Part shown: piece by piece, positions 1-45,773 of the stretch
Position numbering within the stretch: the stretch's first letter is position 1
How the letters are laid out: each line of letters starts with the position of its first letter
Origin: Bacteroidaceae bacterium
GTDB taxonomy: Bacteria; Bacteroidota; Bacteroidia; Bacteroidales; Bacteroidaceae
DNA: 45,773 nt
Direction: 5' to 3'
Assembly (NCBI GenBank): GCA_017645655.1
Contig: JAGCNZ010000103.1
Span: forward strand, 1-45,773
Translations under genes and position numbers: made by a program
Notes under the pieces: generated by a model
What the model saw: only the letters and a program-made list of their open reading frames with translations
Told to the model about the DNA's origin: nothing
Databases searched by the model: none

Positions 1-849
1 GTAGGCCTTGTCCTTCTCCTCGCGTGTACCTTTCTTCGAGAAGATGTTGACGAGTTCGTCGCGCTTGTACTCGGTGAAGAGCTGCGCCACCTTAGTCATG
101 TTCTTTGCTTTATTGGCTTCTTCAAGCAGGTCGAGCGCGTCGGCTATAGCGGCACGTGCACTGTCCGGGACTTCCGACATGCGGTCGAGACCCTTGCGAT
201 GATAGATATAGTTGAACTCGCGCATGCACTCCATCGAGCCGTCGATGTAGTCGTTCAGCAAAGCGAAACGGTTGCCGCTGTCACCAAAAGCCTTCCATCC
301 AGGGAAGCCCATGCTTTCGCCTGCAGTAGCGATGTCTTCGGCTGTATGGAAGCAATCGGTTCCTCCCATCGGAGCCATCGTGTCGAGATCCATACCTATT
401 ATCATATAGGCGTAGTAAGCAAGGAGCGCCACGAGGTTGTTGTCAATCTGGTTTGCTTGATACTCGAGCTGGTCGAACTCGCCGAACTCGAAGGTAAAGT
501 CGCCATCGTTCACGGAATAGGCAACGGTGTTGTAAGTGCTGCCATAAACGGGACGGATGCTATTCATGAGCAAAGTGCACTCGAAGGAGTTCGCATCTTG
601 GTCGTATTTATTGACCGTGATGTTGAAGTTGCACTGTATCTTCTCGTTCTCACGGAAAGGAATCTCCGTCCACTTGTGGTTGTTGAGGAAGTCCGTCAGC
701 TTTGTCTGCAACGACTCGAACACCTCGGTTCTTGTGCCCTCTATCTTTGTGGAGTTGATAGTCACACGTGCCTCAAGCTCCTGAGCGCTCAAGAAGTGAA
801 AGGTGAAGAGTGAAAAGTGAAAAATAAGAAGAACTATTAGGCGTTTCAT
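1..849 (-). CDS. porD: DUF4835 / PorD-like protein, 3' end outside window
   Basis: The reading frame opens with ATG at 849 and runs off the left edge after about 283 codons, so the C-terminus is missing. It begins MKRLIVLLIFHF and has a cleavable signal peptide ending near LSAQ. The mature part (ELEARVTINSTKI..., later FNITVNKYDQ and a C-terminal RAAIADALDLLEEANKAK) matches the DUF4835 family, called PorD in some annotations and linked to type IX secretion. That role is family knowledge and not shown here. The start lies 4 nt after the coaBC stop, so it is the last visible gene of a dnaN-to-porD block that usually continues to recN. The signal-peptide codons contain a 7-bp tandem repeat (796-830). 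Confidence 0.8.
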   Translation of the reverse strand, partial: MKRLIVLLIFHFSLFTFHFLSAQELEARVTINSTKIEGTRTEVFESLQTKLTDFLNNHKWTEIPFRENEKIQCNFNITVNKYDQDANSFECTLLMNSIRPVYGSTYNTVAYSVNDGDFTFEFGEFDQLEYQANQIDNNLVALLAYYAYMIIGMDLDTMAPMGGTDCFHTAEDIATAGESMGFPGWKAFGDSGNRFALLNDYIDGSMECMREFNYIYHRKGLDRMSEVPDSARAAIADALDLLEEANKAKNMTKVAQLFTEYKRDELVNIFSKKGTREEKDKAY

Positions 850-879
850 TTAACTATGAACTATGAATTATGAACTCAA
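796..879. repeat. Two heptamer repeats at the coaBC / porD junction
   Basis: GTGAAAG-type units (796-830) lie in the porD signal-peptide codons. AACTATG, AACTATG, AATTATG (852-872) cover the coaBC stop codon. Confidence 0.8.
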
Positions 880-2062
880 CAATATCTTTCGCCACTTCCC
901 TCTTTGTCTTGGTGTCGTAAGCCGTCAGGTCATTGTGGCGGTTGATAATAGTCACTTTGTTTGTATCGACGCGGAAGCCTGCACCTTTGTCCTGAAGACT
1001 GTTCATCACAATGAAGTCGAGGTTCTTGCGCTCCATCTTGTCCTGGGCATTCTGGAGCTCGTTGTCCGTCTCGAGTGCAAAGCCCACGAGCATTTGCTTC
1101 TTTTTCTTCATCGCCCCAAGGGCTGCGGCAATGTCTTGAGTGGGTTGCAGTTCGAGCCTGAGGTTGTCGCTCTTCCGCTTTATCTTCTTGTCGGCAGTCG
1201 TCTTCGGTGTGAAGTCCGCAACTGCAGCACAGAGAATGCCTATGTCTGCTTTGGGAAAATGTTTGGTTGCAGCCTCGTACATCTCCCGAGCGCTCTCCAC
1301 ATCAATCCTTTTGATGGAGGGATGCATTGTTGTCAAAGAGACAGGACCGCTTATGAGTGTTACCTCAGCGCCCTGCTCGGCACAAACCTCGGCAAGGGCA
1401 AAGCCCATCTTTCCGCTGCTGTAATTGCCGATGAAGCGAACCGGGTCAATCTTCTCGTAAGTAGGTCCAGCCGTGATGAGCACCTTCTTTCCGCTCAGCT
1501 TCTGTTGCTTTGCAAAGAACTGCTCGAGGGCTTCCACAATCTTCTCCGGCTCTTCCATACGACCTTTGCCCTCGAGCTTAGAAGCGAGGAAGCCTGTTCC
1601 CGGTTCGATGATGTGGTTGCCGTAGCTTTGAAGCGTTTTGAGGTTGCTTTGAGTGGAAGGATGGGCATACATGTCGAGGTCCATTGCAGGAGCGACAAAC
1701 ACAGGTGCTCTCATGCTAAGATAAGTGGTAACAAGCATGTTGTCGGCAATGCCGTTTGCCATCTTGCCAATTGTGCTTGCAGAAGCAGGAGCGACGAGCA
1801 TCGCATCTGCCCACAGCCCGAGACTGACGTGAGAATGCCAACTTCCGTCGCGACGGTCGAAGAACTCGCTGACGACAGGCTTTTGTGTCAAGGTGGCAAG
1901 CGTGAGAGGCGTGATGAACTCCTTTGCCGAGGGGGTCATCACGACCTGTACCTCTGCACCTTTCTTGATGAGAAGCCGGGCAAGGATGCACGCTTTATAG
2001 GCTGCTATGCTTCCTGTAATGCCGAGTACTATCTTTTTATTTTCCAGCATATTTAAGTGCAA
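854..2062 (-). CDS. coaBC: Bifunctional phosphopantothenoylcysteine decarboxylase / phosphopantothenate-cysteine ligase
   Basis: This enzyme of coenzyme A synthesis ligates cysteine to 4'-phosphopantothenate (CoaB) and decarboxylates the product (CoaC). The 402-residue length is normal. The N-terminal CoaC flavoprotein part shows GITGSIAAYKA (14-24), His78 and ASTIGKMANGIADN (95-108). The C-terminal CoaB part shows AGPTYEKIDPVRFIGN, NYSSGKMG and the AAVADF motif. Two CoaC positions known to matter in E. coli differ: the PxMNxxMW motif reads PAMDLDMY (125-132), and the Cys of the substrate-clamp LACG..GxGRM reads LASKLEGKGRM. I believe this variant is common in Bacteroidetes. The start overlaps the exonuclease 3' end by 26 bp; an inner ATG at 2050 is possible. 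The C-terminal FIIHSS is encoded by a heptamer repeat. Confidence 0.93.
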   Translation of the reverse strand: MHLNMLENKKIVLGITGSIAAYKACILARLLIKKGAEVQVVMTPSAKEFITPLTLATLTQKPVVSEFFDRRDGSWHSHVSLGLWADAMLVAPASASTIGKMANGIADNMLVTTYLSMRAPVFVAPAMDLDMYAHPSTQSNLKTLQSYGNHIIEPGTGFLASKLEGKGRMEEPEKIVEALEQFFAKQQKLSGKKVLITAGPTYEKIDPVRFIGNYSSGKMGFALAEVCAEQGAEVTLISGPVSLTTMHPSIKRIDVESAREMYEAATKHFPKADIGILCAAVADFTPKTTADKKIKRKSDNLRLELQPTQDIAAALGAMKKKKQMLVGFALETDNELQNAQDKMERKNLDFIVMNSLQDKGAGFRVDTNKVTIINRHNDLTAYDTKTKREVAKDIVEFIIHSS

Positions 2063-2804
2063 GACGTTCGAGTGTTTGTTTCGTATTCATCGTGAAATCG
2101 CCCTGCAACATCCATACCTTATAGTTAGGGTCTTTCTTGAGGACATCCTTCACGGCCCTGCCTTTGTACTTGCCGAAGTTGATAATCTCGACTCCATTCT
2201 CGTCATAGACAAAGCGGCAAGCTAAGTCAACACCCTTTTGCAGCTGTGTAAAGTCGGCAAGATAGGCGACATCATTCTTCAGCTCGGGATAGCGATCGAG
2301 CTGAGCTTCGAGGACTTCAAGCGTGGCCCGTGTGTCGGCAAGCGCGCTATGAGCATTCTCGAGGTCCTTTCCGCAATAGAACTTATAGGCAGCCACGAGC
2401 GTTCGTTGTTCCATCTTATGAAAGATATTCTGCACATCCACAAGTTTCTTCTCATGGATATGGATGTCAATACCGCAAAGAGCGAACTCCTCGGCAAGCA
2501 TTGGCACATCGAACTTGTTGCTGTTGTATCCTGCGAGGTCACAGCCTTCGAAGACTTTCGCCAGTTCCTCTGCTTTCTCCGCAAAGGTGTGACAGTCCTT
2601 TACATCTTTGTCTGTAATGCCATGAACATCGCTTGCCTCCTTGGGAATTGGCATTCCAGGATTGAAACGAAGCGTTTCCGCTCTTTCGTTTCCATTAGGC
2701 TCGAGGCGAATGTAACATAGTTCTACGATATGGTCCTTGCCTATAACAAGTCCTGTCGTCTCGAGGTCGAAGAAGATGATTGGTCTTTCGAGCTTGAGTT
2801 TCAT
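2037..2804 (-). CDS. DnaQ-like DEDDh 3'-5' exonuclease with ExoX-like C-terminal domain
   Basis: A 255-residue exonuclease of the DnaQ fold. ExoI is FFDLETTG (Asp13, Glu15), ExoII is GYNSNKFDVPML (Asp99), and ExoIII is HSALADTRATLE (His152, Asp157), so all DEDDh residues are present. Residues from about 195 form a small extra domain (NFGKYKGRAVKDVL...YKVWMLQGDF) resembling the C-terminal domain of exodeoxyribonuclease X. It may act as a proofreading or repair exonuclease; this fits its place just after dnaN but is inference. It is followed by coaBC with a 26-bp overlap. The 133-bp gap to dnaN carries an inverted pair of heptamer repeats and a possible TAGTTTTG box at 2863-2870. Confidence 0.88.
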   Translation of the reverse strand: MKLKLERPIIFFDLETTGLVIGKDHIVELCYIRLEPNGNERAETLRFNPGMPIPKEASDVHGITDKDVKDCHTFAEKAEELAKVFEGCDLAGYNSNKFDVPMLAEEFALCGIDIHIHEKKLVDVQNIFHKMEQRTLVAAYKFYCGKDLENAHSALADTRATLEVLEAQLDRYPELKNDVAYLADFTQLQKGVDLACRFVYDENGVEIINFGKYKGRAVKDVLKKDPNYKVWMLQGDFTMNTKQTLERLALKYAGK

Positions 2805-2813
2805 CGCTATATT

Positions 2814-2935
2814 AATTCATAATTCTCAATTCATAATTCATAATTATTTGCCTCGAGTAATTCAAAACTACTTCTTCCACCAACTTAGGGCGTAGCTTTA
2901 ATTATAAATTATGAATTATGAATTGTAAATTGACT
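2814..2935. repeat. Inverted pair of heptamer repeats between dnaN and exonuclease
   Basis: AATTCAT units (2814-2848) face ATTATGA units (2901-2935). A perfect 19-bp match (2827-2845 with 2907-2925) can form a stem around 61 nt. Confidence 0.8.
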
Positions 2936-2937
2936 TG

Positions 2938-4062
2938 TTAGTCTTCTACGCGCATCGGCATGAGGAGCATCAGCACCTCGTCTTCGGGATTCTCGTCGGC
3001 AGGGCGAATCACGCCGGGACGGCTTGGGTCGGCCACTTCAATCTTGAGTGTCTCACTATCCAGGATGCCAGCAATCTCGAGCAGGAATGTGCAGCTGAAG
3101 CCGATGCTGATGGGGTTGCTTGTGTATTCGCAGAGGATAAATTCCTCGGCACGAGTAGCGTATTCGTTGTCCTGACCAGTCAACTTGATGTTGTTATTAC
3201 CCAGTTCCACCTTAACGAGGCCGCTGCTCTGGTTGCAGAAGACGCTGACACGCTTCAATGCACTGATTAAAGCCTGACGGTCGACGCGTGCTGAGAAGGG
3301 ATTGTTCTCTGGAATAACGGCGTTGTAGTTGGGGTAACGACCTTCGATGAGACGGAAGTGCATCGTCATATCGGCAGAAGTGATTGTAGCTTTCTCGTTG
3401 TCGAAAGCGATGGTGATGTTCTCTTCGTCCTTTGTCAGGACAGCCTTCAGGATGGCTGAAACCTTCTTCTGAAGGATGAAACCTGCCGTAAGTCCGCTTT
3501 GAACGGTACGGTTTGTGTTGCGAACCAACTTGCGTCCATCGGTGCCGGCAAACACGATGCAGTCGGGCTTGATGTCCACATAGATGCCGTTCATCACGAG
3601 ACGGATCTCGTCGTTGGCAGTTGCGAAGAGACAACGATTGATGCCATTGAGCAGGACACTTGCGGGAAGTTCGATGCGAGTGGCATCGTCGCCGACAGTC
3701 TTAGCCAAAGGATAAGGTGCAGCATCCATTGCCATCACGACGAACGAACCAGAGTTGTGAACAACCTTCACCTCCTGAGTTTCGGGATTATAGCCGATGT
3801 TGAGGGGTTGTTCAGCCAGTTCCTTCATCGACTCGATGAGCGTCTTTGCGGGAATGCAGAAGCGAGCATCGCCGGTTTGCTCAATGGCGGGAACTGTCGT
3901 GATGAAATACTTTTCGCTGTCTGAAGCGGTAATAGTGATAGTGCCACCAGCAACATCGAGCAGGAAACAATCCAGAATAGGCATAGAGTTCTTGCTTGCC
4001 ATCACCTTGCTGGCAGCAGTCAGGCGGCCATAAAGAGCCGTGCTTGATACTTTGAAGTTCAT
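2938..4062 (-). CDS. dnaN: DNA polymerase III beta subunit (sliding clamp)
   Basis: A full-length 374-residue clamp that encircles DNA and tethers the replicative polymerase. The N-terminus MNFKVSSTALYGRLTAASKV, the central NRTVQSGLTAGFILQKK segment and the C-terminal LLMPMRVED (family consensus MPMR) identify it. It is the first gene of the minus-strand block dnaN / exonuclease / coaBC / porD, divergent from the DUF3127 gene. A clear -7 box (TATCTTTG on the minus strand, 4117-4124) lies about 55 bp upstream and is enclosed by a perfect 9-bp inverted repeat (4108-4116 / 4133-4141), a candidate operator. Confidence 0.97.
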   Translation of the reverse strand: MNFKVSSTALYGRLTAASKVMASKNSMPILDCFLLDVAGGTITITASDSEKYFITTVPAIEQTGDARFCIPAKTLIESMKELAEQPLNIGYNPETQEVKVVHNSGSFVVMAMDAAPYPLAKTVGDDATRIELPASVLLNGINRCLFATANDEIRLVMNGIYVDIKPDCIVFAGTDGRKLVRNTNRTVQSGLTAGFILQKKVSAILKAVLTKDEENITIAFDNEKATITSADMTMHFRLIEGRYPNYNAVIPENNPFSARVDRQALISALKRVSVFCNQSSGLVKVELGNNNIKLTGQDNEYATRAEEFILCEYTSNPISIGFSCTFLLEIAGILDSETLKIEVADPSRPGVIRPADENPEDEVLMLLMPMRVED

Positions 4063-4107
4063 AAAATTATTTTATATTTGAGGATTTACATTTTGCTATT
4101 TGCTAAT

Positions 4108-4141
4108 TTCGCACGACAAAGATAGTTTTTTTTCGTGCGAA
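4108..4141 (-). promoter_or_regulatory. Inverted repeat around the dnaN -7 box
   Basis: TTCGCACGA (4108-4116) and TCGTGCGAA (4133-4141) are perfect 9-bp arms. The 16-bp centre contains the minus-strand -7 box TATCTTTG (4117-4124). Candidate operator. Confidence 0.65.
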
Positions 4142-4183
4142 GACAAAGAAAAGATGAGAAAAAAACACGCAAAAAGAAAAAAA

Positions 4184-4211
4184 CTCTATTCTCTAATCCC
4201 TAATCTCTAAT
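4184..4211. repeat. Heptamer repeat, CTCTAAT type
   Basis: CTCTATT, CTCTAAT, CCCTAAT, CTCTAAT directly upstream of the DUF3127 promoter box. Confidence 0.85.
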
Positions 4212-4219
4212 CTTTTTCG

Positions 4220-4227
4220 TATCTTTG
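4220..4227 (+). promoter_or_regulatory. -7 box of the DUF3127 gene
   Basis: TATCTTTG, 39 nt before the ATG at 4267. Confidence 0.7.
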
Positions 4228-4266
4228 CAGCCAAATTGTAACAACAAACACACAACAGACATACAA

Positions 4267-4671
4267 ATGGAATTAACAGGAAAGATTATTGCAGAGTTCA
4301 ACGAAAGAGGTGGAGTTAGCAACAGAACAGGCAACGAATGGAAGGCTAAGTCATACGTTTTGGAAGTCCCCGGAGATTATCCACGCAAGTTGGTCTTCGA
4401 CGTATTTGGTGTTGACCGCCTTCAAGCCTTCAATATACAGATTGGTGAAACCTTGACAGTTCACTTCGACATCGACGCTCACGAATACAACGGACGCTGG
4501 TTCAACGACATTCGCGCCTTCCGCATCGACCGCGGTCAGGCCGCTCCCGCACCTGCTCCGGAAGCCGCTCCCGCTCCTGAAGCCCCGGCAAGTCCTGCCG
4601 CTCCTCAGGTTGACCCTGCTGCGACGATTCCCTTCGAGGCACCATCTGCAACGGATGAACTGCCATTCTAA
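4267..4671 (+). CDS. DUF3127 OB-fold protein with SSB-like C-terminal tip
   Basis: 134 residues starting MELTGKIIAEFNERGG. An in-frame ORF extends upstream to 4225, but that overlaps the -7 box (4220-4227), so the ATG at 4267 is chosen. Residues 1-95 match DUF3127, a Bacteroidetes single-stranded-DNA-binding-like OB fold. They are followed by an Ala/Pro-rich linker (about 96-125) and the acidic-hydrophobic tip DELPF, which resembles the DDIPF-type tip with which SSB recruits replication proteins. It is divergent from dnaN. A role in ssDNA handling is inference from fold, tail and neighbourhood. Confidence 0.85.
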   Translation: MELTGKIIAEFNERGGVSNRTGNEWKAKSYVLEVPGDYPRKLVFDVFGVDRLQAFNIQIGETLTVHFDIDAHEYNGRWFNDIRAFRIDRGQAAPAPAPEAAPAPEAPASPAAPQVDPAATIPFEAPSATDELPF

Positions 4672-4678
4672 AGCCTTT

Positions 4679-4752
4679 GGCTCCGTAGCTTAGCTGTATA
4701 GAGCGTCAGATTCCGGTTCTGAAGGTCCTGGGTTAGAATCCCAGCGGAGTCA
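4679..4752 (+). tRNA. tRNA-Arg (anticodon CCG)
   Basis: A complete cloverleaf can be drawn: acceptor GGCTCCG with CGGAGTC, D stem GCTT/GAGC, anticodon stem TCAGA/TCTGA with loop TTCCGGT (anticodon CCG, reads CGG), and T stem CTGGG/CCCAG. The discriminator is A4752 and CCA is not encoded. It lies 7 nt after the DUF3127 stop and is probably co-transcribed. A strong terminator follows. Confidence 0.95.
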
Positions 4753-4765
4753 CTTTCTCACGATA

Positions 4766-4793
4766 AGGCTGCATGAAGAATGCGGCCTTTTTT
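4766..4793 (+). terminator. Rho-independent terminator after tRNA-Arg
   Basis: AGGCTGCAT pairs with ATGCGGCCT (9 bp, one G-U), loop GAAGA, followed by a run of T. Confidence 0.9.
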
Positions 4794-5296
4794 GTTTTAT
4801 AAGCAATCCTATACCTATATATTATAATATGTGTGAGCTATTCATTCACGCTGAAATTGTCATGGAAATTCATGATTTTTACCCGATTTCCTTGCGATAT
4901 TTGGAAGCGAAAAGCGTCGAGGCTGAATAAAACGCAGTATTTGGCGGTTTAGGCGATACTTGATTATCAGATACTTAACACTAAATATGCATGTAATAAT
5001 AGTGGTTTATGCACAAAAACAACGTGTTTCGAGGCCCATTTCGACATGTTAAAATGGGATTTTCGACGTGTGAAGTTGGCAAACATAACGTGTGATGTTG
5101 ACAAAGTTCACGTGTGAAGTTTCAAAATCTGACGTTTCGAGGTCGAAAATGAGACGTTAGAAAAAAATCTTTACAACTTTTTGCGTCGATTCGCACATAG
5201 TGGTTTGTAAAGTATTTTCCTGTGTTTGGAGAGTTGAATCAAAAGAATATTTTAATTTTTTTCAACTTTCATCTTTTAATTTTTAATTAAAATTCG
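4794..5296. other. Long noncoding spacer upstream of tex
   Basis: About 500 bp with no plausible gene on either strand. It holds the seven-unit 22-bp array (5016-5160), two copies of an ATAGTGGTTT word (near 5000 and 5198) and AT-rich DNA with AGTTGAA/TTCAACT arms near 5232-5267. I recognise no RNA family in 4800-5010. Confidence 0.6.
5016..5160. repeat. 22-bp ACGTG array A (7 units)
   Basis: Cores start at 5022, 5044, 5066, 5088, 5110, 5132 and 5154, exactly 22 bp apart. They read ACGTG, ACATG, ACGTG, ACGTG, ACGTG, ACGTT, ACGTT. The spacers are degenerate, with recurring words such as GAAGTT and CAAA. It lies between the tRNA terminator and tex. Confidence 0.9.
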
Positions 5297-5304
5297 TATC
5301 TTTG
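5297..5304 (+). promoter_or_regulatory. -7 box of tex
   Basis: TATCTTTG, 22 nt before the tex start. Confidence 0.7.
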
Positions 5305-5326
5305 CAAACTGTAAGCGGAAAAAAGA

Positions 5327-7444
5327 ATGAACTACAAACTGATTGCCGAGAGAACAGGCCTCAAAGAGAAGTACGTGCAACAAGTCGTCGATTTGCTGCA
5401 GGACGGGGCTACTGTGCCGTTTATCAGCCGTTATCGCAAAGAAGCGACCGGCGGAATGACGGACGTAGAAGTGGCTCAGGTGGCTGCTGAACTCGACAAC
5501 GTGAACGAGCTTGAGCACCGCAAGGAGTTCATTCTTTCAGCCATCGAGGCACAGGAAAAACTCACTCCAGAACTGCGAAAGCGTATCGAGGAATGTTGGG
5601 ACGCAACCACTTTGGAAGACATCTATCTCCCCTACAAGCAGAAGCGCAGGACTCGTGCTCAAGTCGCTCGTGAAGCCGGACTGGAGCCTCTCGCCGATGC
5701 TATCATGAAGCAGCCAAACACGCCCTTGCATGTGTTGATTCGAAATGCCAAATTCAAGGAAGGATTAAGCGAGGAAGAGGCTCTGCAAGGGGCAAAAGAT
5801 ATTATTGCTGAACGCGTGAGTGAGGACGAACGTGCAAGGCAAACCCTGAGAACGACCTTCTCGATTCATGCTCAGATATGCAGCAAAGTCATCAAAGGCA
5901 AAGATGTTGATGGCCAGAATTATCGTGATTACTTCGACTGGCAAGAACCCCTGAAACGTTGCTCCAGCCATCGCTTGCTGGCTATGCGTCGAGGCGAAGC
6001 AGAAGGCATCTTGCGTGTCAGCATCTGTGTTGACGATGAGCCGGCAATGGAACGAATAGCGAGGCAGTTCGTCAGAGGCAATAATGAATGCAGTCAGGCC
6101 GTGTTGGAAGCCGTCGAGGACGGTTACAAACGACTCCTCGAACCCAGCATCAGCAACGAGTTTGGTGCTTCGTCGAAGCAAAAAGCAGATGCGGAAGCCA
6201 TCCGAGTATTCGTTAGTAATTTGGAACAACTCCTCATGGCATCGCCTCTCGGACAGAAGCGAGTCATGGCGATTGACCCGGGTTTCCGAACAGGTTGCAA
6301 GGTTGTCTGTCTCGATGCGGAAGGTAATCTCCTGCATCATGACGTAATCTTCCCGCATCCCCCTCGTGCTGAGCGCGTTAAGGCGATGCTGACTGTCCAG
6401 AATCTTGTCGAGAAGTATGGCATTCAGGCCATCAGTATAGGCAACGGAACGGCTGGTCGTGAGACGGAAGATTTCGTGCGACACCTTGACCTTCCCGATG
6501 GTGTGGAAGTTTATAGCGTGAGCGAAGACGGAGCCAGCATCTATAGTGCAAGCGAGATTGCACGTGAAGAGTTCCCCAACGAGGACGTGACTGTTCGCGG
6601 AGCCGTCAGCATAGGTCGTCGATTGATGGACCCTCTTGCAGAACTCGTAAAGATAGATCCGTCGAGTATCGGCGTGGGTCAGTACCAGAAAGACGTCAAT
6701 CAAACGGCTCTGAGAAAGAGTCTCGAGGATACCGTCGTCAATTGTGTGAACAGAGTTGGCGTGAACCTCAATACGGCTTCACAATGGTTGTTGACTTACG
6801 TGAGCGGTCTCGGACCTTCGCTTGCCCAGAATATCGTTCGCTATCGACGTGAGAATGGGCCTTTCCACTCGAGAAAAGAGTTGATGAAAGTGCCGCGTCT
6901 TGGAGCAAAAGCCTTCGAGCAATCTGCTGGTTTCCTTCGCATAAAAGGTGGAGACGAGCCGCTCGATAATAGCGCAGTTCACCCCGAAAGATACGACTTG
7001 GTTGCGCAAATGGCTCGCGACCAAAAGTGTTCTGTGACAGAACTTATGGCCGACAAGGCTTTAAGGGACAAGATAGATGTCAATCGTTACGTGAGTGATG
7101 AGGTGGGACTCCCTACCCTTCGCGACATCATGACTGAACTCGACAAGCCAGGTCTCGACCCTCGGCAGCCGCTTCAAGCCTTTTCCTTCGACCCGACAGT
7201 ACATGAAATAACCGACCTTCGCGAGGGAATGGTGCTGCCAGGCATCGTGACGAACATCACCAACTTTGGTGCCTTCGTCGATATAGGCGTTCACATCAAG
7301 GGCTTGGTGCACGTCTCGCAACTTGCCGACCACTATGTTAAAGACCCCACAACCGTTGTAAAAGTGCAACAGCAGGTAATGGTGCGAGTCGTAGGAGTAG
7401 ATTTACAAAGAGAACGCATCTCGCTAAGTATGAAGAAACTATAA
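5327..7444 (+). CDS. tex: Tex family RNA-binding transcription accessory protein
   Basis: 705 residues, full length. Order: N-terminal helical region (MNYKLIAERTGLKEKYVQQV, TVPFISRYRKEATGGM), YqgF/RNase H-like fold near residue 310 (RVMAIDPGFRTGCKV), helix-hairpin-helix region near 490-550 (NIVRYRRENGPFHSRKEL), and a C-terminal S1 RNA-binding domain from about 630 (GIVTNITNFGAFVDIGVH). Tex proteins bind nucleic acid and influence transcription; the exact mechanism is unsettled. A -7 box TATCTTTG (5297-5304) precedes the start. radA begins 3 nt after the stop, so the two are co-transcribed. Confidence 0.96.
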   Translation: MNYKLIAERTGLKEKYVQQVVDLLQDGATVPFISRYRKEATGGMTDVEVAQVAAELDNVNELEHRKEFILSAIEAQEKLTPELRKRIEECWDATTLEDIYLPYKQKRRTRAQVAREAGLEPLADAIMKQPNTPLHVLIRNAKFKEGLSEEEALQGAKDIIAERVSEDERARQTLRTTFSIHAQICSKVIKGKDVDGQNYRDYFDWQEPLKRCSSHRLLAMRRGEAEGILRVSICVDDEPAMERIARQFVRGNNECSQAVLEAVEDGYKRLLEPSISNEFGASSKQKADAEAIRVFVSNLEQLLMASPLGQKRVMAIDPGFRTGCKVVCLDAEGNLLHHDVIFPHPPRAERVKAMLTVQNLVEKYGIQAISIGNGTAGRETEDFVRHLDLPDGVEVYSVSEDGASIYSASEIAREEFPNEDVTVRGAVSIGRRLMDPLAELVKIDPSSIGVGQYQKDVNQTALRKSLEDTVVNCVNRVGVNLNTASQWLLTYVSGLGPSLAQNIVRYRRENGPFHSRKELMKVPRLGAKAFEQSAGFLRIKGGDEPLDNSAVHPERYDLVAQMARDQKCSVTELMADKALRDKIDVNRYVSDEVGLPTLRDIMTELDKPGLDPRQPLQAFSFDPTVHEITDLREGMVLPGIVTNITNFGAFVDIGVHIKGLVHVSQLADHYVKDPTTVVKVQQQVMVRVVGVDLQRERISLSMKKL

Positions 7445-7447
7445 ACG

Positions 7448-8821
7448 ATGGCAAAAGACAAGACTGTATATGTTTGCGACTATTGCGGGCAGGAAAGCGT
7501 GAAATGGATGGGCAAGTGTCCTGCTTGCAATCGTTGGGGCACGATGAAGGAAATGAAGATTGCGGCTCCATCTGCAAGGTCTGCTGCTTCGAAAGCACTC
7601 CCCCAAAGGGGAAGCGGAGAGGGGGCTGTACGCTTGCACGAGATTGAAGCTGGTGCTGAGCCTCGCATTGATATGGGCGATTGCGAACTGAATCGCGTTC
7701 TTGGCGGAGGTCTTGTGCCAGGAAGCCTCGTTCTTCTTGGTGGAGAGCCTGGCATCGGCAAGAGCACACTCACGCTGCAAACGGTGCTTCAACTGCAAGG
7801 GCGACGCATCCTTTATGTGAGTGGCGAGGAAAGTGCAAGGCAAATCAAGCTGAGAGCGGACAGATTAGGACCAAAGAACGAAGGGCTTTATGTGCTTTGC
7901 GAAACATCGCTCGAGACAATATTCCAGCACATCGAAGAGATGCAGCCGGACCTCGTTGTCATCGACTCCATTCAAACTGTTCAGACAGAGACCGTCGAGT
8001 CTTCCGCAGGTTCACTTGCTCAAATCAGGGAATGTGCGGCTGCTCTGCTCAGATATGCAAAGACAGGAGGTGTTTCAATCCTCCTTATCGGACATATAAA
8101 TAAGGAAGGTTCGCTTGCAGGACCAAAGGTTTTGGAGCACATCGTTGACGTCGTCTTGCAGTTCGAAGGCGATCAGCACCACCTTTACCGCATCCTTCGA
8201 AGCATGAAGAACCGCTTTGGAAGCACGAGCGAGCTGGGCATTTACGAGATGCGACACGATGGATTGAGGCAGGTAAGCAACCCAAGCGAACTGCTTCTCA
8301 CAGATAATCGTGAAGGACTTTCTGGCGTAGCCATCTCTTGCTCAATAGAAGGCGTTCGTCCTTTCCTGATTGAGACGCAGGCTTTGGTCAGCACAGCAGC
8401 CTACGGAACTGCACAAAGAAGCACAACAGGCTTTGATGGAAGGCGATTGAACATGCTTTTGGCAGTTCTCGAGAAACGTGTCGGCTTCAAGCTTGCCCAG
8501 AAAGATGTCTTCCTGAACATTGCTGGAGGACTTCGCGTAACAGACCCCGCAATCGACCTCAGCGTGATTGCGGCTGTGCTTTCAAGCAACGGAGATATGC
8601 CCATCGAAGGCGATGTCTGCATGGCAGGCGAGGTTGGATTGAGCGGAGAGATAAGGCCTGTGGCACGCATAGAACAGAGAATTGCAGAAGCAGAGAAGCT
8701 TGGTTTCAAGCGCATCCTCATTCCTTCACATAACATGAATGGGCTCGACAAGAAACAATACAAGATAGAACTCGTGCCCGTTCGCAGAGTAGTAGAAGCT
8801 GTAAGAGAATTATTTGGATAA
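7448..8821 (+). CDS. radA: DNA repair protein RadA (Sms), branch-migration ATPase
   Basis: 457 residues. The N-terminal zinc finger is C10-x2-C13...C24-x2-C27. Walker A is GGEPGIGKST near 98-107, the RadA-specific KNRFG motif is present, and a C-terminal Lon-protease-like domain lacks protease function. RadA extends D-loops during recombination. The linker between zinc finger and ATPase (about residues 48-61, LPQRGSGEG) is encoded by a C/G-rich stretch (7600-7628) that looks like a spacer repeat inserted in frame. It sits between tex and the SLC13 gene with 3-nt and 1-nt gaps. Confidence 0.97.
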   Translation: MAKDKTVYVCDYCGQESVKWMGKCPACNRWGTMKEMKIAAPSARSAASKALPQRGSGEGAVRLHEIEAGAEPRIDMGDCELNRVLGGGLVPGSLVLLGGEPGIGKSTLTLQTVLQLQGRRILYVSGEESARQIKLRADRLGPKNEGLYVLCETSLETIFQHIEEMQPDLVVIDSIQTVQTETVESSAGSLAQIRECAAALLRYAKTGGVSILLIGHINKEGSLAGPKVLEHIVDVVLQFEGDQHHLYRILRSMKNRFGSTSELGIYEMRHDGLRQVSNPSELLLTDNREGLSGVAISCSIEGVRPFLIETQALVSTAAYGTAQRSTTGFDGRRLNMLLAVLEKRVGFKLAQKDVFLNIAGGLRVTDPAIDLSVIAAVLSSNGDMPIEGDVCMAGEVGLSGEIRPVARIEQRIAEAEKLGFKRILIPSHNMNGLDKKQYKIELVPVRRVVEAVRELFG

Positions 8822-8822
8822 T

Positions 8823-10379
8823 ATGTTTAGTGTAATATTCGTAGCCTTTTGCTTGGTGTTCATGATTTGGGCACTCATAGCAGACAGATTGAAACCAGGA
8901 CTTATTCTGTTTAGTTGCGTTGTCATGATGCTTTGTGCAGGCATCTTGCAACCCAAGGAATGTTTGGAAGGCTTCTCAAATAAGGGAATGATAACAGTTG
9001 CCCTACTCTTCCTCGTCAGCGAGGGAGTGCGGAGGAGCGGCATTCTCGAGAGAATCATCCTTGGCCTTTTGCCCAACAAGAAGACCACACCCACCAAAGC
9101 CAACGCAAAGCTCCTGCCAACTATTGCCGCTTTGTCTGCATTCCTGAACAACACGCCGGTTGTGGTCATCTTTGCTCCCATCATCAAGAACTGGGCAAGA
9201 AAGGTCGGCATCCCTCACACGAAGTTCCTCATTCCCTTGAGTTACGCAACCGTTCTTGGCGGCATTTGCACCTTGATAGGCACGAGCACGAATCTCGTGG
9301 TTGACGGTCTCATTATTGATTCTGGAAGAGAAGGCATGACGATGTTCGAGCTGGGAAAGGTAGGCATCATCATCTGCTTGGTAGGTCTTTGCTACCTCAT
9401 CTTCTACAGTCATTATTTGCTTCCCGATAGTCGTGAAAGCGAAGTTGAAGATGACGAGAAAGCTGAAGGCGTGCATCGTGTTGAGATAGTGCTGCGAAGT
9501 CGTTTCAACGGATTGGGGAAGACGCTTCGAGAGTATGACTTCTATCGTCAATACGGTGCTACGGTTCGAAGCATTCGCAGAGGCGGTACACTGCTGAGTG
9601 GTGACTGGATGAACATGCCTTTACAAAATCATGATGCCCTGCTGCTTGATGCTGATGAAAAGTTTGTTCAAACTTATCAGGAAACCACATCGTTCCTCAT
9701 CTCAAGCTACGATGCCGACAATCAGCCGCTCAATCCGAGGAAACGTTATCTTGCCCTCATCCTCGTTCTCCTAATGATAATCGGTGCAACAGTTGGCGAA
9801 TTGCCTTTCGTGAAAGAACTTGTGCCGAACTTCAAGTTCGATATGTTCTTCTTTGTCTGCCTCACCACAGTCATCATGGCTTGGGCGAAAATATTCAATC
9901 CACGCCGATACAGCAAGTACGTTTCGTGGGATGTACTTGTAACGATTGCCTGCGCATTCGCCATCTCGAAAGGTATGCAGAACTCAGGCTTTGCTGACTT
10001 CATTGCAGACATCATCATAGCATGTGCCGACGCTATCGGACAGACGGAGCACGGCTCTTATGCGATGCTGGCCATCCTGTTCATCATCACGAACCTCTTC
10101 ACCGAACTCATCACAAACAATGCCGCCGCAGCCCTCTCCTTCCCCCTTGCGTTGGCAGTTGCAGAGAAACTTGGTGTCGACCCGATGCCTTTCTTCATCT
10201 GTATTTGCGTTGCTGCCAGCGCCGCCTTCAGCACCCCGATTGGTTATCAGACGAACCTCCTCGTGCAAGGCATTGGCGGCTATCGCTTTACAGATTATGT
10301 GAAGGTCGGCTTGCCGCTAAACATTATTGTATTTGTAATTAGTGTCTTCATAATTCCTCTAATATGGCCGATACATTAA
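8823..10379 (+). CDS. SLC13 family permease with central RCK_C-like domain (putative sulfate transporter)
   Basis: 518 residues starting MFSVIFVAFCLVFMIWALIA at the ATG at 8823. A TTG 9 nt upstream would overlap the radA stop. About 11-12 membrane segments are split by a soluble part (about 205-300, VHRVEIVLRSRF...ALLLDADEKFV) resembling TrkA-C/RCK_C domains of SLC13 carriers. LNNTPVVVIFAPII and LIGTSTNLVVDG are typical SLC13 pore motifs. The gene starts 1 nt after radA and overlaps cysC by 16 bp. The coupling to cysC-cysD-cysN points to sulfate import; that is inference from context. Confidence 0.85.
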   Translation: MFSVIFVAFCLVFMIWALIADRLKPGLILFSCVVMMLCAGILQPKECLEGFSNKGMITVALLFLVSEGVRRSGILERIILGLLPNKKTTPTKANAKLLPTIAALSAFLNNTPVVVIFAPIIKNWARKVGIPHTKFLIPLSYATVLGGICTLIGTSTNLVVDGLIIDSGREGMTMFELGKVGIIICLVGLCYLIFYSHYLLPDSRESEVEDDEKAEGVHRVEIVLRSRFNGLGKTLREYDFYRQYGATVRSIRRGGTLLSGDWMNMPLQNHDALLLDADEKFVQTYQETTSFLISSYDADNQPLNPRKRYLALILVLLMIIGATVGELPFVKELVPNFKFDMFFFVCLTTVIMAWAKIFNPRRYSKYVSWDVLVTIACAFAISKGMQNSGFADFIADIIIACADAIGQTEHGSYAMLAILFIITNLFTELITNNAAAALSFPLALAVAEKLGVDPMPFFICICVAASAAFSTPIGYQTNLLVQGIGGYRFTDYVKVGLPLNIIVFVISVFIIPLIWPIH

Positions 10380-10963
10380 CTTCAATATACCCCATCTTCG
10401 ACAAGATGATGAGTCGCGAGGACAAGGAGCGGCTGCTCGGACAGAAGGGCATCATGATCTGGATGACTGGCTTGAGTGGTAGCGGCAAGAGTACAGTTGC
10501 AATTGGTGTAGAAAGAGAACTACACAAGCGAGGCATCCTCTGTCGCATCCTCGACGGCGACAACATCCGTGCTGGCATCAATTCCAATCTAGGCTTCTCC
10601 GAAGAAGACCGTCGAGAGAACATTCGTCGTATTGCCGAGATAGGCAAACTCTTCGTCGATACAGGCATTGTCACAATAGCCTGCTTCGTTTCTCCTACAA
10701 CTGAACTGAGAGAGATGGCTCGCAAGATTATTGGCGAAAAAGACTTCCGCGAGGTCTATATCGCCACGCCTCTCGACGAGTGTGAGCGCCGCGATGTGAA
10801 AGGCCTCTATGCCCGTGCCCGCCGAGGAGAAGTAAAGGACTTCACAGGCATCAGCGCCCCGTTCGAAGCCCCCACACATCCTGATCTAAGCCTCGACACG
10901 AGCCAGATGACACTCAAGGAGGAAGTGGAAGCCATAGTTGAGTTGGCTTGTGCCTCAAGCTAA
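10364..10963 (+). CDS. cysC: Adenylyl-sulfate (APS) kinase
   Basis: 199 residues. It phosphorylates APS to PAPS with ATP. P-loop GLSGSGKST (36-44), DGDNIR (64-69), the NLGFSEEDRRENIRRIAEI signature and FVSP with the phospho-acceptor-type Ser110 are all present. It overlaps the SLC13 3' end, so translation is coupled. The N-terminus has about 28 residues before the core (MADTLTSIYPIFDKMM...), slightly long for the family. cysD follows after a 117-bp gap with its own promoter box. Confidence 0.97.
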   Translation: MADTLTSIYPIFDKMMSREDKERLLGQKGIMIWMTGLSGSGKSTVAIGVERELHKRGILCRILDGDNIRAGINSNLGFSEEDRRENIRRIAEIGKLFVDTGIVTIACFVSPTTELREMARKIIGEKDFREVYIATPLDECERRDVKGLYARARRGEVKDFTGISAPFEAPTHPDLSLDTSQMTLKEEVEAIVELACASS

Positions 10964-11049
10964 CAAATTCACCATCATATTTTGACACGCTTTTCAACTT
11001 ATAACCCTTATTTTACCTTTCTCTGTTTCCTATTTTCAATTATAATATG

Positions 11050-11057
11050 TAACTTTG
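11050..11057 (+). promoter_or_regulatory. -7 box for cysD
   Basis: TAACTTTG matches the Bacteroidetes TAnnTTTG element, 23 nt before the cysD start. No clear TTTG -33 element is seen (TTTC at the right distance). Confidence 0.6.
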
Positions 11058-11080
11058 CACATGAATTTAATAAATTATAA

Positions 11081-11989
11081 ATGGAAGAATATCGTTTAAG
11101 TCACCTTCAGGAACTTGAGGCTGAGTCTATTCACATTATTCGAGAAGTGGCGGCAGAGTTCGAAAACCCTGTCATGCTCTATAGCATCGGTAAGGACAGC
11201 AGCGTGATGGCGCGACTTGCCGAGAAGGCGTTTGCACCGGGCAAAGTCCCCTTCCCTCTCATGCACATCGACTCGAAATGGAAGTTCCGCGAGATGATTG
11301 AGTTCCGCGATTCCTATGCAAAAGAGCATGGCTGGAACCTGATTGTCGAAAGCAACATGGAAGCCTTCAATGCTGGCGTGGGACCATTCACGCACGGCAG
11401 CAAGGTGCATACCGACTTGATGAAGACGAAGGCTCTGCTCGATGCTCTGAACAAGTGGAAGTTCGATGCAGCCTTCGGTGGCGCTCGTCGAGACGAAGAG
11501 AAGTCGAGGGCTAAGGAGCGCATCTTCAGCTTCCGCGACCAGTTCAATCAGTGGGACCCAAAGAACCAGCGTCCTGAGCTTTGGGACATCTACAACAGCC
11601 GCGTCCACAAAGGCGAAAGCATTCGCGTCTTTCCTTTAAGCAACTGGACGGAACTCGACATCTGGCAGTACATCCGCCTCGAGAACATCCCCATCGTGCC
11701 CCTCTATTTCGCTAAGGAAAGGCCTTGCGTAGAGATTGACGGCAACCTCATCATGGCAGACGACGACAGATTGCCAAAGGAGCTTGTGCCGAAGATTCAC
11801 ATGCGCATGGTTCGCTTCCGTACCCTTGGCTGCTGGCCTCTGACAGGAGCTGTGGAAAGCAACGCTACCACCATCGAAGAGATTGTGGAGGAGATGATGA
11901 CGACAACGAAGAGCGAACGCACAACTCGCGTCATCGACTTCGACCAAGAGGCAAGCATGGAGCAAAAGAAGAGGGAAGGATATTTCTGA
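11081..11989 (+). CDS. cysD: Sulfate adenylyltransferase subunit 2
   Basis: 302 residues, full length. It carries out adenylylation of sulfate to APS using ATP, with CysN as GTPase partner. The PP-loop is SIGKDS (35-40). [20 protein letters not shown] and [13 protein letters not shown] are diagnostic. cysN follows after 91 bp that contain a heptamer repeat (11995-12015) but no obvious terminator, so the two subunits are probably in one transcript. Confidence 0.98.
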
Positions 11990-11994
11990 AAGCT

Positions 11995-12015
11995 CATAGT
12001 TTTTAGTTTATAGTT
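11995..12015. repeat. Heptamer repeat between cysD and cysN
   Basis: CATAGTT, TTTAGTT, TATAGTT, strict 7-bp period. Confidence 0.75.
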
Positions 12016-12080
12016 TAGGCTCAACGAAAATGTCGTACGACATAACGTTATAACGCAATAACGAAATAATAGAAACAATC

Positions 12081-13514
12081 GTGGAAGACAAACATATTGA
12101 TATTAAGGCTTATCTTGATGCAGACGAGCGGAAGTCGCTCCTCAGATTGCTGACCGCTGGCTCTGTCGATGACGGCAAATCGACACTTATCGGGCGTCTG
12201 CTCTTCGACAGCAAGAAGCTCTATGAAGACCAATTGCAGGCCCTCGAGCGCGACTCGAAGCGTGTGGGCAATGCCGGTGCTGGAGAGATTGACTACGCTC
12301 TGCTGCTCGACGGATTGAAGGCTGAGCGCGAAGAGGGCATCACCATCGATGTGGCTTATCGCTACTTCTCGACAAACCTGCGCAAGTTCATCATCGCCGA
12401 CACTCCAGGACACGAGCAATACACGCGAAACATGATTACTGGCGGCTCGACTGCCAACCTCGCTATCATCCTCGTCGATGCCCGAACTGGCATCATCACG
12501 CAGACACGCCGCCACACTTTCCTCGTCTCGCTGCTCGGCATCAAGCACATCGTCCTTGCCGTCAACAAGATGGACCTCGTGGACTTCTCCGAAGAGGTGT
12601 TCTGCAAGATTAAGAACGAGTACCTCGAACTCACAAATCAACTTGGCATAGAGGATGTCACGTGCTTCCCACTCTCTGCAAAGGAAGGCGACAACGTTGT
12701 AGAGAAGAGCGACAGGACGCCTTGGTTCGAGGGCACTTCCCTACTCCAATACCTCGAGACAGTTCCCATCGATCGAGACAGAAACATGCATGACTTCCGC
12801 TTCCCTGTGCAGTATGTCTTGCGTCCCAACCTCGACTTCCGAGGCTTCTCGGGCAAGGTGGCAAGCGGCGTTATCCGCAAAGGCGACGCAATCATGGCTC
12901 TGCCCAGCAAGAAGACAAGTCGCGTGAAGAGCATCGTCACCTATGATGGCGAGCTGGACTATGCTTTCTGCCCGCAATGCGTCACCATCACGCTCGAGGA
13001 CGAGATAGACATCTCCCGAGGCGAAATGCTCGTCAAACCCGACAATCTGCCCTTCATCGGAAGGCATCTTCAGACAAAGCTTGTCTGGATGGACGAAGAG
13101 CCGATGGACCGCAGCAAGCAGTTCTTCCTCAAAGCAAACACAAATACCACGCGTGCCACCATCAGCGCCATAGACTATCGCATCGATGTCAACACGATGA
13201 AGCACTTGGAAAGCAAGGACTTCAAACTCAACGAGATAGGTCAGGTACAGATAACGACTGCCAAGACACTCTTCTTCGATGCTTACAAGCAGAACAGAGC
13301 GACTGGAGCCTTCATCCTCATCGACCCCATCACGAACAACACATGCGCCGTGGGCATGATTGAGAAACAGCTCGACGAGGCAGACCTCCTGCAGGAAGAC
13401 CTGCCGACACTCGACCTTCCCAAACTCGGCATCACTCCAGAGCACTACGATGCTATTGAGAAAGCCGTGAAGGAACTTAGCAAACAAGGATTGGAGATTG
13501 TAATCAAGAAGTAA
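12081..13514 (+). CDS. cysN: Sulfate adenylyltransferase subunit 1 (GTPase)
   Basis: 477 residues from a GTG start at 12081; no upstream ATG is in frame. It is an EF-Tu-like GTPase: G1 GSVDDGKST (27-35), G3 DTPGHEQY (107-114), G4 NKMD (162-165), then two beta-barrel domains. It lacks a fused CysC kinase, consistent with the separate cysC upstream. The sulfotransferase gene starts 1 nt after its stop, tying PAPS synthesis directly to sulfonate transfer. Confidence 0.97.
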
Positions 13515-13515
13515 C

Positions 13516-14631
13516 ATGGGACTGTTCAACTATCAGCAGCTTCCCGTCAACACCCTTGTTGGTGCCGATTGGAAGACATTCAAGGCTGTCATGAAAGGGC
13601 AGCACATCTCGAAGGATAAAAAGACGACTTACTGGCTGACGAAAGGTATTTGCCGCATCTTAAGCCCATTTGCAGCATTACAAGAGCGAAAGTATCGTAA
13701 GCAATTAGAGAACAAACCATTAGAGAACGACCCTCTTTTCATATTGGGACATTGGCGAAGCGGCACTACCTTCGTCCACAACATCTTTGCTCAGGACAAA
13801 CATTTCGGCTACACAACCACCTATCAGACCGTCTTCCCTCACTACATCATGGCACTTCAAGGCCTCTTCAAGCCTGTCATGAAAGTGGTGATGCCCAACA
13901 AACGTCCTACCGACAACATGGAACTTGCCCCAGACCTGCCTCAGGAAGAAGAGTTCGCGCTGGCAAACATGACAGCCTGCAACTACTACAATTTCTGGTT
14001 CTTTCCCGAAAGGATGCAGGAGTGGTGCGACCGCTTCCTTACCTTCAAAGACATTAAAGACGACGAACTAAGCGAGTTCAAACAGACATTCGAAAAGCTC
14101 GTCAAGATAAGCCTTTGGAACACAGGCGGCACGCAATACTTGAGTAAGAACCCGCCTCACACAGGTCGCGTCAAAGCCCTCTCAGAGCTTTTTCCAGAGG
14201 CACGCTTCGTCTATCTGATGCGCAATCCCTACACCGTCTTCGAGAGCACTCGCTCCTTCTACCTCAGCACCATCAAGCCCCTGCAGTTCCACACCATCAC
14301 AGACGAAGAGATGGAGCAGAACATCCTGCGCAACTACATGGAGCTCTACCGCGCTTACAAAGAGCAGAAAGCCTCTCTGCCCGAAGGAAGGCTCTACGAA
14401 GTGCGCTTCGAGGACATCGAGAAGGATGCAATGAACATCACTGAAGACATATACAAGAAGCTCAACTTGCCAGGTTGGGAGGAAGCAAAGCCTGCCATCG
14501 AGAAATACATACAGAGCAAGAAGGGCTACAAGAAGAACAAATATCAGTACGACCCACGCACTGTCCAGCTCGTCAACGAACATTGGGGAGAAGTTCTCGA
14601 CGAGTGGGGCTACGAAAGGCTTCAGGCTTAA
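13516..14631 (+). CDS. PAPS-dependent sulfotransferase
   Basis: 371 residues. The 5'-phosphosulfate-binding loop is GHWRSGTTFVHN (78-89). The 3'-phosphate-binding strand and helix are RFVYLMRNPYTVFESTR, with Arg236 and Ser244 at the expected spots. SKNPPHTGRVKAL precedes it. This is the Sulfotransfer_3-type fold without signal peptide, so cytoplasmic. It transfers sulfonate from PAPS to an unknown acceptor. From memory, Bacteroides thetaiotaomicron has a comparable gene next to PAPS-synthesis genes that sulfonates steroids such as cholesterol; whether this copy does so cannot be told from sequence alone. It is the last gene of the cys operon. Confidence 0.9.
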   Translation: MGLFNYQQLPVNTLVGADWKTFKAVMKGQHISKDKKTTYWLTKGICRILSPFAALQERKYRKQLENKPLENDPLFILGHWRSGTTFVHNIFAQDKHFGYTTTYQTVFPHYIMALQGLFKPVMKVVMPNKRPTDNMELAPDLPQEEEFALANMTACNYYNFWFFPERMQEWCDRFLTFKDIKDDELSEFKQTFEKLVKISLWNTGGTQYLSKNPPHTGRVKALSELFPEARFVYLMRNPYTVFESTRSFYLSTIKPLQFHTITDEEMEQNILRNYMELYRAYKEQKASLPEGRLYEVRFEDIEKDAMNITEDIYKKLNLPGWEEAKPAIEKYIQSKKGYKKNKYQYDPRTVQLVNEHWGEVLDEWGYERLQA

Positions 14632-14646
14632 GCGGAAAACGCTCCA

Positions 14647-14759
14647 AGGTGTGATTAAAAACATCACACGGTATAATTCAAAATATTACACGTGATATTT
14701 CAAATATTACACGTGATAATTGCAAACATCACGTGTTATGTTTGCCGACTTAACACGCA
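14647..14759. repeat. 22-bp ACGTG array B
   Basis: Cores at 14668, 14690, 14711, 14731 and 14755 (spacing 22, 21, 20, 24). Spacer words include ATATTTCAAATATT and GCAAACATC. The first part folds as a hairpin GTGTGAT-taaaaac-ATCACAC (14649-14669), which may end the cys operon transcript. Confidence 0.85.
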
Positions 14760-14857
14760 GCGTTTGGAAACCTGCCCTTTCGCGAATTCGTCAAACAACT
14801 TCGAAGTCTCACAACTTACTATTCTTCAAACATTTGCAGACGCAAGCATAAGACATA

Positions 14858-17590
14858 ATGAATTTCTTCAGAAAAAAAGATACAAGCAAAGAGCAGCCCA
14901 TCCAGCCTACTCCGCAAGTTGAAAAGAATGAGGCACCGGGAGCCGACGCTCCTGAGAGCACGGCCGAAGGCGGAATAAACTTCAACTTCGAAGAGCTCGC
15001 CACAAATGCTCATCCTCATCGCGACCCTCGCATCCTGAACTCGACCCAGTTGCAGCGCATCAAGGATGCGAAGCGCTTGGCAGAGACGAAACTGCAGGGA
15101 CTCGAAGAGAGTCTCAGCAGATTGCAGGCACAGCAACAATGGCTTCGACGCTACAACGAGACCCATATGGCCCTGGAACGCGAGAAGAAACGCCTCTTCG
15201 AACTCGGAAAGCAGAAAGCAATCTTTGCCAAAGATGCCAGCATGCTGGAGCGCTACGACCTCTTCGAAGGCGTGCACGGAACTTATCAGAAACTCGCAGT
15301 AGTAAGGGACCAGATAGGCAGGGACAAGCGAGGATTGAGCCTCCTGGAAAGGGAAGCCGACGAGAATCGACAGAAGATGACCGACCAGGAAAAGCGTCTG
15401 CAGCAAGCAAGCGAGCAGTACACGAACGCAACAACCAGCCTGCTTGATGCCTTCGACCACGTTTGCTCGGCCTATCAGCTTATGGGCGCCAACGAAGTCC
15501 TCAACGCGGAAAGCTCTTTCCTGCTCGAACATAACAATAAGGTAAAAGAGGAGATGGCGGCTCTTTCATCCCTGATTGCAGAGAAAGAAAGGGAGGTGGA
15601 GGCTTTGCAAGCGCAAGTAGGTCACCTTCGCACCAAGCGCCAGAGCATGGAGATGCACGAAAGCATGCTTTGTCATGGCGAGGCAACACTACTGCAACTC
15701 AAGTATTTGGAAGACAGAGACAAGCGTCGGACCGAGCTTCAACAACAGCGACAGCAGGCCATAAAGCGTCAGAACGAGGAAAACGAACTGCTTGGCAAAG
15801 CCTTCTCTCAGTTCCAAGACCTCGTCTCGCTTGCCGAAACGGCAGAGGCCGAGCTGAGCATGCACCGTTCATACATTCAAGGTCAGGACGGTCTGATGCT
15901 TCAGGAACGAGCCCTTATGCTGAAAGGACGACGCCAGCAACTGCTCTCTGCCCTATCTCTTTGGAAGCGCATCAGCACCGGCTACGAGAGCATCGAGGCG
16001 AAAAGCAAGAAGGTGACTGCACTGAGGCTCAACATCCAGCATCTGGAGGACGGCGTCCGCGAGCTTGAGGCAGAAGCAGGAAAAGCACAACGCCTTTGCA
16101 AAGAGAAAGAATACACCTACCTGTTGAGCAAGGGACAGGACATCATCCAGCTGCGCGCAGACCTCAAGGAAGGAGTAAGCTGCTCCGTCTGCGGCGCCAC
16201 ACATCACCCATATCACAGCGACACGATGCTCGACCAAAGCAAGCTCATCGGACAAATGAAGACCGACTATGAGCTGCTTGCCTCTGAATCGAACGCTAAG
16301 CAACAACAACTCTCGGAGTTGCGAGCCGAACTGGCAACTGCAAAGGGACAGCTCGGCGCTGAAGAGGAATCGCTCAACACGATTCGCATCCGTCAAAATG
16401 AAGATGTGATGGAATGGAAACTTTATGCTCAGCTCGACCCGACCTTCGCAGAATGTTCCGAAAGCACTAACCTCGATGCCAGAACAGCTCTGCTCCGTCA
16501 GTTCATAGAAAACGTCAGTCGCGATGCATCGGTAGCCGAAAAGGAACTTGAGACATTCACCTTCCACCAGAGCAGCATCGCCAAGCTCAGCGAAGAATTG
16601 CAAAAGCTGGAGCAGAAGAAGAGTGAAGTCAACGTGCGACTCGGCGAACTGAACACCGGATGCCAGGTGCTTAGCCGTGAAGTGGAACAAGTTGGCATGC
16701 GACTCGAGAGTCTCAACAAACAATTCACTCGCATATACGAGAGTACGCAGCAAGCAGTCACCATCAAGGATTGGTACACCGTTTGGCAAAAGACACCAGA
16801 ACAGCTTTACGAGCAGATACAGAAACTCATCACCGACTGGTATGCCGTTGAGCAGGAGATTGCCGAAAAGCAAGCAGCACTCGATGTGGAAGTAGCAAGA
16901 ATGGAAGGCATGAAGGCGCTATTGCAATCGTTCGCTCGCTCATCGCAAGTCATCACGAAACACAACGAAGACATCGAAGGCAGAAAGGCGGAGAACGACA
17001 AGACATATCAGCAAATGATACCTGAGCGAGATGCCAAGACTCTGTATCAAAAGCATCTGCAGAACGTAAGGTCAGCACGCGAGCAATACGAGGAAGAACG
17101 CTCCCGGATGGATGACACTCGTCATGACAGAGATATCATGCAAGGTCGGCACTACTACTACAAAGACCACATCGCAAGGCTCGAAGGCGAACAAACGGGA
17201 CTGAACGAAAAGCTCGACCTCTGGATGCATGCCTTCAACCTGCAGCATCCTCCTGTGCAGTTGGGCGAGCTAGACGAAGTATTTGTCGACGGAAAGGACT
17301 GGAGCAAGATACGCAGCAACTTGAAGCAAATAAATGAAGACACGCTATTGTGCCAGGCAAAGGTCGAGGACCTGAACAGTCGAATTATTGCACTCGACAC
17401 GGAAGACGGACGATGCAGCACTCAGTCACCCGACATCCAGGAAAGCATCGCAGCCAAACAGCAAGCGCTAACCAGGCAACGCAACGACACGATGATGCAG
17501 ATTGCACGACTCTCCATGCAACTCGAAGACCACGAAAGGGCACTTGCAGCCGAGCGAAATTCGGCCGAGCCAATTGCAAACATGGCATGA
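14858..17590 (+). CDS. Headless Rad50/SbcC-like zinc-hook coiled-coil protein
   Basis: 910 residues. Apart from a Pro/Glu-rich N-terminus (about 1-50), nearly the whole chain is Glu/Gln/Lys-rich coiled coil. At the centre is a Rad50/SbcC zinc hook: SCSVCGATHHPYH with Cys442 and Cys445, against the SbcC consensus CPxCGS..HP. LERYDLFEGVHGTYQKL resembles the SbcC arm just past the head. There is no Walker A in the N-terminus and no ABC signature, Walker B or D-loop in the C-terminus. The flanks (array B upstream, a promoter spacer downstream) contain no split-off head. The nearby genes suggest no partner. It could be a structural tether or dominant partner of a true SbcC; function unknown. Confidence 0.8.
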   Translation: MNFFRKKDTSKEQPIQPTPQVEKNEAPGADAPESTAEGGINFNFEELATNAHPHRDPRILNSTQLQRIKDAKRLAETKLQGLEESLSRLQAQQQWLRRYNETHMALEREKKRLFELGKQKAIFAKDASMLERYDLFEGVHGTYQKLAVVRDQIGRDKRGLSLLEREADENRQKMTDQEKRLQQASEQYTNATTSLLDAFDHVCSAYQLMGANEVLNAESSFLLEHNNKVKEEMAALSSLIAEKEREVEALQAQVGHLRTKRQSMEMHESMLCHGEATLLQLKYLEDRDKRRTELQQQRQQAIKRQNEENELLGKAFSQFQDLVSLAETAEAELSMHRSYIQGQDGLMLQERALMLKGRRQQLLSALSLWKRISTGYESIEAKSKKVTALRLNIQHLEDGVRELEAEAGKAQRLCKEKEYTYLLSKGQDIIQLRADLKEGVSCSVCGATHHPYHSDTMLDQSKLIGQMKTDYELLASESNAKQQQLSELRAELATAKGQLGAEEESLNTIRIRQNEDVMEWKLYAQLDPTFAECSESTNLDARTALLRQFIENVSRDASVAEKELETFTFHQSSIAKLSEELQKLEQKKSEVNVRLGELNTGCQVLSREVEQVGMRLESLNKQFTRIYESTQQAVTIKDWYTVWQKTPEQLYEQIQKLITDWYAVEQEIAEKQAALDVEVARMEGMKALLQSFARSSQVITKHNEDIEGRKAENDKTYQQMIPERDAKTLYQKHLQNVRSAREQYEEERSRMDDTRHDRDIMQGRHYYYKDHIARLEGEQTGLNEKLDLWMHAFNLQHPPVQLGELDEVFVDGKDWSKIRSNLKQINEDTLLCQAKVEDLNSRIIALDTEDGRCSTQSPDIQESIAAKQQALTRQRNDTMMQIARLSMQLEDHERALAAERNSAEPIANMA

Positions 17591-17698
17591 AACATTTTAT
17601 GAATATAAACTCCCAAGCCCAAACACTCAACTCTTAATTGCTTTTCATGTCATGACAGCCGCCGAGCCATTTATTTCGCTTGGAAATATCTAAATATA

Positions 17699-17730
17699 TT
17701 TGGTATTTCGCTCGCTTCTTCGTACCTTTG
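17699..17730 (+). promoter_or_regulatory. Promoter of the BSP-family gene
   Basis: TTTG (17699-17702), 20 nt, then TACCTTTG (17723-17730) matches the Bacteroidetes sigma-ABfr consensus, 38 nt before the ATG. Confidence 0.8.
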
Positions 17731-17768
17731 CAGCCGCAAACGTTTAACACATTATATATATATTAACA

Positions 17769-18584
17769 ATGAAACGTACACTCACATTCATCATTGCTGC
17801 TGCTTTTGCCCTTGGCAGCCAAGCGCAGGCAATCTACAAAGCAACAAAGTACCACGCTCCTATCAAGGTGGAGAAGAAATGGTTGAAACACAATCCAGGA
17901 GATGTTGAGTTCCATGACGAGGCTCCCGAAAGCGAAGGCTCGAAGATTTACCACAACATCATTCCCAATCCTGCGCCTTACATTCAGGAGAATGCCTTGC
18001 GCGTTCTGCAAACCCTCTACTGGGGGCCGAACGACCCAAACGTGCCTAAGCTCAAGCGCATCGTCTATACCATTAAGGACTACAACGGCATCAGCGAGAA
18101 GTATGGCAGCGGCGATTATGTTGGCATACGTTATTCGACGAATTGGATTGAGCGTTGCTTTGCAGGCAATGACACGCTTCGTCTCGACTACGAGACTCGC
18201 GGCGTCCTCTATCACGAACTTACCCATGCCTACCAGCTCTCGCCCGAAGGTTGCGGCAGCTACGACAACAAGAGCGAGTACTGGATTTTCATCGAAGGCC
18301 TTGCCGATGCTGTTCGCGTGGCTTGCGGCTGCTTCGACCAGGACTTCAAGAGCAAGGACCGCACTCGTGGCGACTCTTGGAGAAAGGGTTATCGCGTGAC
18401 GGGTTATTTCCTCTACTGGCTCTCTCTCAACAAGGACAAGGACTTCATCCGCAAGTTCAACCGTTCTGCAGTCGAGCTGAAGCCCTGGTCTTGGGATAAA
18501 GCCATGAAGCACATCCTTGGCGACAAGCCCGAAAATACCACCGATGCGCTTTGGCAGGAATACATGAAAGCCGTAGGAGATTAA
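17769..18584 (+). CDS. Secreted basic secretory protein (BSP) family, putative metallopeptidase
   Basis: 271 residues with an N-terminal signal peptide (MKRTLTFIIAAAFALGSQAQA). The core matches the basic secretory protein family: VLYHELTHAYQLSPEGCG contains HELTH (His149, Glu150, His153) and EGLADAVR (from Glu176) supplies a likely third zinc ligand, as in gluzincin-like peptidases. The protein is probably periplasmic or exported. BSP proteins were first named in plants and are scattered in bacteria; the substrate is unknown. It has its own strong promoter, and queC follows after 38 bp. Confidence 0.82.
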   Translation: MKRTLTFIIAAAFALGSQAQAIYKATKYHAPIKVEKKWLKHNPGDVEFHDEAPESEGSKIYHNIIPNPAPYIQENALRVLQTLYWGPNDPNVPKLKRIVYTIKDYNGISEKYGSGDYVGIRYSTNWIERCFAGNDTLRLDYETRGVLYHELTHAYQLSPEGCGSYDNKSEYWIFIEGLADAVRVACGCFDQDFKSKDRTRGDSWRKGYRVTGYFLYWLSLNKDKDFIRKFNRSAVELKPWSWDKAMKHILGDKPENTTDALWQEYMKAVGD

Positions 18585-18622
18585 ATCTCACATGCTTAAA
18601 CACTTAAACCCTTAACACTTCC

Positions 18623-19279
18623 ATGACAAGCGCTCTCGTAGTTCTTTCGGGCGGACAAGACAGCACGACCTGCCTCTATTGGGCTCTCAAGCATTTCGAC
18701 GAGGTCAGGGCCCTCACATTCCTTTACGGGCAGAGGCATGCGGTTGAGGTAGAGATCGCAAAGCAACTTTGCGAAGAGGCGAAAGTACCCTGGGAAAGCA
18801 TGGACATCAGCTTCATCTCGCAACTAAGCCCCGCATGCAGCCTGACAAACAAAGAACTCGACATCGAAGAAGAGAAGAAGGAAGGTTCGCCCTACCCCAC
18901 GACGTTCGTGCCCGGGCGAAACCTATTCTTCCTTTCCGTCGCAGCCATCTATGCACGCAATCACGGCATCTACGACATCATTACGGGCGTAGGGCAGGCC
19001 GATTTCAGCGGCTATCCCGACTGTCGCGACGGCTTCATCAAGAGCCTGAACACGACGCTCAACCTCGCGATGGACGAGCAGTTCCGCCTGCACACGCCCC
19101 TCATGTGGCTCGACAAGCAACAGACATGGGCGCTTGCCGACGAGCTTGGCGTGCTCGACACCATTCGCCATCGCACGCTGACCTGCTATAATGGCATCGT
19201 GGGAGATGGTTGCGGGCATTGTCCCTCGTGCAAGCTCAGAAGAGAAGGACTCAAAAAATACTTGGAAAGTAAAGCCTAA
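18623..19279 (+). CDS. queC: 7-cyano-7-deazaguanine synthase
   Basis: 218 residues. It converts 7-carboxy-7-deazaguanine to preQ0 using ATP and ammonia, in queuosine synthesis. PP-loop SGGQDS (9-14), [17 protein letters not shown] and a zinc site of four Cys (188, 197, 200, 203 in [16 protein letters not shown]) identify it. queF follows after 2 nt. queD and queE are not in the window. Confidence 0.98.
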
Positions 19280-19281
19280 TT

Positions 19282-19743
19282 ATGGAAAACAGAGAAAAAG
19301 AAGGACTCAAAGCTCTTGGCAAGAAGACCGAATACAAGCAAGACTACGCTCCAGAGGTCTTGGAGGCATTCACCAATAAGCATCCTGAGAACGACTATTG
19401 GGTACGTTTCAACTGCCCAGAGTTCACGAGTTTATGCCCCATTACGGGTCAGCCCGACTTTGCAGAGATACACATCAACTACCTTCCTGCAGAGAGAATG
19501 GTGGAGAGCAAGAGCCTCAAGCTCTATCTCTTCTCGTTCCGCAACCACGGAGCCTTCCACGAAGATTGCGTCAACATCATCATGAAGGACCTCATCCGCC
19601 TGATGGAACCCAAATACATCGAAGTGACGGGCATCTTCACGCCAAGGGGCGGCATCAGTATCCACCCGTTCGCCAACTACGGCAAGCCCGGCACAAAGTA
19701 CGAGGAAATGGCGCAGTACCGCCTCCTACACCACGACATGTAG
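19282..19743 (+). CDS. queF: NADPH-dependent 7-cyano-7-deazaguanine reductase
   Basis: 153 residues, the short unimodular QueF type. It reduces preQ0 to preQ1 for queuosine. The nucleophile is Cys52 in [11 protein letters not shown], with Asp59; the QueF motif [20 protein letters not shown] and [12 protein letters not shown] are present. It is co-transcribed with queC. Downstream is array C and the convergent peptidase gene. Confidence 0.97.
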
Positions 19744-19746
19744 AAA

Positions 19747-19846
19747 ACGTCTCACGTCACGATACCAAACATGACACGTGTAGTTGCCCAACTTAACACG
19801 TGTAGTTTGCCAACATCACGCGTTAAGTTTGCGATTTAACCGTGCG
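19747..19846. repeat. 22-bp ACGTG array C
   Basis: Cores at 19754, 19776, 19798, 19818 and 19840 (22, 22, 20, 22). Words such as TAGTTTGCCAAC and AACTTAACACGTG recur. It fills the convergent gap between queF and the DPP IV-like gene. Confidence 0.85.
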
Positions 19847-19868
19847 TGGTTTTATTCTTCGCTGGGGT

Positions 19869-22073
19869 TTACTTCAGACAATCCTTGAAGTGCCGGGTGA
19901 TTTGGCGGAAGAGGTGATTGCGCGTGTTGCCTCCGTAGATGCTGTGGTTGCGGTTGGTGTAGGTCAGTTCGCAGAAGTCTTTATCGGCCTGGACGAGTGC
20001 CTCGGTGTATTCCTTCGCGTTGCGGAAGTGGACGTTGTCGTCGGCCAGGCCGTGCACGAGCAGGAGCTTTCCGCTGAGCTGCGAGGCGCGACTGATGGGA
20101 CAATCGTCGTATCCTGCCCCGTTCTCGTTTGGCGTCCGCATAAAGCGCTCGGTGTAGACGGTGTCGTAGTACCTCCAGCTTGTCGGTGCGGCGACTGCTA
20201 CGCCTGCGGCGAAGACGGGACGGCCTTCGCTCATGCTCATTAGGGTGTTGAAGCCTCCGTAGCTCCAGCCCCAGATAGCGATACGGTCTTTATCGACATA
20301 ACTCTGCTTGCCAAGCCATAGAGCTGCTTCCACCTGGTCGCGGCTCTCGAGTTGACCGAGCTTGAGATAGGTGCATTGTTCGAACGCCCTACCCCTGCCA
20401 CCGGTTCCCCGGCCATCTACGCAAACCGAGATGAAACCTTCCTGTGCCAGATATTGCTCGTAGAGGCAGCCGCCCATGTTGCCTACGTTCCAGCTGTCGA
20501 CGACTTGCTGAGAGCCCGGACCGCTGTACTGGTACATGACGACAGGATATTTCTGAGCCGAATTGAAGTTGGCAGGCAGCACCATGAAGCCGTTGAGTTG
20601 GATGCCTTCGCTGGTCGTGAAGGTGAAGAACTTGCGCTCTCCAAGCCTCAGTCCTGCAAGCTTTTGACGAAGAGGAGCGTTATCTTCCAGCGTCGTAAGC
20701 GTCTTGCCCGAAGCCTCGCAAAGTGTCGTAACCGACGGCGTATTGAGGTCGCTCCAGGTATTCATGAAGTAACGGAAGCCGGTGCTGAATATCGCGTTGT
20801 TCGTGCCAGTAGCAGAAGTGCTGAGCCGCGAAACTTTGCCCTTCGAATCACTCTTGTAGATGCTCTTTCGAAGAGGACTTTCCTGATTGCTTGCAAAGTA
20901 GGTTATTCCGCTCTTGCTATCGTAGCCGTAGAAGTTCTTCACCTCGTAGTCTCCACTTGTGAGCTGACGTCGGAGCGTTCCGTTTAAGTCGTAGAGGTAG
21001 AGATGTTTATAGCCGCTTCGTTCGCTCGTCAGTACAAATCCACCGGGAATAGTCTTGAAGCTTGTCACGCTCTCTTCGGGCACGTAGCATTCGGCCTGCT
21101 CGCGAACGATAACGCGACACTCTGTGCTGCGCGGATTGGCAAGATAGATGTCGAGCTGGTTCTGGTGACGGTTGAGGGTAAGAATGAGCAGCTTCTCGGG
21201 GTCGTCGGTAAAGAAGATGCGTGGTATGTAGCCGTCGGATGGGATGGGCAACTGCATCTTGCGGACGACTCTGCTCTTGATGTCGAAACTGTGCACGCTG
21301 ACGGTACTGTTGCGAGCGCCTGCGATAGGGTATTTGTAATCGTACGAGCCTGGATATTGGGCGTATTCCGACTTCTCAGGGCTCATGCCCTTGAACCACT
21401 GGAAACTGTAGAGCGGCACTTCCGACTCGTCGAAACGTATCCAGGCAATCATCGTGTTGTCCTCGTTGAAGTCGAAAGCGCGGGCGAAGGAGAACTCCTC
21501 TTCGTACACCCAATCAGGCTTGCCGTTGATTATCTTGTTGAACTCGCCGTCCTTCGTGATTTGGCTCTCGCTGTTGTTGAACAGGAGCTTAACGAGGAAG
21601 AGATTGCCTTCGCGTACAAATGCCACCATTGTTCCGTCGCGGCTCCACAAGGGTTGCTCCTGCGGTCCACCTTCGCTGAGGTGAGCCAGCGTGCGGTTCT
21701 TTACATTATATATATAGTATTCTGCCGTCTTGCTGTGCCGGTAGATGCCTCGCGTCTCTGTTTGAATAAGGATATTCTTCTCGTCGGGACTCATCTGATA
21801 GCCGTCGATGCGGTCTATCTTGACGCGGTTCTTGATACTGTTTACGTCGAAAAGCACCCCCGTTTCCTGTCCCGTTCGGAAACTATGAGCGACAATCTGC
21901 TTGCCGTCTCTCGAGATTTGGCTATAGCTCTCGCCATCAAGAAGCGGCGTCACGCCGGAGATACCTCTTGATGAATACACGCCATTTGTGAGGTCCTTAA
22001 GCGTCAGACCGTCTGCTTTAGCGAAGAATATGGCACAAAACAGTACCAAAAGAGTCATGATTCGTTTCATCAT
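19869..22073 (-). CDS. Dipeptidyl peptidase IV-like serine peptidase (S9B)
   Basis: 734 residues. A signal peptide (MMKRIMTLLVLFCAIFFAKA) indicates export to the periplasm. The N-terminal beta-propeller (DPP IV N-terminal type) is followed by an alpha/beta hydrolase domain: nucleophile Ser604 in WGWSYGGFN, Asp678 in HGLADDNVHF and His710 in NRNHSIYGG. The Glu motif of DPP IV is visible as DWVYEEEFSFAR. It likely removes Xaa-Pro or Xaa-Ala dipeptides from peptides. The -7 box TACCTTTG lies at 22100-22107 (minus). The first two codons are both ATG, so the start could be 22070. Confidence 0.92.
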   Translation of the reverse strand: MMKRIMTLLVLFCAIFFAKADGLTLKDLTNGVYSSRGISGVTPLLDGESYSQISRDGKQIVAHSFRTGQETGVLFDVNSIKNRVKIDRIDGYQMSPDEKNILIQTETRGIYRHSKTAEYYIYNVKNRTLAHLSEGGPQEQPLWSRDGTMVAFVREGNLFLVKLLFNNSESQITKDGEFNKIINGKPDWVYEEEFSFARAFDFNEDNTMIAWIRFDESEVPLYSFQWFKGMSPEKSEYAQYPGSYDYKYPIAGARNSTVSVHSFDIKSRVVRKMQLPIPSDGYIPRIFFTDDPEKLLILTLNRHQNQLDIYLANPRSTECRVIVREQAECYVPEESVTSFKTIPGGFVLTSERSGYKHLYLYDLNGTLRRQLTSGDYEVKNFYGYDSKSGITYFASNQESPLRKSIYKSDSKGKVSRLSTSATGTNNAIFSTGFRYFMNTWSDLNTPSVTTLCEASGKTLTTLEDNAPLRQKLAGLRLGERKFFTFTTSEGIQLNGFMVLPANFNSAQKYPVVMYQYSGPGSQQVVDSWNVGNMGGCLYEQYLAQEGFISVCVDGRGTGGRGRAFEQCTYLKLGQLESRDQVEAALWLGKQSYVDKDRIAIWGWSYGGFNTLMSMSEGRPVFAAGVAVAAPTSWRYYDTVYTERFMRTPNENGAGYDDCPISRASQLSGKLLLVHGLADDNVHFRNAKEYTEALVQADKDFCELTYTNRNHSIYGGNTRNHLFRQITRHFKDCLK

Positions 22074-22099
22074 TCGAATAGTTTTAATGAATTACACGA

Positions 22100-22107
22100 C
22101 AAAGGTA
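22100..22107 (-). promoter_or_regulatory. -7 box of the DPP IV-like gene
   Basis: TACCTTTG on the minus strand, 27 nt before the start codon. Confidence 0.65.
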
Positions 22108-22115
22108 CGAAAAAA

Positions 22116-22143
22116 AGTTCATAGTTCATAGTCCATAGTTCAT
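22116..22143. repeat. Heptamer repeat, AGTTCAT type
   Basis: Four 7-bp units (AGTTCAT, AGTTCAT, AGTCCAT, AGTTCAT) in the divergent gap between the DPP IV-like gene and nhaA. Confidence 0.85.
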
Positions 22144-22153
22144 AATAATTTTG

Positions 22154-22161
22154 TAACTTTG
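22154..22161 (+). promoter_or_regulatory. -7 box of nhaA
   Basis: TAACTTTG, 25 nt before the nhaA start. Confidence 0.65.
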
Positions 22162-22186
22162 CAGTCGTTTCACAGAAACAAACAAG

Positions 22187-23533
22187 ATGGAAAACAATTA
22201 TCCCTTCATAAGCATGCTCCGCAAGTACGTGAGCAGCAGCGTATTGCTCGTGATAGCGACTATTGCGGCTCTCATCATAGCCAATGGTCCTTGGGGCGAT
22301 TTGTACAGACAATTCTGGGAACTGCCCGTTAGCCTCAGCATTGGCGGGTTCAATCTGTTCAGCCATAATGGCCATGCAATGTCATTAGGTGCCTTCATCA
22401 ACGACTTCCTGATGGCAATTTTCTTCCTCAGCGTTGGTCTCGAGATAAAGCGAGAAGTGCTCGTGGGTGAGCTGTCGAGCGTGAAGAAAGCCCTTGCACC
22501 GGTCATTGGAGCTTGCGGAGGCATGATTATCCCCGTTATTGTATTCTTCTTGGTATGCCCCAACACACCCGTCATGGAACGAGGAATGGCCATTCCAATG
22601 GCAACGGATATTGCATTTTCGCTTGGTTGCTTGAGCATCTTTAGCAAGCGCTGTCCACTTGGCTTGAAGGTCTTTCTTGCCACCCTTGCAGTTGCCGACG
22701 ACCTCGGCGGCATTCTGGTTATTGCAATACGCTATACGGAACACCTGAATCTTTGGTTCATGCTTGCCTCCGCCATACTCGTCGGTGTGCTGTGCATCGG
22801 CAATTGGAGAGGGATTCGCACTAAAGCGTTCTACATCAACACGGGTCTGCTGCTTTGGTATTGCATGCTGAATAGTGGCGTACATGCAACCATCGCAGGC
22901 GTCATGCTTGCCTTCTGCATCCCTGCCAACATACCGAAAGGCACAAAGTTCTACATCGAACGCATCCGTCATCAGCTCGACCATTTCCCTTCAACCGTTG
23001 TCACTTGGGAAGACCGCAACAAGCCCGTCGTGCTGAGCGACGAGGAAATTGCGATGCTGAAAAGTGTGGAATCGGCCAGCGACCACCTCGTCAGCCCGCT
23101 TCAAGACATGGAGGACGTGTTGAAGATGTCTGTCAACTACCACATCATCCCGCTCTTTGCCTTTGCGAATGCCGGGGTAAATCTGGCGGGGATGAGTATG
23201 ATGAACCTCTTCTCAGGCGTAGGTTTGGCCGTATTCCTCGGGTTGCTCATCGGAAAATTCTGTGGCGTGTTCAGTTTCACATGGCTTGGCATCAAGCTTG
23301 GCATCATCCAGATGCCGGAGAATGCAAACTGGAAGTCGTTCGCCAGCATTTGTATGCTTTGCGGAATCGGCTTTACGGTAAGCATGTTTATGGCAGCGTT
23401 GAGCTATCCTTCGGCAGAACATGCCGACCTGCTGAACGATGCAAAACTGGGCATCCTATGTGGCACAATTGCAAGCGCAACAATCGGATGCTTGATGCTC
23501 AACAGGTTTCTTCCAAAGGAGATTAAAGAATAA
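22187..23533 (+). CDS. nhaA: Na+/H+ antiporter NhaA
   Basis: 448 residues and about 12 membrane segments. It exchanges sodium for protons across the inner membrane. The family hallmarks are FFLSVGLEIKREVLVGEL, MATDIAFSLG (Asp141) and AVADDLGG with the paired cation-binding Asp171-Asp172. A soluble loop of about 60 residues (near 260-315) interrupts the C-terminal half, as in other Bacteroidetes NhaA proteins. It ends convergently against the GH92 gene across a heptamer-repeat hairpin. Confidence 0.97.
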   Translation: MENNYPFISMLRKYVSSSVLLVIATIAALIIANGPWGDLYRQFWELPVSLSIGGFNLFSHNGHAMSLGAFINDFLMAIFFLSVGLEIKREVLVGELSSVKKALAPVIGACGGMIIPVIVFFLVCPNTPVMERGMAIPMATDIAFSLGCLSIFSKRCPLGLKVFLATLAVADDLGGILVIAIRYTEHLNLWFMLASAILVGVLCIGNWRGIRTKAFYINTGLLLWYCMLNSGVHATIAGVMLAFCIPANIPKGTKFYIERIRHQLDHFPSTVVTWEDRNKPVVLSDEEIAMLKSVESASDHLVSPLQDMEDVLKMSVNYHIIPLFAFANAGVNLAGMSMMNLFSGVGLAVFLGLLIGKFCGVFSFTWLGIKLGIIQMPENANWKSFASICMLCGIGFTVSMFMAALSYPSAEHADLLNDAKLGILCGTIASATIGCLMLNRFLPKEIKE

Positions 23534-23617
23534 AGATTAAGGATTAAGGATTAGATGTTTTGCGACCTTGCACTTGTTGCTATCAGCCCTAATCTTTAAT
23601 CCTTAATCCTTAATCAT
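23531..23617. terminator. Inverted heptamer repeats, likely bidirectional terminator
   Basis: ATTAAGG-type heptamers (23535-23553) and their exact 19-nt reverse complement (23597-23615) face each other across 43 nt, between the convergent nhaA and GH92 genes. Confidence 0.6.
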
Positions 23618-23625
23618 CTTCAGCG

Positions 23626-25818
23626 TCAATCGCCACAAACAATCTTCAGTTCCTTGCCTTCTGCAAGGTCTTGATGCTTGACGAACCAGCCTTCCAGCGG
23701 TTTTCCTCCGATGGTAATGCCCTTTATTATCTCGCCCCTACCTTCTTTAACGATATCGAAAGTCTGACCGTTTCCAAGCGTGAAATGCACCTTGTCGAAG
23801 AGCGGAACAGTGACAATATACTCGGGATCTGCAGGAGAATAGGTGTAGATGCCTATTGCGTTGAGTACGTACCAACTTGACATCTCTCCGGCATCGTCCA
23901 TTCCTGCGTATGCGAGACCTTCCTCGCCCATCCCGTAATACTGGTGCATCAAGGTGTTCAGCACGTGCTGAGCCTTTTCCTGACGGTCGATAAAATAATA
24001 TGTATAAGGTATGCTGTGCCCTGGCTGGTTGCCGTGACAGTAAAGGCCGAGATAGCCGGTGCAGTTGAAAGCGGGGTATCCTCCGTTCTTCACCGTGAAG
24101 AGCGAGTCGAGTTTCTGTTCTACGGCTTGTTTCGAGGGATAGAGCGCCACCATTCCGGCCGGGTCGTGAGGAGCGAAGAAGAGTGAGTTCCAAGCATCTG
24201 CCTCACGATATTGATACTGATAGTACGGGTAGTTCGGGCGGAAATCCTCAATCCAGACGCCTTTCCCATCACGCAACACTTTGCCGCGCCAGAAGCCTGT
24301 CGAGGGGTCGAAGAGTGTCTTGTAGTTCTGCGAATGCTGGAGGAGCAGCTGTTCATGCTCCTTATCTCCGAGCTCGCGGGCAACGAGGGCCGTCGCATAG
24401 TCGTCGTAAGCGAACTCGATCGTCTTGGTTACTGCGCCTTTATACTCATTGCCGGTCAGCACGTTCACGGTGTCTTTCTCCGATATCCACCCGCGTTCCA
24501 GGTATTCGTCGAGATAGGGACGACCTCCTCTGCCTGGCACCGTTGCACTCTTCAGCATGAGTGCATAGGCTCTTTTGAGGTCGAAGTCGCGTATTCCCCT
24601 GAGCCACGAGCCTGCCACAAACGTGCTGGCGTGGTCGCCGTGGAAGAAGGTGGGCATGTAGCCGCCACGCGCCTCGCCCCTTTCTATGCAAGAGCGGATG
24701 ATGTCGCGGGCAACGTCGGGGGTGACCATGCCGAGGAGGATGAGCTTGTTTCGGTAGGTATCCCAGAAGGAGGGATTGGTGTAGTAGTTGTAGCCAAGCT
24801 TTTTCACCTCTCTTCCCTCCACAGAGCTTTCGCCGTTCACGTCAGTACGGAGGTGCGGAAAGAGGAATGTCCTGTAGAAAGTTGAGTAGAGCATTTGCTT
24901 CTCGGCATCAGTTCCGCCTTCCACCTGAATGTGCCCCAGTATGTCTTCCCACGTTCTGTCGGCATCGGCGCGGACAGCCTCGAAGCTCTTTCCTGCCAGT
25001 TCCGCCTTCAGGTTTTCCTTGGCGTTTTCCACACTGACGAACGAGAAACCTATCTTTAATTCCAGAGGTTTCGTTCCTTTTGGCTTCTTTAGTTTCACCA
25101 TTCCTACGGGACGATTGAAGTTTCTCCCTCTTCCTTCTTCCCTCATCCCTCTTCCTTCTTCGGTCACGCTCTCAATGTCTTCGGACAGTTCGCCGTAGAA
25201 AAAGATGCGCCCCTCGCCGTCCTGAAAGCCTTCGAAGGCATTCTTTCCGGCTTGCTTCACTTCCCATCTTCGCGGCATATTGTTGGAGCGAGCGATGTCG
25301 ATGAGCAGTCCGCGACGGTCGCCTTTACGGAAAGTATAGCGATGATAGCCGCAACGGAGAGTCGAGGTCAGTTCCACATTCACCTGATACCTGTCGAGCC
25401 GGACGCGATAATAGCCGGGATGGGCCTCCTCGTCGTTGTGATGGTAGGGCGATGCGTAGTCTCGAGGCGTCGGTTTTCCCTCGTCCGTAACAGGCAGAAT
25501 GGGCAAGTGCAGCAGGTTCCAATGCCCCTTGCTCGTATGGGCAAAGCCGTAAATCAGACTGTCTTCGTACTGATAGCCGGAACCCGAACGGTATTGCGTC
25601 ACTGGAGTCAACTGCACCATTGCGTTCGGCAAGGCAGCTCCGGGAAACGTCTCAGCGCCCCATTGCCGTTCTCCAGGCTTGGGAACGAAGCCCAGTTCCT
25701 CAGGCGTCCAGAGCGTCGTGGTGCCCATGAAGGGATTCACAAACTGGGTCAGGCCTTCGCAAAAGGCAGAAATAGAACTCAGGAAAAGGGGGAATAAGAG
25801 GATTAGAAACCTGTTCAT
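23626..25818 (-). CDS. GH92 family alpha-mannosidase, secreted
   Basis: 730 residues with an N-terminal signal peptide. Family hallmarks are FVNPFMGT near the N-terminus, GFAHTSKGHW, FWDTYRNKLIL, GYMPTFFHGDHAS, CHGNQPGHSIPY and MDDAGEMSSWYVLNAIG, corresponding to GH92 calcium and active-site segments. GH92 enzymes are calcium-dependent exo-mannosidases acting on N-glycans or mannans; linkage specificity cannot be read here. Residues 219-232 (EEGRGMR then EEGRGRN) are a 7-residue repeat encoded by six 7-bp units (25124-25165), apparently an in-frame insertion. No SusC/SusD pair is adjacent. Confidence 0.93.
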   Translation of the reverse strand: MNRFLILLFPLFLSSISAFCEGLTQFVNPFMGTTTLWTPEELGFVPKPGERQWGAETFPGAALPNAMVQLTPVTQYRSGSGYQYEDSLIYGFAHTSKGHWNLLHLPILPVTDEGKPTPRDYASPYHHNDEEAHPGYYRVRLDRYQVNVELTSTLRCGYHRYTFRKGDRRGLLIDIARSNNMPRRWEVKQAGKNAFEGFQDGEGRIFFYGELSEDIESVTEEGRGMREEGRGRNFNRPVGMVKLKKPKGTKPLELKIGFSFVSVENAKENLKAELAGKSFEAVRADADRTWEDILGHIQVEGGTDAEKQMLYSTFYRTFLFPHLRTDVNGESSVEGREVKKLGYNYYTNPSFWDTYRNKLILLGMVTPDVARDIIRSCIERGEARGGYMPTFFHGDHASTFVAGSWLRGIRDFDLKRAYALMLKSATVPGRGGRPYLDEYLERGWISEKDTVNVLTGNEYKGAVTKTIEFAYDDYATALVARELGDKEHEQLLLQHSQNYKTLFDPSTGFWRGKVLRDGKGVWIEDFRPNYPYYQYQYREADAWNSLFFAPHDPAGMVALYPSKQAVEQKLDSLFTVKNGGYPAFNCTGYLGLYCHGNQPGHSIPYTYYFIDRQEKAQHVLNTLMHQYYGMGEEGLAYAGMDDAGEMSSWYVLNAIGIYTYSPADPEYIVTVPLFDKVHFTLGNGQTFDIVKEGRGEIIKGITIGGKPLEGWFVKHQDLAEGKELKIVCGD
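25124..25165. repeat. Heptamer repeat inside the GH92 gene
   Basis: Six units CTCCCTC, TTCCTTC, TTCCCTC, ATCCCTC, TTCCTTC, TTCGGTC; strict 7-bp period inside coding sequence. Confidence 0.9.
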
Positions 25819-25891
25819 AAAGCGAGTATATTATACATTATTTATACATAAGACTTGAAAAGTGCCCAATAGTTTAATGGGACGATGAAAA

Positions 25892-25990
25892 ACGTCACGT
25901 GGGTAAAATGAAAATATTACGTGGAATATTTGAAATATCACGTGGGTAAAATGAATTTATCACGTGGGTAAAATTAAATTATCACGTGCC
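25892..25990. repeat. 22-bp ACGTG array D
   Basis: Cores at 25897, 25919, 25940, 25962 and 25984 (22, 21, 22, 22). The typical unit is CACGTGGGTAAAATGAA. It lies between the GH92 start and the GT2 stop, both minus strand. Confidence 0.9.
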
Positions 25991-26016
25991 GTGCATTCAA
26001 TCATCCCCTGGAGTGT

Positions 26017-26889
26017 TTAGAGACGACTCGTGTAGTACCCCAATTTGTAGAAGGCAAAGACGAGTTGGCTGGGGTGCTTGCCGAGCAGATTTGCCGTGAG
26101 AAGCGGCTTGCTGATGCTGAACACGAAGCGTATCAAGCCGAGCAGATGCCAGCGCTTCAGCCTTTCTGCCAAAGCCGAGACGCGCACGTTCTGCTTCTGC
26201 TCGATGCTCATTCCGGCCAGAGTACACAGGGCAGTCTCCTGCTTTCGGAGATAGACGTCGGCATCCTCGATGCCCAGATGCGTCAGTTTGTTCTCGATAT
26301 GCAGGATGGGGATGCCTCTTTGCTTCAGTTCCAACCCGAAGAGCGTATCCTCGTGACCATAGTCCTTCAGCGTCTCGTCGAAGCCGATAGACAGGAAGAT
26401 ATCGCGGCGAATGAGGAAATTGAACGTAGTGAACTGAGCATACGGATGCGCCCTTCGGTGCTCCAACGTGAGCCGCTTCTCTGCCTGCACCACGTAATCA
26501 TAGCACAAACGGGCAGCCGGCCGAGGGCATTCGGGCAGGTTTCCTGTGCCGCCACAAACGACAAGGGGGGCCTCTCCCATCCCCTCAAAAGCAGGAGTGA
26601 AAGGCGACGAAACGTCCTCTCCCTTGGAAGAAGGCTTTCTGATGGCCTTCATATAATCCTGAATGAAAGTTTTCGACCGGACCTCAGCATCGGCATCTAT
26701 GAAGAGCAGCCACTCACCTTTTGCCTCGCGGGCAAGCGCATTCCGACGGGCCGCCCTGCCAAGGTTGTGAGGAGGACTGTCGTCGCCAACAATGATTTCG
26801 GCATCCTCCGGCAGTTGCGCCTGCAAATCGCAGACGAGGCGGCTCGGGTCGTAATTGTATGTGGGGATAAGTATGGAGAGTCTTACCAT
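26017..26889 (-). CDS. Family 2 glycosyltransferase
   Basis: 291 residues from the ATG at 26889 (MVRLSILIPTYNYDPSRLV). An ATG at 26913 would add eight residues encoded entirely by a heptamer repeat and is less likely. GT-A fold: IPTYN, VGDDSP, FIDADAEV as the DxD motif and GHEDTLFG as the acceptor-side ED motif. Residues near 98-122 (SSKGEDVSSPFTPAFEGMGE) are an unusual linker encoded by a C/G-rich repeat-like stretch. There is no membrane segment, so cytoplasmic. It follows tamL by 32 nt and is probably co-transcribed with it. The sugar and acceptor are unknown. Confidence 0.88.
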   Translation of the reverse strand: MVRLSILIPTYNYDPSRLVCDLQAQLPEDAEIIVGDDSPPHNLGRAARRNALAREAKGEWLLFIDADAEVRSKTFIQDYMKAIRKPSSKGEDVSSPFTPAFEGMGEAPLVVCGGTGNLPECPRPAARLCYDYVVQAEKRLTLEHRRAHPYAQFTTFNFLIRRDIFLSIGFDETLKDYGHEDTLFGLELKQRGIPILHIENKLTHLGIEDADVYLRKQETALCTLAGMSIEQKQNVRVSALAERLKRWHLLGLIRFVFSISKPLLTANLLGKHPSQLVFAFYKLGYYTSRL

Positions 26890-26917
26890 AAATCGTAAAT
26901 CGTAAATCGTCAAATAG
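26890..26917. repeat. Heptamer repeat, AAATCGT type
   Basis: Three exact AAATCGT units followed by a diverged one, between tamL and the GT2 start codon. Confidence 0.85.
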
Positions 26918-26921
26918 TAAA

Positions 26922-29183
26922 TCAGAACGGCATGCCGACAGCGAAGTGGAAGGTAAAGTCGCGCTTCATCTTGGGGTGCGTGAAGGGAAAATGTCGGTGG
27001 CTGTCGGTGTAGGCGGGATTCACGGCTTTCATGCCCGCATCGAAGCGAAGAATGAAGAAGTTAAAGTTAAGGCGGAGTCCCAAACCATAGGAAACGGCAA
27101 TTTGCTTCCAGAACTCGTCGAACTGGAACTGCCCGCCCGGCTGCTCTTTATACTCCCTGATAGTCCATATGTTACCCGCATCGATGAATGCTGCCGCGTC
27201 GAATTTCCAAAACAGATGTGTCCTGTACTCTGCGTTCAAGTCGAGTTTGATGTCGCCCGTCTGGTTGATGAAGTCGATGCGACCGTCCGTCCCTTGGAAT
27301 CTGCCAGGGCCAAGTTCCCGGACACTCCAGCCTCGAACACTGTTTGCACCGCCACTGAAGTATCGCTTTTCGTAGGGCAGAATCGTGGAATTGCCGTAAG
27401 GGAAGGCTACTCCGAGTGCTGCATGAAGCGCCAGCGAGTTGTTCTTGTTGATGAGGAAGCTTTTGCAAAAGGCGAAATCGAACTTCGCGTATTGTGCGTA
27501 AGCGATGTTAAAGAGCGTGTATTTCCCTTCGGCATTCTGCTGGGTCTTCGTCCCGCTGGTGATTCCATAGAGGAGATTGCCCGCCGTCTCCAAGGCAAGA
27601 CGGATGGTATAGGCATTCGTTCCATAGTTTGAAGCAGAGGCCCCGAGCGGTCTTGAAGTGTAGGAGAAATGGTAGGCCCAGTTCATGATGAAGAGGTTCT
27701 CGTAGTTATACTTCAAGATAGCATTGCGATTCTGGGGGTCGCTAAGGTATTTCTCGCGAAACGTATCACTAATCCAGGGCATGAATACGTAGTCGAGATT
27801 AAGGAGGTCAAAGCGGTGCTGAAGTTGTTTGTTCATGCGTGTCCACCGATATCGCAGCACACCCGTCAGGACGCGACGGTGGAATTCAGGTCGGTCTTGC
27901 GAGTCGTATGCGAAGTTTATCTCGGTTGTTGCTTGGGCGTTGCGTCGGAAAGAAGGACGGAGGAAAGGGAATTTGAAGTCGGGAAAAACGAGACCCGACT
28001 CGACGCTATACTCGATGAAGTTCTGGTCGGCATATCCGCTCAACCCTTTTATCGCTTCGAATGCGCCGCGAACCTTGATATTGAAGAGCTCCGAGCCACG
28101 GAAGAGGTTCCTGTTTTGGTAGGTGAGACTGGCTGCAGCACCAAAGTCGCCAGCCGAGTTCGTGCCCTCCAATTCTGCGCTAAATGAGTTGCGCTTGCTG
28201 GGTGTCAACGAGATGTCGACGTCGAGCGTGTCGGAATGATTGTCTCTCTCCTTGATTCGGACATTGGAAGCCATCACTGCGCTGAGCCTCGTCATGCGGG
28301 CATACGTCTCGTGCATGTCTTTTTCTCGATAAAGCCCGCCAGTCGTGATGGCAGTTGCATTGCGCAAAACCTTATGTCGCAGGAAGGGCTTGTAGTCTCC
28401 GAAGTCGTAGGTAATGTTTCCTATGTTGTATTGATGATGCGCGAGGTCCGTGGAATCTGCATTATCGCGTGCTTGCCTGACAATCATCTCTACGTCTGCC
28501 AGGTGTCGTCCGAGCGTGGTGTCAACACGGAAATGAACGTAATCTTTGTTGAACTTATAGTATCCGTTCTCCACGAGCAAGCCGTAGAGCCTGCTTCTCT
28601 CGGCATCGAGCTCGTTGATGCTATAGGGTTTCGCCCGTTCGGCATTCTGGGCTAACGAGGGTTGGTAGCCAAGGCTGTCGAGCACCCGGGCGAGGGATGC
28701 GTCCTGAACGTCGAGGGAGAAGTTGCGAACGTGATAGCGCTCGTGAGGCACGATGCGATAGAACACCTTCATTTTATTCTTCTTTGCCTTTTCGAGCAGC
28801 AACACCTCGGCATTGAGGTACCCCTGGTTGCGCACTGCAAGCTGCATGTTGTTGCACGCCAGAATCGTGCGTTCGCGGTCGTAGATGACGGGGGCTTCTC
28901 CCAGATGACGCAAGAAACGGTTGAAGCGCTTGGTGCTGTCGCTGCCCGACAGACTGTAGATGCCGAGCGGAACCTTGAAGAGAGAGAACCACTTGTTGTT
29001 GGGTCGCTGAGGCATATAGGCCTGCAGCTCGTCCGTACTTATCTTTTTGTCTTCGCTGCTTATGCTCGTTCCGGTAAGCAGATAGCCGTCGTCCGGAATA
29101 AGACGAGAGGTGTGGCATCCACTTAAAATAAAGAGGAAACCAAGCAAAAGAAGCGGTCTTAATAGCCTTTTAACTAAATTCAC
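26922..29183 (-). CDS. tamL: TamL: TamA/BamA-like outer-membrane lipoprotein
   Basis: About 754 residues. The lipobox FILSGC makes it a lipoprotein, the Bacteroidetes TamA variant called TamL. POTRA-like repeats occupy roughly 30-330 and a 16-strand beta-barrel of the bacterial surface antigen type follows (GGANSVRGWSVRELGPG near the lid-lock loop), ending FHFAVGMPF with the terminal Phe of barrel proteins. It probably acts with TamB in outer-membrane transport; the partner is not in the window. An ATG at 29201 would overlap the -7 box (29188-29195), so the GTG at 29183 (MNLVKRLL...) is preferred. It is divergent from the TrmH gene and co-directional with the GT2 gene. Confidence 0.87.
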   Translation of the reverse strand: MNLVKRLLRPLLLLGFLFILSGCHTSRLIPDDGYLLTGTSISSEDKKISTDELQAYMPQRPNNKWFSLFKVPLGIYSLSGSDSTKRFNRFLRHLGEAPVIYDRERTILACNNMQLAVRNQGYLNAEVLLLEKAKKNKMKVFYRIVPHERYHVRNFSLDVQDASLARVLDSLGYQPSLAQNAERAKPYSINELDAERSRLYGLLVENGYYKFNKDYVHFRVDTTLGRHLADVEMIVRQARDNADSTDLAHHQYNIGNITYDFGDYKPFLRHKVLRNATAITTGGLYREKDMHETYARMTRLSAVMASNVRIKERDNHSDTLDVDISLTPSKRNSFSAELEGTNSAGDFGAAASLTYQNRNLFRGSELFNIKVRGAFEAIKGLSGYADQNFIEYSVESGLVFPDFKFPFLRPSFRRNAQATTEINFAYDSQDRPEFHRRVLTGVLRYRWTRMNKQLQHRFDLLNLDYVFMPWISDTFREKYLSDPQNRNAILKYNYENLFIMNWAYHFSYTSRPLGASASNYGTNAYTIRLALETAGNLLYGITSGTKTQQNAEGKYTLFNIAYAQYAKFDFAFCKSFLINKNNSLALHAALGVAFPYGNSTILPYEKRYFSGGANSVRGWSVRELGPGRFQGTDGRIDFINQTGDIKLDLNAEYRTHLFWKFDAAAFIDAGNIWTIREYKEQPGGQFQFDEFWKQIAVSYGLGLRLNFNFFILRFDAGMKAVNPAYTDSHRHFPFTHPKMKRDFTFHFAVGMPF

Positions 29184-29187
29184 GCTA

Positions 29188-29195
29188 CAAAGATA
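29188..29195 (-). promoter_or_regulatory. -7 box of tamL
   Basis: TATCTTTG on the minus strand. It sits inside the ORF extension that starts at 29201, which argues for the GTG start at 29183. Confidence 0.6.
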
Positions 29196-29203
29196 CGACA
29201 TTT

Positions 29204-29231
29204 AGTTCATAATTCATACTGCATAATTCAT
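29204..29231. repeat. Heptamer repeat, AATTCAT type
   Basis: Units AGTTCAT, AATTCAT, ACTGCAT, AATTCAT in the divergent gap between tamL and the TrmH gene. Confidence 0.8.
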
Positions 29232-29249
29232 AATTTTATTATTTTTTCG

Positions 29250-29257
29250 TAACTTTG
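29250..29257 (+). promoter_or_regulatory. -7 box of the TrmH-family gene
   Basis: TAACTTTG, 23 nt before the start codon. Confidence 0.65.
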
Positions 29258-29280
29258 CAAACGACAATGAACTGTGTGCC

Positions 29281-30048
29281 ATGATATCCCGTGCTCGTAT
29301 TAAATGGATTAAGTCGCTGGAGATTCGAAAGTATCGCCTGCAAGAGAACGCCTTCGTCGCCGAGGGGCCAAAGCTGGTAGGCGAGTTGCTTCCCTACTCC
29401 ACGCCGCTTTATGTGGCAGCAACAAAGGAATGGCTGGATGCAAACCGACGGCTCTTGAACCCTTCTACGGAGGTAGACGAGGTGAGCGGGCAGGAATTGG
29501 AAAGGGCGAGCCTGTTGCGAACGCCCCAAAGTGTTCTGGCCGTCATGCCGATTCCCACGAGGAGGCTCGACGTCTCGTCGTTGCAAAATCAGCTGGTCAT
29601 CGCTCTCGACAATGTGCAAGACCCAGGCAACCTTGGCACGATTCTTCGTATTGCGGACTGGTTCGGGATTCACATAATCCTATGCTCAAGGGGGACGGCA
29701 GACGTCTTTAATCCCAAATGCGTACAGGCCTGCATGGGGGCCCTGGCAAGGGTGGAAGTGCATTATTGCGACCTTCCCGAAGTGCTTGAAAAGGTAGAAA
29801 TGCCCATCTATGGCACTTTCCTCGACGGGAAGGACATGTATCAGGAGGAACTCTCCCCAGTTGGGATTATCGTGATGGGCAATGAGGGCAATGGGATAAG
29901 CGAGCCGATTGCCAGGTTGATTACACGTCGGCTGTACGTCCCAAACTACCCAGAGGGAGCGCTCACTACGGAGAGCCTGAACGTAGCGGTTGCCACAGGA
30001 ATCGTCTGCGCCGAGTTTCGCAGAAGGTGCCCGAGGGGGATAATTTAA
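29281..30048 (+). CDS. TrmH/SpoU family RNA 2'-O-methyltransferase
   Basis: 255 residues. An N-terminal substrate-binding part (MISRARIKWIKSLEIRKYR...FVAEGPKLV) precedes the knotted SPOUT domain with motif 1 DNVQDPGNLGTILRIADW, motif 2 VMGNEGNGIS and motif 3 ESLNVAVATGI. It uses S-adenosylmethionine to methylate ribose in rRNA or tRNA; the exact site cannot be deduced. An upstream ATG at 29267 leads to an immediate stop, so 29281 is used. Confidence 0.93.
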   Translation: MISRARIKWIKSLEIRKYRLQENAFVAEGPKLVGELLPYSTPLYVAATKEWLDANRRLLNPSTEVDEVSGQELERASLLRTPQSVLAVMPIPTRRLDVSSLQNQLVIALDNVQDPGNLGTILRIADWFGIHIILCSRGTADVFNPKCVQACMGALARVEVHYCDLPEVLEKVEMPIYGTFLDGKDMYQEELSPVGIIVMGNEGNGISEPIARLITRRLYVPNYPEGALTTESLNVAVATGIVCAEFRRRCPRGII

Positions 30049-30094
30049 GTCGCACCAAGAGACCTAATCAAACACAGCAGGGAATAATTGCAAT

Positions 30095-30197
30095 TTACCC
30101 ACGTGATATTTAAAATATTCCACGTGATATTTTCATTTTACCCACGTTAGGTTTTCATTTTACCCACGTTAAGTTTTGCCAACTACCCAATGACGTT
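30095..30197. repeat. 22-bp ACGTG array E
   Basis: Cores at 30101, 30122, 30144 and 30166 (21, 22, 22), with a further ACGTT at 30193. The words TTTCATTTTACCCACGT and AAATATTCCACGTG are shared with arrays D and G. It lies in the convergent gap. Confidence 0.9.
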
Positions 30198-30268
30198 TCC
30201 AGTCGTTGCTCACGATGCCGCACGCCGCCACTTGTTGCGCTCGGTTCGCAAGGCTGTTTTTGCTCCCC

Positions 30269-31096
30269 TTACTCTTCTTCGTCGTTCTCGCTGACCTCTT
30301 CAATGGAAAGGCCTTCCTCTTCGAGGTCGTTCACGTCAGCCACAGGTGTTATGCTGCTGTAGTACGTGTCGTCGTTCTCCATGTTTTCCTCCTCGTTCTC
30401 CTCTGCCGTATCCAACTCGTCGGGATTGGAAATGAGATTGCCATCCTCGTCGTATTCCCTTTCAAGCAGGTCCATGTGAATCTTCTCGACTGGGTCTTTC
30501 TTCTTGGCAAAGATGGCTTCAATCCATGTGCCTTTAGGCACTTCAAGTACCTCGAAGCCCTGTGCCATCTTCTTCTCCACGGTGCCCCCGGGAGCATGGA
30601 TGCGGCTGGCAGGAAGTTGCGTGGTGCTTATCTCGAAACCCGTCTCGATGATGTCGCGAACGGCAAGGGCAATGGAGTCCCAACCGCCGCCGAAGTTGCG
30701 GTCGATAAGCTCAAGGAGCATCGCCGTAGAGATGTGCTTGATGTTCTCGTAGCTCAGGTCGGTTATGCGCTCGATGGCCTTACGGCGTATTGCCACACAG
30801 CCCTTTTCCTCCTTGCAATGCGTCAACTTTGCCCAGCCGCCGTTCTCATACTTCTGTGCCTCGCGCTCATCTTCAGGATTATAGTGCACCACCTCGAAAG
30901 CAAGCCTTATCGTGTTGAGAAGTTTGGCCTCGCTGATGCTGAAGTCTTCCTCTCCGCGCGCCCTCTCCCATGCTTCAGAAATGGCAAACTCGTCTAAATC
31001 CCAAATGTTATTGGCATTCAAATCGAGGATGTTCTCCAGTTTCTTCACGCTCTTCTTGGCTACTTTCTTTTTTGCAGTTTTCTTCTCTTCTTTCAT
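30269..31096 (-). CDS. Uncharacterised charge-polarised protein
   Basis: 275 residues from the ATG at 31096. A TTG-started extension to 31138 would include the -7 box (31128-31135) and is rejected. No family is recognised. The N-terminus is strongly basic (KKTAKKKVAKKSVKK). A folded middle (about 20-215) contains TDLSYENIKHISTAMLLELI and a motif with FGGGWDSIALAVRDII. The last 60 residues are very acidic (AEENEEENMENDD, ending SENDEEE). No signal peptide or membrane segment is present, so cytoplasmic. The polarity resembles nucleic-acid-associated or histone-tail-like proteins, but that is speculation. It is divergent from the FAS1 lipoprotein. Confidence 0.75.
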   Translation of the reverse strand: MKEEKKTAKKKVAKKSVKKLENILDLNANNIWDLDEFAISEAWERARGEEDFSISEAKLLNTIRLAFEVVHYNPEDEREAQKYENGGWAKLTHCKEEKGCVAIRRKAIERITDLSYENIKHISTAMLLELIDRNFGGGWDSIALAVRDIIETGFEISTTQLPASRIHAPGGTVEKKMAQGFEVLEVPKGTWIEAIFAKKKDPVEKIHMDLLEREYDEDGNLISNPDELDTAEENEEENMENDDTYYSSITPVADVNDLEEEGLSIEEVSENDEEE

Positions 31097-31127
31097 ACTA
31101 TATTTATTTATTTCCTTGATTTTGCTG

Positions 31128-31135
31128 CAAAGATA
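31128..31135 (-). promoter_or_regulatory. -7 box of the charge-polarised protein gene
   Basis: TATCTTTG on the minus strand, 32 nt before the ATG at 31096. Confidence 0.7.
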
Positions 31136-31179
31136 CAAAAAAGTTCTTAGTTCGTTGTGCTTATTTCATAGTTTTTTTA

Positions 31180-31187
31180 TAATTTTG
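31180..31187 (+). promoter_or_regulatory. -7 box of the FAS1 lipoprotein gene
   Basis: TAATTTTG, 21 nt before the start codon; no good -33 element. Confidence 0.5.
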
Positions 31188-31208
31188 TAGCTGGCAAAAC
31201 TAACAATT

Positions 31209-33320
31209 ATGAAAAAACACCTATTATTAATTGCATCTCTGTTGCTACTGCTCGACAGTTGCACGGAGAACATCGACACATCTGCCAGGTATGTATTCAC
31301 CGCCGATTGCGTGATGAGCTACCTGGAACGCCATGAAACATATTCCGAATACGTCAGGCTGCTTAAGGAGACTCCCATATCCATCAGGAGCAAAAGTACC
31401 GTCGGGGAGCTGCTTACAGCAAGGGGCCACTACACCGTCTTTGCTCCGACGAACGAGGCCATCGCTCAATATCTGCAGGAACTTTACGAGGAGGACCCCA
31501 CGTTGCTGAGTGCCCCGTCGTGGGACGCTTTCCAGAGCGAGCACAAACGCGACTCGATTTACAGGGTGATTGTCTGCAACTCGGTCATCGACTCGGGCGA
31601 CCACGAAGAAGCCTTCCAGACAAACACTTTCCCGCAAGAGACGGGAACGGAATTCCCTCTGAGCAACATGAACGACCGCAGACTCTCGGTTCGCTACAAA
31701 GGAGTGGACACCATTTTTATCAACAACACGAGCCCCATCAGCCTGACAGAACGCGACATTCTGGCCACCAACGGCATCATCCATCAGGTGGGGCGCGTCA
31801 TCGCACCTAAAGACATTACCGCCTCCATCTATATGCAAGAGATTCTCGAGCAGAAGAAGGATGGTTTCCTCGTCATGGCAAAAGCCATTCAGGCTTGCGG
31901 ACTGCTGGACACACTCTCGAAGATACGCGACGAGGTCTATGAAAACCTGTACCTGCGTGGCGAGATGCCCGAGAACATGCACATGTACATCGACGGCCAT
32001 TTCCCCAACGGCGACAACTGGACTCCACGCCATCGCTTGTATGGCTTCACCATCTTCACCGAAACCGACGAGTTCTGGAGAGAGCAAGGCCTTGACCCCA
32101 CAGCGCCATCTTCGGAACTACTGCCACGACTGATACAATGGATTATCAGCAATCATCAGTATTCCGATGAGGATTACTTCACGACCGACGAGAATTACGA
32201 GAGCGAAGACAATCTTCTATATCAGTGGACCACCTACCACATCTTGCCCTTCCGAACACCTGCAGACCGTCTCGTCTTCCATCGCAACGAGTTCGGTTAC
32301 GACGCAACCAGGCAGACTTTCACCATCCCAATGTACGAAATCTACACCACGATGGGCAAGCGTCGCATCCTGAAAATATACGAAAGCAAGGAGAGCAATG
32401 GTGTCTACCTCAACCGATTCCCAACCCTTGAGCAGGACAGAAGGGAAATCCTGCACGAACTCTCATGCGCTCCTGAAAAGGAAGGTTGCTACGTGGACAG
32501 AGACCCCGAACATGCAGTCCTCAACGACATCATCAACTGCTGCATCTACCCCATCGGAGCACCACTTTCCTATAACGACGACGTACGCAACAACCTTGCA
32601 AAAGAAAGACTTCGCTTCGATGGAATGACAATGATGCCAGAGGCCATGAACAACGACATCCGACTCAAGATGTCGGGCGACGAGAAAAATCAGGACGTAT
32701 ATATACCTGCAACTCGTATCTACAATTACTTCGAAAACATGCAGATGAACGACCAGACTCGCTTCGTCTACCTCAACGCCTACGGCTACCAATGGTGCAA
32801 CTTGCACAGCGATGAGATGAAAGCGAAGGGACGTTTCGAACTCACCTTCAAGTTGCCTCCGGTACCACGTCGCGGCACATACGAGCTCAGGTACAAAGTC
32901 TTGCCCAACGGCGACCGAGGCATCCAGCAATTCTACTTCGGGTCTGACCCGACAAAAATGCCTGCCGCTGGTATTCCCGTGGACTTGACCCGCCCCATCA
33001 GAAGCATGAATGTCGGCTACGAAGAGGACGGCAAGGACGAGGACTACAACATCGAGGTTGACAAACGTCTGCGAAACAATGGTGTGATGAAAGGTGCCAA
33101 GACAGTTACTGCCGACGGCAGCAGCGGCGACATTGAGCGCAACCGCAGCACAAATCTCCGCTACATCATCATCCGCCAGACGCTCGACCCAGACAAGACA
33201 TACTACATGCGCGTCAAATCCGTCCTCGATTCGGAGGAGAAAGAGTTCTACATGGATTACCTTGAATGGTGCCCGAAGGAGGTTTACGACAACCCCGAAA
33301 GACCTGAGGACATTTGGTAG
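31209..33320 (+). CDS. Large lipoprotein with fasciclin (FAS1) domain
   Basis: 703 residues. MKKHLLLIASLLLLLDSC is a lipoprotein signal with Cys18. The first FAS1-like domain (about 30-205) contains YTVFAPTNEAIAQYL and LATNGIIHQVGRVI, the H1/H2-type motifs. A second diverged FAS1-like stretch follows (GFLVMAKAIQACGLLDTL, GFTIFTETDEFW). The last third (about 440-703) is beta-rich and unassigned, with paired Cys (INCCIY). FAS1 proteins mediate adhesion; in Bacteroidetes they often sit in SusC/SusD loci, but here the gene stands alone. It is most likely anchored in the outer membrane; orientation is unknown. Confidence 0.85.
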   Translation: MKKHLLLIASLLLLLDSCTENIDTSARYVFTADCVMSYLERHETYSEYVRLLKETPISIRSKSTVGELLTARGHYTVFAPTNEAIAQYLQELYEEDPTLLSAPSWDAFQSEHKRDSIYRVIVCNSVIDSGDHEEAFQTNTFPQETGTEFPLSNMNDRRLSVRYKGVDTIFINNTSPISLTERDILATNGIIHQVGRVIAPKDITASIYMQEILEQKKDGFLVMAKAIQACGLLDTLSKIRDEVYENLYLRGEMPENMHMYIDGHFPNGDNWTPRHRLYGFTIFTETDEFWREQGLDPTAPSSELLPRLIQWIISNHQYSDEDYFTTDENYESEDNLLYQWTTYHILPFRTPADRLVFHRNEFGYDATRQTFTIPMYEIYTTMGKRRILKIYESKESNGVYLNRFPTLEQDRREILHELSCAPEKEGCYVDRDPEHAVLNDIINCCIYPIGAPLSYNDDVRNNLAKERLRFDGMTMMPEAMNNDIRLKMSGDEKNQDVYIPATRIYNYFENMQMNDQTRFVYLNAYGYQWCNLHSDEMKAKGRFELTFKLPPVPRRGTYELRYKVLPNGDRGIQQFYFGSDPTKMPAAGIPVDLTRPIRSMNVGYEEDGKDEDYNIEVDKRLRNNGVMKGAKTVTADGSSGDIERNRSTNLRYIIIRQTLDPDKTYYMRVKSVLDSEEKEFYMDYLEWCPKEVYDNPERPEDIW

Positions 33321-33354
33321 AAAAAGAATCTTCCATCGGCTCAGCCCCATACAA

Positions 33355-33426
33355 AACACGCCTGGTTTTTCAACTAGGCGTGTTATGTTTAGCAATTATG
33401 CGTGCCGTGTTTGAAATTTAGACGTG
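33355..33426. repeat. 22-bp ACGTG array F with terminator-like hairpin
   Basis: Cores at 33358, 33378, 33400 and 33422 (20, 22, 22), reading ACGCC, GCGTG, GCGTG, ACGTG. The first two units form a 13-bp stem (AACACGCCTGGTT / AACTAGGCGTGTT, one G-T) with a 4-nt loop, 33355-33384, between convergent genes. Confidence 0.85.
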
Positions 33427-33429
33427 CTC

Positions 33430-34161
33430 CTATTTCAACGCATTCTTGAGTTGCATCATGTGGACGGCAACCAGGGCAGCGGTTTCAGTACGAAGTCTGC
33501 TGCGACCAAGGGTAACGCTCCTGTAGCCGTTTTGCAGGGCAAGTCGTACTTCATCTATACTGAAATCGCCTTCAGGACCGATAAGCACAGTCGTTGGAAC
33601 ACCTGTCTGAAGCACGTCGAAGAGGAATGGTTTGGTGCTATCTTCTTCTTTTAGGGGGAGATAGCAATGGCAGATGAACTTGTCGCCCTTGCGCTCCTGC
33701 TTGATGAAGTCGCAGAACTTCTGCATGCCATTCAACTGTGGTTTCCAAGCCTTGTGGCTTTGCTTCATGGCTGAAACAAGTATCTTGTCGATGCGCTCAT
33801 CCTTGACGACATGACGTTCGCTGAACTGGCAGTCGAGGAAAGACAACTCGTCGAAACCAATCTCGGTGGCTTTCTCTGCAAACCACTCCACACGATCTAT
33901 CAGTTTGGTTGGCGCCAAGGCGAGATGCAAATGTCCCTGCCAATCGGACTCCTGGGGTATGGTCTTCTCGATACGATAGGAGCAGCGATGACCTGTTGCA
34001 GCCGTGATGACAGCACCATAGAAGCAACCTTTTCCATCGACAAGGAGAATGTCGTCGCCAGCCTTAAGGCGGAGCACTCGCAAAGCATGTCCAGCTTCTT
34101 CGGCAGGCAATTCAGTGGTGTTTGCCGCATCTGGAGCGTAAAAGTATCGAATCTCCTTCAT
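33430..34161 (-). CDS. rsmE: 16S rRNA (uracil1498-N3)-methyltransferase
   Basis: 243 residues from the ATG at 34161 (MKEIRYFYAPDAAN). A longer ORF to 34254 lies inside the preceding permease gene and is rejected. A PUA-like N-terminal domain is followed by a SPOUT knot with VLIGPEGDFSIDEV and LGRSRLRTETAALVA, the RsmE signatures. It methylates N3 of U1498 in 16S rRNA. The start codon shares its A with the stop of the permease (TAATG), so the two are translationally coupled. Confidence 0.95.
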   Translation of the reverse strand: MKEIRYFYAPDAANTTELPAEEAGHALRVLRLKAGDDILLVDGKGCFYGAVITAATGHRCSYRIEKTIPQESDWQGHLHLALAPTKLIDRVEWFAEKATEIGFDELSFLDCQFSERHVVKDERIDKILVSAMKQSHKAWKPQLNGMQKFCDFIKQERKGDKFICHCYLPLKEEDSTKPFLFDVLQTGVPTTVLIGPEGDFSIDEVRLALQNGYRSVTLGRSRLRTETAALVAVHMMQLKNALK

Positions 34162-35438
34162 TACTTTCTGACGTGCTTGTATCGAAAGAGTATTGCAAAC
34201 AAGACAGCAACGACAAGGGCATAGGCGGCAAAGATGTACCAACATGTCTGCCAACCAGCCACGACTTCTGTTCCCGTGGCACCTGCTGCTTGAGGCGTGA
34301 AGACGTAATTATTGATAACTGCCTGAGCCACAAGTGTTCCGATGAATGCTCCAAGGCCGTTTGTCATCATCATGAACAGGCCCTGAGCACTGCTGCGGAT
34401 GCTGTCGTCTGTCTCCTGATTGATGAACAGCGAACCTGAGATATTGAAGAAATCAAAGGCGACACCATACACAATCATCGAAAGCAGGAAGAGCCAAACA
34501 CCGTTGCCTGGGTTGCCTAAGCCGAAGAAAGCAAAACGCAGCACCCAACCAAGCAAGGCAATGAGCACAACCTTCTTGATGCCAAATCGCGAGAGGAAGA
34601 AGGGAATGAGCAGGATGCAAAGCGTCTCACTCATCTGGGAAAGCGAGATGAGGATATTGGCATGCTGCACGCCAAAGGTATCGGCATATTCTGGTATGCT
34701 GCCGAAGCTCGTAATGAAAGGATTAGCATAGCCGTTTGAGATTTGCAGGCAGAAACCTAACAGCATTGCAAACGCCATGAAGACAGCCATGCGAGGATTG
34801 AGGAAGAGCTTGAAGGCATTGAGTCCAAGCGCCTCAAACAGAGTCTTTTGTTGGCTTTCATCATTCTTGATAGGCATGCGAGGCATTGTCAACGAGTAGG
34901 CAGCCATGACGAGACTCAGGCAGCCACTTACCATCCACTGGCCAGGTGTTGCTTGCAAGCCGCATAGGTCAACAACCCACATCGTCACAATGAAGCCTAC
35001 GGTTCCCCATACACGGATTGGTGGGAAGGCTTTCACGGTATCGAGACCTGCTTTCTCAAGTGCAGAATAAGCCACAGAGTAACTGAGTGCGATGGTAGGC
35101 ATGAAGAAGGCTACGGAAAGTGAATAGAGCGTGAACAGAGTGCCGAACTGGACAGCATCGCCAGCCTGATAGCCATACCAAGAAGCGCCAATCATGAACA
35201 GGCCTGCCAGGAAATGGCAAAGGCTCAAGACTCTTTGGCCTTCCATCCAACGGTCGGCAAGAATGCCCATTAAGGCTGGCATGAAGATGCTCACGATGCC
35301 TTGCACGGAATAGAACCAGCCGATGTGACTGCCAAGCCCCACACCTGCAAGATAAGTGCCCATAGAGGTCAGGTAAGCGCCCCAGACGGCAAACTCAACG
35401 AAATTGAGTAAAGTAAGACGAAGTTTTAAGTTCAACAT
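34161..35438 (-). CDS. Nucleoside permease, NupG/XapB-type MFS transporter
   Basis: 425 residues and about 12 membrane segments. MLNLKLRLTLLNFVEFAVWGAYL, GWFYSVQGIVSIFMPALMGILADRW and the C-half MIVYGVAFDFFNISGSLFINQE match nucleoside:proton symporters of the NupG family. It imports nucleosides across the inner membrane. The stop overlaps the rsmE start by one base. Upstream is a 109-bp gap with heptamer and REP-like repeats, so the link to the RlmI-like gene is less certain. Confidence 0.92.
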   Translation of the reverse strand: MLNLKLRLTLLNFVEFAVWGAYLTSMGTYLAGVGLGSHIGWFYSVQGIVSIFMPALMGILADRWMEGQRVLSLCHFLAGLFMIGASWYGYQAGDAVQFGTLFTLYSLSVAFFMPTIALSYSVAYSALEKAGLDTVKAFPPIRVWGTVGFIVTMWVVDLCGLQATPGQWMVSGCLSLVMAAYSLTMPRMPIKNDESQQKTLFEALGLNAFKLFLNPRMAVFMAFAMLLGFCLQISNGYANPFITSFGSIPEYADTFGVQHANILISLSQMSETLCILLIPFFLSRFGIKKVVLIALLGWVLRFAFFGLGNPGNGVWLFLLSMIVYGVAFDFFNISGSLFINQETDDSIRSSAQGLFMMMTNGLGAFIGTLVAQAVINNYVFTPQAAGATGTEVVAGWQTCWYIFAAYALVVAVLFAILFRYKHVRK

Positions 35439-35440
35439 GA

Positions 35441-35492
35441 TATTTACTATTTACTATTTATTTACTATTTAGTAATTTATCTATTTACTATT
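35441..35492. repeat. Heptamer repeat, TTTACTA type
   Basis: TTTACTA/ATTTACT units with some 8-bp slips just upstream of the permease gene, adjoining a CGGGA-CA-TCCCG hairpin. Confidence 0.8.
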
Positions 35493-35494
35493 AT

Positions 35495-35506
35495 CGGGAC
35501 ATCCCG
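35495..35506. repeat. REP-like hairpin CGGGA-CA-TCCCG
   Basis: Perfect 5-bp arms with a 2-nt loop, followed by CTTCCC; related elements lie at 38692-38710 and 41030-41048. Confidence 0.6.
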
Positions 35507-35547
35507 CTTCCCTGTCTTCAAACCTTAGTGGAGTTAGAGAGGGGCCC

Positions 35548-36771
35548 TTATTCCACATAAAGCACCAGTCCCTTCAGGTATTCGCCTTCGGGGTGATAGA
35601 TGTTGACGGGATGGTCGGCAGGCTGGTGCAGCTGATGCAGGATGCGAACCTTCCTCTTTGCCATTGCTGCGGCGGTGAAGACAGCCATGCGGAACTGGTC
35701 TTTGTTGACGGCTTGCGAGCAGCTGAAAGTGAAGAGTATGCCACCTGGCTGTATCATTTCGAAAGCCTTGCAGTTGAGTTTTGTGTAACCCCTCAGGGCA
35801 TTGCGAAGAGCGTCTTTGTGCTTGGCGAATGCGGGCGGGTCGAGAATGATTAAATCGTACTTCTCCTGCATCTGTTCCAGGAACTTGAAAGCATCTTCTG
35901 CGAAGGCCTCATGGCGGTTGTCGCCTGGGAAGTTCAGTTCAATGTTGGCATCCACAAGCTCTACTGCTTTTGCGCTGCTATCCACAGAATGCACCAACTC
36001 TGCCCCGCCCCTCATGGCATAGACGCTGAAGCCACCTGTGTAGCAGAACATGTTGAGCACCTTGCGCCCCTTAGCATAGTGTTCCACAAGAGAACGATTG
36101 TCGCGCTGGTCCACAAAGAAGCCTGTCTTCTGCCCTTTCAGCCAGTCAATATGGAACTTCAGTCCATTCTCGCGAGCCACATCATCACATTTACTATTTG
36201 ACGATTTACTATTTACGATTTCTTCCCCAATTGCTTCTTTATAGAGGAAGCCGTTTTCCTGCCCAAGCTGAGCCTTGAAGGGGAGTGTCGTCTCGCTCTT
36301 GTAGTAGATGGACTTCAAGTTTTCGCCCATGACTTCCTTAAGCGCTTGTGCCAACTCATGTCGACAGACGTGCATACCCACACTATGTGCCTGCATGACG
36401 GCTGTTGAGCCATACACGTCGATGACCAGTCCAGGCAGGTTGTCACCTTCTCCATGAACAAGGCGAAATATGTCGTTATCTTCTCTTTCAGCAACTCCAA
36501 TAGCCCTGCGCACATCGAGTGCTGCGGCAAGACGTTTCTGCCAGAAAGCCTGATTGATGGGTTGGCGGTGGAATGTGAGCACACGCACTGCAATGCTGCC
36601 TATCTGCCAGTGCCCAATGGCAAGGAAACGCCCATCAGAAGACAGCACTTCCACAATGTCACCTTCTTCCAACTTGTCGCCTTCTGTATGATGAATCGCA
36701 CCCGAGAATATCCAGGGGTGGAAGCGTCCGAGGCTTTCTTCCTTACCCTTTCTTAGTATGATTGTCTTCAT
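35548..36771 (-). CDS. Class I SAM-dependent rRNA methyltransferase, RlmI-like, with PUA domain
   Basis: 407 residues. The N-terminal PUA domain (about 1-75, ILRKGKEESLGRFHPWIFSGAI) precedes an EEHEE-type linker and a Rossmann methyltransferase with GQKTGFFVDQRDNR, LNMFCYTGGFSVYA, SVDSSAKAVE and LIILDPPAF. This is the RlmI/RlmK-type architecture for m5C in 23S rRNA, but base specificity is inferred. Residues near 183-197 (EIVNSKSSNSKCDD) are encoded by a heptamer repeat inserted in frame (36189-36224). Its ATG overlaps the exonuclease TGA (ATGA). Confidence 0.9.
   Translation of the reverse strand: MKTIILRKGKEESLGRFHPWIFSGAIHHTEGDKLEEGDIVEVLSSDGRFLAIGHWQIGSIAVRVLTFHRQPINQAFWQKRLAAALDVRRAIGVAEREDNDIFRLVHGEGDNLPGLVIDVYGSTAVMQAHSVGMHVCRHELAQALKEVMGENLKSIYYKSETTLPFKAQLGQENGFLYKEAIGEEIVNSKSSNSKCDDVARENGLKFHIDWLKGQKTGFFVDQRDNRSLVEHYAKGRKVLNMFCYTGGFSVYAMRGGAELVHSVDSSAKAVELVDANIELNFPGDNRHEAFAEDAFKFLEQMQEKYDLIILDPPAFAKHKDALRNALRGYTKLNCKAFEMIQPGGILFTFSCSQAVNKDQFRMAVFTAAAMAKRKVRILHQLHQPADHPVNIYHPEGEYLKGLVLYVE
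36189..36224. repeat. Heptamer repeat inside the RlmI-like gene
   Basis: Units ATTTACT, ATTTGACG, ATTTACT, ATTTACG, ATTTCTT, one slipped to 8 bp, within coding sequence. Confidence 0.8.
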
Positions 36772-37391
36772 TCTTTCATTTCTTCATTTTGCGTAAGCTC
36801 AAAACCTTCCTTTTGCAGCCGCATCATTTCGTTGTAGAGCTGTATGCATGCCCATGCATCTGTGGCTGCATATTGCATCTGGGCTTCTGTGAGGCTGTCT
36901 GCTTCCCAGTTCGAGAGTTGCTGACCTTTTGCTATCTTGCCGCCCAGGATGTTGGCATAGAGTTTTTGCAGACTCATGTCTTCTATACCCATCTTGGCTG
37001 CGATGTCTTGCAAGTCGATGAAGGTGCCTGGCTGGAACTGCCTGCGTGCCAGCAAACCGTGAAGGTCGTCGTGCCAGCTGAGTCCAATCTTCTTTATCTT
37101 CTTGTCGCTAAGCAACTTGACGAGACAGTCCGGCAGGTCTATCCTGTTGAGGCGAAAGAGGAAGCACACATCGCCGCTACACACTTGCAGGAGCGACACT
37201 TTGTACAGCAATCCTTTTTTGAACGAGGGCCTTGTCTCCGTGTCGAACCCAAGCAGAGGTTGCTTCAGGAGAAACTTCACTGCCTGTTCTGCATTCTTCT
37301 GACTGACAATGACTTCCACTCTTCCGCTGAAGAGAATCCGTGGCAAGTCAGCAATCTGCTCTTTTTCAATCTTGCTGAATATCTTCTTCAT
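36768..37391 (-). CDS. RNase D-like 3'-5' exonuclease (DEDDy)
   Basis: 207 residues from the ATG at 37391 (MKKIFSKIEKEQIADLP). The longer ORF to 37580 reads an alternative frame of the DUF5063 gene and is rejected. ExoI is LGFDTETRP, ExoII is the SWHDDLHGLL region and ExoIII is EAQMQYAATDAW, which has Tyr instead of His, so DEDDy. It lacks the HRDC domains of RNase D. It overlaps DUF5063 by 26 bp and the RlmI-like gene by 4 bp, as expected in an operon of RNA-processing functions. Confidence 0.92.
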   Translation of the reverse strand: MKKIFSKIEKEQIADLPRILFSGRVEVIVSQKNAEQAVKFLLKQPLLGFDTETRPSFKKGLLYKVSLLQVCSGDVCFLFRLNRIDLPDCLVKLLSDKKIKKIGLSWHDDLHGLLARRQFQPGTFIDLQDIAAKMGIEDMSLQKLYANILGGKIAKGQQLSNWEADSLTEAQMQYAATDAWACIQLYNEMMRLQKEGFELTQNEEMKE

Positions 37392-37908
37392 CGGCTTTGA
37401 AGTCCATTGAATAGCGAAGGCGGTGCAGTTGTCTGAGCGTATCCAGCAGCGTCTGCCCCCAATACAGCTCGAAGTTTTCCTTGAGTTGCCATAGCGCATC
37501 AGGCATGCATGGCTCGAGACGCCGCTGATAGACAGCCACAAAGTTGCGGAGCGCCTGATAGATGTCGGCCAAGCCTTCACTCAGCGAGCGCCATTGGCTT
37601 TCCTCGGTTTGCATGTCTTCGTCCCACACGAGCACTTCATATTCATCATGCTTGTGCAGCAGGCGAAAGAGGTTGTCGCGGACGAAGTTGTAATCATCTT
37701 CAGTCACCTGTCCGTCGGGCACAAAGGCACCTTCCGAATCGACTTCCGGCAGGAGTTGCTGCTTCATGTAGATGAGCGGCAGCAGTTTGAGCAGAGTGCC
37801 GACCAGAGCGCCTTCCGTCTGCTGCTCGTTCTTCTCGAGCAGGGCACAGTACTGGGCAGCTACTTGGACAAACTCAAGTGTATCGTGAGCGTAAATAGGA
37901 TTGTCCAC
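37366..37908 (-). CDS. DUF5063 domain protein
   Basis: 180 residues, all-helical and acidic, cytoplasmic. MDNPIYAHDTLEFVQVAAQYC, LLKLLPLIYMKQQLLP and LRQLHRLRYSMDFKADEED match DUF5063, which typically precedes a 3'-5' exonuclease gene in Bacteroidetes. Function unknown. It starts 5 nt after the DUF4923 stop and overlaps the exonuclease by 26 bp. Confidence 0.88.
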   Translation of the reverse strand: MDNPIYAHDTLEFVQVAAQYCALLEKNEQQTEGALVGTLLKLLPLIYMKQQLLPEVDSEGAFVPDGQVTEDDYNFVRDNLFRLLHKHDEYEVLVWDEDMQTEESQWRSLSEGLADIYQALRNFVAVYQRRLEPCMPDALWQLKENFELYWGQTLLDTLRQLHRLRYSMDFKADEEDIQQD

Positions 37909-37913
37909 AAATG

Positions 37914-38561
37914 TTACTTTGTTAGTTCAAAGCCCACACGTGCGCCATTTGCACTCTTGGCGAGTTTGCTGACAGCCTGGATAGCAGCAGTGTTGCTGAC
38001 CTTACACTCTTTCTTGAGCAGATTGACCATCTGAGCTGAGTCGAACATCAAGCCCATTCCTTTCTCGGTCTTGGTAACGTTACCTTTCAGGGTCTCAGAG
38101 GCTGTCTGGAGGGAGATTTCGCCGTTCTGCGCATTGAAGGCATAGGTGCCGCTGAAGGGTATGCCATTCACCTTGGCTGTGAACTTGTTGCCTTCCTGGA
38201 AAGAGAAAGAGGTGTTCGCGCGATTGATGCCAATGCTGCTGTAATTGCTTGCCAGCGACGACTTGATGTTGGAGACGGCAGCTGTGCCGCCGGCATTTGT
38301 GAGAGCTTTCTCCGTGGTGAAGGCAGCACTGGGGGCGTTGTAGTTCCAGCTACCTAAGATGCCCGACTGGTCGTAGCCATAGCCGCCACCGAGCAATACA
38401 CTGCTCAATACGCTGCCTAACACACTGCCCCACACATTGCCTGTTGAGGCTGTGTTTGCAGTGCCATAACCGCCGTTACCATAGCCTCCTGCGCCAAAGC
38501 AGCTCGAAAGCAGGAGAGAGATGGCTGCAAGAATTGTCAAATGAGTCTTTTTCATAATCAT
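37914..38561 (-). CDS. DUF4923 family lipoprotein
   Basis: 215 residues. The lipobox is LLLSSC, followed by a Gly/Tyr-rich segment (GAGGYGNGGYG) and a VLGSVLSSVLLGGG stretch. The C-terminal domain (about 70-215) matches DUF4923. The start could be the first ATG (38561) or the third codon (38555, MKKTH), which gives a more typical signal peptide. The -7 box TACCTTTG lies at 38586-38593 (minus). It heads the operon DUF4923 / DUF5063 / RNase D-like / RlmI-like. Function unknown. Confidence 0.85.
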   Translation of the reverse strand: MIMKKTHLTILAAISLLLSSCFGAGGYGNGGYGTANTASTGNVWGSVLGSVLSSVLLGGGYGYDQSGILGSWNYNAPSAAFTTEKALTNAGGTAAVSNIKSSLASNYSSIGINRANTSFSFQEGNKFTAKVNGIPFSGTYAFNAQNGEISLQTASETLKGNVTKTEKGMGLMFDSAQMVNLLKKECKVSNTAAIQAVSKLAKSANGARVGFELTK

Positions 38562-38585
38562 GTGTTTTTGGGGTTAAACTTTATG

Positions 38586-38593
38586 CAAAGGTA
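38586..38593 (-). promoter_or_regulatory. -7 box of the DUF4923 operon
   Basis: TACCTTTG on the minus strand, 25 nt before the first ATG. Confidence 0.7.
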
Positions 38594-38601
38594 CGAAATA
38601 T

Positions 38602-38636
38602 AATTCATAAAACATAATTTATAATTCATAATTTAT
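38602..38636. repeat. Heptamer repeat, AATTCAT type
   Basis: Five units AATTCAT, AAAACAT, AATTTAT, AATTCAT, AATTTAT overlapping the expected -33 region of the DUF4923 promoter. Confidence 0.8.
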
Positions 38637-38691
38637 CTTCGGCAGACAAAAAAAAAAGCCTGCGCGTTGCCAGACCCTTCTCTTTTCTTCG

Positions 38692-38710
38692 CGGGAAATC
38701 CCGTTTCCCG
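38692..38710. repeat. REP-like hairpin CGGGAAA / TTTCCCG
   Basis: Perfect 7-bp arms with loop TCCCG, just downstream (minus strand) of the small ORF. A run of ten A (38648-38657) follows and could be the T-tract of a minus-strand terminator. Confidence 0.6.
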
Positions 38711-38721
38711 TTCCCCAGGTG

Positions 38722-38919
38722 TCAGAGTTTCTTGAACTGATGATTCGAGAGCCTTTCTATTCTGCCTGCCTTTTCGAGGGCTTGGAAGTTGTGTTTCGAG
38801 GCGCCGTTGCATTTCTGCATTTCTTCTTTCGACGTGCAGCCGTTTTGCTTATGACGAAAAGCGTAAAACTGCTGGCGACTGAAGATGTTTGACATGGCTG
38901 CGAAGGCGCCTTCAACCAT
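38722..38919 (-). CDS. Small hypothetical protein, possibly a gene remnant
   Basis: 65 residues from the ATG at 38919 (MVEGAFAAMSNIFSRQQFYA...). The same frame stays open upstream for 18 more codons (IEQYIKCIRRPS) with no ATG, up to a stop next to a heptamer repeat, so the true start may be lost or non-ATG. The composition is basic with several Cys, cytoplasmic, and no family is recognised. It lies between the DUF4923 operon and the S41 gene on the minus strand. Confidence 0.35.
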   Translation of the reverse strand: MVEGAFAAMSNIFSRQQFYAFRHKQNGCTSKEEMQKCNGASKHNFQALEKAGRIERLSNHQFKKL

Positions 38920-38977
38920 CGAGGGACGACGTATACACTTGATATACTGCTCGATGACTCGGATTAAACGGATAAAT

Positions 38978-39047
38978 CATACTTCAAACCTCATACTTCA
39001 TACTTCTTCCCTCTCACCTCTCACTTCTTACCTCTCACTTCTCAGCC
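38978..39047. repeat. Heptamer repeat, CATACTT / CTCACTT type (10 units)
   Basis: Ten consecutive 7-bp units run through the S41 stop codon (39028-39030) and encode its last residues. Confidence 0.9.
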
Positions 39048-40044
39048 CCTCTCTTGCCGCCTCAATCATCGAGTCCTTGCCTTCTGCTGCAAGCCCCTCA
39101 TCCAGAGACACATAAAGGTCCGGCTGTATGCCAAACTCAATCTGCTGCATACGGGCATCAAAGCTGGGGCTCGCACTGAAACGGACACTCCAGCCAATCG
39201 GCAACTCGCTGCTGAAAGGCAGTCCAGAGCCACCGCCAGTCTGGTCGCCCATCACCGTCACCAAAGGCATCTCCTTCATGTTCCTCACAAAAATGTTCGC
39301 CGCACTGAAACAACTGCGATTGACAAGCACCACCACTGGCTTCTGCCACCTTATATACTTGCTCGGCTCAACATATTCAGCCACCGGAGAAGAAAAGTCA
39401 TCGTGCCCCTTGCCCGTCTTATGGCACATGTAGCCGACCAGGACCTTCTCATTTGTAAAACGCCTTGCTAACTTCTCGGCATTGGTCAGTTCACCCCCGC
39501 CATTGCCTCGGATGTCAAGAATCATGCCGTTGCAAACACTCAGATAAGTGAGCATGTCGCTCAGGTTGCCATCGCCGATGCCGTCCGCGAAACTCTCATA
39601 CACCACGTAGGCAATGTTGTCAGGCAAGACAGTGTACTTCAGTCCGCTGCCAATATGGTAATCCGTTCCCAAGTATTTATCCCTAAGCTCCCTGTCAAGG
39701 TTCTCAGGATAGTCCTCCTTCCACGACCAGTTCCTGCCCAGGTCAAGGCTCGTGGAGATGTTCACGTGGCCGTCCTTCAGCTCACTCACCATCTCACACA
39801 GCACCTCAAACAGCTGCACGCGACTCATCTTCTCGTTCAACTTCCCACTATACTTCGCATGCATCTCCTGCCACTTGAAGCCCAGCTCCTTCTCCTTGTA
39901 AGTCAGGAAGCAATAGCGCTGGTCGATAAGCTGCCAAAGCGCATCCAGGTTGCCCTGCGGCGTATCATCATACGCAAAGTCACTCTTCTGGCAAGAAAAG
40001 AGCAAAGCGCAAGAGGCAAGTAGCGAAAGGAGAAGACGTTTCAT
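39028..40044 (-). CDS. S41 family (tricorn-like) peptidase, lipoprotein
   Basis: 338 residues. MKRLLLSLLASCALLFSC ends in a lipobox Cys18. The S41 core has KDGHVNIS (His93), LDIRGNGGGE and NRSCFSAANIF, where Ser247 is the probable nucleophile; GDQTGGGSGLP completes the site. There is no clear PDZ domain. It is likely in the periplasm or on the outer membrane, cutting unfolded or C-terminal peptides; substrate unknown. The start overlaps the DUF3316 stop by 4 bp. The last codons lie in a heptamer repeat, so the natural C-terminus may vary between strains. Confidence 0.9.
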   Translation of the reverse strand: MKRLLLSLLASCALLFSCQKSDFAYDDTPQGNLDALWQLIDQRYCFLTYKEKELGFKWQEMHAKYSGKLNEKMSRVQLFEVLCEMVSELKDGHVNISTSLDLGRNWSWKEDYPENLDRELRDKYLGTDYHIGSGLKYTVLPDNIAYVVYESFADGIGDGNLSDMLTYLSVCNGMILDIRGNGGGELTNAEKLARRFTNEKVLVGYMCHKTGKGHDDFSSPVAEYVEPSKYIRWQKPVVVLVNRSCFSAANIFVRNMKEMPLVTVMGDQTGGGSGLPFSSELPIGWSVRFSASPSFDARMQQIEFGIQPDLYVSLDEGLAAEGKDSMIEAAREGLRSER

Positions 40045-40913
40045 TTTCTTTTCATCATTTGGAAGTGACGTACGACGCCAAACATGAAGCTGTGGCTGTA
40101 GTCGTGATACTTGAGGCTGTGGGCATTCATTTGCCTGATGTCGCAGAGGTAGCCAGCCCTCAGGGTGATACGCTTGAGGCAGAAGTCAACAGCCAGCAAC
40201 TGCCTGAAGCTTAGTGCATTGCCTGGATGAGCACACAGAATGTCGTGCCCTACTCCCCTTTGCGAAATCTCGTAGTAACTCTCGCCAAACTCCGGGCAGA
40301 ACATCATGCCCAGCATCGGCAGGTCGGCCTGGTAGCTGGCTTTCATTGGCAGTTTCCAGAGGCGGAAAGCATAAGCCGCACCAGCCGAAAGCGAGAGGCC
40401 AACACTGAAATGTCCCTGCGCTGGATTGTTGCCATTCCTGCTGTTATAGAGGAAACCAAGGTCAGTGCCAATCAGCGCTCCGCCCTTCAGGTCGAGGTTC
40501 TTCAGAGGAGAATAGTGATAATGCCAACCAGCATCGTAGGCCAGGCGAGCACCTGTGTAACTGGCTGTCTCGGCCGGATTGTCGGCAGAAGTAAAGACCC
40601 CGTGGAAAGTGCTCTGGAAGGAGATATGTCGCTTTGCAAGATGCGTCATCCGCTCACTCTGCGTCAGGAAACTCACCTGCAAGCCCTGGTATTCCATCGG
40701 CGAGAGGTAAGTGTCCAGCTGGTTCGTCTTGCCTATGCCAACGAGGAATGTCCTGGCAGTAGGTTGTCTTTGAGCGACAGGCTCATAATCCTCAGCGTAC
40801 AAGGAGACAGAAGACGAAAGACAGAAGAAAATTAAAATCAATAGTCTCAGCCAATTGTATCGTCCTCTATCTTCTTGGCTTAAAGCCACATATCTTCTTT
40901 CCAACTCCTTCAT
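40041..40913 (-). CDS. DUF3316 protein, putative outer-membrane beta-barrel
   Basis: 290 residues. A hydrophobic signal (about 22-42, LRLLILIFFCLSSSVSLYA) follows an unusually long charged N-terminus, so an internal start is possible though no Met lies nearby. The rest alternates in beta-strand style (FHGVFTSADN, GALIGTDLGFLYNSRNG, ITLRAGYLCDIRQM) and matches DUF3316. Probably a periplasmic or outer-membrane barrel of unknown function. It starts 3 nt after the topoisomerase stop and overlaps the S41 gene by 4 bp. Confidence 0.8.
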   Translation of the reverse strand: MKELERRYVALSQEDRGRYNWLRLLILIFFCLSSSVSLYAEDYEPVAQRQPTARTFLVGIGKTNQLDTYLSPMEYQGLQVSFLTQSERMTHLAKRHISFQSTFHGVFTSADNPAETASYTGARLAYDAGWHYHYSPLKNLDLKGGALIGTDLGFLYNSRNGNNPAQGHFSVGLSLSAGAAYAFRLWKLPMKASYQADLPMLGMMFCPEFGESYYEISQRGVGHDILCAHPGNALSFRQLLAVDFCLKRITLRAGYLCDIRQMNAHSLKYHDYSHSFMFGVVRHFQMMKRK

Positions 40914-40916
40914 AGC

Positions 40917-43700
40917 TTAGAAATCAAAGCTCAGCTGACCATTGGAATCATCCTGAGTCTTTTCAGGTTCTTCACTTTCTGGCACTTCAGGCTCATCATT
41001 TTCTCCACTTTCGGCAGAGAGGTCGGGAGCGGGAAGGGGGACATCCCGATAAGTAGAAGGAAACCTTGTTGGCTCAAGCTCTTCAACCTTAGCGATGTGC
41101 AGCGTAGTGATACGCTTGCCTATGGCCTTGTAGCCCTTCACGGCAATGAATGCCTCCACGTCCAGCTCAATTGGGTCGCGGAACTCATCAACTCCGCCCA
41201 TCGTCACAAGCACACGTGGATAGACGGTGTCCGTCACAAGCACTATGTTCTCGGCTGGCATCTCGTTCATGAAGCTCTGTATGCGAACCGTCGCCTCCAG
41301 CTGGAAGCGCTTGATGTAGAGGAAGTTACTCTGCGCATCATTGAAGTAGATGCACGTCCAGACTTTATTCGCATCATACTTCTCGATGCGGAAGATGTCT
41401 TCTTCGTAGTGGTTGTTCAGGTCGATGTTTGTCAGGTAGTAGCGTCCGTCCTTGAGCATGACAAGTATCTGGTCGTTGCCGTCGAACTCACCGAGGAACT
41501 TGCCTTGTCCGTCATAGTTGAGGCGCTTGATGTCTGTATCAAACCAAACCTTGCGGCCACCCAAAGTGCTGGTACCCTGACTCTTGAGCGTCACCTTGCT
41601 CACTTCTATCTTGGTCAGCATATTGCCCTTGGTGCCTCTGCCCTTGATGGCAATCTCGCTGAAATCCTTGTCGAAGAACACCTTCTTGAGCTTCGGATTG
41701 GGCTTCAAGGCAACCTTCACCACTTCTGCTTCGCCATTGGGATTCGCCGTGAAATACAGCACTTTAGAACCAGCATTGCCTTGTGTCAGGTCATACTCCT
41801 TGTCGCGTATCACGGCTGTCACATTGAAGCGCTTGATATAGCTCACACCAGTCTTGCCGTCACGGTAAACAGCATTGTAGATGGTGCGCTCGTCATTCTT
41901 GCGGAAGACGGCTATGTGAATGACTTCAGCCTTCTTCTTCTCCTTCTTGCTGCGTTCCGTCTCGCCGATGAAGAGCTTGTCTGCTATGCGAACAATCTTG
42001 AAGGTGCCGTCGCGATAGAAGACTATGACATCGTCAATGTCAGAGCAGTTGCTGACGAACTCGTCCTTCTTCAACGAGGTGCCGATGAAGCCATCTTCTC
42101 TGTTGATGTAGAGCTTCTCGTTGGCCTCCACCACCTTAGCCGCTGCAATGGTGTCGAAGTTGCGAACCTCAGTGAGGCGCGGATGGTCATTGCCGTACTT
42201 ATCCTTGATGAAGCGGAACCATTCGCAAGTCACCTCCACCATGTTCTTCAACTCCTTGTCTATCTGCTTTATTTCGCTCTTGATGGCGGCGATGTTCTGC
42301 TCAGCCTTATCCTTGTTGAACTTCAGGATGCGCGCCATCTTGATGTCCATCAGGCGGAGGATGTCGTCCTTAGTCACCTCGCGCACCATCTTGGGATAGT
42401 AAGGCGTCAGGCGCTCGTCAATCCATTCGCAGGCGGCATCCATCGTCTTGGCCTGCTCGAACTCTTTGTCCTTGTAGATGCGTTCCTCGATGAATATCTG
42501 TTCGAGTGTGGCAAAGTGCAGACTCTCCATCAACTCACCTCTGCGGATGAGCCTTTCCTGTCGCAATAATGCCAAGGTGTTGTCCACACTGGAGCGCAGC
42601 ACATCGCTCACCGACAGGAACTGCGGCTTCCTGTCCTGAATGACACAGCAGTTCGGCGAAATGCTTATCTCGCAATCCGTGCAGGCATACAGCGCATCAA
42701 TCGTCTTGTCGCTCGAGGCACCAGGAGTCAAATGGATGAGTATCTCAGCACTTGCAGCCGTCAAGTCCTCAACATTCCTAATCTTAATCTTGCCACGCTC
42801 GTTGGCCTTCAGAATGCTGTCTATGAAAGTGCTCGGCTTGCTTGCCGTGCCAGTTGTCTTGCCATAAGGTATCTCAGTAATAGCCAGCGTCTTATTGTCG
42901 CGCTTCTCTATCTTTGCACGAACACGCACAGAACCACCTCTCTGCCCGTCGTTGTACTTCGAGACATCTATGCTGCCTCCCGTCGGAAAGTCTGGGTAGA
43001 GATGGAACTCCTCGCCATGTAGGTAGCTGATGGCAGCATCGCAAATCTCGACCAGGTTGTGCGGAAGTATCTTGCAGTTCAAGCCAACGGCAATACCTTC
43101 AGCACCCTGAGCAAGCAGCAACGGGAACTTAACAGGCAGCGCAACCGGCTCCTTGTTCCTGCCATCATAGCTCCACTTCCATTCAGTCGTCTTTGGATTG
43201 AACACCACATCCAGCGCAAACTTAGACAGGCGTGCCTCAATATAACGACCAGCAGCGGCATCATCACCAGTAATGATGTTGCCCCAGTTGCCCTGGCAGT
43301 CAACAAGCAAGTCCTTCTGACCAAGCTGCACAAGCGCGTCCTTGATACTGGCATCACCATGAGGGTGGAACTGCATCGTGTGACCAACAATGTTAGCCAC
43401 CTTATTGTACTTGCCGTCGTCCATCCTCTTCATAGAGTGCATGATGCGGCGCTGCACAGGCTTGAAGCCATCGGCAATGTGCGGCACGGCACGCTCCAGG
43501 ATTACATACGAAGCATAATCCAGAAACCAATTCTGGTACATCTTGTTCAAGTGATGCGTGATGCCATCACCAGTCCATTGCCCAAGTTCAGGAGCCTGCG
43601 GTCCGCAGTCCGTCGTCTCTTGTCCGCTGTCAGCAGTCAGTTGGCCTTCGTCCGTCGTCTCTTGTACATTGTCGTTTGTCTCTTGTCCTTCGTCAATCAT
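40917..43700 (-). CDS. parC: DNA topoisomerase IV subunit A
   Basis: 927 residues. The breakage-reunion domain shows MYQNWFLDYASYVILERAVP, DGFKPVQRRIMHSM, HPHGDASI and the catalytic Tyr153 in GRYIEARLSKFA. The divergent C-terminal part from about 520 is the Bacteroidetes ParC type and ends QLSFDF. With ParE (not in window) it decatenates chromosomes. The first 46 residues are a 7-residue repeat (DEGQETN, DNVQETT, DEGQLTA, DSGQETT ...) encoded by 18 heptamer units. The -7 box at 43731-43738 gives a short leader to the ATG at 43700, so the repeat is probably translated. A REP-like element lies inside the 3' end (41030-41048). Confidence 0.93.
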   Translation of the reverse strand: MIDEGQETNDNVQETTDEGQLTADSGQETTDCGPQAPELGQWTGDGITHHLNKMYQNWFLDYASYVILERAVPHIADGFKPVQRRIMHSMKRMDDGKYNKVANIVGHTMQFHPHGDASIKDALVQLGQKDLLVDCQGNWGNIITGDDAAAGRYIEARLSKFALDVVFNPKTTEWKWSYDGRNKEPVALPVKFPLLLAQGAEGIAVGLNCKILPHNLVEICDAAISYLHGEEFHLYPDFPTGGSIDVSKYNDGQRGGSVRVRAKIEKRDNKTLAITEIPYGKTTGTASKPSTFIDSILKANERGKIKIRNVEDLTAASAEILIHLTPGASSDKTIDALYACTDCEISISPNCCVIQDRKPQFLSVSDVLRSSVDNTLALLRQERLIRRGELMESLHFATLEQIFIEERIYKDKEFEQAKTMDAACEWIDERLTPYYPKMVREVTKDDILRLMDIKMARILKFNKDKAEQNIAAIKSEIKQIDKELKNMVEVTCEWFRFIKDKYGNDHPRLTEVRNFDTIAAAKVVEANEKLYINREDGFIGTSLKKDEFVSNCSDIDDVIVFYRDGTFKIVRIADKLFIGETERSKKEKKKAEVIHIAVFRKNDERTIYNAVYRDGKTGVSYIKRFNVTAVIRDKEYDLTQGNAGSKVLYFTANPNGEAEVVKVALKPNPKLKKVFFDKDFSEIAIKGRGTKGNMLTKIEVSKVTLKSQGTSTLGGRKVWFDTDIKRLNYDGQGKFLGEFDGNDQILVMLKDGRYYLTNIDLNNHYEEDIFRIEKYDANKVWTCIYFNDAQSNFLYIKRFQLEATVRIQSFMNEMPAENIVLVTDTVYPRVLVTMGGVDEFRDPIELDVEAFIAVKGYKAIGKRITTLHIAKVEELEPTRFPSTYRDVPLPAPDLSAESGENDEPEVPESEEPEKTQDDSNGQLSFDF
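41030..41048. repeat. REP-like CGGGA ... TCCCG element inside parC
   Basis: CGGGAAGGGGGACATCCCG with 5-bp arms, related on the opposite strand to the element at 35495; it encodes the variable RDVPLPAP stretch near the C-terminus. Confidence 0.5.
43569..43694. repeat. Heptamer repeat encoding the ParC N-terminus (18 units)
   Basis: On the minus strand successive 7-bp units mostly begin GAC (GACGAAG, GACAAGA, GACAAAC, GACAATG, ...). Since 3 units equal 21 nt, the peptide repeats every 7 residues. Confidence 0.9.
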
Positions 43701-43730
43701 CAGTTTTAAGCTTTGAGGTCATTTATCCCA

Positions 43731-43738
43731 CAAAGGTA
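43731..43738 (-). promoter_or_regulatory. -7 box of parC
   Basis: TACCTTTG on the minus strand, with CTTG (minus) about 20 nt further upstream as a near-match to the -33 TTTG. Confidence 0.7.
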
Positions 43739-43811
43739 GGATTTTTCTGAAAGATACGCAAGCGAAAAGCAACAAACTTTTGAGAGAGAAGGCAAAAACA
43801 CCCATTTTGCA

Positions 43812-44189
43812 TCATCTGTAGAACCTCGGACGAGGCTTAAAAGCATCCTCATAGTGTTCTATCCTGCTTCCGTACTCATTGTAAATGATGCCAATCACGT
43901 CAAAACGGCAGCGAAAGTCAATATGATGAGCCTTCAGATAAGAGTCCGCAGCCAGCACGACACGATGCTGCTTGCTGGCATTCACAGCGGAAATAGGCGT
44001 AGTGGCGGAACCTACCTTGCGCGTCTTAACCTCCACAAAGACAACCACATCATCCTTCGTCGCAACAATATCCAGCTCCTTGCGACCCCTGTTCGTCCAG
44101 TTGCGCTCCAAGATGCAATAGCCCTGCTCTTGCAGATACTCCGCAGCCAAGTCCTCGCCCCTATGTCCCAAATCATTGTGAGCAGCCAT
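43812..44189 (-). CDS. YraN / UPF0102 endonuclease-fold protein
   Basis: 125 residues. LGHRGEDLAAEYLQEQGY, WTNRGRKELDIVATKDDVVVFVEVKTRK and FDVIGI are the YraN signatures; the Glu/Asp/Glu-x-Lys (ELDIV...EVK) arrangement is that of Holliday-resolvase-type nucleases. Activity is not established for the family. It lies upstream of parC on the same strand with a 111-bp gap holding the parC promoter. Confidence 0.92.
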   Translation of the reverse strand: MAAHNDLGHRGEDLAAEYLQEQGYCILERNWTNRGRKELDIVATKDDVVVFVEVKTRKVGSATTPISAVNASKQHRVVLAADSYLKAHHIDFRCRFDVIGIIYNEYGSRIEHYEDAFKPRPRFYR

Positions 44190-44270
44190 ATACTTCTACA
44201 TTGACGATGCAAATTTACAGATTTTCCTCCACAACGCAAAACGTAGCAGGCAAAAAGACACACAACGACA

Positions 44271-44380
44271 ACGTTTCAAACATTCCACGTGATAAATTCA
44301 TTTTACCCACGTAATATTTCAAATATTCCACGTAATAATTTCATTTTACCCACGTGAAGTTTTCAAACACACCATGGCAC
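44271..44380. repeat. 22-bp ACGTG array G
   Basis: Cores at 44287, 44309, 44330, 44352 and 44374 (22, 21, 22, 22; the last is ATGG). TTTCATTTTACCCACGT and AAATATTCCACGT words are shared with arrays D and E. It lies between yraN and the Ig-like gene, both minus strand. Confidence 0.9.
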
Positions 44381-44418
44381 AAAAAAACGGCAGGCCTGCC
44401 ACGATAGCAAACCTGCCG
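44381..44418 (-). terminator. Rho-independent terminator of the Ig-like protein gene
   Basis: On the minus strand CGGCAGG pairs with CCTGCCG and is followed by seven T; an inner GGCAGGCCTGCC palindrome is also present. Confidence 0.85.
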
Positions 44419-44437
44419 CATTGCTTATGCTCTTCCA

Positions 44438-45463
44438 CTATTTCCTTACAGGGCGAATTTGCATACCTCTACGACGAGACGTACCACTCATAGAGTCATT
44501 ATAGAACCAACCATAATCAGAACAATATTCTTGGATATTACGCGACCAATAATAAGCAGAGACGGTATCATATTGAGACCATTCATCGTAATATCCAGAA
44601 ACAGGCAGGAAGATGCTGTTGCTGTTAATTTGACTGGTAAATACAAACCCCACAGGTAAACCATTATCGCCTACAATATCCTCTCTGTCTGAATAGTCAA
44701 GCAACTCTTGGAATTGTGCCATACTCGGTGTCTGCCATTCGCTGCCCCAGTTCACTGTAGCAGCATCATCCTCAGGAAGCAGTTCTGTCACGCCATCGCC
44801 AATGAAGTTGCAATCATCATCATACCAGATGCCACCTGTCTGATTATCAGGAGAGGTGTACTTGGTGATATATGTCCATGAAGATTCTCCTGGTGTCATC
44901 CACTTGTAAGTAGCCCAATCATAGTTATCCTTCGGCTCCGTCTCGCCCCAGGCATAGTAGAAGCCAACCTCCTCGGGAAGGTCCGCCCCAAGGTTCGTCG
45001 TAGCCCAAAGCGTACCGCTCGGGAAGCCCATGTCAACATATTCATGAGTACCTGGAACAATCTCGGCATTCACCTTGACTTCGCAAACAGCCTGGACATC
45101 GCTGCCATCAGCAGCACGACAGATGATATTGGTCAAGCCTCTCTGCTTTGCTGTAACCAGACCATTCTCGTCAACAGTAGCAGCATAATTATTGGTGCTC
45201 TCCCACGTCACGCCTTTGTCGTCGGCATCCTCGGGAAGCACAGTCGCCGTCAGCTGAAGCGTCTCGCCCTTCTCAATCTCAACAGAAGTCTGCGACAACT
45301 GAATCTCGCTCACCAACTTGACAAACGCAACCTGGTCAACATACTCAATGCGATACACAGTGACTCTGCCGCCACTATACACCTTCATAGCCTCCTGAGC
45401 AGAAGCCAACTGCGACCCCGCCGCCATCAGCAGCAAGGCACAAACAAAACTCTTTGCTTTCAT
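44438..45463 (-). CDS. Secreted protein with bacterial Ig-like (BIG2) domain and FISUMP/DUF1566-like domain
   Basis: 341 residues. A signal peptide ends near ASAQ. Residues about 53-132 form a BIG2 Ig-like domain (LQLTATVLPEDADDKGVTWEST, GLVTAKQRGLTNI). The C-terminal half (EYVDMGFPSGTLWATTNLGA, WGSEWQTPSMAQFQELL, YYWSRNIQEY, GMQIRPVRK) resembles the Fibrobacter major paralogous domain. Such proteins are typically exported surface proteins of unknown function, often in expanded families in Prevotella. It has a full promoter (45497-45528) and its own terminator, so it is monocistronic. Confidence 0.85.
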   Translation of the reverse strand: MKAKSFVCALLLMAAGSQLASAQEAMKVYSGGRVTVYRIEYVDQVAFVKLVSEIQLSQTSVEIEKGETLQLTATVLPEDADDKGVTWESTNNYAATVDENGLVTAKQRGLTNIICRAADGSDVQAVCEVKVNAEIVPGTHEYVDMGFPSGTLWATTNLGADLPEEVGFYYAWGETEPKDNYDWATYKWMTPGESSWTYITKYTSPDNQTGGIWYDDDCNFIGDGVTELLPEDDAATVNWGSEWQTPSMAQFQELLDYSDREDIVGDNGLPVGFVFTSQINSNSIFLPVSGYYDEWSQYDTVSAYYWSRNIQEYCSDYGWFYNDSMSGTSRRRGMQIRPVRK

Positions 45464-45496
45464 AATACCTTATATATATAGTTGTTAATTCTGCCA

Positions 45497-45528
45497 CAAA
45501 GTTACAACAATTCCTCCTTTCTGCCAAA
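45497..45528 (-). promoter_or_regulatory. Promoter of the Ig-like protein gene
   Basis: On the minus strand TTTG (45525-45528), 20 nt, then TAACTTTG (45497-45504): a complete Bacteroidetes-type promoter. Confidence 0.8.
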
Positions 45529-45598
45529 CAAACAAGAACCTTTTTTGTTATCCTTTGCCCATTAGACCCATAAAACTCATTAGCCCCATAAAAACAAA

Positions 45599-45624
45599 GC
45601 CCCTCGAGATTCCTCTCGAAGGGC
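45599..45624 (-). terminator. Terminator of the rRNA operon
   Basis: On the minus strand GCCCTTCGAGA, loop GGAA, TCTCGAGGGGC (11 bp, one G-T), then TTTGTTTT, just after 5S rRNA. Confidence 0.9.
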
Positions 45625-45640
45625 TTCGGCAAAATAAAAC

Positions 45641-45747
<107 letters not shown>

Positions 45748-45773
45748 AATAATCGACCCCCCATCCCCCTTTA

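Follow-up and report, generated by a model that had tools for sequence, protein, structure and literature searches.

Intergenic arrays that share a 22-bp period across a genus of Bacteroidaceae and carry genome-specific words: candidate docking-site rows for a putative DNA-binding protein near gene ends

The 45,773-nt stretch of DNA analysed here (the window) belongs to a genome, G000, whose assembly is incomplete (84%), and it carries intergenic arrays of CACGTG-like cores at seven places (Table 1). The first-pass annotation had reported seven such arrays; all seven were present, as part of a phenomenon larger than the one it described. Of the window's intergenic gaps, 21 were 60 bp or longer. 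Six of these contained a chain of no fewer than three cores (20-24 bp apart, each with one mismatch at most), and in five the lag-22 score reached 37 or more matches out of 66, while 300 dinucleotide-preserving shuffles of the same gaps never produced either. Six of the seven arrays scored clearly; the weakest (33355-33426) is degenerate, with no chain at up to one mismatch and a lag-22 score of 35 (gap) or 37 (local). Array 2 contains one ATATTTCAAATATTA unit (Y-type), arrays 7 and 4 are related by an inverted match of 79 bp (96%), and nine relatives likewise have arrays in the gap upstream of tex, their words ranging from similar to unrelated.

Table 1. Positions and composition of the seven arrays in the window
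Array	Position	Strand	Genomic setting	Cores or layout
1	5016..5160	.	tRNA/tex gap	7 cores, 22 bp apart; middles GTTGGCAAAC-type
2	14646..14757	.	between two + genes	CACGG, CACGTG, CACGTG, CACGTG, AACACG
3	19753..19844	.	convergent gap; QueF-like / DPPIV-like peptidase genes	CACGTC, CACGTG, CACGTG, CACGCG, CCGTG
4	25889..25989	-	between two - genes	X-X-Y-X layout of the genome-specific word, minus strand
5	30084..30177	+	convergent gap	Y-X-X
6	33355..33427	.	convergent gap	degenerate; CACGCC / GGCGTG / TGCGTG / GACGTG
7	44274..44365	+	between two - genes	X-Y-X

A 578-kb sample of G000 contained 57 arrays of approximately 4-10 cores (about 99 per Mb), 55 of them between two called genes, while the same sample reversed contained none. 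The expectation that more arrays would lie outside the window was borne out, with the pattern CACGTG-N16-CACGTG (at most one mismatch) matching 642 sites in G000 as compared with 4 for the reversed pattern. The spacers were common to several loci instead of being unique, and a CRISPR array was therefore rejected. Core gaps in the 57 arrays were of 22 bp in 204 cases, 21 in 53, 20 in 14, 24 in 14 and 23 in none; the predominance of 22 bp stands as first described, while the real spacing is tighter than the 20-24 bp then given. Gaps of 20 and 24 bp fell mostly where the flanking sequence reverses orientation, suggesting that the true centre of the dyad is displaced by about 1 bp from that of CACGTG, and the 21-bp gaps belonged mostly to one special unit, which accounts for 37 of them in directional arrays. 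The proposal that the cores lie on one face of the DNA holds only roughly, since 22 bp at 10.5 bp per turn corresponds to two turns plus 34 degrees, an excess per unit by which the cores would drift about 170 degrees across five units.

A 37-bp word was present in 144 copies in G000 and in none of 138 congeners. Exactly one 21-bp Y unit was found in 37 of 39 directional G000 arrays, in a fixed X-Y-X layout in which the X units point the same way on both sides of Y. The middles, which are AT-rich and alternate with GC-rich cores, were conserved nearly as well as the cores, and together with the one-Y layout this looks like copying of whole arrays. The main rival to a protein-binding explanation is a selfish or neutral dispersed repeat, MITE- or minisatellite-like, copied or gene-converted without host function and found at gene ends since these tolerate insertions, which we regard as possible but rather unlikely. 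The single genome-specific word and the fixed layout speak for it, as does the orientation of the directional word relative to genes, which was not significantly biased (14 co-directional, 8 opposite; P=0.29). Whole arrays were also present or absent at orthologous gaps, both between G012 and G024 (a third genome being rearranged there) and at array 5, which was present in the window and in L050 and absent in L045, L046 and L057, where the two convergent genes nearly abut; L054 and L121 differed in copy number by two units (44 bp). Overall, 20 orthologous gap pairs were concordant and 42 discordant, most of the concordant ones coming from the single gap upstream of tex. However, when 37 G000 arrays were aligned on Y, the information tapered off to near zero over some 100 bp in each direction, with neither sharp ends nor terminal inverted repeats, and a search of the 84% complete G000 assembly for the RAYT transposase (Y1_Tnp, PF01797) gave no match. 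A mobile element alone would, moreover, not account for the dyad symmetry, the slower change of the cores or the fact that many genomes combine a single 22-bp period with unrelated words.

Known repeat families fit the arrays poorly. REP elements have species-specific sequences and a bias towards gene 3' ends, and REP, BIME and REPIN elements are described as short, high-copy palindromic extragenic repeats. The G000 arrays are likewise high-copy, extragenic, genome-specific and partly palindromic, but a REPIN is an inverted doublet forming one hairpin, whereas here we observed 22-bp rows whose arms do not covary. For lack of a Y1_Tnp match in this 84% complete assembly, we rejected a REP/RAYT identity for G000. 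In the genus, RAYT was found in 62 of 139 genomes (incomplete assemblies), including the array-bearing G027 and G035; the array-bearing G018, G024 and G016 were listed without it, and G012 and G008 were outside the 62. BrickBuilt, a MITE with a 23-nt minisatellite in Porphyromonas gingivalis and also in P. gulae, occurs in 19 copies of 1 to 22.8 repeats, whose leader and tail carry IS5-like terminal inverted repeats (PMC4596501); the same paper mentions that 22-nt tandem repeats had been reported earlier in P. gingivalis W83. It resembles the arrays in being an intergenic tandem repeat of near-equal unit length in a Bacteroidales species, but the arrays lack leader, tail and ends, have about 4-10 cores, number about 99 per Mb, change words between genomes and show, against the 23-nt unit, no 23-bp gap in G000. 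A phage origin was rejected, as viral contigs gave one exact 16-mer match (L244), which lay in apparent coding sequence with no array within the 501 bases around it.

Comparison across related genomes, as had been proposed, showed that the 22-bp period extends through much of the genus while the words differ. Among intergenic lags, 22 ranked first in 13 of the 19 same-genus genomes measured and not in the other 6, a few of the relatives' arrays scored at lag 23, and no period-22 peak was present in 247 kb covering 20 other families. The CACGTG word, in contrast, was confined to G000 and some relatives. G012 and G024 each contained several words, and binding sites of this kind would therefore call for several proteins in one genome. 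The alternation of AT-rich middles and GC-rich cores in G000 is what would be expected if the phased segments bent DNA for HU-like proteins or gyrase by intrinsic shape, with no sequence-specific recognition, and HU-HIG proteins were indeed commoner in the genus (median 6, range 2-19, in 36 congeners vs 2, range 1-17, in 24 other families). However, in GC-richer congeners several arrays lacked an AT-rich middle (L154 in G003; L159 17392, L160 and L161 in G018), exact words recur across one genome, and the number of HU-HIG proteins does not track the arrays (12 in the array-poor G015, 7 in G000), and thus HU-HIG was rejected as the binder and DNA shape appears very improbable as an explanation.

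Arrays occupied 44 of 123 convergent, 74 of 558 tandem and 27 of 214 divergent gaps, as delimited by a home-made hexamer ORF caller that makes gap types and lengths approximate; the counts shift slightly with the threshold (35-38 matches in 66). The presence of an array itself lengthens its convergent gap. Tandem and divergent gaps did not differ overall (P=0.91). Short divergent gaps were nearly array-free (0/61 at 90-150 bp and 2/69 at 150-250 bp), while above 250 bp arrays were equally frequent in divergent (25/84) and tandem (48/181) gaps, so that placement at gene ends could reflect avoidance of promoters in short gaps and not function. Within tandem gaps, 53 of 74 arrays were closer to the upstream stop. 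Terminator-like hairpins were found at 16 of 141 gene ends with arrays and 15 of 165 without (P=0.57), which rejects the arrays as intrinsic terminators of the genes. Gaps in which 7- or 14-bp repeats dominate were dropped from the position, symmetry, orthologous-gap and terminator tests and kept in some lag counts.

The dyad symmetry of 157 arrays was 0.527, as compared with 0.428 (SD 0.057) in a column-permuted null. Given the gene 3' end location and the short hairpins possible in units such as AACTTCACGTGTGAAGTT, such symmetry might belong to an RNA element, an option raised by the first-pass annotation, in which tandem hairpins in transcript 3' ends would serve termination, stability or processing. 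However, when only arrays whose symmetry was 0.42 or higher were taken (127 of 157), arm complementarity was 0.591 within one dyad and 0.592 between different units, and 879 of 2280 doubly variable cells were paired (892.6±20 expected); there was no within-dyad covariation, and in the most symmetric arrays it was slightly negative (z −2.6 for a set of 72 arrays and −2.9 for one of 51). The symmetry therefore looks like a half-site preference and not like base pairing. With the units in native order, folding was slightly more stable than after permutation (mean z −0.26, SE 0.06), a small effect that remains in favour of RNA. In contrast, the Rfam matches of the window at gathering threshold were to 5S rRNA and tRNA only, terminator-like hairpins were equally common with and without arrays, and divergent gaps carry arrays too. 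We therefore consider the RNA option unsupported and improbable.

Further evidence came from five orthologous arrays of G024 and G012, in which identity was 132/144 in cores, 113/154 in middles and 645/798 in flanks (core vs middle, P=3×10⁻⁵; core vs flank, P=0.001), suggesting slower change of the cores in this one genome pair, where cores were chosen by word match in one member. The difference between cores and array-free gaps (1075/1250) was not significant (P=0.07). In one G017 array, GAACCATGGTTC was kept while the 10-bp middles were unrelated.

The shared spacing and changing words suggest rows of docking sites for a putative DNA-binding protein near gene ends. Phased sites for a dimeric protein, as first proposed, fit best with the dyad symmetry, the lack of covariation and the slower core change in one pair, with the one-face argument remaining approximate. 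That the arrays are rows of sites for one or more putative dimeric, sequence-specific proteins co-evolving with the genome-specific word is, in our judgement, an even chance. Each array would then be a row of dimer sites, each site a dyad (around CACGTG in G000), with neighbouring dimers 22 bp apart and near enough to touch; the protein, and hence the word, would be genome-specific and quick to change, while protein-protein contact would fix the retained 22-bp geometry. As the arrays are mostly downstream of genes, chiefly convergent ones, and rare in short promoter gaps, the most likely role of a bound row would be that of a roadblock to transcription, an insulator or an anchor for the nucleoid. 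More tentatively, and as a possibility that we regard as rather unlikely, we suggest a genus-wide chromosomal system in which a fast-diverging DNA-binding family and a genome-specific dyad word co-evolve at fixed 22-bp geometry, hundreds of rows marking gene ends in each genome. Such a system would be comparable, in bacteria, to the satellite- or centromere-type co-evolution of DNA and protein, or to stoperators placed in a chromosome.

Repeats dispersed in bacterial genomes are as a rule distinguished by sequence, whereas here the 22-bp geometry is common while the sequence turns over from one genome to the next, so that sequence searches would miss the family. Among the matches listed from the open-access PMC literature, we recognised no description of period-22 arrays with changing words. 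If a protein lies behind the arrays, they would offer hundreds of chromosomal targets for studying specificity turnover, and possibly a new way of separating convergent transcripts in rumen and gut Bacteroidales. LytTR response regulators bind direct repeats about 21-22 bp apart, a spacing near two helical turns as in the arrays; LytTR was rejected as the binder since it had no match in G000, with 0-4 per genome in 36 congeners and 1-15 in 24 other families of the order. Stoperators of Cluster A mycobacteriophages are described (PMC6550527) as many dispersed 13-bp repressor sites outside promoters, mostly in one orientation to transcription, whose consensus varies between genomes with the cognate protein and at which bound repressor blocks transcription elongation. 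On that description the likeness, dispersed sites that vary by genome, is an analogy of mechanism only, the stoperators being phage sites mostly in one orientation, whereas the arrays are chromosomal dyads in 22-bp rows, with a putative protein and no significant orientation bias.

The first-pass annotation had proposed seven intergenic rows of near-CACGTG cores about 22 bp apart in the window (contig C105, 45,773 bases), and all seven were found where it had placed them, the one at 33355-33426 in degenerate form. The window has 21 intergenic gaps 60 bp or longer; chains of at least three such cores 20-24 bp apart were present in 6 of these, and 5 of the 21 reached a lag-22 score (matches out of 66 at an offset of 22) of at least 37/66; 300 dinucleotide shuffles of these gaps yielded neither. 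The arrays extend beyond the window, since 578 kb of its genome, G000 (2.74 Mb, 84% complete, 130 contigs), window included, held 57 CACGTG arrays against none in the reversed sequence, a density of about 99 per Mb; by extrapolation, the whole genome would hold roughly 270. A 351-kb sample (the window plus 20 stretches) gave 34 arrays, none when reversed and one in three block shuffles.

Intergenic autocorrelation of the 351 kb over lags 5-69 was highest at lag 22 (0.336), followed by lags 7 (0.305) and 44 (0.304); lesser peaks stood at 21, 43, 65 and 66, and the lag-22 peak was absent from coding sequence. Core-to-core gaps in the 57 arrays were mostly of 22 bp (204), with 53 of 21, 14 of 20 and 14 of 24 bp, while none measured 23 bp, the BrickBuilt-like spacing. 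The 20- and 24-bp gaps tended to coincide with flips in flank orientation, which fits a dyad centre about 1 bp away from that of CACGTG and, we infer, an actual spacing of 22.

The period is independent of the CACGTG word. A first survey of 12 genomes, G000 included, had it as the strongest intergenic lag in 10 (the peak was weak in G014, z 2.5, and the top lag of G015 and G031 was not 22), and a second survey of seven further congeners had it in three (not in G013, G002, G010 or G019; G011 was too small, as were G005 and G034, which were left out). Pooled over 21 other genomes of the genus, 91 of 524 gaps reached the threshold at lag 22, compared with 25 at lag 21, 19 at lag 14 and 0-9 elsewhere. 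The 20 genomes sampled from other families contributed 247 kb, certain of them no more than a few hundred or a few thousand bases each, and showed no lag-22 peak (z -0.5); of their 107 gaps, 1 passed the threshold at lag 22, and 3 did so at lag 23. Array words included CACGTG, AACACGTTA, GGTTAACC, CTGCAG, GCGACRCGTC, GAACCATGGTTC and others, several sometimes coexisting within a single genome. The window's closest named relatives (L044-L123) are rumen and gut Bacteroidaceae, Prevotellaceae and Bacteroidales assemblies, and G000 probably belongs with them. The gap upstream of tex carried arrays not only in the window but also in nine relatives (L044, L045, L046, L047, L050, L051, L069, L079 and L123), with words from similar to the window's (L044) to unrelated (L046, L079), and none was seen in L049 or L056. 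Among 38 distant tex loci (62-70% identity), 7 of the 11 array gaps came from two genomes, L098 and L112, without which there was no lag-22 signal (z 0.1).

Best-centre dyad symmetry in 157 arrays was 0.527, against 0.428 (sd 0.057) with unit columns permuted, and exceeded the null's 95th percentile in 51% of them; it was lower in G000 (0.457). If the dyads served as hairpins or cruciforms, arms of the same dyad should match better than arms from different units, but no excess was found (0.591 vs 0.592). Doubly variable columns were paired in 879 of 2280 cases (127 arrays; 892.6 ± 20.1 expected), and the most symmetric subsets paired less than expected (z -2.6 in 72 arrays, z -2.9 in 51). Against this, arrays folded a little better in native than in permuted unit order (mean z -0.26, se 0.06, 313 strand folds).

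The congeners G012 and G024 have ~44 kb in common at 91% identity. Identity in their five common GGTTAACC arrays was 132/144 in cores, 93/108 in arms and 113/154 in middles, with 645/798 in gap sequence outside these arrays and 1075/1250 in array-free gaps; cores differed from middles (p 3e-5) and flanks (p 0.001), with no significant difference from array-free gaps (p 0.07). Because the period is fixed while words change, dyads occur without pairing and the core changes more slowly, a row of sites for a putative dimeric protein is the simplest account of the array data, and contacts between neighbouring proteins would fix the 22-bp spacing. LytTR sites are direct repeats about 21-22 bp apart; LytTR was rejected as the binder, with no match in G000. 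HU-HIG domain proteins (PF18291) number 7 in G000, with a median of 6 (2-19) across 36 congeners and of 2 (1-17) across 24 other families of the order; they were also set aside, the link being one of greater numbers in the genus.

One orthologous gap spans 210 bp in G012, with a four-core array, and 81 bp in G024, where there is no array. At one site, the repeat counts of L054 and L121 are two complete units apart. In the convergent gap at window 30084..30177, the window and L050 both carry arrays, with different words, and in L045, L046 and L057 hardly any space separates the genes.

A directional word was present in 39 of the 57 G000 arrays, in which X units (CACGTG then about ATAAATTSATTTTACC) flank a 21-bp Y unit (CACGTG plus ATATTTSAAATATTM); Y occurred in 37 of the 39, exactly once in each. 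Aligned on Y, these 37 arrays had information content of ~1.8 bits centrally and 1.3-1.7 in adjacent bins, fading gradually to near zero at ~100 bp, with no sharp border. With up to 3 mismatches allowed, the 37-bp X-Y-X pattern was found 71 + 73 times in G000, and the 138 other congeneric genomes had no copy. The main rival explanation, a functionless repeat family that was copied or gene-converted, accounts better for this fixed layout and its 144 near-identical copies. Both readings may be true, the arrays having spread by copying and owing their period to protein binding.

Arrays occupied 44/123 convergent, 74/558 tandem and 27/214 divergent gaps, convergent gaps exceeding divergent (p 1e-6) and tandem ones (p 3e-8), with no difference between the latter two (p 0.91). 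Binning by length limits the avoidance of divergent gaps to short ones. Any array within a convergent gap itself increases that gap's length.

Array-bearing gaps by length and gene orientation (gaps of at least 90 bp, tRNA-bearing gaps excluded)
Gap length (bp)	Convergent	Tandem	Divergent
90-150	6/45	5/209	0/61
150-250	20/42	21/168	2/69
250-500	13/25	27/120	14/55
>500	5/11	21/61	11/29

In tandem gaps, arrays lay closer to the upstream stop in 53 of 74 cases (Wilcoxon p 1e-5). G000 alone had arrays in 16/29 convergent, 32/113 tandem and 7/46 divergent gaps; of its other two arrays, one lay within a called gene and the other at the end of a contig. This location at gene ends suggests a roadblock or insulator role. 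REP elements are biased to gene 3' ends, and their sequence is species-specific. The nearest known kinds are BrickBuilt (PMC4596501), REPIN/RAYT (PMC3116915) and stoperators (PMC6550527), each of which appears to fail or lack a defining feature; passages of PMC8040213 and PMC5771137 do not describe period-22 arrays.

The window's intergenic DNA also contains tandem repeats of a second class, built of 7-bp units (TTCATAA-like and others), certain sites matching one another in inverted orientation. This class is the source of much lag-14/21 background and looks unconnected to the 22-bp arrays. In G008 (L144-L147), end units of AACACGTTA arrays often carry CCTAG/CTGGG-type cores in place of the internal core, as though a separate word marked the ends. 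In L054 (~15880-15990), a row of AAATATATTT-like cores ~21 bp apart directly follows a 22-bp array, so array types can adjoin. A sulfotransferase-family gene follows the apparent sulfate activation cluster, and the 5S rRNA gene near the contig end indicates that the contig was probably broken at an rRNA operon.

Other features of the window
Feature	Position	Strand
7-bp repeat	852-876	
7-bp repeat	2813-2845	
7-bp repeat	2900-2931	
7-bp repeat	22116-22144	
7-bp repeat	29206-29235	
7-bp repeat	35441-35492	
7-bp repeat	38596-38636	
tRNA gene	4679-4752	+
Apparent cluster for sulfate activation (APS kinase, PAPS-reductase-family protein, EF-Tu-type GTPase) with the sulfotransferase-family gene that follows it	10364-14631	
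5S rRNA	45637-45747	-
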